Positions 1 through 64,000 of a DNA stretch of 64,000 bases are shown piece by piece. Source of the DNA: Imbricaverruca yamaguchii (taxonomy: Eukaryota > Arthropoda > Thecostraca > Neoverrucidae). The stretch spans positions 2,832,501-2,896,500 of the forward strand of contig JAOTOL010001644.1 in NCBI GenBank assembly GCA_034440575.1. The letters are read 5' to 3'. The notes beneath the pieces were generated by a model. The model was not told the origin of the DNA and searched no databases. It saw nothing but the letters and a program-made list of their open reading frames with translations. How positions within the stretch are numbered: the first letter of the stretch is position 1; the number at the start of each line of letters is the position of its first letter. Both the position numbers and the translations under genes were made by a program.

Positions 1-848
1 CCACTCGGCGCGGCCGTGTCCCGCTGTGGACGGACGTCCTGGCCTGTTCGGGCCTGCCGACCCGCTGTTTGTGTGAATTATCTGGCCAGCTGACGGCCGA
101 TGCCAAATCCAGTCTGCGGCTCGGCCGGCCCGGTTAATGACGTCGACGTCGACGGCAGCCGGCCGATCGGCCGACCTGTTGGCGCGCGCGCCGGGCCGGG
201 CCGTCGGCGAGCGTGCTCACGTTGTGGCTGAGGTGCGCCGCGCCGTCCTGCCCCGTCCGCCCCTCCACGGCCGGTGTTCCGCCGTCAACTCGGCAGCAGC
301 CGACGTGCCGACAGCCGCCAATCGAACCCGCTGGCAAGTCCGCCCTCCAGTCTGGACGCCCTGACGCGGCCGGCTGATGGAATCGGGATTCAATCGCGGC
401 CGTCGTGTCGACGTGCGATTCAATAAAAAAAGTACACAATTGCTTTGTTCGATTGCATTTGTTGTCGGGAAACGAGCCTTTGGAATTACCGCCGGATTCC
501 ACAATGCCAATGGATATTGCCAATATATATGTGGACTGTCATATTCTTTGGAATCCCCCATGCTGTTCCAACGAAGAAATCCTGCTTTGGCATTGAATCA
601 GCAGAAGTTTCCCAATATTTAGGCGTCTTTTCAGTTAAAACCGCCAATCACTGCCATTCAGTTACATTCGTGACATAGCCATATCTATCAAACTCGCTGG
701 CCAGTTTAAATCAGGGATTCATTCAAGCACCCGAACGGTCGCCAGCGCCGTTGTTGAAATATTAATCAGCAACAACGCTGGACGATGTTGATCAAACGGG
801 GATGTTTGTATGCCAAACTACACAGCCGGTCATCCGATACCTGCCGGG
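1..848. other. left edge, no gene recognised
   Basis: GC-rich start (to about 400) then AT-richer unique sequence. The small open frames overlap each other on both strands and match nothing I know. Confidence 0.5.
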
Positions 849-1620
849 TCATGAGTCGCCTGGTGCAGGTGGTGACGGGCTGTGGTGTTCTACCGAGCCA
901 TGAGTCGCCTGGTGCAGGTGGTGACGGGGTGTGGTGTTCTACCGAGTCATAAGTCGCCTGGTGCAGGTGGTGACGGGCCGTGGTGCTCTGCCGAGCCATG
1001 CGTCGCCTGGTTGGTTATTGGCTTTTGCGACACATCGACCGTTGAGTCATGTGGCGTCGCCAATCTCTCACGCCGATTGGTCGCGGGCGAAGAGTAATGA
1101 CGGATGAGACTCGAACCCACAACCTTTCGATTGTGAGATGACCAAACTTACCCCTAGGCTACTCGTCCCCTCATAAGTCGCCTGGTGCCGGTGGTGACTG
1201 GGTGTAGTGTTCTACCGAGCCATGAGTCGCCTGGTGCCGGTGGTGACGGGTTGTGTTCTACCGAGCCATGAGTCGCCTGGTGCCGGTGGTGACGGGTTGT
1301 GGTGTTCTACAGTCATGAGTCGCCTGGTGCAGGTGGTGACGGGTTGTGGTGTTCTACAGTCATGAGTCGCCTGGTGCAGGTGGTGACGAGTTGTGGTGTT
1401 CTACCGAGCCATGAGTCGCCTGGTGCAGGTGGTGACGGGCTGTGGTGTTCTACCGAGCCATGAGTCGCCTGGTGCAGGTGGTGACGGGCTGTGGTGATCT
1501 GCCGAGTCGTGAGTCGACTGGTGCTGGTGGTGGCGGCCGATTGTAAACTGCCACCTGTGGCGTTATGCCTACCGAGCCACGAGTCCCCTGGTGCGGAAGA
1601 TGGTGGGGTGTAAACTGTCG
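849..1620. repeat. minisatellite, 49-bp unit (split by a SINE)
   Basis: Units contain gagtcgcctggtgcaggtgg and gtggtgttctaccga; starts at 851, 900 and 949 give the 49-bp period. The last units (1500-1620) are diverged. Confidence 0.9.
1009..1170 (-). mobile_element. tRNA-derived SINE (family 1), inside a 49-bp minisatellite
   Basis: The - strand starts GGGGACGAGTAGCCTAGGGG (tRNA-like head with A box), has the B box GGTTCGAGTC-type motif and ends with TGTCGCAAAAGCCAATAACC. It is flanked by two partial minisatellite units, so the array predates the insertion. The head does not fold as a canonical tRNA. Confidence 0.75.
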
Positions 1621-2113
1621 CCGGTATTGTTATAGTGCCGTCAGCAGCACGGCTGAGCCGGCCCCGGTCGATGGTCTGTTGAATCATTTAGCGACCTTGG
1701 TTCCGGTCGTTCAGCGGTGTCCGTAACTCCGCATTGGCGTATTATTTGTGCAGGACACGCCACCATTGTACACCCAGCAACTCCACATTGGCACACCGGC
1801 GTATTGCGTGAACACTACACGCCACCATTATACACTGAGCGGTTGCGTACCCGGTGCTCGCACGAGAAGGGTTGCCAGGTATGGAGATTGAGGGAGGTGT
1901 TGGGGCGTGCACCGGACGTGGCAGTACGTGTGTCTGGCCGGCCAGGGTGTTGTTATCCCCAGAGCCAGTCGCTGTCGGCCGGTATCGGTCCCGATCGGGG
2001 AAGGACCTGTCCGGCTGCGGATTAGGCTTGTGGAGATTTGGCAGCGGCGCGGCAGATGACGCCAGTCGGGGTCGGACCGCTACTGGGTTGGCCGTCGGCG
2101 CTAGGCCGGTTTG

Positions 2114-2170
2114 TGGGCACAAATGATCACTCTTGTCGAAGCGTCCTAAAGCCCAGATGATTAACTAACT
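2114..2170 (+). mobile_element. ultra-short retroposon (57 bp) with target duplication
   Basis: Starts tgggcacaaatgatc, contains gtcgaagcgtcctaaagccc, ends taactaact. Flanked by ggccggtttg on both sides (2104-2113 and 2171-2180). Confidence 0.7.
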
Positions 2171-2411
2171 GGCCGGTTTGCATCTGGTGTATTATTGGAA
2201 ATGGACGGGTCAGGGCAGGTGTAGTATTGGAACGGGACGGGTCAGCGCATGTATAGTATTTCGACGGGTCGGGTCATGACATGTGTAGTATTTGGGTGTA
2301 GCATTGCGACCGGTCGGACAGGGTCAGGTGTAGTATTGGGACGCGACAGGACGGGACGATGAGGTGCAATACTGGGTGGGACTGGTCGGCCTGCCTTCGC
2401 CGCCGCGCCGG

Positions 2412-2822
2412 ACGGCCCTATCCCGGTTGTGGCCTAGAGGTCGGCCCTATCCCGGCTGTGGTCTAGAGGTCGGCCCTATCCCGGCTGTGGTCTAGAGGTT
2501 GGCCATATCCCGGCTGTGGTCTAGAGGTCGGCCCCATCCCGGCAGTGGTCTAGAGGTCGGCCCTATCCCGGCTGTGGTCTAGAGGTCGGCCCTATCCCGG
2601 CCGTGGTCTAGAGGTCGGCCCTATCCCGGCTGTGGTCTAGAGGTCGGCCTTATCCCGGCTGTGGTCTAGAGGTCGGCCCTATCCCGGCTGTGGTCTAGAG
2701 GTCGGCCCTATCCCGGCCGTGGTCTAGAGGTCGGCCCTATCCCGGCTGTGGTCTAGAGGTCGGCCTTATCCCGGCTGTGGTCTAGACGTCGGCCCTATCC
2801 CGGCCGTGGTCTAGAGGTCGGC
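2412..2822. repeat. minisatellite, 29-bp unit, about 14 copies
   Basis: Very regular; each unit contains tatcccggctgtggtctaga and aggtcggcc, with only a few single-base variants. Confidence 0.95.
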
Positions 2823-3954
2823 GTGCGCGTGACGCCGGCGCGCCGCTGGGAGATGTCGCGGCCACTTGCGGCCGCGGCCGTCACACGGCCCGCTGATCAG
2901 ATTGCGCCGCCGTCGGTGGCAGAGCCGGTATCGACCATCGCCCGTATCTCCGGCGATCACGCACACGCCGCATGTGCGCCGCGTCCGTCTAACTCGTACC
3001 GCACACGCAGACGCAGACAAAAATCGCCGGCCGCTCTCTGGGAATCCAGGCGAGTATCGACAGCTCCCACGCTGGCTGCTCAGATACAGGCTGGGGGTAT
3101 GCACTTGAACTGGCGTACGGTCGTGGCGTCACATCCTCCATGTACCTTACCACGCTGTGTGACAAACACAGTCGATGTGCCCCTAAGCCTAAATAACCAA
3201 CCGACTATGCACCCTGCCACTGTTCCGGACCATCGTCTGATCCAGCGCACATCGCCAGCAACGAGATTGCACGCATTATTGCACACAGCTAGCGGCAGAC
3301 ATGACATCCACATGATTGAAGCGATCGGAAGCTTTCTCGGAACGTGCAATTAGCGTGTCCGCGTTTCCTCGTCTGTCGTCAGGGATCCCCGTAATGACCT
3401 GAGACAGAGGATGACCGTGCCAGAGTAACACTGTCAGTGTGCCAGAGTAACACTGACAGGCGGCTGTGTGGGTATCTCTGCCAGGTTGACGATGTTAGTA
3501 AGCACCCGTCTTACTAGCATCCAAGCAGGTAAGCACCAATCTTAGTCGATATATTCTCGTCATCAGGGCCGCATTTGTGAGATTTCCGTGGCCCGGGCTG
3601 CAACTGTGATATCCCCGACGCCGGGGCCGCACTGCGATATATTTCCAACACGGGGTACCTCACCGACGGCAATGGTTGGCTTGACGCTATCGCCACCTCT
3701 GAAGCCGCTGAACAGCTGAAATCGGCTGCGACGGCTGGCCATGACTGCGCCGCCATGCCACCGGCGGTGGCGGCGCTGCCCCACACGGGTGGGTACTGAC
3801 ACCGACAGGCTGGTGGCTCCCCCTCCTCACGATGGACCGAACCGGCCCGCTGCGCCGTTCTTCAAGTTTTATTGGCTCTCGGGGCGCGCTGCAACTTCCA
3901 CCGACGTGTTTACCAATGGGCTCGTCGCCATTGGCTGTGTCACGGGGATTGACC

Positions 3955-5115
3955 TTTGGTGCAGCCTGCCCTGTCGTGGAGCCTGCCCGGCCGTGGGGTC
4001 CTCCCTGTGGTGGAGCCTGCCCGGCCGTGGGGTCCTCACTGTGGTGGAGCCTGCCCGGCCGTGGGGTCCGCCCTGTGGTGGAGCCTGCCCGGCCGTGGGG
4101 TCCGCTCTGTGGTGGAGTATACCTGGCTGTGGGGTCCGCCCTGTGGTGGAGCCTGCCCGGCCGTGAGGTCCTCCCTGTGGGGGAGCCTGCCCGGCCGTGG
4201 GGTCCTCCCTGTGGTGGAGCCTGTCCGGCCGTGGGGTCCGCCCCGTGGTGGATCCTGCCAGGCCGTGGGGTCCGCTCTGTGGTGGAGCCTGCGTCAGCCG
4301 TGGGGTCCGCTCTGTGGTGGAGCCTGCCCGGCCGTGGGGTCCTCCCTGTGGTGGAGCCTGACCGGCCGTGGGGTCCTCCCTGTGGTGGAGCCTGCCCGGC
4401 CGTGGGGTACTCCCTGTGGTGGAGCCTGCCCGGCCGTGGGGTCCGCCCTGTGGTGGAGCCTGCCCGGCCGTGAGGTCCGCCCTGTGGTGGGTGCCCGGCC
4501 GTGAGGTCCTCCCTGTGGTGGGCCTGTCCGGCCGTGGGGTCGCCCTGCGGGGGGCGCTTGTGGTGGGCTGCGTCGCCGGGGGTGTGGTGGAGCCTGCGTC
4601 GCCGTGGGTTCCCTGTGGTGGAGCCTGACCGGCCGTGGGGTCCTCCCTGTGGTGGAGCCTGTCCGGCCGTGGGGTCCGCCCCGTGGTGGATCCTGCCAGG
4701 CCGTGGGGTCCGCTCTGTGGTGGAGCCTGCGTCAGCCGTGGGGTCCGCTCTGTGGTGGAGCCTGCGTCAGCCGTGGGGTCCTCCCTGTGGTGGAGCCTGA
4801 CCGGCCGTGGGGTCCTCCCTGTGGTGGAGCCTGCCCGGCCGTGGGGTACTCCCTGTGGTGGAGCCTGCCCGGCCGTGGGGTCCTCCCTGTGGTGGAGCCT
4901 GCCCGGCCGTGAGGTCCTCCCTGTGGTGGAGTATACCTGGCCGTGGGGTCCTCCCTGTTGTGGAGTATACCTGGCCGTGGGGTCCGCCCTGTGGTGGAGC
5001 CTGTCCGGCCGTGGGGTCCGCCCTGTGGTGGATCCTGCCGGGGCGTGGGGTCCGCTCTGTTGCGGATCCTGCCGGGCTGTGAGGTCCCCCTGTGGTGGAG
5101 CCTGCGTCAGCCGTG
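3955..5115. repeat. minisatellite, 34-bp unit, about 34 copies, with block duplication
   Basis: Unit core cccggccgtggggtcctccc followed by tgtggtggagcctg. Marker variants (ccccgtggtggatcc, ggggtactccc) recur about 438 bp apart, so a block of 12-13 units was duplicated. All open frames across it, including a 480-codon - strand one, follow from the repeat. Confidence 0.95.
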
Positions 5116-5364
5116 AACCGCGGCCGGTATTCACAGTCGGGACCTTGGGAGGTCGGCAGCGGATGGTGGCGCGGAAGCCGGGCTGGCAGCCTTGAGAGCG
5201 TGGCTCGTGGCCGGCGGCGGCGGCTGCCTGCTGCCACCGCTGGCGTACCGTGCCTTTGTGTGGGCGGGTTGCCTGGCCGGCCCGGTCACGGTCACCGCAT
5301 CCGGCTGCCAAGGCAGCGAGCGAATGTCACTCACCCTGCCCGCCAGCGTGACGGAGAAGTGTGA

Positions 5365-6462
5365 TCGTCCTCCCTGCCGGCCGGTGGGACGAAGAGGTGT
5401 GACCGCCCTCTACCGGCCGGTGGGACGGAGAGGTGTGGCTGTCCTCCCTGCCGGTGGGACGGAGAGGTGTGGCCGTCCTCCCTGCCGGCCGGTGGGACAG
5501 AGAGGTGTGGCTGTCCTCTGCCGGTGGGACGGAGAGGTGTGGCTGTCCCCCCTGCCGGTGGGACGGAGAGGTATGGCCGTCCTCCCTACCGGCCGGTGGG
5601 ACGGAGAGGTGTGGCCGTCCTCCCTGCCGGCCGGTGGGACGGAGAGGTATGGCCGTCCTCCCTGCCGGCCGGTGGGACGGAGAGGTGTGGCCGTCCTCCC
5701 TGCCGGCCGATGGGACGGGAGGGTGTGGCCGTCCTCCCTGCCGGCCGGTGGGACGGAGAGGCGTGGCCGTCCTCCCTGCCGGCCGGTGGGACGGAGAGGT
5801 GTGGCTGTTCTCCTGCCGGCCGGTGGGACGGAGAGGTGTGGCCGTCCTCCCTGCCGGCCGGTGGGACGGAGAGGTGTGGCCGTCCTCCCTGCCGGTCGGT
5901 GGGACGGAGGGTGTGGCCGTCCTCTGCCGGCCGGTGGGACGGAGAGGTGTGGCTGTTCTCCCTGCCGGTCGGTGGGACGGAGAGGTGTGGCCGTCCTCCC
6001 TGCCGGTCGGTGGGACGGAGAGGTGTGGCCGTCCTCCCTGCCGGCCGGTGGGACGGAGAGGTGTGGCTGTCCTCCCTGCCGGCCGTTGGGACGGAGAGGT
6101 GTGGCTGTCCTCCCTGCCGGTGGGACGGAGAGGTGTGGCCGTCCTCCCTGCCGGTCGGTGGGACGGAGAGGTGTGGCTGTCCTCCCTGCCGGCCGATGGG
6201 ACGGAGGGGTGTGGCCGTCCTCCCTGCCGGCCGGTGGGACGGAGAGGTGTGGCTGTCCTCCCTGCCGGCCGGTAGGACGGAGAGGTGTGGCCGTCCTCCC
6301 TGCAGGCCGGTGGGACGGAGAGGTATGGCCGTCCTCCCTGCCGGCCGGTAGGACGGAGAGGTGTGGCCGTCCTCCCTGCCGGCCGGTGGGACGGAGGGGT
6401 GTGGCCGTCCTCCCTGCCGGTCGGTGGGACGGAGAGATGTGGCCGTCCTCCCTGCCGGTAAC
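5365..6462. repeat. minisatellite, 38-bp unit, about 28 copies
   Basis: Unit core ggtgggacggagaggtgtgg then ccgtcctccctgccggcc; some units lack the second ccgg and are 33-34 bp. Open frames of 280-436 codons here are repeat-made. Confidence 0.95.
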
Positions 6463-8279
6463 TGTAACTGGGTGTTGCGAATGTCCTTCCAACTATCATT
6501 AATCGTACGTGTTCAGAGATAGACTCCCGCATCCGCTCTGACGCATCTGCCCTATTTCACCGACCTGGTTCAAGTCTCGCAACGTTCCCGGACCCGACGC
6601 CTGACTCCGACCTGATGAGGCCTACATCGGTCGATGTGTGACCGGCCTGACACCGGTCTGTATGGACGACCACCGTCCGCCCCGGAGTGCGCCGAGCCAA
6701 ATGGTCGGCGTATGCTACCGCGTGGCTCGTCTGTGTCGTGGCCGGCCGATCCGGAGCTGCAATCACGCTGCCAGCTGCACATCTGGCTTCTATGTGACCT
6801 ACTCAATGGCGACGCTAGGCGGCGAAAGAACAGTTGTTGCCTGTTCGGCCTAGCTGGTTGTAAGAACATGGCGTGTTTTCTCTGCGGAATGTTTTGGCTG
6901 GCGAGAGGATGAGCCGTGCGTCAGTGTGTATTAAGCACATTCCCACGGAATTCTGAAGTTTACGTGCTTTCTGAGAATTAGTGAACGCGTCAGAAACTTG
7001 TACCGACCTGCGGACGAGGGTTGACTTCCTGAATTTGCTTCCATGACACTTCCATTCCATGACAACATTCAACTCTAGTAATGGCTACCTTCTCACCACG
7101 CCCGACTCCTGATACCTACGCCACCACACTTGCTGGCAGATGCCATGCTATTGACCGGCCTTTTTTCTTGTCCTATCGCCAAATTGTTTCGACGCCACCA
7201 CAGTCTTGGACATCTCTGCGCGGCTTCCACGCGTAGTCGGCGGACCGGCACCGTTCCGGCGCTGCGTTCCGGCCGGCCGAGGCTCTCCGCGGCGGCCGCC
7301 CGGCTGGGAGAGCGCCTCCGGGCACGGCCAGGTTCGAAGACCTCGTCTCCTCCAAGTTCATTGTCGCCGACTCCCGTCTACTTGCGACGACTGCCGCATG
7401 GCGGCGCTGCGTGCGCCTCGCCGCGCGGTATGTGCACGTGGCGGTCGGCTCCCAGGCCGGCTCCACGGCCGCCCTCTGCGGGCGGCTCCCAGGCCGGCTC
7501 CGCGGCCGCCCTCTGGCGCGGTTTTGTCGGTCGGCGGGAGGGCGTTTGTCTTAACGGGCGGTGCCGTGGGCGCAGTGTGAAAGGCGCAAACTATCCAAAA
7601 TGTGCGCCGCGCGCTGCATCCCCAAAGGCGCATACTAGTAACGTGTGCGCTGCGCGCTGCATCCCGAGAGGCGCAAACTAGCCGACATATGAGTCGAGTC
7701 GTGCTCTGCATCCCCAAAATCAATACATCAACAACCGGATGCAGATCGGAAGTGTCTCAATTACAAAGCATAGTAAAACATTCATTTTGATTTCCGAAGA
7801 TGAAAATTGTCCTGTGCGTCTGAAGGCCATGAATTGAATTTTGAGAGAACTGCGTGATGCACCATCACCTCAGCACATTGCAGGCGATTTCCAACGCGCC
7901 GCTCGCTGCTATTCGATCGTGCGAGCTGATGATGTAGTTATTTGATCCTGCAAGCTGCGGATGTCGTTATTTGATCCCGCGGAGCCGAGGACGACGTCGA
8001 ATTGAATCGCCCGGATCAGTCATTAACACGTCGCGCGGCTGCCAGCGCCAGTCGTGGCGTTAATCAGCGGTGGCTCTGATTGGATGATTTCAGCGGTGGC
8101 CTTCGGCCTGGCTTCGGCGGCAGCTCCGTCGTTTGGGATAAATGGGGCCGAGCCAGTTCCCGGGCCGGAGCCCTCGAGACGCCGTCGATGGGCCGCACCA
8201 CCGCCGTTCATTTGTCAAATGCGGTCTCTGTCCCGGCCGACGAAATTAGAACTGAACGGCGTCCGCCCGCCCGCCCGCC
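6463..8279. other. unique sequence between minisatellites, no gene recognised
   Basis: Includes a GC-rich block (7230-7560) with an open frame reading FEDLVSSKFIVADSRLLATT at 7333-7392 and a 37-bp direct duplication (ggctcccaggccggctcc) right after it. No splice-supported exon could be built. Confidence 0.4.
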
Positions 8280-8516
8280 CGACCGCCGTGTACCGGCACG
8301 GTGGAGACGAGGTGCCGGCGCGGTGGAGACGAGGTGCCGGCGCGGTGGAGACTGCCGCCACCTCGTCTCGCCTCGTCTCCACAGACACCTCGTCTCCATC
8401 GTGCCGGCACGGTGGAGACGAGGTGCCGGCGCGGTGGAGACGAGGTGCCGGCGCGGTGGAGACGGGGTGCCGGCGCGGTGGAGACGGGGTGCCGGCGCGG
8501 TGGAGACGGGGTGCGG
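8280..8516. repeat. minisatellite, 22-bp unit, with an inverted block
   Basis: Units read cggtggagacgaggtgccgg; between about 8350 and 8398 the sequence runs in the opposite sense (cacctcgtctc, cctcgtctccac) before the original orientation resumes. Confidence 0.85.
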
Positions 8517-8694
8517 GCACATCGCCCCCGGCCACACCACGTGCACTATTATTATTTGACATTATTCGTGCAAGATACTGCAATATGCTGCCTGTATTGT
8601 GCAGAGGGCCTTCGAGACGACTATGCCGTGTATTACGTTACTGGCACCATTGGGCGGGCAGCCAGTCCGCGTCGCCATAACAACGCCAAACTTT

Positions 8695-9462
8695 CAGCCA
8701 ACCTCATATCACAACCACAACACCAGACACTCATCCAACCTCACATCACCACCACAACACCACACACTCATCCGGCCTCACATCACCACCACAATACCAG
8801 ACTCTCATCCGGCCTCACATCACCACCACAACACCAGGCTCTCATCCGGCCTCACATCACCACCACAACACCAGACTCTCATCCGGCCTCACATCACCAC
8901 CACAACACCAGACTCTCATCCGGCCTCACATCACCACCACAATACCAGGCTCTCATCCGGCCTCACATCACCACCACAACACCAGACTCTCATCCGGCCT
9001 CACATCACCACCACAACACCAGACTCATCCGTCCTCACGTCACCATCACAACACCAGGCTTTCATCCGGCCTCACATCACCACCACAACACTAGACACTC
9101 ATCCGGCCTCACATCACCACCACAACACCAGAGTCTCATCCGGCCTCACATCACCACCACAACACCAGGCTTTCATCCGGCCTCACGTCACCATCACAAC
9201 ACCAGGCTCTCATCCGACCTCACATCACCACCACAACACCAGACTCTCATCCGGCCTCACGTCACCATCACAACACCAGGCTCTCATCCGGCCTCACATC
9301 ACCACCACAACACCAGACACTCATCCGGCCTCACGTCACCATCACAACACCAGACTCTCATCCGGCCTCACATCACCATCACAACACCAGACTCTCATCC
9401 GGCCTCACATCACCACCACAACACCAGACCCTCATCCGGCCTCACGTCACCATCACAACGTC
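8695..9462. repeat. minisatellite, 37-bp unit, about 20 copies
   Basis: Unit core cacatcaccaccacaacacc then agactctcatccggcct. Variants cgtcaccatcac mark a subset and recur, suggesting block duplication. Confidence 0.95.
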
Positions 9463-9539
9463 AGAAATGAATCTTTAGTGTTCGGTGGTGCATTTATGTT
9501 TTGAAGCAGGACAGCCGCTGCTGTTGAGTATTGGGCCGC

Positions 9540-9770
9540 TCTCGTGTCACCGCGGAGCACAGCTGCTGGTGTTCCGCATCGGCCGCTTACCTGTCACCGC
9601 GGAGTACAGCTGCTGGTGTTCCGCATGGGCCGCTTACCTGTCGCCGCGGAGTACTACCGCTGGTGTTCCGCATGGGCCGCTTACCTGTCGCCGCGGAGTA
9701 CTACCGCTGGTGTTCCGCATGGGCCGCTTACCTGTCGCCGCGGAGTACTGCCGCTGCTGTTTCGCATGGG
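9540..9770. repeat. minisatellite, 47-bp unit, about 5 copies
   Basis: Units contain ccgcatgggccgcttacctg and cgcggagtactaccgctgg. Confidence 0.9.
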
Positions 9771-9951
9771 CCGACGAATGGTGAATGACTCAGATTTAAG
9801 TGAAGGGTAAGCTGATGATTGCGGTTGTATGACCGGCTTGCCATAACAACATTCCCGGAATGGTTGTGATCACGACAAACAGATACCGCCGCCAGCACCT
9901 GGCTGATGGTACCTGTCGCCCGACACGTGCGATTGCCGTACAAACACTACA

Positions 9952-10061
9952 GGCCGACGCAATCAGGCCGACGCAACACTGGCCCATGCCGAACACTGGC
10001 CGACGCAATCAGGCCGACGCAACACTGGCCCATGCCGAACACTGGCCGACGCAATCAGGCG
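9952..10061. repeat. minisatellite, 46-bp unit, 2.4 copies
   Basis: gacgcaatcagg recurs at 9956, 10002 and 10048; the unit includes aacactggcccatgccg. Confidence 0.85.
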
Positions 10062-10185
10062 CACTGATCAATCGTATCGCCATACTTAGCTGGAACACAG
10101 AGTCCTGCGTCGTTAGCGAGTTCGTCGATGCGGGAGCCGCCTCACAGAGGCGTGTCTGTGTCGGACGCGACTACCAATCACGCCC

Positions 10186-10357
10186 TAACCCGACCCCGAC
10201 TCCGACTCCGACTCCGACTCCGACCCCGACCCCGACTCCGACTCCGACTCCGACCCCGACCCCGACTCCGACCCTGACCCCACCCCGACCCTGACCCCGA
10301 CCCGACCCAGACCCGACTCCGACTCCGACTCCGACTCCGACCCCGACCCCGACCCGG
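10186..10357. repeat. hexanucleotide array (CCGACT/CCGACC)n
   Basis: Long run of ccgact and ccgacc hexamers with a few 5-base slips (cccgaccctgacc) in the middle. Confidence 0.9.
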
Positions 10358-10359
10358 CC

Positions 10360-13300
10360 GTCGCCCCTGGCGCTGGCGCTGGCGCTGTCTTTGTGTGCTG
10401 GTACGGCGCGTGCCGTGTTGGCTGCGATGGCCGCAGTATCATCAGCGGCCGAGCAGACGCCGCCGACCCCCGGGACCCACCCACCAGCCGCTGGGCGTGT
10501 CCGTATTGACCGCGCGCGCACAGCGGGCCGCCGTAAACAGCAGGTCGGACCGGCCCAGCTCGGCTGTCGTCGACCTGGCGTCATCTCGGTCATCGGTCAG
10601 GCCCTGTCGAGCATCACCATCACCGCCCTGCCAACCATCCAGCACTAAACCGGCGGTATGGTGGTTAGTTTTTTCATTGCTCTGGAACGGGTTCAAATCG
10701 CAGCAGCCGTTTGAAATGCGTTTCTCTGCTCGCCCGGTGTTAGGAGATCGTGGTGCTATATGTGGTCCACGCAGTCAGGCGTCACCAGTGTTCAATCGCA
10801 ATCGCAGCGTGACGTTAATGACGTCACGCATGTCTCGAAGGAATACGTCGGGAAGGAACTTCGGATTCGTCTTCCGCAAACTCCACGCTGCAATTGAGCC
10901 GGTTTCTGCCCGGGAGGTGCCAAAGCATAGTCGTTTTTTCCCCAAGCCACTCTGTGTTGTCAGTAGATTGCTCTCCGTTGTCCGGGAGCGTTGGCCCGTC
11001 GGACATTTTTTCCCGCCGGCAGTCCCGAGTGACGCATCACCCCATGCGTCTTCGTAAGCCTAATCTAAAGGCCTGCCACCAAATGCGCGATTTACAGACG
11101 CTGCCGTGTGAACTAGCGGTGCAGATTTCTGCACGGTCAGAGGAAATGGGCCACATAACTCGTGCGCCGGTCAGATTCAATCCTGTGTCTCGGTGTGTAG
11201 TTATGTGTGGATGCAGCCGACAATACATCTACTGCGTGTTGTTGGCAGCGTTCACGCGGTTACAGGCGTGTACAGCGGTAGCAGCCGCTCGGCGTTGCCC
11301 GCCAGTTATCGTGTAGCGACCGCAGACTGAAGCCGCAGTCGCGACCGAGTGGCTTGCTGAGGGTCAACGGAAGTTTGAATGGCTGGCCCACCGACTGGAG
11401 GTCGGCAGAAATCTGAGTGGCTTGCTGAGGTTCAACGGAGGTCTGAACGGTCGGCGTTGGCTAGAGTCGTTGGCAAAGAGTCTGCGGAGGTCGGTGTGGT
11501 GGATTGTGGGTCGACGGAAGCCTGCGTGGCCGGCGAGGTCTGAGCGGTTTGCCCCGGGCAGGTGGCGGTCCGACTCTGCTCCGGCCGTTCGGCGTCCACG
11601 CACCACCAAGGCGACCTTGTAACGATCCACGGGAAAACGCGGCCGGCCGGCCATCTGGTATTGGGGCGCCCGGGGCCGTTGCGTCACAGTCGAAGGTCTC
11701 CGGTCCGAGGTGGTCCAGGTGGCGGCCGACTTCAGACGCCGGCCACGTTTTTAGACGGCGCCCGCTGCTGCTGTTGACCGGGCGCAATCTCCTGTGAACT
11801 TGTGTGTTCGTGTTGAGGAAGTTTCAGAAAGTGCGGCGAGTTTCCGGCCACGCCTGTTAGTTGTTATGAAGGGCTGCCTGGGTTGCAGTCTCGAGTGCTG
11901 ACGGCACTGTCGTGGTTGTGGTCCCGAGTCTTGATGGCGTGCTGGTTGTAGTCCAGAGTCTTGACGGCGTGCTGGTAGTAGTCCAGAGTTTTCATGGCGA
12001 TGTCTTGCGTGTGGCGTCCTAGCGGCAAAATGCTTGCTCGTTCGGCTGGAGGCTGGTAGGCTAGTGGTGACGGTTCGATCCGTTCCACAGGTAGGCCATA
12101 CTATGTGCCAACCGGAGTATTAACAATTCCAGAAGGAAGCCAGGAAAGTTCGTTTCGTCTTTTAAAAAAACATTTTGAAGTTTCTGCGTTATGCTTATAT
12201 GCAAATCGTCTACGATGCGTGGATGACAAAATATATGGTCACATACGTCTCAGAATAATCTGTTTCCTCATTTAAAATATCCTAATCAGATGATGTGGAA
12301 ATAATATTTGTATATATTTCGCATGTTTTGAGTGGTCCACATCAACTGTGGAGCTTCTTTGACAGCCTTCCATGTCCTGTTAGCAGCAGGCAAAACCATA
12401 CCATCGATCTGCGCGGAAAACTGTTTCGGCCCGATGAATTCAAGCCATCGGAGTGTTCTTTCACGGAGCTGCCGGCGGCCTAACGCTCATCAGCATTACT
12501 AGCAGTCTACGAATTAGTCTACGAACTAGCAGTCTTAGCTAGCAGTCTACGAATCTACCCAATGTTCACCAGCATTACTGCTAGCCATAGTCTACCATAC
12601 TCACCATAGTCTCGATGCTTTTATGGGCGCTGTATAACCACTGCAGTTGATGCGCCCTAAAACCCAAATAACTAACTAACTAACTCGATGCTTTTTATTT
12701 ACTGTGATCACGAAAACATCACGCAACCTAGCATTGCGGTAATTTTTTTTTGTATTTACGATGATTATTTACCGTCAATGGATTCCATTGTTGTATCACT
12801 GGCGGAATGGTACCCTGGATGCACCCGGGTGCACATTTAGGTGTTCTGTGTGTTATTGATAGGTTTTGAAAATGTAATAGTTCGATTAACCGTGGGACCC
12901 ATAATACAGTGCTGAGTCAACATGGCCGAGTACACCAATATGTGGATTAACCCTGGCAGGCACAATGCAATGCTGGGTCAACATGGCTGAGTACCTCAAT
13001 AATTCTTTCGTGTCGGAAATATGAAAAGAAAAAAAAAACAATCGTACATAAAGAGACGATTATTTGCTGTGGGAGGCGAAATGTTTTACTTCTTCGTATC
13101 ATGCCATTATTGCCATCAAGTTTCTGTGTTTTGTGTTCCCTTGTTTAATTAGTTGATTATTATCAGTCAAACATTTGTGACATCGGTTGTGTTTCAGATG
13201 ATAGTGCAGTGCTTGTTTGCTGTCGTCGGATATAAATTTTCCTTTTACCATTTTTAAATGTAGCCGTGCAAACAATTAGGGTAATTTCACGGGGAAAATT

Positions 13301-14445
13301 TGCATTCATGCCTCACATCTCGCTTCCAATGTATTATAGAGCAAGCGGGTGAAGGTTTCAGAACAGGGTGACACCGTATTTGACCTCCGTGACGTTGGGC
13401 TGCTGGTGGGCGGTGCTGCTCATAATCAGCGTTGTAGCCAGAGGATACACGTTACCGTGCAGAGGGTCAGACAATTCAAGCTATACATTTCGCATCCCCT
13501 GATTAGTACAATTCTGTTATTGTCATTTAGCATTCCGTTTAGCAATTAAAAACGTCATGGACGTTTTTGCGCCCTCTTTATATTGCCTTTCATCATATTC
13601 GAATTTTCATTATGCTTTTTTGGCGCAAACCCAGACTATGCCTTGTGATTCAGAAGGGAGATGAGTAAGGGCAAACAATCATATATTCGCGATAGCTCGC
13701 CATCGCGATGAATATTCGCATAGCTCGCGAACATGGCAAGGCTGCGAAAAGTTGCAAATATAACGAGAGATGTGGAAGAGAAGAGGTGGAGGGGAGAAAG
13801 CGACATAAACCGAGTTGTGCGTCAAATTACAACTGTTGCATTCTGTTTCACTAGAGGTGCACTCTAGAAAATCATATGCCCATGTGAAGTTTCGGATTCT
13901 TATGGATTTTGCAATTTTCGCCAGTTTAAGTAGTCTAAATCACGGTGGCACAATTACAGTACGAATGGTGATGGTGCTGTAATATAAAAGGAACGGCAGA
14001 AATGAACACGTGATATTGCCATCAAATTCAATTTTCCCAACCTAAAGGAAGACGCAATCTACTATAATCAAGTGTGACAAAATTCCATGCAGTGGAAGCC
14101 ACTTCGGTGAAAATAAAGTGAATCTATATAGAACTGAATTGAAAGTTTTCTAGTGGCCCACATCCGGACGGAATTGTGTGCCATTGATAGTTACCGTCCC
14201 GTTTGAAATCGAGAGGAACTTCTCCGAGGCGGTGGGTCCGGTGATGCAGGCCGCGGTGGGCCAAGCTCACCCTGCCCTGGCATCTGAGGTGTTGCGAGAC
14301 TCATTGGTCGACCAGTCTGGCATCTGGCCGGTCCCGCCGGGTCGCTTAGCGTCATATCCGGTGGCTGGAATGTGCCAATAGTCCTGCCACTTTCCCAATC
14401 GCGGCGTCGATCGGCCCGCCATCGAGCCACCGCCGCTCGGGTCCC
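10360..14445. other. unique sequence, no gene recognised
   Basis: Contains one ultra-short retroposon (12623) and AT-rich DNA from 12100 to 14150. I see no conserved exon; the raver exon with the start of RRM1 could lie here or further left. Confidence 0.4.
12623..12683 (+). mobile_element. ultra-short retroposon (61 bp) with 12-bp target duplication
   Basis: Starts atgggcgctgtataacc, contains gatgcgccctaaaaccc, ends in taactaactaa. Flanked by ctcgatgctttt on both sides (12611-12622 and 12684-12695). Confidence 0.75.
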
Positions 14446-14960
14446 GCAGATGCCCGCCGGCGGGGTCAAGCCGGCCAGCTGCAGCCCGGCCGAGCGTGCC
14501 CGCCGGCGGGGTCGGGCTGGCCAGCTGCAGCCCAGCCGAGTATGCCCGCCGGCGGGGTCGGGCCGGCCAGCTGCAGCCCAGCCGAGTATGCCCGCCGGCG
14601 TGGTCGGGCCGCCAGCTGCAGCCCGGCCGAGCGTGCCCGTCGGCGTGGTCGGGCTGGCCAGATGCAGCCCAGCCGAGTATGCCCGCCGGCGGGGTCGCGC
14701 CGGCCAGCTGCAGCCCAGCCGAGTATGCCCGCCGGCCAGCTGCAGCCCAGTCGAGTATGCCCGCCGGCGAGGTCGGGCTGGCCAGATGCAGCCCGGCCGA
14801 GTATGCCCGCCGGCGGGGTCGGGCCGGCCAGCTGCAGCCCAGCCGAGTATGCCCGCCGGCGGGGTCGGGCCGGCCAGCTGCAGCCCAGTCGAGTATGCCC
14901 GCCGGCGAGGTCGGGCTGGCCAGCTGCAGGCGAGCCGAATATGCCCGCCGGCGCGTCGAG
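14446..14960. repeat. minisatellite, 46-bp unit, about 11 copies
   Basis: Unit core gcccgccggcggggtcgggc, then ggccagctgcagcccagccg and agtat. The 315-codon - strand frame across it is repeat-made. Confidence 0.95.
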
Positions 14961-16531
14961 GCGGCCAGATGCTGCGAAGTTCCGGTCGCTGGTCCAGACA
15001 CGCCCACATGCTGGGAATGGTGGGTGGCGGGGCGGAGCCACGCCATTCTCTGTGATATGTGAGCCGGATTTCCCAGCTGCTGGGCCGAGACTGGATGGAT
15101 GCCGGATATCTCCGTGGACCCCCTGGAAGTCTGAACACCGGCCTGCTTGTGGCATGCTTATGTAAAAAGCACGATTATACTATGGCTATTGGCTTTGGAT
15201 TTGATTGAGAACGGGAATTGTCCCGGTCCCTTGATCGCTAACGGCCGGTCCGCTGGTCCGTAGCCTGTGCGGATGCTTGAAATCCCCGGATCCGCGGTGT
15301 GGCAGACTGGTGTCGCTGGATCCTGCGTTGGCGCAGCCCCGGCCTCTGATGTCCCCGTCGCCCGGACGGAAGTGATCCGCGCGGCCTCCCTGGGACGCCT
15401 TTAATCTCTTGCGGCTGCCTGCATCGATGAAATCGCGTCATTCCTGACTGTTAATGGCTCATTTTGGGGTGGATTCTGTTGGATCGCTACGGCTTAACAC
15501 CACATCGTGCCGGTGTGCTGCTTGAGGCAGACGGGCCGCTTCACCACACCACCAGCATTTTCTCTGTCCGTTCCCGGGTGCACTGGTCGACACATATGTG
15601 TCTGACGTGCTTTCCAAATGCCCCGCTTTAATACGGTTATGGACGGCATACTCGTGTTTGTTAGAGAAGCGTCGGCGAAGCTGGCCGACTGTAAGGAAAT
15701 GTCACGGGACAGATGTTTTTTTATCATTCATAACTCCTGTGGCTTTAAGACACACGAATGTATATGCCTTCACTTCACAGGATTGTGATTTATCATTTCC
15801 ATATGTATCTGTTCTACCTGACATGCCATTTTGACTTGTTCTAAGAAAAGTCGATGTCACTTGCACCCGCTGAGCTTTGTAATTGGGTTCACTTCGGGGG
15901 ATTTGCTAGCTGAGCTGGACTAAGTCTTCGTATCGTTATATTGTCAATCTTTGACTGGTTACGTGAATTTTATCTACGGTTGTCGGGTTGTATCCATTTA
16001 GCAGTTAAGATGTGTTAATGACATGATTTCAATCGACCCAACACAACTAGTTTTTGGTTGCTGTGCTGTGAAGAGTGGATGTATATCAAGTTTCACATGT
16101 GTTTTGACGAGCAACATATAACAGCGTTCATGGTTTGACTACGAATTTTACAAGCAGCATATAACAACGCTCATAATCTGGCCACGAATGGGAAAAAAAG
16201 GAAGGAGAATGCAAAACGTCAAGCCCATCTATCCCATTTATCTCCCAAGTATTTTACTGTATATAGTTGTATATTATTTCAAATAAAATTGCCCTAATTC
16301 GATGGAATACAAACGTCATTTGTTCAATTTCAAATGTTATTTCATTTAGAAACCCTCATTCATGAGATATAGCGTCGATGCAACTGAAAACAACTTCAGG
16401 AGGTATAGTATTGCGACTCAAGCTGGTGTACGAATGAAACACCCGATGCGATGTTAGGACATTGGATGCGTTTATTTTGTTTATATAGGACACAAATCAG
16501 TTATACTACCAGTTAATTTCGTCCAGTAGGA

Positions 16532-16690
16532 TCGATGCCCGCCCTTCCTGCCAGGATGAGAGGCAGGCGACGCCATATGACCTCAGCTGCATGGGCGCAA
16601 AATGACCCTAGATGTCGACGCGCCCCTAAACTCCAATCCACCACCACCACCTCAGCTGCTGAGTGCATCGTAAAGCCACAATCCAATCCA
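16532..16690 (+). mobile_element. SINE family 2 copy, 5'-truncated, carrying a nested 58-bp insertion
   Basis: Carries the family-2 body (gccaggatgagaggcaggcg, ..catatgacctcagctgc..) and the end cgtaaagccacaatccaatc. It is flanked by gtccagtagga on both sides (16521-16531 and 16691-16701). A 58-bp element with its own 11-bp duplication interrupts it at 16591. Confidence 0.75.
16591..16648 (+). mobile_element. ultra-short retroposon nested in SINE family 2
   Basis: 58 bp starting atgggcgcaaaatgacc and ending ctaaactccaatccaccacc. Flanked by acctcagctgc at 16580-16590 and 16649-16659. Confidence 0.7.
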
Positions 16691-18163
16691 GTCCAGTAGG
16701 AGCCGGCCTGAACGGTTCATCCGGTTAAGCCACTGACCTGGACAGGATTGGTTTTGTGTGGCCTTTTGCCATCTCCGGTTTGTTGTATGACTGTGTGCAA
16801 TTCACGAGACGTGCTGAGACAGTGCACAACGATGTTTCAGTGCTGCTGCTATTGTGTTCAGAGCATCATAATGGTGTCGTCCGATCATTAGAAAGGAGCC
16901 CATCCGCCTATTGGTAGAGGCGTATGAGCCCCCCCCCCCCCATACACCTATTGGTGGAGGCTGATGAGTCCCCACATCTATTATACCACTTCTTCGTACA
17001 ACGCAAGGAGTTGCAAGGCTGCTGCTACTAGGAGATAGAATGCAAACACTGGAGGCTGCTCGGGACCAACAAAACGCGACATAGCGCCGTAGGTTTCCTC
17101 CTCTCTGCCGTACCATCGGTCGCAAACCCGCTTTGACATCCTTTCCACCCACATGCTACCAACTCGCTTAAGAAACGCGTTACCCCAGCACTGAGTGCGT
17201 AGATCATGGCTAGAGATCCCGGGAGGGCGGGATGAGGGGAGGAGGGGCCTGGACTCCCTGGTTTGGTACCCTACTTATGCTAATTTGCCATTTTCCTTAT
17301 TGAATGAAAATAAGGACTTGGATTTCCTGGCGCCGTGAGAGGCCTCCACCCCGGCATAGCTCCAATTCGTACTCCACCCACCCGCCGTGCGAACGTTACT
17401 GTCTTATTGTTGACATTTCCTGGCGCCCTTTCAAGACAGATAACTCAACTCAAAAGTTTTCCTGGGGCACTATCCACTCACGCAGAGACGTGCGGATTTA
17501 TGCGGTCGACTCGAAGCTCAGCTGCGGTGTCAGAAGTGCTTTTCTCATCAGTCTTGTATAATTATTCTGTTTACCAATGGATGCGCCAATTCTCACAGCC
17601 AAACTGCACGCTATTTTACAGGCTGTCTGTTTTAATGCAGATGATGAAGATGAAACCTGCCACCGTGATCACAACAGAGGCAGACCGTCGTATCATTTTA
17701 GCGCTGAAAACATAATCTCAGGCAATATTCAGCTACAATAATCGTACGAACTCTGACGTTCCTCCGTGGTGTGGACAAGAAGATAACACTTGTGGGGTAT
17801 ACCACCGTGCGGATAGCTGAGCGGATCACAAACACATAAAACGACTAGGACTCACAAGTTTTGACGCGAAAATTACATTTATGTCAAGTATGTCTCTTCT
17901 GTTCCCTGAATGCATGGTCTCCCACAATAAAATATATAATTTCGCTGATATTGATGGGCTATGAGCCAAAGCTGCGCGTAAAATTGCTGACGTGCGACAC
18001 TTAGGTGATTGTGTGTGGATTGTTATTGCTCTTTCTGCCATGCAGATTGGTAAATCAACCATGACCTCCAGTAGCCTTCAGTCATGACGCCAATGCTGAA
18101 ATCCCCATTGTGAACGCAAGGCTTCCGTTATGGTCTGCGCGCCGGTACACAACAAGCCGCCCA

Positions 18164-18272
18164 GCAGCAGCAGCGGCAGCGGCAGCGGCAGCGGCAGCGG
18201 CAGCGGCAGCGGCAGCGGCAGCGGCAGCGGCAGCGGCAGCGGCAGCGGCAGCGGCAGCGGCAGCAGCAGCAC
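18164..18272. repeat. hexanucleotide array (GGCAGC)n, about 16 perfect copies
   Basis: Perfect ggcagc units flanked by cagcag runs. It would encode Gly-Ser, Ala or Gln/Arg-rich runs depending on frame, but no exon signature surrounds it. Confidence 0.95.
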
Positions 18273-18530
18273 GGGACCAGCCCGATGCACGGTGCTGTCG
18301 GCCGCGGCGATTCTCTGGCCTTCCAGCGGCTCGGACTCTTGCTGCTGGCGTCATTAAGGGGCATTCAGCATCGCGTGGTGTGCTGACGCCCGGGTAGAGG
18401 TCCATTGAGTGTGTCGGCAGAACCGACCTGGGTCTCGTGGGTCCCCCGCCATGTTGGCCCCTGACTGACGCCTGGGTAGAGGTCCATTGAGTGTGGCGAC
18501 CATACCGACCTGGGTCTCGTGGGTACCCTG

Positions 18531-19182
18531 CAGTGATAAGCTATTCGTGGAATATGGTGGAATATACCACCTGAACGCTCAATCGACATCATTCTCCAAG
18601 AAGTATCGACATCCTGCTTCTTGATGCGAGCTCACGAAGTCCTCGTGTCTCTGGGGACAATTAGCCTAGGGGCAAGTTGCTTGTCTCACAACCGAAAGGT
18701 TGTGGGTTCGAGTCTCACCTGACGCTACTCTTCGCCCGCGACCAATCGGCGTGAGAGATTGGCGACGCTACACGACTCAACTGTCGATGTGTCGTAAAGC
18801 CAGTGACCAACCAAGTCTTCGTGTCTCCTTTCCAACAGTGCCGCTTTTATGAATATCATGATCTTGCTCTTCATAAGGGATGGTGGTACCCGAACATTTC
18901 GCAACGCAGTTTCATGTCAAGGGATTGCCTGTCATGTAATATGGGATGCAATATCAGTTTATGGCAGAGCCACTTCTCACTTTCTTGAATATAGCTGTAC
19001 CTAAATTGTGAATCTAGAAACAAAGGATGAAGGCACGGTCGTAAGTACGCCATTGGCTGAAACTTGAGTCTGAAAAACATCAAAAGCATTTGAAGTAGCA
19101 CAAATTCCCTCGCAAATTTCGACATCCTACTGTGCTTGTTTCGACACCTCACACCTAACGAAAAATCATCATTTTAGCGCTG
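18531..19182. mobile_element. hAT-like MITE, copy A (interrupted by a SINE)
   Basis: Begins cagtgataag and ends ..tttagcgctg. Flanks gtaccctg (18523-18530) and gtgccttg (19183-19190) agree at 6 of 8 positions, consistent with an old 8-bp target duplication. It shares long colinear sequence with the copies at 38564, 44122, 57148 and 60839. A tRNA-derived SINE is inserted at 18652-18812. Confidence 0.7.
18652..18812 (+). mobile_element. tRNA-derived SINE (family 1), nested in MITE copy A
   Basis: Starts ggggacaattagcctagggg, contains gggttcgagtc (B box) and ends cgtaaagccagtgaccaacc. Flanked by aagtcctcgtgtctc (18637-18651) and aagtcttcgtgtctc (18813-18827), a 15-bp target duplication with one mismatch. 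The other MITE copies are uninterrupted here, so the SINE came later. Confidence 0.85.
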
Positions 19183-19904
19183 GTGCCTTGGCTGTTGGTC
19201 CCTGACTGGTGCAATGTGTGGACTGCTGGTGCCGGCACCTGCCACTCCCTGCGAGCAGCAGTGGCCTAAGGCTGCATTATCACCGAGTTGAAGGGGCAAT
19301 TATGCACGAAAACAAACCGAGTGGAATATGAGCCGGCTTCAACAAGACCCTCGAAATAGTGGAAGTGGAATCCATCATGTTCAAAAGGAGATGAGAGGCA
19401 AGCCTCGCATTAATTACGATTTTGCGCCGGCACTTAAGTCAGGAGCTGAAAGAACCTCGCTCCGGAAGTTGAGACATATTTTCGCCAGGAGTCGGCCCAC
19501 TTGGTGCGCTAATTACGCGCCGGAGCCCGTCACCGACACGGCCGGCGCGCTGCCGAGGAGTGGTCTGGGCCGACTGGTGACGTGTCGCCGTGTCGCAGTG
19601 TCGCCGTGTAGGCCGGCTGACATTGTTGCCGCTGGCCGGTCTGGCGCCGGCGGCGTTACTGCGCCACTCAGCCGCCGTCCAGTGTCCGCCCACCCGACCG
19701 GCTAATTACCGCATGCCGGCGGCCAGTCGACAGCGGCTGCGGCACGTGGCACCGTCCGTGTACGGGCATGTCGCCGCTGTCACGGCCCTGGAGGTCACCC
19801 GACCGGCCGGTGACGGTCACGGCCGCTGCGGCTCTCCACCTGGGGCTGCGGCGGCTGTTAGGCACGATGCTCCAGCCGTGGCGGTACAGTGATGGCGCGG
19901 CGGC

Positions 19905-20170
19905 ATCTGGCCGGGGATGCAGTGGCCGCTGCGACCACGGGCTCCATCTGACCGGGGATGCGGTGGCCGCTGCGACCACGGGGCTCCATCTGTCCGGGGA
20001 TGCGGTGGCCGCTGCGACCACGGGGCTCCATCTGTCCAAGGATGCAGTGGCGCTGCGACCACGGGGCTCCATCTGTCCGGGGATGCGGTGGCTGCTGCGA
20101 CGCCGGGGCTCCATCTGTCCGGGGATGCGGTGGCGCTGCGACCACGGGGCTCCATCTGACCGGGGTGCGG
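19905..20170. repeat. minisatellite, 42-bp unit, about 6 copies
   Basis: Units contain ggggatgcggtggccgctgc and accacggggctccatctg. Confidence 0.9.
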
Positions 20171-20384
20171 TGGCCGCCACGGATCGGCGTGTATTGGCGG
20201 CACGTGTCTGACGGTGGCGCATCGATTGGCGCGCGTGACAGTGCGTGACGCCGTCGTTTCCGACGTGGCGGATGACGGCGGCTCGGCGGCGCGTCGCGGT
20301 CGATTCGATCTTCTGATTGCCGCAGATGGACTGACGCCGTGTGTAATGGCCCGCGACGCGCCGGCCGTCCCCCTGATGGAGGGC

Positions 20385-20590
20385 CGGTCTCGCCGTAGCG
20401 GAGGGCCGACCTTGCCGTGGATGAGGGCCGGCCCTCGCTTTGGTGGAGGGCCGGCCCTCGCCGTAGTTGGGGGGGGGGGGGCGGCCCTCGCCGTAGTGGG
20501 GGGCCGGCCCTCGCCGTGGTGGAGGGGCGGCCCTCGCCGTAGCGGAGGGCCGGCCTCGCCGTAGTGGGGGGGGAAGCGGCCATCGCCGTA
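20385..20590. repeat. minisatellite, about 25-bp unit
   Basis: Repeats of gagggccggccctcgccgta with variable G runs (up to ten G). Confidence 0.8.
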
Positions 20591-22145
20591 AGGAGGGCGA
20601 GCTGGCTGCGCGGTGCTGGCTGTCTCTGACCTGGCGCTGGAAGCTGGCCCGAGCTCAAGGCGCGGTGCGGTGAGCGTGACGCCGGCTGAGCCCAGACTGT
20701 CGTTACGGTCGGCTGTCAGCTGTGTTCGCCCGTTGGCAGCCGAGTTCGACAGCTGGTGTCGGCTGAAAATGTCGGGCAATCATCAGTCAATAGAGTTTGA
20801 CACAGCGTGGAACGTCTGCCAAACTCGTTTGGGAGCGTGGGAGCGTGGGTCTCGTCAAGCCCGCTCACGCACTGCTTCTTCTCCGTTTGGAGTCTGGCTA
20901 GTTAGTGTTCGGCAGCCACGCCTGTTTGCACGGCCCGGCGATCCCCGGACCGCTCGATTTCAGACTGTTTAATTTCGAGATGTATTCGATGGGGGGGGGG
21001 TCGAGTTGCACGCCTAAAATGTGATCGCTCAACAGCCAACTGTTTTGTGACGGAAAGTATGGAATCTAACTAATCTTGGACATTGGTATGTTTGATTCAA
21101 TAAAGACTAAGAAGGTTCATGGTGTGATTAGACATGCAATTTGTTTCAATTGGAAGCAACTGCATAGCAAGTTTTCTACTTTATATGTGTAATATAAATA
21201 TGTATCTGGGACAGTGGCACTTTGATCAGTACGAGAAAGGTAAGGCACACGTTGATCGGCTTGAGTGGGACTGTCACAGATGGAATCCACATACATTATG
21301 ACCATCTGTTTCGGTCAGAATGTTAAGACTAGTGAAACCAGAATGTGGCCTCAGTATTTGGTTGAACTGTATGCAGCTACTGGACATCAACGCTACTTAT
21401 TTAGCTCTCCGCTGAAATGTATCTGTGGATGTATTTACTTTAAACCGTTTCGTTCAGTTGGGAAATTATTAATGAATTCCAAAGCCGTTTTGTACGAGGC
21501 CAAGTCCTGTGCAGCACAAGTATTGCGTCCGAAATAGAACTTTAACTGTGGAATGGCTACCTGGGTGGTTTATGTCTGCCCACATGTGCTCCGCTGCATA
21601 TGAATGTCAAATGAATGGTTGTTGTAACTTCAGCCAGCTCGAAGTTGGCACGCGCTCTGACTGCGCCGCAAAGCGTGTATCATCAGTTGTAATGTTCGCT
21701 ACCGTTTGGTTGGACGGGACTTGGCTCGCCACCATGACGTGCAATTGCTCCTGTTGACCTGAGTTCTGAGCCCACCAATGTCGAACAAATCGTCTAACAG
21801 GAACGCTAGTGTCTATCTCTGTGTGTGTGTGGGGGAGGGGGTTATGGCGTGAAGAGGGTGTCGGCAATCTGATCCGTCTGAGTCAACAGCTGCCAGTGTG
21901 TGTGTGTGGGGGGGGGGGGGATTTGTAAGGAGCACGTCGACAGTCGGAGCCGTCTGTATCGTCCGTCAGTCGCCCGCCACCACTCACATCTTCTGGGTGT
22001 GCTTTTTCAAGCCCTGCCTAGCTATTAATTTATTAATTAGTTGAGTCAGCCATCCTTGTTTTCATGAACTAGTTTCGTGCTGCATAACTGGATTGTGTCT
22101 AGGAGTTATAATTGTCGCAGGCGCGCAAGTTATGTATTTGTTCGC

Positions 22146-22202
22146 TTGGCGCGAATGATCAACACTGGTCGAAGCGCCCTAAAGCCCAATGAGCTAACTA
22201 GC
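22146..22202 (+). mobile_element. ultra-short retroposon (57 bp) with 15-bp target duplication
   Basis: Starts ttggcgcgaatgatc, contains gaagcgccctaaagcccaat, ends ctaactagc. Flanked by tatgtatttgttcgc on both sides (22131-22145 and 22203-22217). Confidence 0.8.
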
Positions 22203-22936
22203 TATGTATTTGTTCGCCTAAACTATCTCAAGAGATGTAAAAGTTTGGAATAGTTCCGTAGAGCCCGGGATGGTATGCTAGTGTCAGTGGAGCACAGACT
22301 TGGAGCCTCGAACAGGATATACTCGCCAATGGGAAAAAATTATGCATGGTGATGCCACACTGTGTACTGGCGACACAGTGTCCTGAGAGAAAAAGAAACT
22401 CCGATACTTGTGTGGATGAAGAACAAAATTGTTCGGGAACATATACACATTCATGCGCACACATACACGCACATGCACAATGCACGCATTGAAAGTCCAC
22501 CACCTGCATTTTGTATTATTCGTATGCTACGGTTAGAATGATTGTCCACGCTTTCTAGGTGGATGAAGACTCGAGACAATTGTGAGGGAATATCCTTCCA
22601 TTAACTGTGCACTTTCAGGTTAGCGGTGCCCGAGGCGCACCGCACCAATATTAATGCGACACATATTAGTCTCATGTCACCGATTTGCCCACGAACGGAG
22701 ACGTCACTTTGGACGTACTTCTGTTGCACTTCGGGAATTATTAAGGAATGAGTCGGACATTGTTCACTCAGGACAGCCTTTTACATTCCTCTTGGAAATT
22801 ATATTTCCCTTGATTTACACCGGTCATTAACATGCTGATGCAGACATGGCTAGTACCAGTCTTATGGATAGATTATAAATCGGCTTATAACGAGTTGCCC
22901 GAACCGACGTTCACTCGCTTTTATGCATGTATGAAT

Positions 22937-22994
22937 GAGTTATGGGGGCTATGTGACCTGTGCAGTTGATACGCCCCAAAACCACAATAACTAG
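22937..22994 (+). mobile_element. ultra-short retroposon, probable copy without clear duplication
   Basis: Contains tatgggggctatgtgacc, gatacgccccaaaaccacaa and ends taacta. Same layout and length as the duplicated copies, but no matching flanks seen. Confidence 0.5.
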
Positions 22995-23028
22995 CACTTT
23001 CAGGTTGCATGGTGATATGTTTCATGCT

Positions 23029-23316
23029 GACGACCCCACACCTTCTATCGACGACCCCACACCATGGATCGGCGACCCCACACCATGTATCGGCGACCCC
23101 ACACCATGTATCGGCGATCCCACACCATGTATCGGCGACCCCACACCATGTATCGGGGACCCCACACCATGTATCGGCGACCCAACACCACGTATCGGCG
23201 ACCCCACACCACATATCGGCGACCCCACACCACGTATCGGCGACCCCACACATGTATCGGCGACCCCACACCACGTATCGGCGACCCCACGCCATGTATC
23301 GGCGACCCCACACCGG
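23029..23316. repeat. minisatellite, 21-bp unit, about 13 copies, just upstream of raver exon A
   Basis: Unit cgaccccacaccatgtatcg plus g. It ends about 25 bp before the acceptor of exon A. Antisense open frames across it are repeat-made. Confidence 0.95.
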
Positions 23317-23341
23317 TGACACAGACTACCCCTGTCGGCAG

Positions 23342-23636
23342 GACCTGCAGGAGGCGTTCCGGCCGCGGCTGGAGCTCTACAACGTGCAGCTGCAGCCGGC
23401 ATCTCAGTCTGCCACAGCGCACGTGCGGCGGCCGGAGCTGCTGGAGGAGCCGGGCCGGTACTGTGACGTGCGGCTGCCGGCTGCTGCCGGCCCGCTCACC
23501 GTGTCGCTGTCCACCAGCGACGCGCTGCTGTGTACGGCGCGACTGCCGACCTCCTGTACTGACGACGAGCTGACGCGCACCGCTCAGATGTACGGGCCCG
23601 TGCGGTTCGCGTTCGTGCTGCGCTCGGAGACCACCG
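23342..23636 (+). CDS. raver: raver exon A: RRM1 second half and RRM2 first half
   Basis: Acceptor ends ..cctgtcggcag at 23341; the reading frame starts with GAC. The peptide [19 protein letters not shown] covers the end of RRM1 helix 1 and strand 2; SATAHVRR fits strand 3, the PELLEE segment helix 2, and PLTVSLS strand 4. RRM2 then opens with the RNP2 motif in [10 protein letters not shown] and ends in SETTG. Donor G|GTGAGT at 23637 leaves phase 1, matching the next exon. The first third of RRM1 must lie in an exon further left that I could not identify. The donor is the first of four tandem copies (23637-23760), and a 21-bp minisatellite ends only about 25 bp before the acceptor. Confidence 0.85.
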
Positions 23637-26600
23637 GTGAGTGCGGTGTCGGCCGCTCAGAGACCACCGGTGAGTGCGGTGTCGTCAGCCCAGAGACCAC
23701 CGGTGAGTACCGTGACGGCAGCCCAGAGACCAACGGTGAGTGCGGTGTCGGCAGCGGATAGCGGGCGGTTGTGGGGTTACAGGGGCTGTCAGAAATTGTG
23801 GGGGGTTACCGGGAGCTGCCTGGCATTACAGGGTCACCGGAAGATATCTGGCGTTGTAAGGTCACCGGGGTTGTCCAGGACTGTTGGGTCAGGGTCGTTG
23901 GGAACTGATGAGGATTGTGAGGCGAACTACACGGGCTGTGATGGGCCAGTGTTTGCTGTGGAGTGTCGATTAAAACGTTTGTTGGAGGTTTGGTCGAGAT
24001 AATAGTGCGGTCGATTTTTAGTCGACTCGTGTATAACTGCCTCCTTGTCCGTGAAGTGTATTTCTATGCTAGTTTCAATAACGAATTAGTATGCCCTTTT
24101 GTATTGGCTACACTTTTTTAGAACGATAATGGTGCTTTGAACATCTTTTGGTGTCCCAGTCATCTTTTGGTGTATCATCTTTTTAACTTGTGAAGTACTC
24201 GAAATATACGTGCATGATTTCTCGCGGGCAGAATTAATTTACGATTTCGCAGGTTCCGTCAACTTGCTTGTCTTCGTAATCGAACTTAGTTGTGCAAATG
24301 ATGTTCATCAAAATGGACGCTAAATGATCACGCTTTGGTCGAAGCGCCATTAAACTCATAACTAACAATGTTCATAAAGACATAAAGACATAAAAGGTTA
24401 GTGCAACTATGAGCCACAAGGGCCCTTCTTGGTTGCACTCTGTACACTGAACCAGTTGCCCACCAAATCTGTCAATCAGCCCTCCCTGTAATACTGAAAA
24501 GCAAGCCCTCTGTTCTTATAATGATTGTCTATGCTGTTTTTTTTAAGATGTTCAATGTGCTGCTACTGACAATGTTTTCTGGCAGCTGGTTCCAGTGTTC
24601 TACTACCCTGTTGGTGAAGAAAGTCTGCCTTAAACTTGTTCTGCTGTGGTTAACTTTAATTTTGAATTTATGACCTCTGATTGCATCATTTCTGTTAAAT
24701 TCAAACATGAGATGAGATCTCCTCTCAGCCTTCTATATCTAAGTGAAAACATATTCAATTTCTTCAATCTTTTCTCATATGCCAGGTTGCTTATACCATT
24801 AACCATTTGTGTAGCCCTCTTTTGTACTCTCTCTAAAAGCTAACACTCTTTCATAGCTAGGAGCAGTATTCAACAATTTCTGATAAGCTTGGATGCAGTA
24901 TTCAAAATGTGGCCTGACATATGCACAGTAAAGCTTCCTGATGACTTCCTCACTTCCGTATGATACATTCCTGTTTATTGCCCCGCGCATTCTCAGTGCC
25001 TTCTTCCTGACTACCTTGGTCCGTTCTGATGCCCCCAATTTTGTGTTTAGAATAACACCTAAATCCTTCTCCTGTTGAGTCACTGATAGCACTTGGTCAC
25101 CCATCAAGTATGGAGCCTTGCTATGCTGCTTACCTACATGCATGATTTTGCACTTATTAAAATTAAATTTCATTTGCCATTCTTCGGACCACTTCACAAG
25201 TTCGTCTAAGTCTTTTTCAGCGAGATATGGTCATTTTGACCTGTTATTGCCCCAAAGACCTTTAAATCATCCGCCAATTTCCCAACTTTACTGCTTAGGC
25301 CACTTTCAATGCTATTTACAAATATAATGAACAGTAGTGGCCCCAGTACTGACCCCTGGGGGTCTCCACTAAGAACATTTTGCCATGATGACTTTGTACC
25401 ATTTAGCATCACTCTTTGCTGTCTTATCTGAAAGCCACAACTCTATCCATTTTAAGATGCTACCTGCAATACCATGGGCCTGAAGCTGTATCATTAACCG
25501 TTTATGGGGTACCTTGTCAAAGGTCTTAATAAAGTCAAGATATGCTACATCAATCTGATTTCCATGATCAAATTGTTCTGTGGCGAAGTTAAAAAAGTCC
25601 AAGATATTTGTGAGACACGACCGTCCTTTCCTAATCCCATGTTGAGTATCTTGAATCAATCTGTTTCCTTCCAGATAACTAACTATTCTATCCTTGATAA
25701 TTGATTCGAGTACCTTGCAGACTAGGGATGTGAGACTTACTGGCCTATGGTTTTCAACTTTCCCTCTTTCTCCTTTCTTGAAAATAGGAACTACATTTGC
25801 CCTTCTCCAATCGGTTGGAATTTCATTTTGTGAAACTGATCTACAAAATATTATACTAAGTGGAAATACCAGTTCCTTTTCAGTTTCCCGCAATACCATA
25901 GCATAAATTTCATCAGGTCCTGCTGCCTTGTTTGAGTTTATTTTCCTGATATGATTGTAAAGAACATCACTATCAATGAAATCAACATCATTTATCAGAT
26001 CACATGTCCCTGAACTATGGTGTACGATCGGCAGATTGGTCATATCTTCCAATGTAAACACTGATTTAAACTGCTTGCTCAGCTCCTCAACCATCTCACT
26101 ATCATCACCCAATGTAGTTCCGTCTACTTCCAGTGGACCAATTGTGAAATTAAACGAAAGTGCTTATCAGATAAAAACTAATGAAATATAATCAGAGAAG
26201 TAATGGCTAAACACCTATCCACAGCTTAGACTAGTGTACTGCCCTGTTCTGCAACGACTTGTCTGGAAAGCTGGAGCTCCAAACGGACGTGCTTCCACCG
26301 TGACACCTGGCGGCAAACTGTTCATCAAAGTTCATCAATGCACATCAGTGTCGTCTTTTCCCAGACCAGGTATCCAGGGCCTTGTCATGTGTGACTTTGA
26401 CCTTCCATCGTCCAAGAACGTTGGTTTGTGGTAGTTGAATTCGAGGCATTTTTTCTTGGATCAAGATACCTGTGCAAATTCCTTGGAACAACCAAAGTGC
26501 GTTGACATTCGCAGTGGTCGACAAAATCGGGTAGTCTGTTTCAGTCGTTGACGGTACCAAAACGGATCCGGCATATCTGCTACATCACGCTAAAGACTGC

Positions 26601-29600
26601 ACCACACCTTGATCGGGCCGTCCAACGGCTCGCCGCAGACCTGACCTCCAGTGACCCATCCCAGGAACTGATCGGTGTTGGTCGCCTTGACCTTGACCGG
26701 AGCCGGACCGGTCGTGCAGCGGCGGTGGCCAGACTGACTTGTCAGCTGGCGGCGGGTGTGTGCGTCACGCGGAGTTATGAGCCCTGAGCCCTGATCCTCG
26801 AACCACGAACCACGAACCACGAACCACGAGCCACGAGCCACGAGCCACGAGCCACGAGCCACAAACCAAAAACCAAAAACCACGAACCTCGAGCCACAAA
26901 CCACGAGCCTCGATCCTGGGGACTGGGCCCCTAGCCACCCAGCCGCCGGCGACGCCGCCACCCGATTCCACATCTGACAAGAGCACCCGCCATCGCCGCC
27001 CACCAGCAGGCTCCAATATCAGGCCACGATATTGCGTCACGGCCGCCGCAGATGATCATTGGCTGTCTTTATGACCTGAGGCGGATATATTTCACCGGCT
27101 GATTAGTCGGTCAGCGCCTGCCGCGGCACCTCGCACCTCGCGCTGGGGCGACACTGGATCGTGTCGCGCCATTACCCGGCGGCGGCGACTGCCGACGGTG
27201 CGGCCGGTACGCCTCGTTTGGCAGACATCCGCTCTGATCCTCTGGATGTGACCCGAGGCTGGGCCGGGCCGGGCCGGGCCGCTGAAGCCGTCTGTGCCGG
27301 GCGGCGGCGCAGTGTCGCCAGCAGCTCTTCACACTAAACAGCGGCACACGCTGTGATGGATAGGGCCCGGGACGCAGTCACATTGATGTGTCGTGACGTC
27401 GCACAGAGAAGCTGTGACGTAGTCGCACGGAGGTGCCCTGACGCAATCACACGGAGATGCCATGACGCAGTCACACGGAGGCGTCGTGACGCAGCCACAT
27501 GGAGGTGTGACGTAGTCGCACGGAGGTGCCCGGGGGTGGAACAAATAGGCACGGAGAGTCAGAGTTATAAACGGAGTGAGGCGATACATGTGATTTAACC
27601 AGATTTTGCTAAATCTTGGCGTTCTTGGGGGAAAATCTAACGTCTAACTGTGCGGACTATTTTGACACTGCTATGGCACGATGAGGGCTATCCGCGCTGC
27701 GACAAGGGATCGGCCAACTAATAGCCGAACTGATTAGGATGATGCAGGACTGACAGCAACAATGAAGTAAGCTTTTAACAGAACAGGATGGAATAGGCAG
27801 TACGTTCACAATAGCCAGTCGGACGGATGTCGAGAGAGGAGTGGACGGTGATCCAACCCACGCGATCCTGTACTTCGTGTCTGTCGTATCCCCGCGGCGG
27901 CTGTTTCCGGACGCCCCGAGCCTACAATCAAGTCAACGCGGAGGGTTACGGCCACTACCAGCCAATGCTGGTGAACGGAAGGGAGACATTGTGAACAAAG
28001 TACAAAGGCGGTGTGGACCTAAATGCTAATTTCGCCGCCGGTGCCCGGTGCTCGGTGCAGCGAAGTCGTGCCGACGGGTCACTGCGCCGTTTGCCGCCGC
28101 ATCTGATATCACATTCCGTCTGGCCGGGCATCGGGCGGCAGATCTCGGGCACCTGCGTCACACAGCCGGGTCACGGCGGTCAAAAGGTCACACAGCCGGG
28201 TCACGGCGGCCACACGGTCACACCCGACCGGGTCACGGCGGTCACGGTCACACCCGACCGGGTCACACCCAACCACCGTCTGCTTACGGGCGGGCATCAA
28301 AACACGCTTATCTAGTGCTTCCTCAGCGGCCAGCAAGGCGTACGGCTTCGTGATGCATGCCAGCAAACGCACTGACCCAGTGCCTCCCCCAGCGGCCAGC
28401 AAGGGTTACGGCTTCGTCATGTACGCCAGCAAGGAGGTGGCGTTCCACGCGAAGAACCTGCTGGACGGCAAGATGATGGGCGGCTCGGCCATCATCTGCG
28501 ACTGGGTCGATCCGACCCACACAACCATCAGGTCAGCTGCCCGCAGGCCACGACCCAATCCACACCACCATCAGGTCAGCTGACCGCAGGTCTCGACCCG
28601 ACCCACACCACCATCAGGTCAGCTGCCCGCAAGTCTCGACCCGACCCACACCACCATCAGGTCAGCTGCCCACGGGCCACGACCCGACCCACACCACCAT
28701 CAGGTCAGCTGATCGCAGGTCTCGACCCGACCCACACCACCATCAGGTCATCTGCCCGCAGGCCACGACCCAACCCACACCACCATCAGGTCAGCTGCCC
28801 ACGGGCCACGACCCAACCCACACCACCATCAGGTCAGCTGATCGCAGGTCTCGACCCGACCCACACCACCATCAGGTCAGCTGCCCGCAGGTCACGGCGC
28901 AGGCCGGCTGTCTTCTGCGTGACGTCATACGTCGGACGCGCGACTGTTGCTCAGCGCGCAGCCGCTGGAGCGTCTCCTTCTGTCCGTCGCTTGTCTCTGT
29001 CTCTCTCCATCTCGTTTCTCTCGCTCTCTTTCTCTCCCTCTCTCTGTCTGCGTCTTTCTGCCTTTGAAGCTGTCCGATTTGCGCTCGTTTCTTTGTTTCA
29101 CTATTTGTTTGTGCGGTACGTCGTGAAGACGGCCAGTCGGCGCCAGTCGGCAGCTGGCCGACTGGCCGGCTGGCCGCTTCCGGTCTTGTTCGGCCGCTGT
29201 TTCCTCTATTCCTGTAGTTAACGCCCTTGGCCTCTGTGGTTTTCAGATCTTTGCATTCCAAGTGTTTGCACGTCGCGAACCTGCCGGACGGCTATAAGAA
29301 TATGGCCGAATTTAGGCAGCTATTCTCTTGCATACAAAACCCTCCTTATTGCCAAGTAAGTATACGATTTTTTAACTTCCTGAGCTGCTTATGTTGTAGA
29401 GTGCTTGATATTGCTTGGACATGTGTTGCCATCATTCAATGACGATTCTGCGTCTGTGTCTGCGTTCGCCAATTTTTGGCAGTGTGCCGCTAGCGAATGA
29501 GCTGCTTTTCGGACAAGTGTACATTTTGTCTCTTGGCTTCTTGACAACTGACTATTTTGAATGCTTGCCCCTAATTCGATTCGCTCCAGTTGGAACTGAC

Positions 29601-29858
29601 CCACCACCTGGCAGCTCTTGTGTCTCTCTGTCTCTGTCTTGTGGCTGATCGGCACACGCCTCGGCGGCCGTCGACTGTGTGGTGAGCCGGGAGGTATCGC
29701 GCCTGTCTGGCCGCCTCGTCAAATCTGACAGCCGGGAAAATCACCGCAGAACTGATAAACCGCCTTTCTGCCCACTGCGTTCATATTGATCCTGTCCATC
29801 GCCGACTGATATGTTGACCGAGGATTGTGTCGTATTGCTGCCTTAGCCATCGTATACT

Positions 29859-29889
<31 letters not shown>

Positions 29890-32800
29890 CGCGCGCGCGC
29901 GCGGAGTCCTGGGCAGTTCTTCAGAGGAAGGCCTGATTATATTTAGCCGGTAGCATACTATTAGTTATGGGCGCTAAATGACCAAACATGGTCGATGCGT
30001 CCCAAAACTCAACCGGCCAACGAATGGTGGGCATGCGGGAGAATGACTGTGTGCGCCAATCCCCGTACTGGAGACGTGTCTGCGCCACTGAGTACAGTGT
30101 GGTGGCGGCGGCGGCGACTCACCGCTTCCGATTCAGCTTGGCGTGGTGGGCGGCGCACGCTGGCCGGAGAAACATGACGTCGCTGTTCTTCGCCTGGTTG
30201 TGGCCGACGCATTCTCGCGCTCGCCGCCGGGTTGTTTGTGAAGCGGCAGTAACGAGTGACAAGTGGGCCAGACGCACCGACAGAACACAGGTGTGGCCTG
30301 AGTTCTGTTTATCCGCCGTATACACTGGGTGATTGACGAGCCGGCGCGACGGTGGTGCCGCCGTGCGGCTGCGCGCGACAACAGCTCGCTGCCGGCGCGT
30401 CTGCCGGCGACGAGGGATCCGTGGGCGAATCCGCGCTGTGTCATCCGTTCGCCATCCTCTCTCCACCAATGAGCCGTTCTGTCGCCACTTTCCCCTGCAT
30501 ACTCACCATTCTACCGTCAATCTGCCACCAACGGACCAGCCTCTGCTGACTACCACCCGGCGACCATCTGTTAGCCACAGTCGATCCTTCCATCCTACCT
30601 GTCATCCCCAACATCGGAGACACTGAACATCCGTCACTTAGACACTCAGTTGTTTCACAGTTCAGGCACTCAGTAGCCTCTCACAACCAACCGGACGACT
30701 CGAGACTCCATGAGCTCGCGCTTAGCAGATGAGTTGTCGCTGTATGGCGGCGGGGCAGGCGTTCATGCACCGGGACAACTTGAGCCTGCCGCGTTCATCA
30801 ATATTGGTCGTCCTGTGGATGGGGCTCGTCAGGGCGACGGGTGCCGCGTCGGTGTCGGCGGCGGCTCGCCCGCCGTGTCGCAGCCGACAGCCGAGTGGTC
30901 CCCCGGGGATCGCCGTCGACAGTGACGCGGCGACTTGGGCGGCCGTCGAGAGGGGCGCGTCGGCGGGCCGGCCCGGGTGTCGGCCGCCCCATGTCGGCCG
31001 CCCCGGACATATCGATTCCGAACACTCGGCAATCAGCGGCCTGATCCGGCGCCGTCGGTGGCCAGGGAACCGCTCGGCCGGAGAACTGGCCGCGAGCACG
31101 AACGCTGGCCGCCGGGACGCTCCGGAGCGCTGTTAAGTGCCCCGAGGGCTGATATACCGGGCCTGCTGCTGGCCAGCCGGCCGAGGACGCAGTCGGCCTG
31201 CGGTACTCAATGGTGCGGCTGTCGGACGTGTGGCGCCACAGCCGCGGGCTATCGGACGTGTGGCGCCACAGCCGCGGGCTGTCGGACGTGTGGCGCCACA
31301 GCCGCGGGCTGTCGGACGTGTGGAGCCACACCCGCGGGCTGTCGGACGTGTGGCGCCACCGCGGGCGTCGGACGTGTGCACAGCCGCGGGCTGTCGGACG
31401 TGTGGCGCCACAGCCGCGGGCTGTCGGACGTGTGGAGCCACAGCCGCGGGCTGTCGGACGTGTGGCGCCACAGCCGCGGGCTGTCGGACGTGTGGAGCCA
31501 CAGCCGCGGGCTGTCGGACGTGTGGAGCCACAGCCGCGGGCTGTCGGACGTGTGGCGCCACAGCCGCGGGCTGTCGGACGTGTGGCGCCACAGCCGCGGG
31601 CTGTCGGACGTGTGGCGCCACAGCCGCGGCTGGGTTTCTGTCCGGGCCGTCAGCTGTAATTTATTTGGGTATTCACTCAGGAGGGCCGACGCCGGGTCCC
31701 CTATGCCCCCTTCCCCCACACGAGGTGTCGACTCGCACACCCGTGGGAAACAACATTTGCCGTGAGCGTCGTGCGGCGGTCGTAGCAGGTCGGCGCTCGA
31801 CATGGCTGCTGGACCGGACTAGACTGCTGCAAGTGGGCGGGTCAAGCTTGTTACAAGTGGCCGTCAGCGGCTTCTCCTGGTCATGACTGCTGTGGCGTGG
31901 GCGGGGATGTATCGGAATGATAGTGCACGCATGTCGGCGGACTGCGCAGACAGACCGACAGAACAGCGAAAGGCCGATCGTGGTCGCCCACATTGCTCTG
32001 CGAATCGTTCCGTGTGCTTCGAGCGAACGGAGGGGAATCAGTGGGCATATTGGGAAGGCATGCAAGCAAGTCTGTCTGCGGGTTAGCGGTGGTTACAATT
32101 CGCCTGTAAAGCGGCAGCATCTGGTCTGCGGGTTAGCGGTGGTAGCATTTCGCTTAGAAAGCGGCAGCGTGTGGTGGGTAGCCGAGTGGTCCACGCTGGT
32201 GCATCGCCTATGTCGGGAAGATAGTCCCAGCATGGCGGGGCTGGTGGGACCCGGACCATGGCGGGGGCACGGCCCGGGATGCTGTCGTGTGCGACTGCTG
32301 CTGACGGATCAGCTGCCACGGGCCTATGATGACGTCACCAACCGATGTGCCTGACCATTACCAGGTCAAGACCATGGCACCACTGACCGATGTACCTGAC
32401 CATTACCAGGTCAACACCATGACACCACTGACCGATGTACCTGACCATTACCAGGTCAACACCTGACACCACTGACCGATGTACCTGGCCATTATAACGA
32501 TTACACATTGCACTGACTTACAAGGTCGACATGGCAACGAAGACGGCCGGTTCGCTGTCCTCCAGCTGGTGCTGGTGCTGGTGCTGTTCGGTAGAGTTGC
32601 CGGTTTGTCTGTTTTCAGCCGGCCGGGCCGATAATGCCGCTCGGCGCCAGAACAGAGAGCGGTGCGTTTGCCAGCGTCTGGCGCGGTTTGAGTGTTGTCT
32701 TTGTGTGGCTGTCCTGTGCTGGTCCGCTCCGCTCCGGTCTGCTCCGGTCCGCTCAGGTCCGCTCAGGTCCGCTCAGGTTCGTCACCTGTTCGGACCGCGT

Positions 32801-35800
32801 GACCGATTGGCTTTGTCAGCGTCTCAAGCGCGCTCATTGTCCCTGCTGATCACTCATTGTTTCGCCGACTGCCAGTTGAACTCATCGTTGCATCCGCCTG
32901 AAGTTCCGTTTCCACCTTCCACTCCATTACTGCCACGATTCCGATATTGCTATCGCTCGGCACTATACAATGCCAGTTGAGCACTTTTCCACGTAGTGTA
33001 TGATCTGCAGCCAACCATTGTGCAGTGTTGCCCACGGTGTTCCATGCGTGTGGTCTTGTAAATCTGTCCCGTCTTGCCCCTGGGAAATCATACACCCGTT
33101 CTACTTCACGGTATATGGAAATCAGCATGTTAGGTGGTCACGCCGTTCTTTTCCCGTGGATCCGCGTCGCCAATTCATTCGTATTGCTATTATTGGTATC
33201 CTAGCATAGCTTCACCTGGAATTATGTTGGTACCACCCAAAGCAAGGGAATCAATGAAATTTGGACCGGTAGCGAGTTCACTTTTGTTGCGGGAACGTGG
33301 TCGGTGCGGATGTGGAGAACGGCCCGAACGTCGGCTCTGGGTTTCCGTCTCGTCGTCGGTGGGTGTCCACTCTGTTTTCCACCCAGTCCCGGCGTCCGGC
33401 TGTGATTCCGTGTCCGGTGATTAAGCGGCGAACGAGGTCGGCGGGCGGCCGCCCCCGCCGTCTGGTGCTCAGTTGAGTCCCGGCCCGGCGGACCCCGCGC
33501 CGTCATTAGGGTCGAGCGGCGCCGGCCGAACGTGACCCGGGAGGCGATGCCACTGCTCGCTAGCTGCTCAGCTGCCCGCCGCACACGCTGCAGCCCGCCG
33601 TCGGGCCGGCCAAGATTGATTGTGGCCCCGGTAATTTCGGTCCAGTGACCTTTTCGAGCCGTATCCAGTTCACCATGGGCTGTCGACAGCCACCGGTCGT
33701 GAGGAGATAGCCGTCTGAACTTTTGGCGGCCGAGTGATGGCGACAGCTGGCCCGCCATCGCCACCTATTTCGGCCTCCGCCGCCTGTATCAGAGCTGAAT
33801 CGTGTGACTGGGTGGTCCTTGGCGTCGCCCGTCGCCTGTGTGATGGTCGGGAGTATGTTGGAGACGCCTTCGATGTCTGCCCTGGCGACGCTGACACCCC
33901 TCAGATGGCAGTCTGACACAGCCGCCTAACCGCTGCGGTGTCGTTCCAGATCGCGCTGAAGAACGGCTCGCCGCAAGACTGGGGTCTGGTTGAGTTCATG
34001 TCGGCCGACGTGGCCGAGCGCACGCAGCAGCGCATGCAGGGCCACGCGCTGCGCGGCTCGCGGCTGCAGGTGCACTTCTGCATGCCGGGCGTGCGCGCCA
34101 TCGACATCTACATGCGGCTGCTGAACGATGCGGCGGCGCCGCGCTCACGAATGGCGTTGCTGCCCGACCCGCCGGCGCCGGCCGTCTACCAGCAGATGAA
34201 GAGCCTCAGCCAGCAGAACCCGACGTTCGCGCAGAACCTGCAGAACATCGTCACGTCGCAGATCTCCGAGCTGCAGCAGGAGATGGCGCAGGCGCAGGGC
34301 GGCTTCGCGGGGCCGCCGCCGCCGCCGCCGCCGCTGCAGCTGCCGCCGCCGCCTCCGCCGGCCGTGTCTGTAGCAGTGTCGCCGCGACCACCGCCGCCAC
34401 CGCCGCAGGCCATCCTCGGTCAGCATATGCTGTTCCCGGCCGGCATGATGGGCCTGCTGCCGCCGCCGCCGCCTGGTGGCGCACACCTGCGCCATTTGGC
34501 GCCGCCGGTACGTACAGAGCCCGACACGCCTGCCTGCTGTCACCGGGCCGACCGTACAGAGGCGCGCCTCTGCGCTGACTGCATGCATTGCCCTGGCTGG
34601 TGGCCGTCGCCTGCGACTTGGCTTGTGTCGTGTGTCGGTCGGGTGTGAAGGACCAGCTGCGGAGGGCACACGTGCTGTGTGGTGGCAAATGGTTGCATGT
34701 TTACCGAGCGCATCATTAGGCGATCAGCGCTTACCTTTGTGGCGTACGATTCGTCAGTGCTAGTCGGCATGCGACAAACGAATTAGGTGGATGGAAAGAA
34801 AAACTCGCCCAAGAACGCTCTACAAATTAGTGCTCTAGAACGTAACAGGAATATAACGTCTTGGCTGATAGCTTTAAGTAATTTCTCAAATATTTTCTGA
34901 ATCTCGTCTGTCCCATAATCATGCTCCGCGTAAAGCAGTTTGTTTGGTTCTTACTCACCTCCATGTCCTGGTGACACAATTTCTTTCCGAGATATAGCAC
35001 AGTGGGCTCAACTTGCCTATTGTACCACTAAATATTTTAGCAGAATTGTAGCCAGACGGCAGCTGATAGTTTGTGTACATGGTCACCACCTCTGGGCATG
35101 GTTGGAAGATCACCAGAAAAGTTGTTACACATTGCAAGTTAGGGTGGAATGCTTTGAAAACGTCGTTGCAGGAGCCAGCTTTGGTGTAGCCACTGCAATA
35201 TTATATTATCCGGACATTGTTAATTTCTTATGTTTCACCAGTTTGATCAGCAAGGCGAGAACTTTGAACAGAAATGCGCTTCCAATTGTAGAAATGAACT
35301 TCAACGAAGACATAAACAACTAAATGCTTTGCAGCCACCCACGTATGCGAAGTCCCAAACCATGTGTAACATGGAACATTCCTTCCAGGGTAATACACAC
35401 GCCGGTCTATTTCCCAGCTGATCAGTTGGCGCCACTTTGGCCGACGTACTTCACCAGAAGTGACTGAAAAACTCACCGGCGGATAACCATCCAGGCCGCA
35501 GCACTGTGGTGCTAGCTGCTCGTTGCCATGATCCAACTGGCGAAGAAGTCTGGCTTCTGGGCTGACCTGAGGGAGGGGAGAGGCACAGCCGCCGTCAGCT
35601 GATGGATGGAGTCGGAAATTAGCCCGCGTACGAGCGTGCGACGGCACTGCCTCTGTATGGCTGAGGGGGGGGGGACCGGCACAGCGAACTGGCCTGTGTT
35701 ACCCCTGCTGGCCAACGGCAGACGATGGGGCGAACTGGCCTGTGTTACCCCTGCTGGCCAACGGCAAACGATGGGGCGAACTGGCCTGTGTTACCCCTGC

Positions 35801-38800
35801 TGGCCAACGGCAGACGATGGGCCCAACTGGCCTGTGTTACCCCTGCCGACCGACGGCAGACGATGGGCTGAACTGGCCTGTGTTAACCCTGCTGGCCAAC
35901 GGCAGCCGATGGGGCGAACTGGCCTGTGTTACCCCTGCTGGCCAACGGCAGACGATGGGGCGAACTGGCCTGTGTTACCCCTGCCGACCGACGGCAGACG
36001 ATGGGCTGAACTGGCCTGTGTTACCCCTGCTGGCCAACGGCAGACGATGGGCTGAACTGTCCTGTGTTAACCCTGCTGGCCAACGGCAGCCGATGGGGCG
36101 AACTGGCCTGTGTTACCCCTGCTGGCCGACGGCAGACGATGGACCCAACTGGCCTGTGTTACCCCTGCTGACCGGCGAGCTGAGCTGCCCTGCCCTGGCC
36201 TCATCGTGGTTCGTCGTCGCAGCAGCAAAGTTCCACTGTAGTCGGCTGCTGTCGATGATGCATTTGCGCTCCCCGACTACTGCTAATTTCCTGTGCGGAA
36301 CTTCATCACGAGGCTGCCGCCGACACTGGTTCCTTGATTACGCACTCGAGATATTCTAGTGACTTTAGGTTCCATAACTTGCAAGCGCCCACCACCACCA
36401 CTACCACATCCGGACACGGCATTTATTATCTGGTCGGCGCGTGTGGTGAGGGGCGGGAGGTGCTGTTATATCTTACATTTCAATCCCGAAACATGCGAGA
36501 CTCGCCGAACACCAGTGGGTGGTGGGCTACGGCCTTCTCACCGGAGTGTACCATCCCACAGTATATATTTCAATATTGATAGATCACTGTTAAAATAATG
36601 GTTTTTCGTAAGGTGTTATATGTCGAAGCGAGAAATTTCGGTGACATTCGTGATATTCAGTTACTTTTATATGTACTTCAAGCTCAGTGTGGAGTGAACA
36701 TCATACCTTTTTGTATCTTTTTTGTACTTTATCTTTTCGTTTGTTTTGAGAGGTACACAATATTGGGATACACACATTTACGATACGATTAAAATACCTA
36801 TACCATGTCTGGTATTGTACAACAGACCAGATCTTAAAAATCTGGTAGGTAATCCTTAAATCTGGAACTACGCTGCAACATGTTTATGTCAAACGATCCG
36901 CTATGTTGAACGTAAGCATAATACACGAGATACTGACAGAAGCGAGGCATGAACACGTCATAAACACACGCGAAGTACGAAGTCTTTGGGAAACATGCTG
37001 ATTCAGTCTTCAGAAGGTGGTGCATTCCACCACATTTCACCAACAATTTATCATTGCCATAAACTGTTCACTCTCTCACAGTTGAATCGAGCACATGCGG
37101 TGTTCGCAGGCATCTGAAACGACGAACCGATATTTCAGATGATGAACATAATCCTGCAATCGTTTTAGTATTAATATGCTCACGCCTTGCACAGTGCATA
37201 TTAACTTAGGTATTGCTTTCGGGGTGTTGAGTGTTCATTGGTTGAAGCATCCGTGGTCGGCTTTGGCATTTATTGGTAGAATATATTTGACAGCCTCATG
37301 CGATGTTCGTCTGCATTTCGTTTTTTCTTTTCTTCGAATGCGCAATTTGTTTGTTCTGTTTCACTTCGATGCAATATTTTGCCAACGAATGGAGGAATCA
37401 TGCTAAGCCTGCTGTATCACAAATATTCCCACTACTCTACGTGTCGCGTGGTCTTTAATGCTATAGTTTGCCAACGGGTGGATTAATCATGCTAAGCCCA
37501 CTGTATCACAAATATATCAACTGATCGTGCTATCTCTATGAGGGCTGGTACGCTATTCAACGTTAGAGACCACGAAAAAGAATTTATTCTGGGTTGGCTA
37601 TAGCATTTCAGACATATTGAGAAGATATCCGGCCGAAGTTGTACTCAGTTTCGTAAAGTCTTTGGTTTCATTTGGCTTAAGCCCGACTTGATGTGAAAGA
37701 ATGCCGAGGCACCATTGGATTCAGTGGTGCCTAGCCGCCTGGCAGTCCTTTTGTAGCGTAGTTCAGTAGCATATAAACGGAATTGTCACGACGGACGTCG
37801 GAAAACGACAGACAGATGGTACGAAAATAGACAGGGGACAGAGATGTGAGGTGGCTTTTCTGGGAGAAAGGAGGTCGGAGGCAGACTGAAATGGAACACT
37901 AGGGACTGTTTCCTCTCGGGCTGCGCTCGACAGCGGCCGACCACGGCGACCACGACTCTATCCGGCGGTCGGAGCCGTACCGGGGCCACGTGTGGCGTGC
38001 GTCCAGTGCCGTACCGGGGCCACTTCTGGCGTGCGTCCAGTGCCGTACCGGGGCCACTTCTGGCGTGCGTCCAGTGCCGTACCGGGGCCACATCTGGCGT
38101 GCGTCCAGTGCCGTACCGGGGCCACATCTGGCGTGCGTCCAGTGCCGTACCGGGGCCACATCTGGCGTGCGTCCAGTGCCGTACCGGGGCCACGTGTGGC
38201 GTGCGTCCAGTGCCGTACCGGGGCCACATCTGGCGTGCGTCCAGTGCCGTACCGGGGCCACATCTGGCGTGCGTCCAGTGCCGTACCGGGGTCACATCTG
38301 GCGTGCGCGCCGACGTACCACCGTCGGCCCGCTGGTGGGTGCGTCCAGTGAGCCGGGTGCGTCCAGTGGTTCAGTCCGGCTCGACTCGGTAATGGCGGCG
38401 TGTGACAGGCGGCCGGCGCGACTCGGCTCGGCTCGGCTCGTTAGCCGATTAGGTTTGCCCGGGGCCGGCCGGCAAATGTCGCCGCCCGCCACGACCAACT
38501 CGATTTAGAGGGCCGGCCGCTCTGTGCCGCACCGCAGGGCCAGTTGCAGTGCCGTCCCGTCAGGAGTTATAGACTAACACTATTCGCAAAATAAGGTGGA
38601 ATACACCACTTGCTGAACACTGAATCGACATCCATCCCAAGGAAGTATCGACATCGTGCTTCTTGGTGCCGGTGAAGTCTTCCTGCCTCGTTTCTAACTG
38701 TATCTTATGTCCAAGTATCATTCTTATGCTCACCGTAACAGATCCGGATCATGGTAACCAACATCCCTCGACGCAATTGCAGGTGAAGGGGATTACATAT

Positions 38801-41800
38801 GCTATGATATGCTATATAGTACCAGTTTATAGCATAGGTGTTTATATCGTTATCGTCTACATCGGTATCCCCAAATTAGGTACCTTTCAAAACACGCAAA
38901 ACAGGATGCACGCAATTGTCTGAAAACCGGGTTTCCAGGACATTAGCGTTACTTCCATGCCGATTTCGACATCCTGCTGCACTCGTTTCGATATCCCACG
39001 CCTAATGAGAAATAATTAGTTTAACACTGCTCGTCAGGGCCGTGTCGGGGTGTCTGTGCGGGCTGTACCGCCGGGAGGCCAGTGCGGGGGTACCGTGCCA
39101 GCGGCCGACACTCGCCTGGGAGCGGTGCTGATGGGCGCACGGCAGTGGCCCGGTACCGGTGGGCGCCGCGGGCACTCACGCCTTGTCACTCTTCCCGTGG
39201 ACATTGGCGGCTCGATGATGTGGCGGCATGCACCTGTTACAAGTGACAAGACCGGTCGAAATCTTCTGGTTGAGCCGGATGAGATGTTCAAAGTGTCCGT
39301 CCTGGGGTGACCTTTCACAAGGCGAACTCAAGCTGGGCCTTTTAAATATGAGTGGAACCATGTGCCTTGTCAGGTTAGGTGTAATTTTTTTTTTCTTCAG
39401 TGTTTGCTCGGCTTTTGTGATATCAGGAAGTGGTCCTGAGCGTACGTGAAAGCCCACAATAGGCTCTGCTCTCCAGGCTCTGCCGTATTACATGATTAGT
39501 CGTGAATTGGATTCCAGGGTCTTTGAATGTGTCAATAGTTGGCTTGTAGCCAGCACAGTTGCCCAATAGCTGTCGTATTGGCGCCTGACGAGGTGCCTTG
39601 TCCGCTTAGCGGGCATCCCTGCGGGCGTGGTGCCGGTCGGCTGCCGAGCTGAGTCAGCGCTCGTGGCGGCGACAAGCCACGCAGCTCTGTCGAGGAGTGA
39701 CCGCCGTACGTGTGTTGCCATCGGTGGCCCCCGGGAGACGGCCGCCGGCGACCGGGGTGCCGCGGCGGGCCGTGCAGCCGACACTGTGCAGTGTTGGCGG
39801 CCGGCCCGACACGACTTCCGCTGACGGCTGGGTCCGGCTCCTGGCCTGGTCCTGCCGAGCCTGTGGCAGGCTGGCCGGGCACTCACAGGGTGCGGCCGTG
39901 GCGCCAGGTGGCGATCACGTCCGACAGAGTTGGCTGGTTTGCCTGCTGCCTTGTTTACCAGCGCGGCTCCGGTGACTATGCGAGTTCCGTGCCGAACGCA
40001 GCGTCCGGTGAAGGCGGGGCGAAGGCGAGCGAGATGCGTGCAGTGGTGGTGAGCTGCGGTTAGGACTAGGAGTGATCGTGGCCGCGGGGCGGCAGCCGAG
40101 CTGCGGTCTGGACTGTGGTCGGGACTCGGGACAGGAGTGTTGTGGTTGCCGAGCTGTGGTCGGGACTGGGGAGTGTTGTGGCTGCCGGGCTGTGGTCGGG
40201 ACTGGAGAGTGTTGTGGCTGCCGTGCTGCGGTCGGGACTGGGGAGTGTTGTGGCTGCCGAGCTGTGGTCGGGACTGGGGAGTGTTGTGGCTGCCGTGCTG
40301 CGGTCGGGACTGGGGAGTGTTGTGGCTGCCGAGCTGTGGTCGGGACTGGGGAGTGTTGTGGCTGACGGGCTGTGGTCGAGACTGGGGAGTGTTGTGGCTG
40401 CCGGGCTGTGGTCGGGACTGGGGAGTGTTGTGGCTGCCGAGCTGTGGTCGGGACTGGGGAGTGTTGTGGCTGCCGGGCTGTGGTCGGGACTGGGGAGTGT
40501 TGTGGCTGCCGGGCTGTGGTCGGGACTGGGGAGTGTTGTGGCTGCCGAGCTGTGGTCTGGACTGGGGAGTGTTGTGGCTGCCGTGCTGCGGTCGGGACTG
40601 GGGAGTGTTGTGACTGCCGAACTGTGGTCGGGACTGGGGAGTGTTGTGGCTGCCGGGCTGTGGTCGGGACTGGGGAGTGTTGTGGCTGCCCAGCTGTGAT
40701 CGGGACTGGAGTGTTGTGGCTGCCGGGCTGTGATCCGGACTGGAGTGTTGTGGCTACCGAGCTGTGGTCTGGACTGGGGAGTGTTGTGGCTGCCCAGCTG
40801 TGGTCTGGACTGGGGAGTGTTGTGGCCGCCCGGCGGCCCGAAATAATTTTCCGATTCGCCGACCCCGATTCCGATCCGATTTCCGATTGACCGGTTTCAA
40901 ATAAGTGATTTGTAGCGATATCGACCTCGGATGTCCAACCCGTCGTAAGTAATGCGTCTACAGTCCCCGAATTTATCAGCCCGGCGTAAACATCTATATT
41001 GTTTAGCGTCGCACTCGGTGGACACGATTATGTTTACGACCCCACCTTCCCACTTCAATTGCGTGTTATTCCTCAATCAAAACCTCACTTCATTGTTGCT
41101 GTTGGACCGCTTCTGTCATGGTGTCCTACTACATTCTACTACTTACCACAGTTTGACTATTATTTGGCCAATCTCTTGACGCGGCGCGAATAGCCCTCAT
41201 CGCGCGATAGCGATGTCTAAGTCGTCTATGCAGTTAGACGTTAGGTCCTCCTTCCGCGCTGCGACAAGTTCGCGACATGCCGAAGCAGTGGCCAACTGGC
41301 GCCAATATCGGCTTCTGCTTCCACAGCTCCGGTCTTGTCGCCGGCTGCAGCGATTGCTCTGCCGGTCACCGATACTGACGTCTCGCCTGCAGCTGTGGTC
41401 TGTTGCAGCAGTATTTCCTGTCGGGCCCGCCGCCCCAGACGCTGACGTCTGGCCTGTGGTCTGTTGCAGCAATACTTCCTGCCTGGCCTGCCGCCCCAGA
41501 TGCTGACGGCCGGCGCGTTCGCGCCCGGCCAGCTGCTGCCTCCGGTGTCAGCGGCAGCCGGCTTTGGACCGGCGCAGCTGCTTCCAGCCGTGTCTGCAGC
41601 GGCCGGCTTTGGACCGGCGCAGCTGCTTCCGGCCGTGTCTGCGGCGGCCGGGTTCGCGCCCGGACAGCTGATGCCGGCCGCCTCCATGGCCGGCGGCGCG
41701 CTGATGAGCTACGCGCCGCAGACGGTGTCGCTGCTGCCGCCGCCGCCGCTGGCCGCCGCCGACCCGGTGACGCAGGTCAGCGACGAACTGCAGAACACCA

Positions 41801-42207
41801 TCTCGTCACTGATGAACAAGGCGCAGGGCCTGCACCAAATCCTAGCGCTGGTCAACGGCCAGAAGGGTGCGGCAGCGGCGCCGGCGACCGCCGCCGCCGC
41901 TGCCGCCGCGGCGGCTGCGGCCGCGCTGCCTCCCACATCAGACGACCAGAGCCAGTACGTGAGCTCGCTGCTGTCGGCGCTGCAGTCGGCGCAGTCGAAG
42001 GTGGCGGCGGCGCCGGGCGCGGCCGCGTTCCCAGTGCCGAGTCGGCTGGGCGGCGGCTCGCCCGTCACGCCGCAGGGCCAGAAGCGCAAGTACCACCACC
42101 TGCTGCCGTCGCCGGAGCCGTCCCCAGAGACGGAATTCGTCGGCCAACACTCACAGGGTCTGGGCGGCCACTACGCTGAGACGTACCTTAAGAGGAAGCG
42201 CTACTAG
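23342..42207 (+). CDS. raver: raver-type ribonucleoprotein PTB-binding protein (gene span, 5 exons, N-terminus missing)
   Basis: Spliced exons 23342-23636, 28393-28531, 29247-29355, 33950-34507 and 41470-42207 give 1839 nt, 612 residues plus TAG. Order: second half of RRM1, RRM2 (RNP2 [11 protein letters not shown]1 KGYGFVMY), RRM3 (RNP2 CLHVANLP), a glutamine- and proline-rich linker, an Ala/Gly/Pro-rich region with a 15-residue repeat, and a C-terminus reading [19 protein letters not shown]. Three tandem RRMs and this tail are the signature of RAVER1/RAVER2, nuclear/cytoplasmic proteins that bind PTB and act as splicing co-regulators; that function is family knowledge. Exon phases (1, 2, 0, 0) all match. 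The exon with the first strand and helix of RRM1 was not found upstream. No AATAAA was seen between the stop and 43.6 kb. The last residues resemble RAVER2 more than RAVER1, but an invertebrate probably has a single orthologue. Confidence 0.9.
23610..23760 (+). repeat. 33-bp tandem copies of the raver exon A donor
   Basis: The string gagaccaccg|gtgagt-like recurs with exon-side ends at 23636, 23669, 23702 and 23735, spacing exactly 33 bp (11 codons). All four retain GTGAGT. Confidence 0.95.
24309..24367 (+). mobile_element. ultra-short retroposon (about 59 bp) next to the LINE 3' end
   Basis: Contains atggacgctaaatgatc and gaagcgccattaaactcata, ends ctaacaa. The 8-bp string atgttcat stands on both sides (24301-24308 and 24368-24375). 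Confidence 0.55.
24376..26165 (-). mobile_element. decayed CR1/Jockey-like non-LTR retrotransposon (3' part of reverse transcriptase ORF)
   Basis: On the - strand three open segments in different frames (26112-25369, 25412-25206, 25197-24799) carry the non-LTR reverse transcriptase order: NKAAGPDEI, the PIFKKG and NHRPVSLTS blocks, GRSC, a degraded [24 protein letters not shown], and LADD where the catalytic Y/FADD is expected. A CR1-like end ([19 protein letters not shown]) follows. Frameshifts between segments and the changed box show it is dead. The 5' part is missing. The 3' end carries a short tail of repeated TTATGTCT-type octamers, as in CR1 elements. It lies in the raver intron after exon A. 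Confidence 0.85.
26795..26915. repeat. heptamer-type array (ccacgag / ccacgaa / ccaaaaa)
   Basis: Run of gaaccac and gagccac heptamers. Simple repeat in the raver intron before exon B. Confidence 0.85.
27365..27540. repeat. diverged minisatellite, about 25-26 bp unit
   Basis: Units contain gtgacgcagtcacacggagg with variants gtgacgtagtcgcacgg. Confidence 0.7.
28150..28275. repeat. short tandem array of gggtcacggcggtcac units
   Basis: Units such as cacagccgggtcacggcggt and cacacccgaccgggtcacgg alternate. Ends about 50 bp before the first acceptor copy of raver exon B. Confidence 0.75.
28327..28392 (+). repeat. upstream degenerate copy of the raver exon B acceptor and RNP1 start
   Basis: cttcctcag|CGGCCAGCAAGGCGTACGG mirrors the true exon start 66 bp further on. 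The copy would encode KAYGFVMH in place of KGYGFVMY, losing the RNP1 glycine and last aromatic. It is open and in frame into exon B. Confidence 0.9.
28393..28531 (+). CDS. raver: raver exon B: RRM2 RNP1 exon
   Basis: Acceptor tgcctcccccag|CG; phase 1 in, phase 2 out. The peptide reads [16 protein letters not shown], then [11 protein letters not shown] and IICDWVDP, which is the RNP1 strand, helix 2 and strand 4 of the second raver RRM. Splicing to exon A gives [12 protein letters not shown], close to the vertebrate raver layout. Donor ATCAG|GTCAGC at 28532. A degenerate copy of the acceptor and first codons lies 66 bp upstream (28327), in frame and open, so a 22-codon longer exon is possible. 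The donor is repeated eight more times downstream every 43 bp. Confidence 0.88.
28490..28892 (+). repeat. 43-bp minisatellite made of the raver exon B 3' end and donor, 9 donors
   Basis: atcag|gtcagctg (one copy gtcatctg) has exon-side ends at 28531, 28574, 28617, 28660, 28703, 28746, 28789, 28832 and 28875, a strict 43-bp ladder. Each unit includes cgacccacaccaccatcag, the last bases of the exon. Confidence 0.97.
29247..29355 (+). CDS. raver: raver exon C: RRM3 RNP2 exon
   Basis: Acceptor ctctgtggttttcag|A completes an Arg codon with exon B (phase 2), then [18 protein letters not shown] and [12 protein letters not shown]. The block LHSKCL.V..LP..Y and the ending YCQ are highly characteristic of the raver RRM3 start. 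Donor CAA|GTAAGT at 29356, phase 0. Neither junction of this exon carries tandem copies. Confidence 0.9.
29858..29903. repeat. (TG)n(GC)n tract
   Basis: About 23 bp of alternating TG followed by about 23 bp of alternating GC, an uninterrupted purine-pyrimidine alternation able to adopt Z-DNA. Confidence 0.9.
29966..30022 (+). mobile_element. ultra-short retroposon, probable copy without clear duplication
   Basis: Contains atgggcgctaaatgacc and gatgcgtcccaaaactcaac. Same 5' start as the other copies; the 3' tail is altered (ccggccaacg). Confidence 0.45.
31200..31640. repeat. minisatellite, 30-bp unit, about 14 copies
   Basis: Unit tgtcggacgtgtggcgccac then agccgcgggc; two unit types (ggcgcc and ggagcc). 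30 bp is a multiple of three, so all frames that lack a stop in one unit stay open. Confidence 0.95.
32330..32500. repeat. minisatellite, about 45-bp unit, 3-4 copies
   Basis: Units contain accgatgtacctgaccatta and ccaggtcaacacc. Confidence 0.85.
32501..33949 (+). other. end of the raver intron before exon D
   Basis: Contains a short 10-bp ccgctcaggt array near 32740-32780 and unique sequence; no further exon recognised. Confidence 0.4.
33950..34507 (+). CDS. raver: raver exon D: RRM3 second half and proline-rich linker
   Basis: Acceptor gtgtcgttccag|ATC, phase 0. The first 60 residues complete RRM3: DWGLVEF stands at the RNP1 strand, [16 protein letters not shown] is strand 4 and the conserved raver exit. 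Then [20 protein letters not shown] and a Gln-rich helix-forming stretch, followed by two poly-proline runs. [11 protein letters not shown] vaguely resembles the S/G-I/L-LGxxP PTB-interaction motif of vertebrate ravers but does not match it strictly. Donor CCG|GTACGT at 34508, phase 0. The CCG/GCC runs make this a likely place for length polymorphism. Confidence 0.88.
35683..36175. repeat. minisatellite, 46-bp unit, about 10.7 copies, with 4-unit higher-order repeat
   Basis: Unit core gaactggcctgtgttacccc; starts at 35701, 35747 and 35793 give 46 bp. The variant tgttaaccct occurs at 35881 and 36065, exactly 184 bp (4 units) apart. Confidence 0.95.
37972..38310. repeat. minisatellite, 34-bp unit, about 10 copies
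   Basis: Unit gtgcgtccagtgccgtaccg then gggccacatctggc. Highly homogeneous. Confidence 0.95.
38564..39029. mobile_element. hAT-like MITE, copy B
   Basis: Shares the family's internal landmarks (the gtggaataca..accactt block near the start, atcgacatc..ccaaggaagtat, the tcgacatcctgct and acgcctaatgag end). It ends tttaacactg, the exact inverse of the cagtgttaaa start seen in copy D. Flanks cccgtcag and ctcgtcag match at 7 of 8 positions. No coding capacity. Confidence 0.6.
40110..40835. repeat. minisatellite, 36-bp unit, about 20 copies
   Basis: Unit gggagtgttgtggctgccgg then gctgtggtcgggactg. 36 bp is 12 codons, which explains the long open frames on the + strand. In the last raver intron. 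Confidence 0.95.
41365..41530 (+). repeat. 61-bp duplication of the raver exon E acceptor and exon start
   Basis: tgtggtctgttgcag is found just before 41409 and just before 41470, each followed by ca-ta-ttcctg and the cgccccaga block. A partial third copy (ctgacgtctcgcctgcagct) lies upstream of the first. 61 bp is not a multiple of three. Confidence 0.9.
41470..42207 (+). CDS. raver: raver exon E: last coding exon
   Basis: Acceptor tgtggtctgttgcag|CAA, phase 0. The exon encodes [15 protein letters not shown], then about 3.5 copies of a 15-residue repeat ([19 protein letters not shown]), a poly-alanine run, a basic patch GQKRKYHH and the conserved end [19 protein letters not shown], stop TAG 42205-42207. 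Only this frame contains the conserved tail. An identical acceptor motif 61 bp upstream (exon would start at 41409) leads into a different frame that stays open to 42179 and would replace the tail. Confidence 0.9.
41525..41690 (+). repeat. coding 45-bp minisatellite in raver exon E
   Basis: About 3.5 units of 45 bp encode [19 protein letters not shown] 15-residue repeats, keeping frame. Confidence 0.9.
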
Positions 42208-43595
42208 CGGCGCCGGCCGGCGCCCGCTGTCGCAATGTCCGCACGCCCTTCGTGTTCAGCTGTCCGTCTGTTGTTGGTGGCGCACGACCTGTGCCGGGCG
42301 CCAGTGTGGGGCGAGGTGCGCCCGTACAACTCATGTGTTCGTCTGTCGAGGATCGCCGGGGCCCTGTTCGTATGTCGACGGCTCCTCCCCGGGTCTGTCG
42401 TCCCGTGGGGGACGGGGTTCGGCCAGTATCGTATGTTAGTGGGTGATGCGCCATCTCGTGGTGGCGGTCGCTCCATGTGACCTTCGTTTCTGTTGCGACA
42501 TGTGAGAAGTAGGTTTTCACGATGCCAGTGTTTCCATCAGTAGGTTTGCCGCGGCAACACTAATCCAGGCGAGTCTCTGATCACGTGGCGCAGTAAGTAT
42601 GCCAAGTGGATCGCACCACACGTTTTTGTTTGGTCGTAAGATCGTGGGTTCGAATCCCACCGCCGGCGGGTCCGTCGAGCCCACCCGCAACCAAACAAAT
42701 GTCTACCTACATACCCCACGTTTTTGTTAAATTGTCTCTGTACTCTACGCTTCCATTCTGTATATACGTCTCATTTTACTGTATATGAACGGTACCTCGA
42801 GCAGCTATTACCAGTTTTGCTGGCTTCTCCGTTGTGCTATGACCCTTTCTGTGTACATATTGTGCATTATGTAGCCCTGGGGCATTTTATCTGGCTGCTG
42901 GTTTGTTTTAACTTTTAAACGTCTTGTTTGACGCTAGCTTGTTGACACGGTGTATGTGCATGATCTCATCGTTAGGTGGGGGTGAAATTTGTTGCAGGGC
43001 ATTTTTGTTGGCAGAGCGCGCGTGCGGCCTAGCCCGGCCGAGCCGACGGGCAGCGCGCCGCTCATCAGAGGACCAATCTCCGTGTGTCGTGTGCTGTCGC
43101 GTCACGCTGCTGTGAATTCTGCTTCCGGTGTGCGAACAGCGCACGTGGGCTCCCGCCGACCGATGATCAAACGCCGACTTCATATACGGAGAGCCCGGTT
43201 GGCACGTGCTGGCGCGACTGACGAGAGCGAGTTCTTGTGCCGTTTTACCGGCCCGCAGTTTTTTACCGATAAATTGGCGGGTTGGCGGCGGCCGGCCGCC
43301 CGCCAGCTCCAGCTGTACATATGTTGCCGTCCACAGATCGTCGCGCGCCGGCGGAGCCACGCCCACCGGCCAGATGGCAGCGTGCGCGCCAACTGTGCCG
43401 GCGTGCCAATATATCGATACACATACTCAGACCCTGCTGCCGCCTCTCTCTCTCTCTCTGCTGTCTACGCGCCCGACCTGGATGGCTGGGGGTGCGAGTG
43501 CGTCCTCCCGGTCGCCCAGCTCCCCTGCCTGAGTCGCCCGGCTCCTCTGTATGAGGCTCTCGGCTCCCTTCAGAAACAGCAGCTCGCCGGTCAGT
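42208..43595. other. convergent intergenic region between raver and wdr4
   Basis: Must hold the raver 3' UTR. It contains the truncated SINE at 42631 and a CT run near 43445. A 245-codon + strand frame (42989-43726) is antisense to wdr4 exon 8 and is taken as a chance frame. Confidence 0.5.
42631..42716 (+). mobile_element. 5'-truncated tRNA-derived SINE with 12-bp target duplication
   Basis: Keeps the T arm with B box (gtgggttcgaatcccacc) and a tail ending ctacctacatacccc. Flanked by cacgtttttgtt at 42619-42630 and 42717-42728. The A-box half of the tRNA is missing, so it is not a tRNA gene. Confidence 0.65.
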
Positions 43596-43600
43596 TTATT
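43595..43600 (-). promoter_or_regulatory. AATAAA polyadenylation signal overlapping the wdr4 stop codon
   Basis: The - strand reads GAATAAACTG, so the hexamer AATAAA contains the stop TAA. Cleavage 10-30 bases further would put the mRNA end near 43565-43585 and leave almost no 3' UTR. I see no other AATAAA close by; actual use is inferred. Confidence 0.5.
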
Positions 43601-43792
43601 CTGGCGACGTCCTCAGCTTTTTGGCCAAATGCTCTTCCGCCAGTACTGGCTTTTCGTTCGCATCGCCGGCCGCAGTTTCTTCCGCATCCTTTTTCTGGCC
43701 GTCGAGTCTGTCTTGCTTTCTGCTGAGGTAGCCGGAGACATTGTCGAACCATTGCTTGAACAGCCAGTCGACCGCTTCTAGCTCGAACGACC
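43596..43792 (-). CDS. wdr4: wdr4 exon 8: C-terminal exon
   Basis: Acceptor gcctcgcttgcag|GG, phase 1 in. Peptide SFELEAVDWLFKQWFDNVSG, then YLSRKQDRLDGQKKDAEE, ending KKLRTSPE and stop TAA (43598-43596). The L.K..FDNV..YL..K..R block is the conserved WDR4 C-terminal helix with its lysine-rich tail. The stop codon is embedded in an AATAAA hexamer. Confidence 0.93.
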
Positions 43793-46700
43793 CTGCAAGC
43801 GAGGCATCCCCGTTACCAATAGCACTGCTCCCACATGCATGGCCATTGACATTCGTTCACCTGGGAAATTTGGGGACAGCGCTTTTAAAACACATACGGA
43901 GGCAATCGTGCGGCGAATGCACCCAACTTCAAATTTCGACATTGCGCATAACGAAGCTCACACAATACGCACACCACTAAGCAAATATTTACTGCCTTGT
44001 ACACAATTATTCCCGAGGCAATGGATCAACCTGCCTGTTTCAAGGCAGGATAATTTTCACATGATGAAATGAATTATGAATTCGTGACGCCATAAATTAC
44101 CCTGCGACTGTGGATGATGGGCAGTGATAAATTATTCGCGAAATAGAGTGGAATTTACCACTTTCTGAACACTCAATCGACATCCTTCTTCAAGAAGTAT
44201 GGGCATCATGCTCCTGGATATGAAGCATTCGTGTCTCCTTTCTAACAATATCTCGTTTATGAAGTATAGCTCTTCCTAAATTATAAACCTCAAAATAAGT
44301 GATGAAGGTCCAATCATAATTACCTACACCATCAACCCGAATTTTAGTCTGAAAAACATCAAAAGCATTTTAAATTACACTACTTACGCGTCAAATTTCG
44401 ACATCCTGCTATGCTCGTTTCGACATCTCACACCTAACGACAAACCAATATTTTAACCCTGATGATGGGAGCCGATAACCAGCCGATATCACCACACGGT
44501 GGCAGGCTGGCAAAATACACCCACACACACGCGGGGCCGATAACGTACCCTGAGGCTGTGGGGACGGGGGATGGGGGCAGGGTGCAGGTAACGTATCCTG
44601 CAGCTGCGGGTACAGACTGGAGACGGCTGTGGGGAGTGCATGGTAGGGAGGCGGTAACGTACCCTGCAGCTGCAAGTACAGCCTGACAGCAGCTACAGGG
44701 AGAGGAGGGCAGGGAGGCGGTAACGTACCCTGCAGCTGCGGGTACAGACTGGTGGCGGCGGCAGTGAGCGGCGACGTCGGCAGCAGCCTCAGTCGGCCGC
44801 CGTCGCCGCTGGTGGTGTAGACGGCCAGTGGTGAGCTCGGCCCGGGCCCGAGCAGATATAGCCGGCTGCCGGCGGCTGCCACCGCCCACGGCACCCAGTC
44901 CAGCTGTAGGGCGGGCCGAGCCGACAGACTGTCGCCGGCGACGGCCAACACCGGCAGCCGACTCCAACTGTCGACACAACACAGGACACAACACAGATGT
45001 GAACACAGGACACAACAGATGTGAACACGGAACACACACAACTGTCAACACAGGACACAACACAACTGTCAACACAGGACACAACACAACACACAGCTGT
45101 CAACACAGGACAACGCAACTGTCAACACGGGACACAACACAACTGTCGACACAGTACACGCACAACTGCCAACATGGGACACAGGACACAACACACAACT
45201 GCCATCACGGGACAATACAACTGTCAATACGGCACAGCTGCGACAGGTGCCGAGGCACAGGACAGTTGTGGCAGGTGCCGAAACAGGAAATAATTGTGGT
45301 CAGGGCTGGACTGATATTTTGGTACTCTGGGCTTCCAGCGAATAATTGTCTTGCCGTCCACTCAGGAAATAACATTTTGTTTTGTACACCAGGAACTATG
45401 GTTGTAGTTATCAACTTGGGGATGCCTCGGTATGTTTTGCATTTTTGGAACGATAGTGTGGTATAGGTTGGTTGGTTATTGGAGTTTAGGGGCGCTGCAT
45501 AGTGTGGTATAGCAAGTTCACCAAAACAAATCCAAGAGCTTGAGAAGCAACACTAATTTTCTTAATTCTAAGCCAACAGTTTTGAACATTTGTATCACAG
45601 AACACCACGCGTGCATGATTTCATTACTAAAGAACGTTATTCAGTCTTCCAATGATTGAGACTACATATATCTGGAGAGGACAATGTTCTGGATTACAAG
45701 GCTGCAGTGTAAGGCTGACATTCTCGACGCTGGTCGTGACAAAAACTGATAGTGAGAACGTCGGTAGCGCACATATGCTATATAAAACCGGTGGGGGTTA
45801 GTAAGGTATCCGGCACGTGAAAATATAACATTGTAATGATCCAACACCGCGATGGGCTGCCGGCATCAATACAACACAAACCAACAAAAACAAGAACAAA
45901 AAGCATGGGAGGCCATTAGCCACGACGAACCATTAGCCACCTCGATCGATCTTGGTGTCCAATAGCATGGCAGACCAATGCAGCAATACCAGCGAAGCCC
46001 GACAAAATAACGCATCTGCACTACCGGGAGCTGCTCGACGAAGCCGACAAATGAGCTGCGCGGTGATTTGTGGCGTGCCTGATGACGTGCTCCTGCACGG
46101 TGCAGTGGGCACAGTGCTGATCGGGAACTGCGCACTGGCTCCATTCACACCGGCCACGAGCCCGATCTCCCCGGCCAGGACGCCGCCCCCCGACCAGGAC
46201 GCCGCCACCCCCCCGACCAGGACGCCGTCCTCCCAGGGCGAGACGCCGTCCTCCCGCGCCCCCAGTCCTGGGTGCTACTCGCTAGCCTGATACCGGTGTT
46301 TGCGCGTGTTATGGCGAACATGCTATCCCCCCCCCAAACGCAGCACAGCCGGACGTCACTCGGTGGAATAGCCGAGCCGTCCTCAGTTGCTCGCGTCGAC
46401 GGCGATGCTATTGGCTGGCGCAGAACGTGCCTGTTGCTGTTTGTGCCGCCTCCGGCCAGCCGGGAGCTCGGCTGAAGTGTAGTCGCCGTTCGCAATACAC
46501 AACTCAAGGAGACGCTCGTGTCCAACCGGCACTGTCTGCTCTCACGCCGATCTGGCACATGCAGCCCGGCAAGGTCACGGCGCAACCCAGCGGGTATGGC
46601 GGGCGTGGTGTGTTGGCCCTGGTTGTTGGGGGAGCCCGCCAGCGCAGCGGGTGGCGGGCCTGGTTGTTGGGGAGAGCCCGCCAACCCAACGGGTATGACG

Positions 46701-49700
46701 GGTGTATTGTGTTGGCCTTGGTTGTTGGGAAGAACCAGTCAACTCCGTAAGCGTCCGTGCTTCAGCATCAGCATCAATCGGCGTACGTGCTTCGCTTCTT
46801 GGCAGAGGGCACGCCCCGTATCGTCGCACGTGGCTGAATTCAGTGGACAGATATTGCCTTAGCAGCCAAGAGGGAACTGAGGGCGACATTCGCTCTTCAT
46901 CACCAGCGATCTGATACGCCGAGTCGAGCTCCCCAGTAGCGAGACATTCCGAGTCGCCGAGTCGAGCTCCCCAGTAGCGAGACATTTAGAGTCACCGAGT
47001 CGATCTCTCAGCAACGTGATATGCCGAGTCGAGCTCCCAGCAACGAGATATTCCGGGTGGAGCGTATCAACTGCGCAATACGCTGCCGGCTAACTACGCT
47101 GGCGCCGTTGTAATTGGCGGAACAGACCGTACATGTCAGTGTAGGCAAGACCCATGATAATACTCCACATAATAGCTTCCAATGAAAATGTTCGTTGGGA
47201 ACACTGGTACAGGTGCCTGCTTCCAGCGACAGGTTTACAAACGATTGCATAACAAAAATGAAAATTAGCACAAAGGTGGACCTTAGGTAGGCTGGTATTC
47301 CAGGACACGTTGACTTCGTGTGTGTTGTGGCACGTGTCGACATGCGTGCTGTACTGTGCTGATACTGCCTGACAAGGGTGCGGTGGGTAGACCGCAACAC
47401 ATACTGCAGTCTACGTTTGTGACAGTAAATTTGGTAAAACCCTCGCACAACTATCGGCGGAGCGCTTCCCATACGGCGGAAGCCCCGAGCGCTCCTGGGT
47501 TTAACCCAGCAGCAGTTGGATGCTAATCAGGGGGAGGTATCCGCAGCCAACTTGGAGTCCTACAACTCAGCCCCGGTGGCGCGCGTTGTAGGCACTGAGC
47601 GTTCGAGTTGGGCACCAGCAGCTCCCGCCAGACGTCAACGCCAACAGCGGATGCGGACAGCAACAATTACGACACGTGAATTCCACTCCATTTTTACACA
47701 CCGTCAGCAGACATGGGCGCGAGCACAGATTTTGGACCGGGACTATTCGACCCATTTCGATACATCTTTTACATACACCGCGCATGATAAATCTGCCCCC
47801 ATCCTCACCGTGCAGACACCCACGTCTGCAATGCGCATCACGACGGTTCCAGCCATCAATGGCAGGTGACGCCACATTTGATGCGGCATACTAACCTCTG
47901 CGCAAAAGACCAACAAAAGCAATACATCAGCTTCGAAGAAAGAACGACGCAAAACACCGAGGCAAAGAATATCAATATCTGCGGGATTCGGCACACCGCT
48001 GATCGATTGCTGGCACTGTCCACCTGCGTCAGACATTTCCACTCGACTTTTGCCACCACCAGAACGTGCTTACGCACGTGGACAGTGCCATGCATCGGAT
48101 ATCATCCCGCCGAGCGGGTCCGGCACAACCAACTGATGGCCTGCTCGAAACAAGTTTAACGTGAGGCGTGTGACATAACCAGACATCACGGAACGAAAAT
48201 ACACTGCGCAACAATTTCCGCCTGCCTAGGAGAGCCCCCCCCCCCCTCCACACACACACACTAGTGGTGATAGGCCACGCCCCATCCAGCAGCCAACAGC
48301 CAGTAACGCGGGACGTTAACCCATCAATAGCCGTTGTCGGAACCGCCGCAGGCGAAAAGTGTCGTTGCCGGCATCATGTGTAATTCAATGGCCGCTCTCG
48401 ACATCAGCCGGCACGGCGATAATCGACCACACGCATCGCTACACCGAGCTGTGGTGGGGACGTGCCCGCACCAGGGAATACAGCCGGGCTGTGGTGGGGA
48501 CGTGTCCCGCACCAGGGAATACAGCCGGGCTGTGGTGGGGACGTGCCCGCACCAGGGAATACAGCCGGGCTGTGGTGGTGTCGTGTCCCGCTCCAGGGAA
48601 TACAGCCGGGCTGAGGTGGGGTCGTGTCCCGCACCAGGGAATACAGCCGGGCTGTGGTGGGGACGTGCCCGCACCAGGGAATACAGCCGGGCTGTGGTGG
48701 GGACGTGTCCCGCACCAGGGAATACAGCCGGGCTGTGGTGGGGTCGTGTCCCGCACCAGGGAATACAGCCGGGCTGTGGTGGGGACGTGGCCCGCACCAG
48801 GGAATACAGCCGCGCTGTGGTGGGGACGTGCCCCGCACCAGGGAATACAGCCGGGCTGTGGTGGGGTCGTGTCCCGCACCAGGGAATACAGCCGGGCTGT
48901 GGTGGGGACGTGTCCCGCACCAGGGAATACAGCCGCGCTGTGGTGGGGTCGTGTCCCGCACCAGGGAATACAGCCGGGCTGTGGTGGGGTCGTGTCCCGC
49001 ACCAGGGAATACAGCCGGGCTGTGGTGGGGACGTGCCTGCACCAGGAAATACAGCCGGGCTGTGGTGGGGACGTGCCCCGCACCAGGGAATACAGCCGGG
49101 CTGTGGTGGGGACGTGTCCCGCACCAGGGAATACAATCAGGCTATGGTGGGGACGTGCCCGCACCAGGGAATACAGCCGGGCTGAGGTGGGGTCGTGTCC
49201 CGCACCAGGGAATACAATCAGGCTATGGTGGTGTCGTGTCCCGCACCAGGGAATACAATCAGGCTGTGGTGGGGACGTGCCCCGCACCAGGGAATACAGC
49301 CGGGCTGTGGTGGGGTCGTGTCCCGCACCAGGGAATACAATCAGGCTATGGTGGGGACGTTCCCGCACCAGGGAATACAGCCGGGCTGTGGTGGGGACGT
49401 GCCCCGCACCAGGGAATACAGCCGGGCTGTGGTGGGGACGTGCCCCGCACCAGGGAATACAGCCGGGCTGTGGTGGGGACGTGTCCCGCACCAGGGAATA
49501 CAGCCGGGCTGAGGTGGGGTCGTGTCCCGCACCAGGGAATACAGCCGGGCTGTGGTGGGGACGTTCCCCGCACCAGGGAATACAATCAGGCTGTGGTGGG
49601 GTCGTGTCCCGCACCAGGGAATACAGCCGGGCTGTGGTGGGGACGTGCCCGCACCAGGGAATACAGCCGGGCCGTGGTGGGGTCGTGTCCCGCACCAGGG

Positions 49701-52700
49701 AATACAGCCGGGCTGTGGTGGGGTCGTGTCCCGCACCAGGGAATACAATCAGGCTGTGGTGGGGACGTTCCCCGCACCAGGGAATACACCAGGCTGTGGT
49801 GGGGTCGTGTCCCGCACCAGGGAATACAGCCGGGCTGAGGTGGGGTCGTGTCCCGCACCAGGGAATACAGCCGGGCTGTGGTGGGGTCGTGTCCCGCACC
49901 AGGGAATACAGCCGGGCTGTGGTGGGGACGTGCCCGCACCAGGGAATACAGCCGGGCTGTGGTGGGGTCGTGTCCCGCACCAGGGAATACAATCAGGCTG
50001 TGGTGGGGTCGTGTCCCGCACCAGGGAATACAGCCGGGCTGTGGTGGGGACGTGCCCGCACCAGGGAATACAGCAGGGCTATGGTGGGGTCGTGTCCCGC
50101 ACCAGGGAATACAGCCGGGCTGTGGTGGGGTCGTGTCCCGCACCAGGGAATACAGCCGGGCTGTGGTGGGGCCATGTCCTGCACCAGGGAATACAGCCGG
50201 GCTGTGGTGGGGACGTTCCCCGCACCAGGGAATACAGCCGGGCTGTGGTGGGGACGTGCCCGCACCAGGGAATACAGCCGGGCTGTGGTGGGGACGTTCC
50301 CCGCACCAGGGAATACAATCAGGCTATGGTGGTGTCGTGTCCATCACCAGGGAATACAGCCGAGCTGTGGTGGGGACGTTCCCCGCACCAGGGAATACAG
50401 CCGGGCTGTGGTGGGGACGTTCCCCGCACCAGGGAATACAATTAGGCTGTGGTGGGGACGTTCCCCGCACCAGGGAATACAGCAGAGCTGTGGTGGGATC
50501 ATGTCCCGCACCAGGGAATACAGCCGGGCTGTGGTGGGGACGTGCCCCGCACCAGGGAATATAGCCGGGCTGTGGTGGGGTCGTGTCCCGCACCAGGGAA
50601 TACAATCAGGCTATGGTGGGGACGTTCCCCGCACCAGGAAATACAGCCGGGCTGAGGTGGGGTCGTGTCCCGCACCAGGGAATACAGCCGAGCTGTGGTG
50701 GGGACGTGTCCCGCACCAGGGAATACAGCCGGGCTGTGGTGGGGTCGTGCCCCGCACCAGGGAATACAGCCGGGCTGTGGTGGGGACGTGCCCCGCACCA
50801 GGGAATACAATCAGGCTGTGGTGGGGACGTTCCCCGCACCAGGAAATACAGCCGGGCTGTGGTGGGGACGTGCCCCGCACCAGGGAATACAGCCGGGCTG
50901 TGGTGGGGACGTGCCCCGCACCAGGGAATACAGCCGGGCTGTGGTGGGGACGTGCCCCGCACCAGGGAATACAGCCGGGCTGTGGTGGGGTCGTGTTCCG
51001 CACCAGGGAATACAGCCGAGCTGAAGTGCAGTAGTGCCACGCGCCACTAAATTACACCGGACATTCAGCCTAAGCTTGATACCGGAAGCTATCTGATTGC
51101 AGATCATTCAGAATAAAAGATACGGGCTCCGCGAAAACTGAAGCAGCACTCCTCATGCATTCGTTTCACAAAAAATTGAAATGAGAAAAGCTACGAAGTA
51201 CGAGGAGTCTGAACGAACACAGATCACTTCACAATGTATCGGAACTGGCTAGGGATAAAGGCATAATCCAAATGATTGGTAGGGCGCCTTTACTGGAAAG
51301 GTTGCCGTGCTCAGCAGAGGTTAATGCCCACGCCCTTCACCAGCCGCCAGGTCCAGGAGCCCATCTTCACCGGCAGGTGCTACACCGATAGCGAAACGGG
51401 CCGACACTAAGTGTGTATTTCGGAGAGGACGTAGAATATTATATTCTGCGTGACAGGTAGAATCTGTCCTCCATGTTTTTGCAGCAGGATTTTTGTTTGT
51501 TTGCAAATAATCACGATATATTGTCGACGAGAACTGCGCAGACAGGACAAATTACACAATTTTACAACTGCAAAAGTAGCCAACAATTACTAAAAAAAAT
51601 AGTCTACGACACTCCTGTGCATTGTGTGATCCATTTCCATTCACTAATCTAACACCCAACCCCACCTTCAGATGCTGCATTCTGTAAAGAGTCCACCACA
51701 CTCCGCAGCCTGTACAGCTGCACAGCCAGACGATAGTAAAGGTATCTTGGCCAGACGATGGCGCAATATGACCATTGTAGTCGAGGTGCCGTAAGACCAA
51801 AACAGCCAGACGATACAGTACGGCACATTCCCCGAGAGTATGGGTGTTGTATGACTAATACAGCCTACGTGCCCAAATAACTGTCGACGATACGGTGATA
51901 GCTCGTCCTTGTGGCCACTACACTGGTGCGGGGGTTGGTGGGCATTCTGTTTTAGAGCCTCATGCTGGAATGTTGACTTATGTACAGGACAATTCAAGGG
52001 TAGCTCTCCACAATCAAGGCATCGACGATTCATATGCACCCATAGATGTGATCGGGAAATGTTTGTTTTTCGGACAATCTGGCGAAGTTCACATTCATAA
52101 TTGTTGTGCAATTTCTGTCTTACTTCGACCAATTACGGGAAAAGATTCTATGCGTCCGGCATAAAATCCATGTAACATTACAAAGATTCTAAGTCGTCCG
52201 GGTCGCTGTGGACACCAAAACGCGCTGAATAGTTCGGATATGACGTCATCTGTGACGTACATAGCACAGTCGGGCACATCTACACATCTACAGGCCAGTG
52301 GTCTTATGACTGAGCGGCCAGGACAGCACTAGTCTATGGGGAAGACACCGATATACGGGGACGGCATCGATCCAGGAGATGACACTGGTCTATGGGGATG
52401 GCACTGATCTCCGGGGACCGCGCTAATATATGGGAACTGTGTCGATCTACAGGGACGGCGCTGGTCTACGAAGATGGCAATTAGCTACGAGGGTGGCACT
52501 GGTCTATGGTGACCATAATGTACGGGATGGCACTGGTCTACGGGGAAAGAACATGCAAGAATATACAATCCTTTCTGTATTAAGCTTGAACAAGTCTTTG
52601 CAGATACAACTCATGCCCGATAGGATACATCTATGTTGTTAGGCTCCATTATCGTTCGGATTTTCGTATATAATATCTACACATTTTCTGGTTGTAATTT

Positions 52701-55700
52701 TGATTGGTTGGTTAGTTATTGGTTTTACGACACATCGGCCGTTGAGTCATGTAGCGTCGCCAACCTCTCACGCCGATTGATCGCGGGCGAAGAGTAGCGA
52801 CGGGTGAGATTCGAACCCACAACCTTTCGATTGTGAGACGAGCGACTTACTCCTAGACTACTCGTCCCCGGTTGTAATTTTGCAAAGACTTATTTCGCAC
52901 ACGGGTATGGACCTCGAATGATACTGAAGAGCAAAGCAAGAAAAACATCTTCGGCTAGCTTCACCTGGGCTTCAGAATCGACTGAAATCGGGACCTCACA
53001 TAATGAATAATGATCAAAGCCGTAAAAAACCCGGATCCGAAGTAAAACTTCTTATTGGAAACAGACTATGGTGGAAAATAAAGTTGGTATAAAGCAAACC
53101 AAAGCATTCGGCACAAACTATCGTTTCAAACAGTGATTAACTCCTACTTAGTGCATAATTACACCTTAGTAATCACGTCACATTTTCGCTGGATATCTTC
53201 TCCAACAAACACAGAACCTTGTTGACCTTTGTCTTTCAGCAGCGTTAATCATCGTTAAGTATCCGTGGCTGCATCGGTGGCATCCGAAGCATGCCACGAC
53301 CCTCGGAGACCATCACGGAATTCGTTCCTACTTTGGCCGTCCTTTGTCAGGGCGGAGGGGGAGCGTTAGGGGATGTCAGGCATGCACAGGGATGAACAGT
53401 CAATGGCGACCGGCACTACTTTCAGCGGTTTGTCACAATATTTGTTATCCACAACACACTGGGACACGGGGCTTGGAACAATCTACCAGAAGCGGCAACG
53501 AGAAATGCGAAAAATTGAAGCAATAAAATAGGAAAAATACAATAGAAACGAACGATAAATGCTTCAGCTTCCCAAAGTCGGCTCTTCTCGCAGCGCACTG
53601 CACCTTCACTGCACCGCACATCAATCTACAGCATGTGAAGCGTATTACATGCATGGTCTAGGTTGGAGTTATAAGAGCTAGGAGATTATCTGCTCAGAAC
53701 TAACAGCTATGGAGTGGAAAAAGTGATATACACAAATTAGGGGACGAGTAGTCTAGGAGTAAGTTACCCGTCTCACGATCGAAAGATTGTGGGTTTTGAG
53801 TCTCACCTGTCGCTACTCTTCGCCCGCGACCAATAGGCGTGAGAGATTGGCGACACTACATGACTGAACGGTCGACGTGTCGTATAAACCAACAACCCTC
53901 AGAGTGCGAAAATCCATCCCTCAGTGCAACAATTTCAGTTCAGATCAGATGCAGTTCATGTAATATTGACTGTAGATTATGTATCATCCACAGATCATCT
54001 CTGCTTAGTAGCATACAGGCTGTCAGTGTGACAATTTCAGAGCAAACGAACCTCATGTCACTCTCCACTATACGTTGTGTATCATTCATAGATCAACTCG
54101 GCTCAGCAGCATACAGAGTACGACGTGTTCTCACAAATTCCTCATAGAAGGAAATCCCAGGAACGGTAATCTTCAGAACATATCTTTGACACTGCCTTAG
54201 CGGAGGAACATATATACCGGCGGCTCCATGCTACAGAGCTTCTAGCTTCTCGACTCGCACACAATCGCTTCCGCACAGCCACGAATTGAGGTCAGAAGCC
54301 TTCTAATAGCTGGCTACCCGTGCGTCTTGGCGTTCTTTCGGAGAAACTGCAGATATAGGGTATTTAATGGCATGGCGTGGTTTAAGGCATGAAGAGAACT
54401 GGAAGAAAGAGAGAAGAAAACGGTTGACAATGGTCAGTTCACGACAGGGGTGTAGGAACCGGGTGGAGGGCAAAAGAAATGGTGCAACTGCCCCTCAATC
54501 CTTCTAGTTGAGGGCATGGTTCCCCAACTTTCTGAATAGTTGAAAGGGAAATGAAGCATGCTAGTCATATTAATTTATATATTTGACCGAGGCCTCCACT
54601 GCCAGATGCCGAACATATGCAGGGCTAAGCATGGCTCGACTTTCTCCAAACATTGTCCAAGATAACCATTACCAGCTTCAGGAACACTTTCTACAATATG
54701 TCTGGCACTCGTCACTACTGGTGTCAATTACTGCTCATGATTATCAGCTATGCAGGTAGCTGGCGATAATGACTATGACCTATGACATCAGGAGCAGAGC
54801 AAGTCGACCGAAAACCGCTAGACTAGAAACTAGCATGCCAGATGAGAAGTCACCAGGATATATTTCCATATGACTCTGAGCTTCCTCGTAGCAGATAAAA
54901 ACATAAATTATACCCATATATGCATAGAAGCTTATTAATATGGGCTACACACCCCAAACGTGCCCATCAAAGTATAGATATACATGAGATTGGATTGGAT
55001 TGTGGCTTTACGACACACTCAGCAGCGAGGCCATATGGCGTCGCCTGCCTCTCACCCTGGCAGTAAGGGCAGGCATCGCGGGGAATCGAACCCCGTACCT
55101 CTGACTTGCCAGACGCTCAGCTTAACCCGTCCTGTTTCGGGAATCTTCAACCCCCCCCCCCCCACAGGTTTTTCGCGGATAGCGGAGGAACGGCGTGCGG
55201 CAGCGCGCCAAAATTTGGCATACCTTTTCCCACATCAATTTGGCATGCTGGTTCAAAATTTTGAAGTCAGGTCATGTGGGGTCAACGAGTTAGTCAAGGT
55301 CAAGTGGGGTCACCTCCAAAAAAGTACAACCAGTCGTCACGCATTGATGAATATAGATATTTTAATGAACTTTCAGAGTTTGCTTATCTTTAGAGATGTA
55401 ACAAAACGCACAAGTGGAATTTTTAATTTTTTTCCGTGTTTGACTACACATACATTTTGCATATTTGCCAATTTGCGGTTGAAATAGAGGATACTGTCTA
55501 AAGTAAGCATTTTTATTAGGGCAAGTTGACTTCTAACGTTTCTCGGTCTGCTTTACCCATTGGAAAAGGAAAATTAATGAAAACTTGAAAACTCAAAATT
55601 TTGAAATTAACAAATTTGGGGGGGGGGACAAAAAAATAAAGCCCTGGTCGATTTCGCTGTCCTTTTCTCATTCCAAATAAACTTTGTCTTTTCATATATC

Positions 55701-58700
55701 CCCGAAATGAACTCGCCAGAGCCAAAAACATAATGTAAGTTGTGAAAATCTAGCCCCCCACCCCTGGTGACGTCATTTTTGTGGAAAATTATTTTGGGGG
55801 TGGACTCGGACCGTACTCGTCGAGCGCTTTCCGATGACACCTCTTTCGTTTTCTTGCGATGCTTAGTTTAGATATTAGAGGGGGTTACTACCCCCCCCCG
55901 AGGGAGGATCTGGCCGGAAAGACGACGCGGATTAACCACTGAGCTACCGACGCCCCGATATACATGAGATGTGTAATGAACATCATCATCAGAAAACTAG
56001 TGAAGGAGAAACAAGGATATCACCGGTTGTTTTGTGCATAGTCAGTGCCGTGCAAAGAAGATTGGATTTCTACGAACTCAGCTTAACGCGTCCCCGGAGT
56101 TTTAGATGTGTCGGTGCAGTAACAGAGTAGTATGTCGCAGCAAGCCTGCAGTCATCGAAAAGCCAGCGCGAAAAGCCGTCGCCTGCCGATGGCACACGCA
56201 AATCGACATCACCACCAGGAACATTATCAGTAAATTAAAAGCCACAGGGGACCGGCCAGTACCTGTGTACTTGAACGACGAGCAGACAGTCGGCTTCGCC
56301 TGTCACGGCAACTACAGCTGTTACTGCCACCTTTTGGGCGCAGTTCGAACTATCGTCTTCGCCGATGGCCACCGACGCACTAGCCAGCTGAGCACCGGTT
56401 TTGTGATCCCAAAGCCGCACCGTCATATCCTAAAACAAAGAAAGCAAGCTGTTAAATCGATCATGCGTCCACTTCGAAGAACGTGTTAATAAAACACACA
56501 AGTATGGCTATATTAGGCTGGGAGTTGATAAGTATATGCTTGGTTGGATTAGGTCATGCCATATGAAGCATTGCTAAACTCACTTCCATCCATCAAGCAT
56601 GCGCCTACATCATAAGGCTACACATCTCCCCATAGCACAACATCTGACAGAAGCATCCCCACCCACAATAGCAAGACTGTCCACTATAGTACTATAATCC
56701 GGTAGTGCAGTACAAGCAGCACCGCATCGTGGTGATCCACCTACTACTGCAGCTCCCCGACCATGACAGCAGCTCGCCACCCACAACAGGGGTGGACAGT
56801 CTGCCCTAGCCACGACCAGGGGTGGACAGTCCGCCCCAGCCACAACAGGGGTAGACAGTCCGCCCCAGCCACCACAGCGTGCAGTCGACTCACCCCTCCG
56901 CCGGAGACGAGCCGCTCGCTCGGGGTCAGACAGAGCGTCGACACGAACTCGCTGTGGCCCAGGCAGTAGGCGTCGATCGACCACGTGCTGGGGTAGCGGG
57001 TCACTCGGATCTTCTCGTCGCGGTCACAGGTCACCAGCCGCCGGCCATCTCTGGTGACCAGCTGGTCAGCATAGGCACCCGCGCCGTCAACATCACACTG
57101 ACCACAGATTATTCGAGTTCACCGGATCTGTACTGAAGCTCGCCGGCCAGTGTTAAAATATTCGTAAAACATGGTGGAATTTACCACTTTCTGAACACTC
57201 AATCGACATCCTTCTCCAAGAAGTATCAACATCCTGCTTCGTGATGCGTGCTTATGAAGTCTCCGTGTCTCCTTTCTAACAGCATCTCGTTTGTTAAGTA
57301 TCATGATCATGCTCTCTATAAGGGATGGTGATACACGAACATTTCACAAATGCAATTTCAGGTAATGGTATATCGCATTATGGATATAATGCGATATGGC
57401 AAACAGCACCAGTGTATAGAATAAGTTTTTTTTTCTCTCGCTAGCCCATATACAGCTTTTCCTATGAAGCTCAAAACGACTGAAGAAGGTACAAGGTACA
57501 ACCATTGACTCAAAATTAAGTCTGAAAAACATACAAGCATTTGAAATGACATTAATTCCATGACAAATTTCGAAATCCTACTGTGCTCGTTTTGACATCT
57601 CACACCTGACAAAAAAAAAAACATGTTTGAACACTAGCCGGCTCCATAACCAAACTAGCCGACCGTGTAATACAGCTGACCATATGTATAGCATGGCTGG
57701 CAGGCTATATAACCTATTTTATCGAACTTGTAGTTCCAGGGGACGTGTGTTATGCAACATGCATTACTTGGAAAGAAGTTACGCCACGGTTTCTGACGGA
57801 CAAGGAGATGGATACATCATGGTCTCTGGTGGAAAGGTAGAGGTAAGCCATGGTCTCCGCTGGGCAAGAAGAGGTACGCCATGGTCTCCGATGGACAAGC
57901 AGAGGTGCGCCATGGTCCCCGATGGACAAGCAGAGGTACGCCATGGTCTCCGATGGACAAGCAGAGGTACGCCATGGTCTCAGATGGACAAGCAGAGGTA
58001 CGCCATGATCTCCGATGGACAGAGGTACGCCATGGTATCCGATGGGCAAGCAAAGGTACGACATGGTCTCCGATGGACAAGCAGAGGTACGTTATGGTTT
58101 CTCCTGACCAAGGAGGGGCACATCATAGTCTCGGATGGACAAGGAGAGGTAAGGCATAATGCCTGGATAACAACAAGAAGTAAGGCATGTTATCTGGTGG
58201 ACAAGGTGAAGACAGTCATGATCTCTGGTAGACAATGTGAGGTACATTGAAATATCTGTCTGACAAAGAGGGGTGCTTAATTCGTATCTGCTGAAAATGG
58301 AAGAAAACCGCCAAGGTCAGCGGTCGACGTAGTGGGCCTAATTTATCAATGGCAGTCTATGTTGAACTGCATTGTTCTAGGCAATAGCTTAAATGGCAAA
58401 GAAGTTCGGAACTAAAGAGTTATTAAACCAGATACGAACCAACTCACGAATTGAATGAGATGGTCGATTGGCCCAGAATGCATGACCATGCCAATAAAAG
58501 CATGGTGAAATGAATTTTTAGCAGCTTTTGATGTTGCATTTACTACTTTATCATGGGCAAAAAGGTCAGTCATAGATGTGGCTCGATCGATATTACGCCA
58601 TCATGCCTCTGGCACTCACTATGTCATGACAATTTATAAAAGAAATACTTTGCATACCATGTCAAGAACCATTGAGATATGTCCCAGTATAAGCTCCGGT

Positions 58701-61700
58701 TTTTCTCCAGGAGCTTTCAGTGCACATCTGTAGACGTCACCAGATTTATCTGCAACACACATTTGGAATCAACATTATGTGGCATATATTTAGATGCAAA
58801 CATAAAAACACTCCCCCATACACATATTCTTCTCATCAATCTTAATAGGACCACAAGAAAAAACGCCATTGAAATACCATATGCATATTAGCCATTAATT
58901 ATCCATACATATTCTTCACATCAATCTTAATTTGATGCGATTCTTTGCATCAATCTTAATCAATATAAATTTGACCACAATAATAAAACACCACTGAAAT
59001 ATCATATGCATATTAGCAATTAATTATCCAGCAGACATAATTATCAAGATATCAAACATTTCTCACGGAATGGTTGACTACAGGGGGGAGAGCACATGCA
59101 ATGTAACAGTGTTATATTGCATGTGTAAGTGTTACATTGCATTACATGTGTAATACATTAAACTTTTAACACGAAACCTTATGGAGCATTCCTAAATCCA
59201 CTTGGGTCTACCTATTGCCTTCATGCACTGTGACCCCCCCCCCAATTTCAGAAGTCAACGCCTGTTGCAATGACCACACTAGGCGAAGAACCACTGCACT
59301 GGACTTGCTGCACTGAAACAATGGCTAGGTGTCCTTGTGCAGTGCAGCTGTGGTGTAAAGCACACGACTCAATCACCAAAAATGTTAAGTTCTGAAAGTG
59401 AATTTATACAGGATTTTCGCCCCTCCCCAAGCCAAGCCCCCCCCCCCACAAAAAAACAAGGATGACTATCAGAATAAGTCGGATCGTGCAGCTGGACCAT
59501 GTCACGGAGAGCCTGGAATGTCTTCCCTAACAGGCTGGGGCGTGGTCCACATGAAATGCTCAGGTCTCGTGCTGCTTCGCACCCATTTAATCCCCCGTCA
59601 GCGTACCTGCCACCAGCAGAGCCTGTTCGTCGCGTGTGAACGTCAGACAGCTGGCCTTCCGCACCGTCTGCCAGGAGCCCAGCACGCCGCCGCCGGCCGA
59701 TCGCCACACGCACGCCGTCTTGCGGTCGCTCAGTGCTGCCACCAGGCGGCCCGATCGCGAAACACACAGCCCCAGCACGCGGCCGGACTGACTGTCGTCT
59801 CTGTCGGCAGGTTGAAGGCGAGTTCCAGTTTCAGGAGGTGATGCCACCTCAGCAGTGTCACTAGAGCAGGGTGAGAGGAGTTACTGGACCACTCCAGCTT
59901 AGGAGACAAACACGTTGGCACTCTATGCTATTATTCGGACCCGTGACCCTAAGATGGACAAATGATGTTTCACCATATAACAAATGGACATATATTTGAT
60001 GACAAATGGACATTTTACCACCCTAATGATCTCACCTCCTCACACCATCCACAACCATTTCCGGAAGCCCAGGCTATTTTGTTCTTTCAGACTAAACCGG
60101 ATGTAGAAATGTAAGAAAAAGAACATGCATCAATGACTGACAGTCGGTTAGTTATTCTCCCTGAGCTGTGGTCTATAAGAGTCTAGCCAGGAGAAGCTTC
60201 TAATGTCATTCTGACAGCTGATACAAACTCAAGCTTGTTTTTTCAATCTCCACTAACCCTTCCAATTTACTGTTCAGCATTTGAGGTATGGTGCTTCTGT
60301 GCAATGCACATGCATTCGTTTGAAAGTTCATAAAAATGGCGAGCGTTTTAATGGAGAAACAATTGCCTAGGTTGTAAAATGTTACAGGTTGTATGACATG
60401 TCCTTCGTTTTAGGAAACTGCGATAACCATACCGATCAACTTGCGAACACATTACTATGGGAACACACATGATTCACATGATGGATGCAAGGCATGATCT
60501 ATGTAAGAAATAGCCTACATTGGATTTATCTGGCATAATGGATCTTGCAGCATGGTGTCATGAGTCATGCTACTAATCCAGCCTGCAATGTGGAGCTCCA
60601 ACCTAAAGTGGAACCATGTACCTGATGAGCAAATTATCATCAGTGACACAAGAGATACAGGTCATGAATAACCTTATATGTTCTTCATAGGCTACTCAAG
60701 ATTAAAATTCAAATTGCTCCTTCAATGACACAATGAATGTATGAGGAAAGGTAAGGACTAGATTTGCTGCAACCAGTGGCATGCATAACACAGCTTATGT
60801 ATTGTAATGAAATGTCACAAAATGTATACACCCAACAACAGTGATAAATTATTCATGAAATAGGGTGGAATATACCACTTCATGAATGCTCAATTGACAT
60901 CCTTCTCAAAGAAGTATTGACATCTTGCTTCTTGGAACTTATACCATCAGCTTGAAGTGCCAACACCATCAGCTCAAAGCAGCATCACCACTTTGAGTCT
61001 GAGGCATCAAAACGATTTTAAATGGCACTAATTCCATGGCAAATTTTGGCATCCTATTATGCTTGTTTCAACATATTACACCTAATGAAAAACTATTAAC
61101 TTAACTGCCCAACAATGGAAGACATTTAGCTAGTGCACAACATTAAATCACAAAGAAACATTTGCGGTGTCAACATTGCTTATATAACAACAACTGATAA
61201 TCAAAGAAACAATATTTTGATTTCATACACTGTATTTATAGATTATCAGTTCATGTGATAGCACAAGAAGCATTGGAAAAATTACTTGTCCACATGTCAA
61301 CAACACATAGCAAGAAACACCCAAAGATCTGTTTATCATGATAGAAATATAAAATGAAGAAATGTAGAGACATTGGAAAACATAGGATTTAAAAAAACTC
61401 TTCCATAGCCTACTGCCAGCTGAGGTCACCTTATAATGTATGAAACATGACAACAGAAAAACAGCATATGCTGCTAAGTATGATTGGCATCACCACTAGT
61501 ATTTTTTGGCAATGGCACCACCAAAATATTATAGTGGGACTGATGGATGGAGGATGGATTGATGGACAGATTGTTACTTTAAATGCATTTGGCAGCTGAG
61601 ACAATATGGCATTGCCTGCCTCTCATCCTGGCAGGAAGGGTGAGAGGCATCATAGGGAATAAAACCCCATACCTCTAGCATGCCAGATGCTCAGTTTAAC

Positions 61701-62540
61701 CATTGAGCTACCAATACCCTAGTAGGACAAGATAATCTTTATGTTGATTCATTCATTACAAAGCCATTGACATAATGCTGAACCTCACGAAGCTTGGGGA
61801 ACATTGTCCTGTCCTTTCTTGATGACATCCATGTTCAAGACAACCTGGCAGCCTTACTTTTCAGGCTGTCCATCTTCACATTCTTCTCCAGATCCATCTT
61901 TAGCTGTATGCAGATATGGAAATCTGAATGTGTCCAACTCTCCTCTGCAAAAAAGATGTGATAAGAATTACATGTCAATGTTGTTGATGAATAGCATACA
62001 GCCTATAAACCCATCCCATGAATATATCCCATGAACTACTACACTCACAAACAGTATCCTGCATTTTTTTTTCCAGGGTGGAGGGCAGCAGATCCCTGAT
62101 AGCAGGGTGGAGCAACACATACATAATTGTATTAATTTTTTTCCTCATGCTGGCATGAGGAAAAAAGTAAATGTTGAGCAAACATTAATAAACCTATGCT
62201 CCCATTGCTGTGTTCTCATACATACACAGACACACACACACACATTACATATACATATATATTACATCCTTCATCTACTCCTATCTTGAAAGACAACCCG
62301 GAAATAATGCATAACTAATTTACCACAATTTTACTCTCAACATCCAGGATCACACAGCAAAATTCCAACACTGTTAAGAACTGCATTTCATTAGCTCACA
62401 TCATACACATATGATGCGGTAGGTACCTAAGTACTCACGTAAAAGATAAGCCCTTCACCTCCTGCTTGCAAGCAACATAAACTACCGAGGTATCTCCTGC
62501 ATCATTGATGGCTAAATACACCATTTTCCAAAGGATTCTT
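43596..62540 (-). CDS. wdr4: WDR4 / wuho / Trm82 family WD40 protein, tRNA (m7G46) methyltransferase subunit (gene span, 7 exons)
   Basis: Exons on the - strand: 62540-62439, 59800-59607, 58749-58658, 57061-56894, 56429-56263, 44967-44729, 43792-43596. From the ATG at 62524 they give 380 residues plus TAA, near the roughly 410 residues usual for the family. Diagnostic blocks in order: CLTFTRDEQALLVA, DKSGDVYRC, LGHISMVLDM, the family hallmark CDRDEKIRV, CLGHSEFVS, VRLWDHKTG, and the C-terminal FDNVSGYLSRKQDRL. WDR4 is the WD40 scaffold that holds METTL1 (Trm8) in the complex that makes N7-methylguanosine at tRNA position 46; that role is family knowledge. The gene points away from the right edge and converges on raver. 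Three hAT-like MITEs sit in its introns. Confidence 0.93.
44122..44461. mobile_element. hAT-like MITE, copy C, with perfect 8-bp target duplication
   Basis: 340 bp, starts cagtgataaattattcgcg and ends ..ttttaaccctg, flanked on both sides by atgatggg (44114-44121 and 44462-44469). An 8-bp duplication and CAGTG-type ends are typical of the hAT superfamily. It lies in the wdr4 intron between exons 7 and 8. Confidence 0.8.
44536..44735 (-). repeat. 66-bp tandem copies of the wdr4 exon 7 3' end and donor
   Basis: On the - strand, CAGCTGCAGG|GTACGTTACC recurs with exon-side ends at 44729, 44663 and 44597 (66-bp steps; the third has AT in place of GT) and a shorter copy ending at 44549. Between copies, pyrimidine-rich stretches end in AG (CCCTGTAG, CCCCACAG). 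Confidence 0.9.
44729..44967 (-). CDS. wdr4: wdr4 exon 7: late WD40 blade, both junctions in tandem arrays
   Basis: Acceptor gttgtgtcgacag|T completes a Ser codon from exon 6 (phase 2). Peptide WSRLPVLAVAGD, then LDWVPWAVAAAGSRLYLLGP and LAVYTT; it matches the V.DVAF....LWVL......LVLYRP region of vertebrate WDR4. It ends in SLYPQLQG with donor CAGG|GTACGT, phase 1. Both the acceptor (24-bp-type units to its right) and the donor (66-bp units to its left) are tandemly repeated, so the true exon ends rest on phase agreement with exons 6 and 8. Confidence 0.85.
44968..45235 (-). repeat. array of the wdr4 exon 7 acceptor, 22-33 bp units
   Basis: On the - strand TGTGTTGACAG|TTG-like strings recur, with AG ends facing 44967, 45041, 45065, 45096, 45118, 45142, 45165, 45198 and 45220. 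The copy at 45142 keeps the GTCGACAG of the true acceptor. Confidence 0.85.
45467..45498 (-). mobile_element. 32-bp 3' stub of a SINE-like element with 14-bp target duplication
   Basis: On the - strand it reads GGCGCCCCTAAACTCCAATA and then AACCAACC, the shared 3' tail of the short retroposons. Both sides carry atagtgtggtatag (45453-45466 and 45499-45512). Confidence 0.65.
46595..46745. repeat. tandem repeat, 50-65 bp unit, about 3 copies
   Basis: Units contain ggcctggttgttggg and gcccgccaacccaacgggta in varying spacing. Confidence 0.7.
46915..47060. repeat. tandem repeat, about 40-45 bp unit, 3-4 copies
   Basis: Units contain gccgagtcgagctccccagt and agcgagacatt. Confidence 0.75.
48450..51022. 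repeat. large minisatellite, 41-bp unit, about 62 copies
   Basis: Unit ctgtggtggggacgtgtccc then gcaccagggaatacagccgg g; variants of 40 bp (gtgcccgc), and marked types (tcgtgtccc, caatcaggct, gttccccgc) arranged irregularly. It lies in the wdr4 intron between exons 6 and 7. 41 is not a multiple of three, yet a + strand frame of 891 codons and - strand frames over 500 codons run through it because no frame of the unit contains a stop. Confidence 0.97.
52320..52550. repeat. diverged short tandem array, about 16-20 bp unit
   Basis: Units such as cactggtctatggggatgg and gacggcatcgatccagg with strong divergence. Confidence 0.65.
52703..52869 (-). mobile_element. tRNA-derived SINE (family 1) with perfect 13-bp target duplication
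   Basis: The - strand head GGGGACGAGTAGTCTAGGAG, B box GGTTCGAATC, tail ..CGTAAAACCAATAACTAACC. Flanks are ggttgtaattttg on both sides (52690-52702, 52870-52882), the signature of LINE-mediated insertion. Confidence 0.85.
53740..53897 (+). mobile_element. tRNA-derived SINE (family 1)
   Basis: Starts ggggacgagtagtctaggag, has tgggttttgagtctcacc at the B box (one extra T), and ends with the family's gtgagagattggcgac block and cgtataaaccaaca. No clear target duplication seen. Confidence 0.7.
54991..55956 (-). mobile_element. 966-bp composite retroelement: tRNA-like head, unknown body, SINE family 2 end
   Basis: Flanked by gatatacatgagat on both sides (54977-54990 and 55957-55970). Read on the - strand it opens with GGGGCGTCGGTAGCTCAGTG (tRNA-type A box), continues through about 750 bp of unrecognised, partly homopolymeric sequence, then a second tRNA-like segment (TTAAGCTGAGCGTCTGGC, GGGGTTCGATTCCCC), and ends with the family-2 tail CCACAATCCAATCC. 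It may be a single long element or a SINE with a later insertion; I see no second pair of duplications inside. Confidence 0.55.
56263..56429 (-). CDS. wdr4: wdr4 exon 6: RLWD blade
   Basis: Acceptor ctttctttgttttag|GAT, donor CACAG|GTACTG; phase 0 in, phase 2 out. Peptide DMTVRLWDHKTGAQLASA, later VAVTAVVAVTGEADCLLVVQ. Together with exon 5 it completes a WD repeat (SGGG-DMTVRLWD). The next intron is 11.3 kb and contains the 41-bp minisatellite. Confidence 0.9.
56755..56880. repeat. minisatellite, about 29-bp unit, about 4 copies, beside wdr4 exon 5
   Basis: Units contain caggggtggacagtccgccc and agccac. It begins about 20 bp past the donor of exon 5 but does not include the donor. Confidence 0.85.
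56894..57061 (-). CDS. wdr4: wdr4 exon 5: CDRDEKIRV hallmark
   Basis: Acceptor atgctgaccag|CTG, donor GGAGGG|GTGAGT, exactly 56 codons, phase 0 both sides. Peptide LVTRDGRRLVTCDRDEKIRV, then AYCLGHSEFVSTLCLTP and LVSGGG. TxDRDEKIRV and CLGHxEFVS are the strongest signatures of the Trm82/WDR4 family. A minisatellite with a roughly 29-bp unit begins about 20 bp after the donor without copying it. Confidence 0.95.
57148..57637. mobile_element. hAT-like MITE, copy D (longest uninterrupted copy)
   Basis: 490 bp, starts cagtgttaaaatattcg and ends ..tttgaacactag. It holds the full set of internal landmarks, including the ctgaaaaacat..aagcattt segment and cacacctgac near the end. It contains a small hairpin around atatcgcattat / ataatgcgatat. 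The 8-bp duplication is not clear here. Located in the wdr4 intron between exons 4 and 5. Confidence 0.65.
57840..58150. repeat. minisatellite, 31-bp unit, about 10 copies
   Basis: Unit atggtctccgatggacaagc then agaggtacgcc. In the wdr4 intron between exons 4 and 5; the 207-codon + strand frame here is repeat-made. Confidence 0.92.
58658..58749 (-). CDS. wdr4: wdr4 exon 4: DKSGDVY and LGHISM blocks
   Basis: Acceptor tgtgttgcag|AT, donor ATG|GTATGC. Phase 1 in, phase 0 out. The peptide reads DKSGDVYRCALKAPGE, then LILGHISMVLDM, nearly the vertebrate WDR4 sequence at this place. At 92 bp it is too short to show up as a long open frame. Only 11 of 30 third positions are G or C, against 50 of 56 in the next exon. 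Confidence 0.92.
59094..59127. repeat. imperfect hairpin in wdr4 intron 3
   Basis: cacatgcaatgtaa and ttatattgcatgtg pair with one mismatch around a short loop; related acatgcaat / attgcatgt strings continue to 59160. Confidence 0.6.
59607..59800 (-). CDS. wdr4: wdr4 exon 3: first WD40 blades
   Basis: Acceptor caacctgccgacag|A, phase 2 in; donor GGCAG|GTACGC, phase 1 out. Peptide DDSQSGRVLGLCVSRSGR, then KTACVWRS and CLTFTRDEQALLVAG. It aligns with the vertebrate stretch running from GAILA..FS.SG to CTALTF...E..LVADKSG. Confidence 0.88.
60839..61107. mobile_element. hAT-like MITE, copy E, internally shortened, perfect 8-bp target duplication
   Basis: 269 bp, starts cagtgataaattattcatg and ends ..cttaactg, flanked by cccaacaa on both sides (60831-60838 and 61108-61115). 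It lacks much of the middle present in copies A and D. Located in the wdr4 intron between exons 2 and 3. Confidence 0.75.
61541..61719 (-). mobile_element. SINE family 2 copy, diverged
   Basis: The - strand carries GGTAGCTCAATGGTTAAACT (A box region), a decayed B box (GGGGTTTTATTCCC) and the family-2 block GCCAGGATGAGAGGCAGGC. Flanks tagtgggac and tagtaggac differ at one of nine bases. Confidence 0.65.
62137..62166. repeat. 14-bp inverted repeat with 2-base loop
   Basis: ttttttcctcatgc and gcatgaggaaaaaa are perfect complements around tg. Lies in the wdr4 intron between exons 2 and 3. Confidence 0.75.
62439..62540 (-). CDS. wdr4: wdr4 exon 2 (first recognised coding exon)
   Basis: Acceptor cctttttTAG|AAG at 62541, donor TTTTAC|GTGAGT, phase 2 out, which fits the next exon. 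The peptide contains RILWKMVYLAINDAGD and TSVVYVACKQEV; it loosely follows the N-terminal FLA..D.S..IY.C pattern of vertebrate WDR4. The ATG at 62524 could be the initiator after a non-coding first exon, or the frame may continue from an upstream exon, since five codons precede it in the exon. I could not settle a first exon between here and the right edge. Confidence 0.6.
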
Positions 62541-63712
62541 CTAAAAAAGGAATAGGCAACTACTGGGATTAGTCACAATCGCTCTGCCTCTATTCTTCTG
62601 GAATGCCCTCTGGCATAATCAAGGCGACGTAAGCTAAATACTAGGTTATTTCAATATGTCAAGTTTATTATTAACGCAACCTTTAATATACTCTCAACGC
62701 AATCTCCTCGAATCGAAGGTGCTATAATGGCGCAACATTTGAAGCTTGTGCGTTTTATATGTACCCAACATCCATACAATATTTTTGTTGTGGTAGATAA
62801 TTTCTTTTTAAATACCATTGGAATTATTTCACACTCTTGGTGCTCAAGCTTTCAACTTGTTTCATGCCCATACGATGCCGGTATCCTGGGTTAAGGATAC
62901 CGGCATCGTATGGGTCTACAGCTAAGTTTCGGTCAACGCCCGGTGAACTGTGAGTGGCTGGTATGGCCTCATGTGACACTGATAGGGTCCCGCCGGTTAA
63001 CGCGTAGTTGATGGCGAGTGACTGGGGTGGTCTCACAGGGTCAGGCCATAGTCCCTTGTCAAAGCCCTATGAGCGGTGGTACTTGAATACTTATTTCGGA
63101 CTTCAAATGGTTTTAATTACCAAAGTTGGATGATTAAAGCACGAGAACGCTAATTAACTTGCTTCATTCGTGCATACACATATCTCTTCTCAGCTTCAGA
63201 TATCTCCCTTCGTCCCGAATGACTCTGGGTTTCGTCCCAGCCAGTCATCAAGGTCACTTTTGTTTATACATTTTCAGATTAAATAATCCAAAAGTAGTCC
63301 AGTAATGCCACCTATTTCTACAATCGCCAGAAACTACGGAAATTACATAAATACATTTTATCTGAACGTATTATTTTTCTTCCACGATGATATGTAAAGG
63401 TAAGATCTGACTTATACCGAGCATATTTTGCTGAAAGGCGACGGCGTCTCCGCTACGGACACAGATGACGTGCATGCAACCATTATAAAAAACGTGCGGT
63501 CGCGGTGGAGTCTATCTGTATGATGTGTGTCTGATCGCGGTCTATCCACTTTCAGATACGGTAGTCACGTATATACCATTTTTTGTATCTTTCATATCAG
63601 AAGTCCCAAATACGTCAATGCTTCTTCCATAAAATTGCTACCATGCAATGTGATGCTATATATAGTTCATTCTAGACGCACATTTCCGTGGTAGGTAGGG
63701 GAGCTGGCAATC
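62541..63712. other. region upstream of wdr4 exon 2, possible 5' end and promoter
   Basis: Holds the perfect 21-bp hairpin. TATA-like strings occur at about 63485 (tataaaaa on the + strand) and 63655 (tatatata), but no transcription start can be tied to them. A first wdr4 exon should lie here or beyond the window. Confidence 0.35.
62867..62914. repeat. perfect 21-bp inverted repeat, 6-base loop
   Basis: The arm 62867-62887 starts cccatacgatgccggtatcc and pairs without mismatch to 62894-62914; the loop is gggtta. It lies about 330 bp beyond wdr4 exon 2. Confidence 0.9.
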
Positions 63713-64000
63713 TTTACCTTTCGGCCGACACCTATTGCTAAGGCTGTGATTTGTAGAGAGGTGTACAGTGGGAAACAGTGAGGACAGGAGTCAGGGAAGT
63801 GACGTCATAGGAGTGGAGTGTCGATGATTGGTTAGGTTAGGTTAGGTTAGGGCCTAACCTAACCTAACTTAACTCAACCTAACCAGTCATCGACACCCGA
63901 CTCCTGTGGCGTCACTTCCCTGACTACTGTGACGTCACTGTTTCCCACTATACACCTCTTTGCAAACCCATTTGCAGTATGTGTCGGCCGAAACGTAAAT
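63713..64000. mobile_element. foldback element with inverted TTAGG-type pentamers at its centre
   Basis: The left arm opens tttacctttcggccgacac and the right arm closes gtgtcggccgaaacgtaaa, so the ends are inverted. Further pairs are gaggtgta.agtgggaaacag with ctgtttcccact.tacacctc, and tcagggaagtgacg with cgtcacttccctga. The whole 280-bp segment folds back on itself. The centre (63830-63884) is about four GGTTA units followed by CCTAA units. The window ends at the right arm, so the outer limit is not certain. No coding capacity. Confidence 0.7.

Follow-up and report, generated by a model that had tools for sequence, protein, structure and literature searches.

Barnacle splice junctions inside tandem arrays that copy the exon edge and its splice site

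The window analysed here, a 64,000-nucleotide stretch of the barnacle Imbricaverruca yamaguchii (contig JAOTOL010001644.1, positions 2,832,501 to 2,896,500), holds two neighbouring genes, raver on the plus strand and wdr4 on the minus strand. Spliced together, raver exons A–E give an open frame colinear with Amphibalanus amphitrite P0001; the spliced RNA-binding part shows 88% identity to A. amphitrite, and the spliced gene matches Raver-1 structures (E = 4.5e-35). Its 5′ exons were sought within the 64-kb window and not found. The wdr4 model comprises exons 2–8, with exon 1 not placed; the open-frame check was made on exons 3–8, which when spliced are open and colinear with A. amphitrite P0030. 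A coding-score scan of the window for further genes gave none judged trustworthy. The exons are as follows.

23342..23636, plus strand: raver exon A, ending mid-RRM2; open spliced frame, colinear with P0001
28393..28531, plus strand: raver exon B; open spliced frame, colinear with P0001
29247..29355, plus strand: raver exon C; single junctions, colinear with P0001
33950..34507, plus strand: raver exon D; single junctions, colinear with P0001
41470..42207, plus strand: raver exon E, running to the stop codon; colinear with P0001
43597..43792, minus strand: wdr4 exon 8 (last); single acceptor
44729..44967, minus strand: wdr4 exon 7; colinear with P0030
56263..56429, minus strand: wdr4 exon 6; single junctions
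56894..57061, minus strand: wdr4 exon 5; single donor, with a 29-bp array beginning 16 bp downstream
58658..58749, minus strand: wdr4 exon 4; single junctions
59607..59800, minus strand: wdr4 exon 3; single junctions
61858..61945, minus strand: wdr4 exon 2, bounds approximate; junctions without an array

Several of these splice junctions sit inside tandem arrays whose units repeat the exon edge and, with it, the splice site. The arrays were delimited by TRF and by reading of the copies, except where stated.

23627..23755, plus strand: raver exon A donor array, 33 bp x 3.9, with four donors
28301..28432, plus strand: raver exon B acceptor duplication, 66 bp x 2 (reading of copies)
28507..28896, plus strand: raver exon B donor array, 43 bp x 9
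41393..41508, plus strand: raver exon E acceptor duplication, 61 bp x 2
44575..44759, minus strand: wdr4 exon 7 donor array, 66 bp x 3 with a partial fourth copy near 44548
44965..45236, minus strand: irregular array of ~24 bp adjoining the acceptor of wdr4 exon 7

The raver exon A donor array contains 10 exon bases, its four donor copies score 9.8–10.0, and extensions to the downstream donors are in frame and open. Each copy of the exon B acceptor consists of 26 intron and 40 exon bases, the upstream one being in frame and open; this duplication (similarity score 0.79) is missing from the TRF list. At the other end of exon B, each unit carries about 23–25 exon bases and its 43 bp is not a multiple of three; eight of the nine copies have a donor score of 6.6 and the remaining one 2.5, and the exon-side copy is 84–93% alike to the other copies. 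The exon E acceptor copy holds 16 intron and 45 exon bases, and use of the upstream copy would lead to a frameshift and a stop. In wdr4, 31 exon bases lie inside the exon 7 donor array, two units of which are in frame and open, and the third copy has AT in place of GT. The exon 7 acceptor is marginal: nine CAG sites lie upstream at irregular spacing, the outermost at the array edge, the TRF period is 100 or 24, just 3 exon bases fall within the array, and the 24-mer on the junction is 0.67 similar to its best neighbour.

An earlier note on this DNA had described six junctions lying in their own tandem copies. Five are as described; the sixth is the wdr4 exon 7 acceptor, whose array only abuts the exon. 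Independent births, as it proposed, are upheld because the five clear junctions differ in unit length and the units at each carry the sequence of its own exon. The placing of arrayed junctions in the GC-rich part is loose for wdr4 exon 7, whose 2-kb bin has 49% GC. Junctions of the AT-rich part (wdr4 exons 2–6) are indeed single, the array near the exon 5 donor being separate. Outside that part, single junctions are also found at the raver A acceptor, both ends of exons C and D, and the wdr4 exon 8 acceptor. Two arrays, with periods of 45 and 15, lie entirely within the coding sequence of raver exon E.

The recurrence that the note had suggested is supported by a second gene with the same anatomy, which lies on a contig (C1000) chosen by number with its content unseen beforehand. 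Arrays occupy the donors of X0 (24 bp), X1 (66 bp x 46), E4 (63 bp x 14) and X4 (109 bp) and the acceptors of E1 (102 bp) and X2 (33 bp x 35), and the E2 donor has a frame-breaking two-copy duplication of about 104 bp that is absent from the TRF list. Exons here were mostly defined by coding score and splice consensus, and the limits of X0–X4 were set with the arrays already in view. Pfam searches with ten pieces of the gene gave matches for three, none above cut-off, one of them best to the unrelated Metal_resist (1.6e-5), and a PDB search with three pieces returned nothing relevant. The X2 donor and the 3′ end of E5 show no clear splice site and were excluded from the counts. An array starts at the 3′ end of E5.

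Whether an excess over chance appears depends on what is counted. By base coverage, 4–5 of 20 window junctions lie in arrays against 3.1–4.3 expected, with no excess over other non-coding DNA (0.40–0.53 of circular shifts reach the observed value), in a test that ignores the requirement that the junction lie in the array's end unit. An edge-unit ('birth') count, in which the end unit of a TRF array must span the junction, gave 5/22 against 0.65 in the window (P = 4e-4), 2 of the 9 C1000 junctions then defined against 0.50 (P = 0.085) and 7/31 against 1.15 in both regions (P = 2e-4), figures superseded by a GC-matched version. With GC matched, the window has 5/22 against 1.52 (P = 0.019) and C1000 6/17 against 1.65, for a combined 11/39 against 3.17 (P = 4.6e-4), or 10/39 against 3.17 (P = 0.0016) without the marginal wdr4 exon 7 acceptor. 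The window's five include that acceptor and omit the raver B acceptor, which was scored as not anchored along with the C1000 E2 donor, both being two-copy duplications outside the TRF list; six C1000 junctions were entered 1–2 bases off, and no call was altered. Matching cuts the window excess from 7.7-fold to 3.3-fold, the chance that a point falls inside a birth unit rising from 1.7% at <50% GC to 12% at >70% GC. At the 11 other C1000 junctions, arrays end ≤100 bp from the exon in six cases against 0.81 expected; the 17 others in the window (2/17 against 1.28) show no clear excess. A dynein gene, in a tandem-poor stretch (1%), has arrays at none of 10 exon ends at ≥0.80 similarity, with two ends at 0.79, the ends tested coming from one cluster of five exons among 53 exon matches. 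In L001–L013 the coding-score list contained no gene judged trustworthy. TRF cover in 19 sampled 10-kb stretches ranges from 0 to 60%.

Genome-wide, the donor word AGGTRAGT occurs in 4097 pairs, 3014 triples and 42634 singles, and its reversal in 2412, 1095 and 55168. If distinct arrays are taken as pairs minus triples, an assumption, and original sites as singles minus pairs, there are 1083 arrays for the donor word and 1317 for the reversed word, or 2.81% against 2.50% per original site (ratio 1.13, SE ~0.05 by hand arithmetic). At just 1.13, the effect is therefore not large at every donor; the test is diluted, since by eye AGGTRAGT is matched by 0/18 of the donors placed in the two regions. 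RGGTGAGT gave 7143 pairs, 5281 triples and hence 1862 arrays, against 4771, 3314 and 1457 for its reversal, as counts and not rates, and its singles in 254 kb (18 against 17 reversed) are too few for a rate. The earlier idea that exon edges are favoured thus survives in part: an excess persists after GC matching, but arrays concentrate in GC-rich DNA, the genome-wide ratio is weak, and arrays in the C1000 gene are also dense over the adjoining 100 bp of intron.

Reading frame may constrain the arrays at junctions. In an unplanned test on 11–13 arrays, with the exon 7 acceptor entered at its TRF period of 100 and the two coding arrays set apart, the unit is a multiple of three in 7/11 anchored arrays against 32/128 others (Fisher P = 0.011), or in 8/13 when the two weak duplications are included (P = 0.009). 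Frame-preserving junction cases stay open in seven of eight, the exception being C1000 E4, which opens with a stop. The note's suggestion that arrays are tolerated only where an intact site is kept fits, since the copy beside the exon is intact at each junction read; given coding arrays at periods of 45 and 15 and junction units that are often multiples of three, the filter may be frame. Should the excess of such units hold up, the genome itself would offer evidence that selection sees the extra sites.

Taken together, it seems fairly probable that the arrays are mirage minisatellites, arising where high GC drives duplication around exons while selection spares copies removable by splicing and, weakly, those that keep frame. 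In a minisatellite-prone genome, GC-rich segments including exons and their flanks would be tandemly duplicated at a high rate, each birth falling at random. A duplication across a junction would leave one intact junction beside the exon and the remaining copies on the intron side, where they would be spliced out, so that the array could grow with the main protein unaltered. Duplications entirely within exons would be expected to persist only when short and in frame; with two arrays in ~3 kb of coding sequence, a density per base not clearly below that outside, purging within exons is therefore not demonstrated by number. With exonic duplications so restricted and intron-side copies spliced out, the exon edge would be the innermost site of free array growth. 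The extra copies bear near-identical splice sites and probably see occasional use, which would account for the over-represented multiples of three. A further reading, possible if doubtful, is that new splice sites keep arising at barnacle exon edges: duplication would start there several-fold more often than in DNA of equal GC, frame-preserving arrays would be selected because the extra sites are used at low level, and mirages would go on supplying barnacles with new exon segments and introns.

Coincidence, in a genome so rich in repeats, is an unlikely explanation, though one with several results behind it. Some junctions must fall in arrays because a fifth of non-coding DNA is arrays; base coverage is near expectation, the AGGTRAGT ratio is low, TRF cover varies widely among the sampled stretches, and the window was selected for its striking look. 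Coincidence predicts, however, that a junction may fall anywhere in an array, whereas the junctions that were read fall in the unit next to the exon, and the GC-matched unit count is repeated in the second gene. That same count leaves a 3.5-fold excess, which, with donors and acceptors both hit by unrelated units, would suit a genuine mutational hot spot at the junctions themselves, with tandem duplication provoked by, for instance, DNA damage that exon edges suffer during transcription. We regard this as quite improbable: the crowding of C1000 arrays into the adjoining intron fits a broad exon-proximal effect better, and the donor-word ratio again argues against it.

It is very unlikely that the copies are kept for use, as redundant or alternative splice sites adding in-frame peptide. 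Copied sites are as strong as the real one, multiples of three are over-represented and mostly open, and splice-site columns agree slightly better than entire units do, both in the three donor arrays of the window (0.96 against 0.94, 0.99 against 0.94 and 0.94 against 0.83) and at C1000 E4 (0.80 against 0.73, ungapped). Frame is nevertheless broken by the raver B donor (43), raver E acceptor (61), C1000 E2 (~104) and X4 (109) units, the E4 extension begins with a stop, the third wdr4 copy lacks GT, A. amphitrite P0001 and P0030, from another species, have no added repeat peptide, and an insert into raver RRM2 would probably break the fold. Tandem arrays are often misassembled, and the amphioxus authors report a mirage that a draft genome had assembled wrongly; still, the copies differ among themselves, unrelated units occur at many places and the contig is 3.88 Mb long, so that assembly artefact or collapsed haplotypes are scarcely credible here.

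The barnacle arrays can be set beside several known systems. An introner-type element was considered and rejected, as units differ between the junctions read and each holds its own exon; a genome-wide search with exon B and its edges found one locus, the best candidates being itself and its own upstream copy. A human minisatellite, that of gene 6-16 (IFI6), has units that supply splice donors. It is a single locus, whereas the barnacle has many loci, and acceptors as well as donors. Introns gained when AGGT segments are duplicated in tandem (Rogers 1989; a potato RdRp; a 24-bp case in fission yeast) likewise involve tandem exon-sequence copies with splice signals. Unlike in that scheme, barnacle copies lie at one intron end, with no new intron evident between them, and by inspection neither end of a raver intron is a copy of the other, as would be expected had both splice sites come from one duplicated segment.

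The arrays are not new in kind, amphioxus mirages having been described earlier. These are reported at Adh3, the globins BflGb6 and BflGb9 and troponin C, with PGBD5 likened to them; repeats span the exon–intron boundary at 5′ or 3′, many but not all units keep AG/GT, the boundary copy escapes homogenisation, regular splicing is undisturbed, and there is length instability, with haplotypes of differing copy number. Similarly, barnacle units hold exon and intron sequence at the raver A donor, B acceptor, B donor and E acceptor, the wdr4 exon 7 donor and the C1000 gene, the wdr4 exon 7 acceptor being marginal; donors and acceptors are affected in both regions, with locus-specific unit lengths, and every copy of the raver A and B donors retains the signal, which the third copy of the wdr4 exon 7 donor has lost. 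The barnacle set differs in coming from a crustacean, with several junctions per gene in two regions and up to ~46 copies, and in having a measured GC-matched excess and frame bias, known from one assembly's sequence. Each array is a natural test of spliceosome choice among near-identical sites, and of intron gain by duplication. The mirage descriptions found in the literature seen are confined to lancelets, and this dense crustacean set suggests that mirages accompany minisatellite-rich genomes rather than being a lancelet oddity.

Five of the 22 splice junctions in the window (G000:C1411:2832501-2896500, from a genome of 767,457,503 bases in 1430 contigs) lie within tandem copies that contain both exon and intron sequence. 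The earlier note was right in seeing arrays at splice junctions; of the six that it had placed in copies of themselves five stand, and the wdr4 e7 acceptor is marginal, its array overlapping the exon by 3 bases.

Window junctions covered by tandem copies (raver on the + strand, wdr4 on the - strand)
raver exon A donor, 33 bp x 4
raver exon B acceptor, 66 bp x 2
raver exon B donor, 43 bp x 9
raver exon E acceptor, 61 bp x 2
wdr4 e7 donor, 66 bp x 3-4

Splice-site strength in the copied donors equals that of the real donor, with two exceptions: the third copy at e7, where GT has become AT, and a single weaker copy at B. Both gene models are stop-free when spliced (raver exons A-E, wdr4 exons e3-e8, with e2 added later) and track Amphibalanus amphitrite proteins: raver is 88% identical over residues 70-300 to 'ribonucleoprotein PTB-binding 1-like' and wdr4 60% identical to a wdr4-like protein, with structure matches to Raver-1 (E 4.5e-35) and human WDR4 (E 3.9e-42). 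The protein identities mark the genome as that of a barnacle. The second annotated A. amphitrite raver (P0002), in which the end of exon B is apparently in another frame and exon C is missing, is probably a misannotation. The introns hold a minus-strand open frame resembling, by eye, a non-LTR retrotransposon reverse transcriptase (raver A-B, 25369-26163 and flanks) and the longest array of the window in the TRF list (wdr4 e6-e7, 48440-51023, 41 bp x 63).

Minisatellites of period at least 10 make up 21.5% of the window; in 19 other 10-kb stretches their share ranges from 0 to 58%. Two expectations disagree on whether junctions carry an excess. If base coverage alone decides, the 4-5 of 20 junctions found in local duplications are as predicted. 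An array born at a junction must span it with its first unit, so a fairer baseline is how often any point falls within an end unit; by this count a junction is anchored if the end unit of a TRF array spans it, and 5/22 are observed against 0.65 expected, the marginal e7 acceptor being among these five and the two-copy B acceptor not. Array births also depend strongly on GC, from 1.7% below 50% GC to 12% above 70%; against points of like GC the expected number grows to 1.52 (P 0.019, a generous value because the finding was selected for looking striking).

The recurrence proposed earlier was repeated in a second gene, in the first 60 kb of contig C1000, chosen by contig number with its content then unseen. 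This DNA is tandem-repeat-rich (TRF cover 16-60% across six stretches), and the gene, found by coding score, has xylosyltransferase-like pieces (XYLT1, E 0.0055; Pfam Branch, E 5.5e-4, below the family cut-off) and a weak SUEL-lectin piece (E 0.031). Six of its 17 junctions are anchored (donors X0, X1, E4 and X4; acceptors E1 and X2) against a GC-matched 1.65 (P 0.007), on exons that are mostly ab initio, with the bounds of X0-X4 set after the arrays were visible; the E2 donor has an additional two-copy duplication at a spacing of about 104 bp. Pooled, 11/39 junctions are anchored against 3.17 (P 4.6e-4), or 10/39 without the marginal e7 acceptor (P 0.0016). Of 10 exon ends in a dynein gene from a tandem-poor stretch, none carries an array. 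Dynein heavy-chain matches at G000:C1340:1405036-1406250 and C1347:1730189-1731385 are each contained in one open frame, of 4734 and 4283 codons respectively, so these are either dynein genes without introns or DNA of another organism in the assembly.

The claim that exon edges are favoured is partly supported by the pooled GC-matched count and tempered by two further results. Arrays end within 100 bp of the exon at 6/11 other C1000 junctions (0.81 expected) and at 2/17 in the window (1.28 expected); the C1000 near misses, from one gene, point to raised array births around exons in general rather than at the junction itself. Genome-wide, occurrences of the donor word AGGTRAGT, single or in tandem pairs and triples, were compared with those of the reversed word, giving 2.81% and 2.50% distinct arrays per site (ratio 1.13, hand arithmetic). 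This excludes one third of true donors lying in arrays, for AGGTRAGT at spacings of 18-48 bp, unless fewer than about 1% of these words are true donors (by hand calculation). AGGTRAGT marks donors poorly here, so the count is compatible with a several-fold excess at real donors. RGGTGAGT arrays number 1862 against 1457 for its control word, as raw counts rather than rates per site. An array of more than 90 units, mostly 38 bp and each containing AGGTGAGT, lies at G000:C66:21305-25139.

Unit length is divisible by three in 7/11 junction arrays against 32/128 others from the window, C1000 and thirteen further stretches (Fisher P 0.011; 8/13 and P 0.009 with two weak duplications added), in a small comparison unplanned beforehand. 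Seven of the eight frame-preserving arrays stay open on use of the next copy, and this excess in unit length suggests that extra copies may at times be spliced in; junction arrays whose units measure 43, 61, about 104 and 109 bp run counter to a frame filter. Two arrays, of periods 45 and 15, lie entirely within raver exon E. The 45-bp repeat (41525-41680, about 3 copies, in-frame 15-residue units), not present in the A. amphitrite raver P0001, is an array retained within coding sequence with the reading frame kept. At the wdr4 exon 5 donor, a 29-bp array begins 16 bp into the intron, and the Pollicipes wuho/wdr4-like protein P0032 continues beyond that donor into a tandem repeat of roughly 14 residues; these are possibly independent arrays in two barnacles.

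The anatomy, which is of a known kind and recurs in both regions read, is established, as are the counts and the dependence on GC. As to origin and use of the copies, we infer as the best reading that GC-driven tandem duplication around exons would supply arrays, that exon edges may add a modest extra pull, and that selection would then act as a filter, possibly one on reading frame.

In the open-licence literature nothing was found joining barnacle, minisatellite and intron, and a single paper, on prawn lectins, matched most of the themes tandem repeats, minisatellites, splice junctions, exon-intron boundaries and crustaceans. Rogers-type intron gain, as outlined in part of PMC4974935, requires copies as the source of both intron ends, and by inspection the intron ends here do not both come from copies. 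An older case is a human minisatellite that offers several splice donors (cited in PMC3618361). In excerpts of PMC3087553 and PMC3902484, tandem repeats over exon-intron boundaries are named 'mirages' in amphioxus Adh3 and described also for globins and troponin C, PGBD5 offering a similar case; they have locus-specific units, leave regular splicing undisturbed and are proposed as a route of intron gain. As far as those excerpts describe them, amphioxus mirages and the barnacle arrays are alike in anatomy, both being repeats that span exon-intron boundaries.
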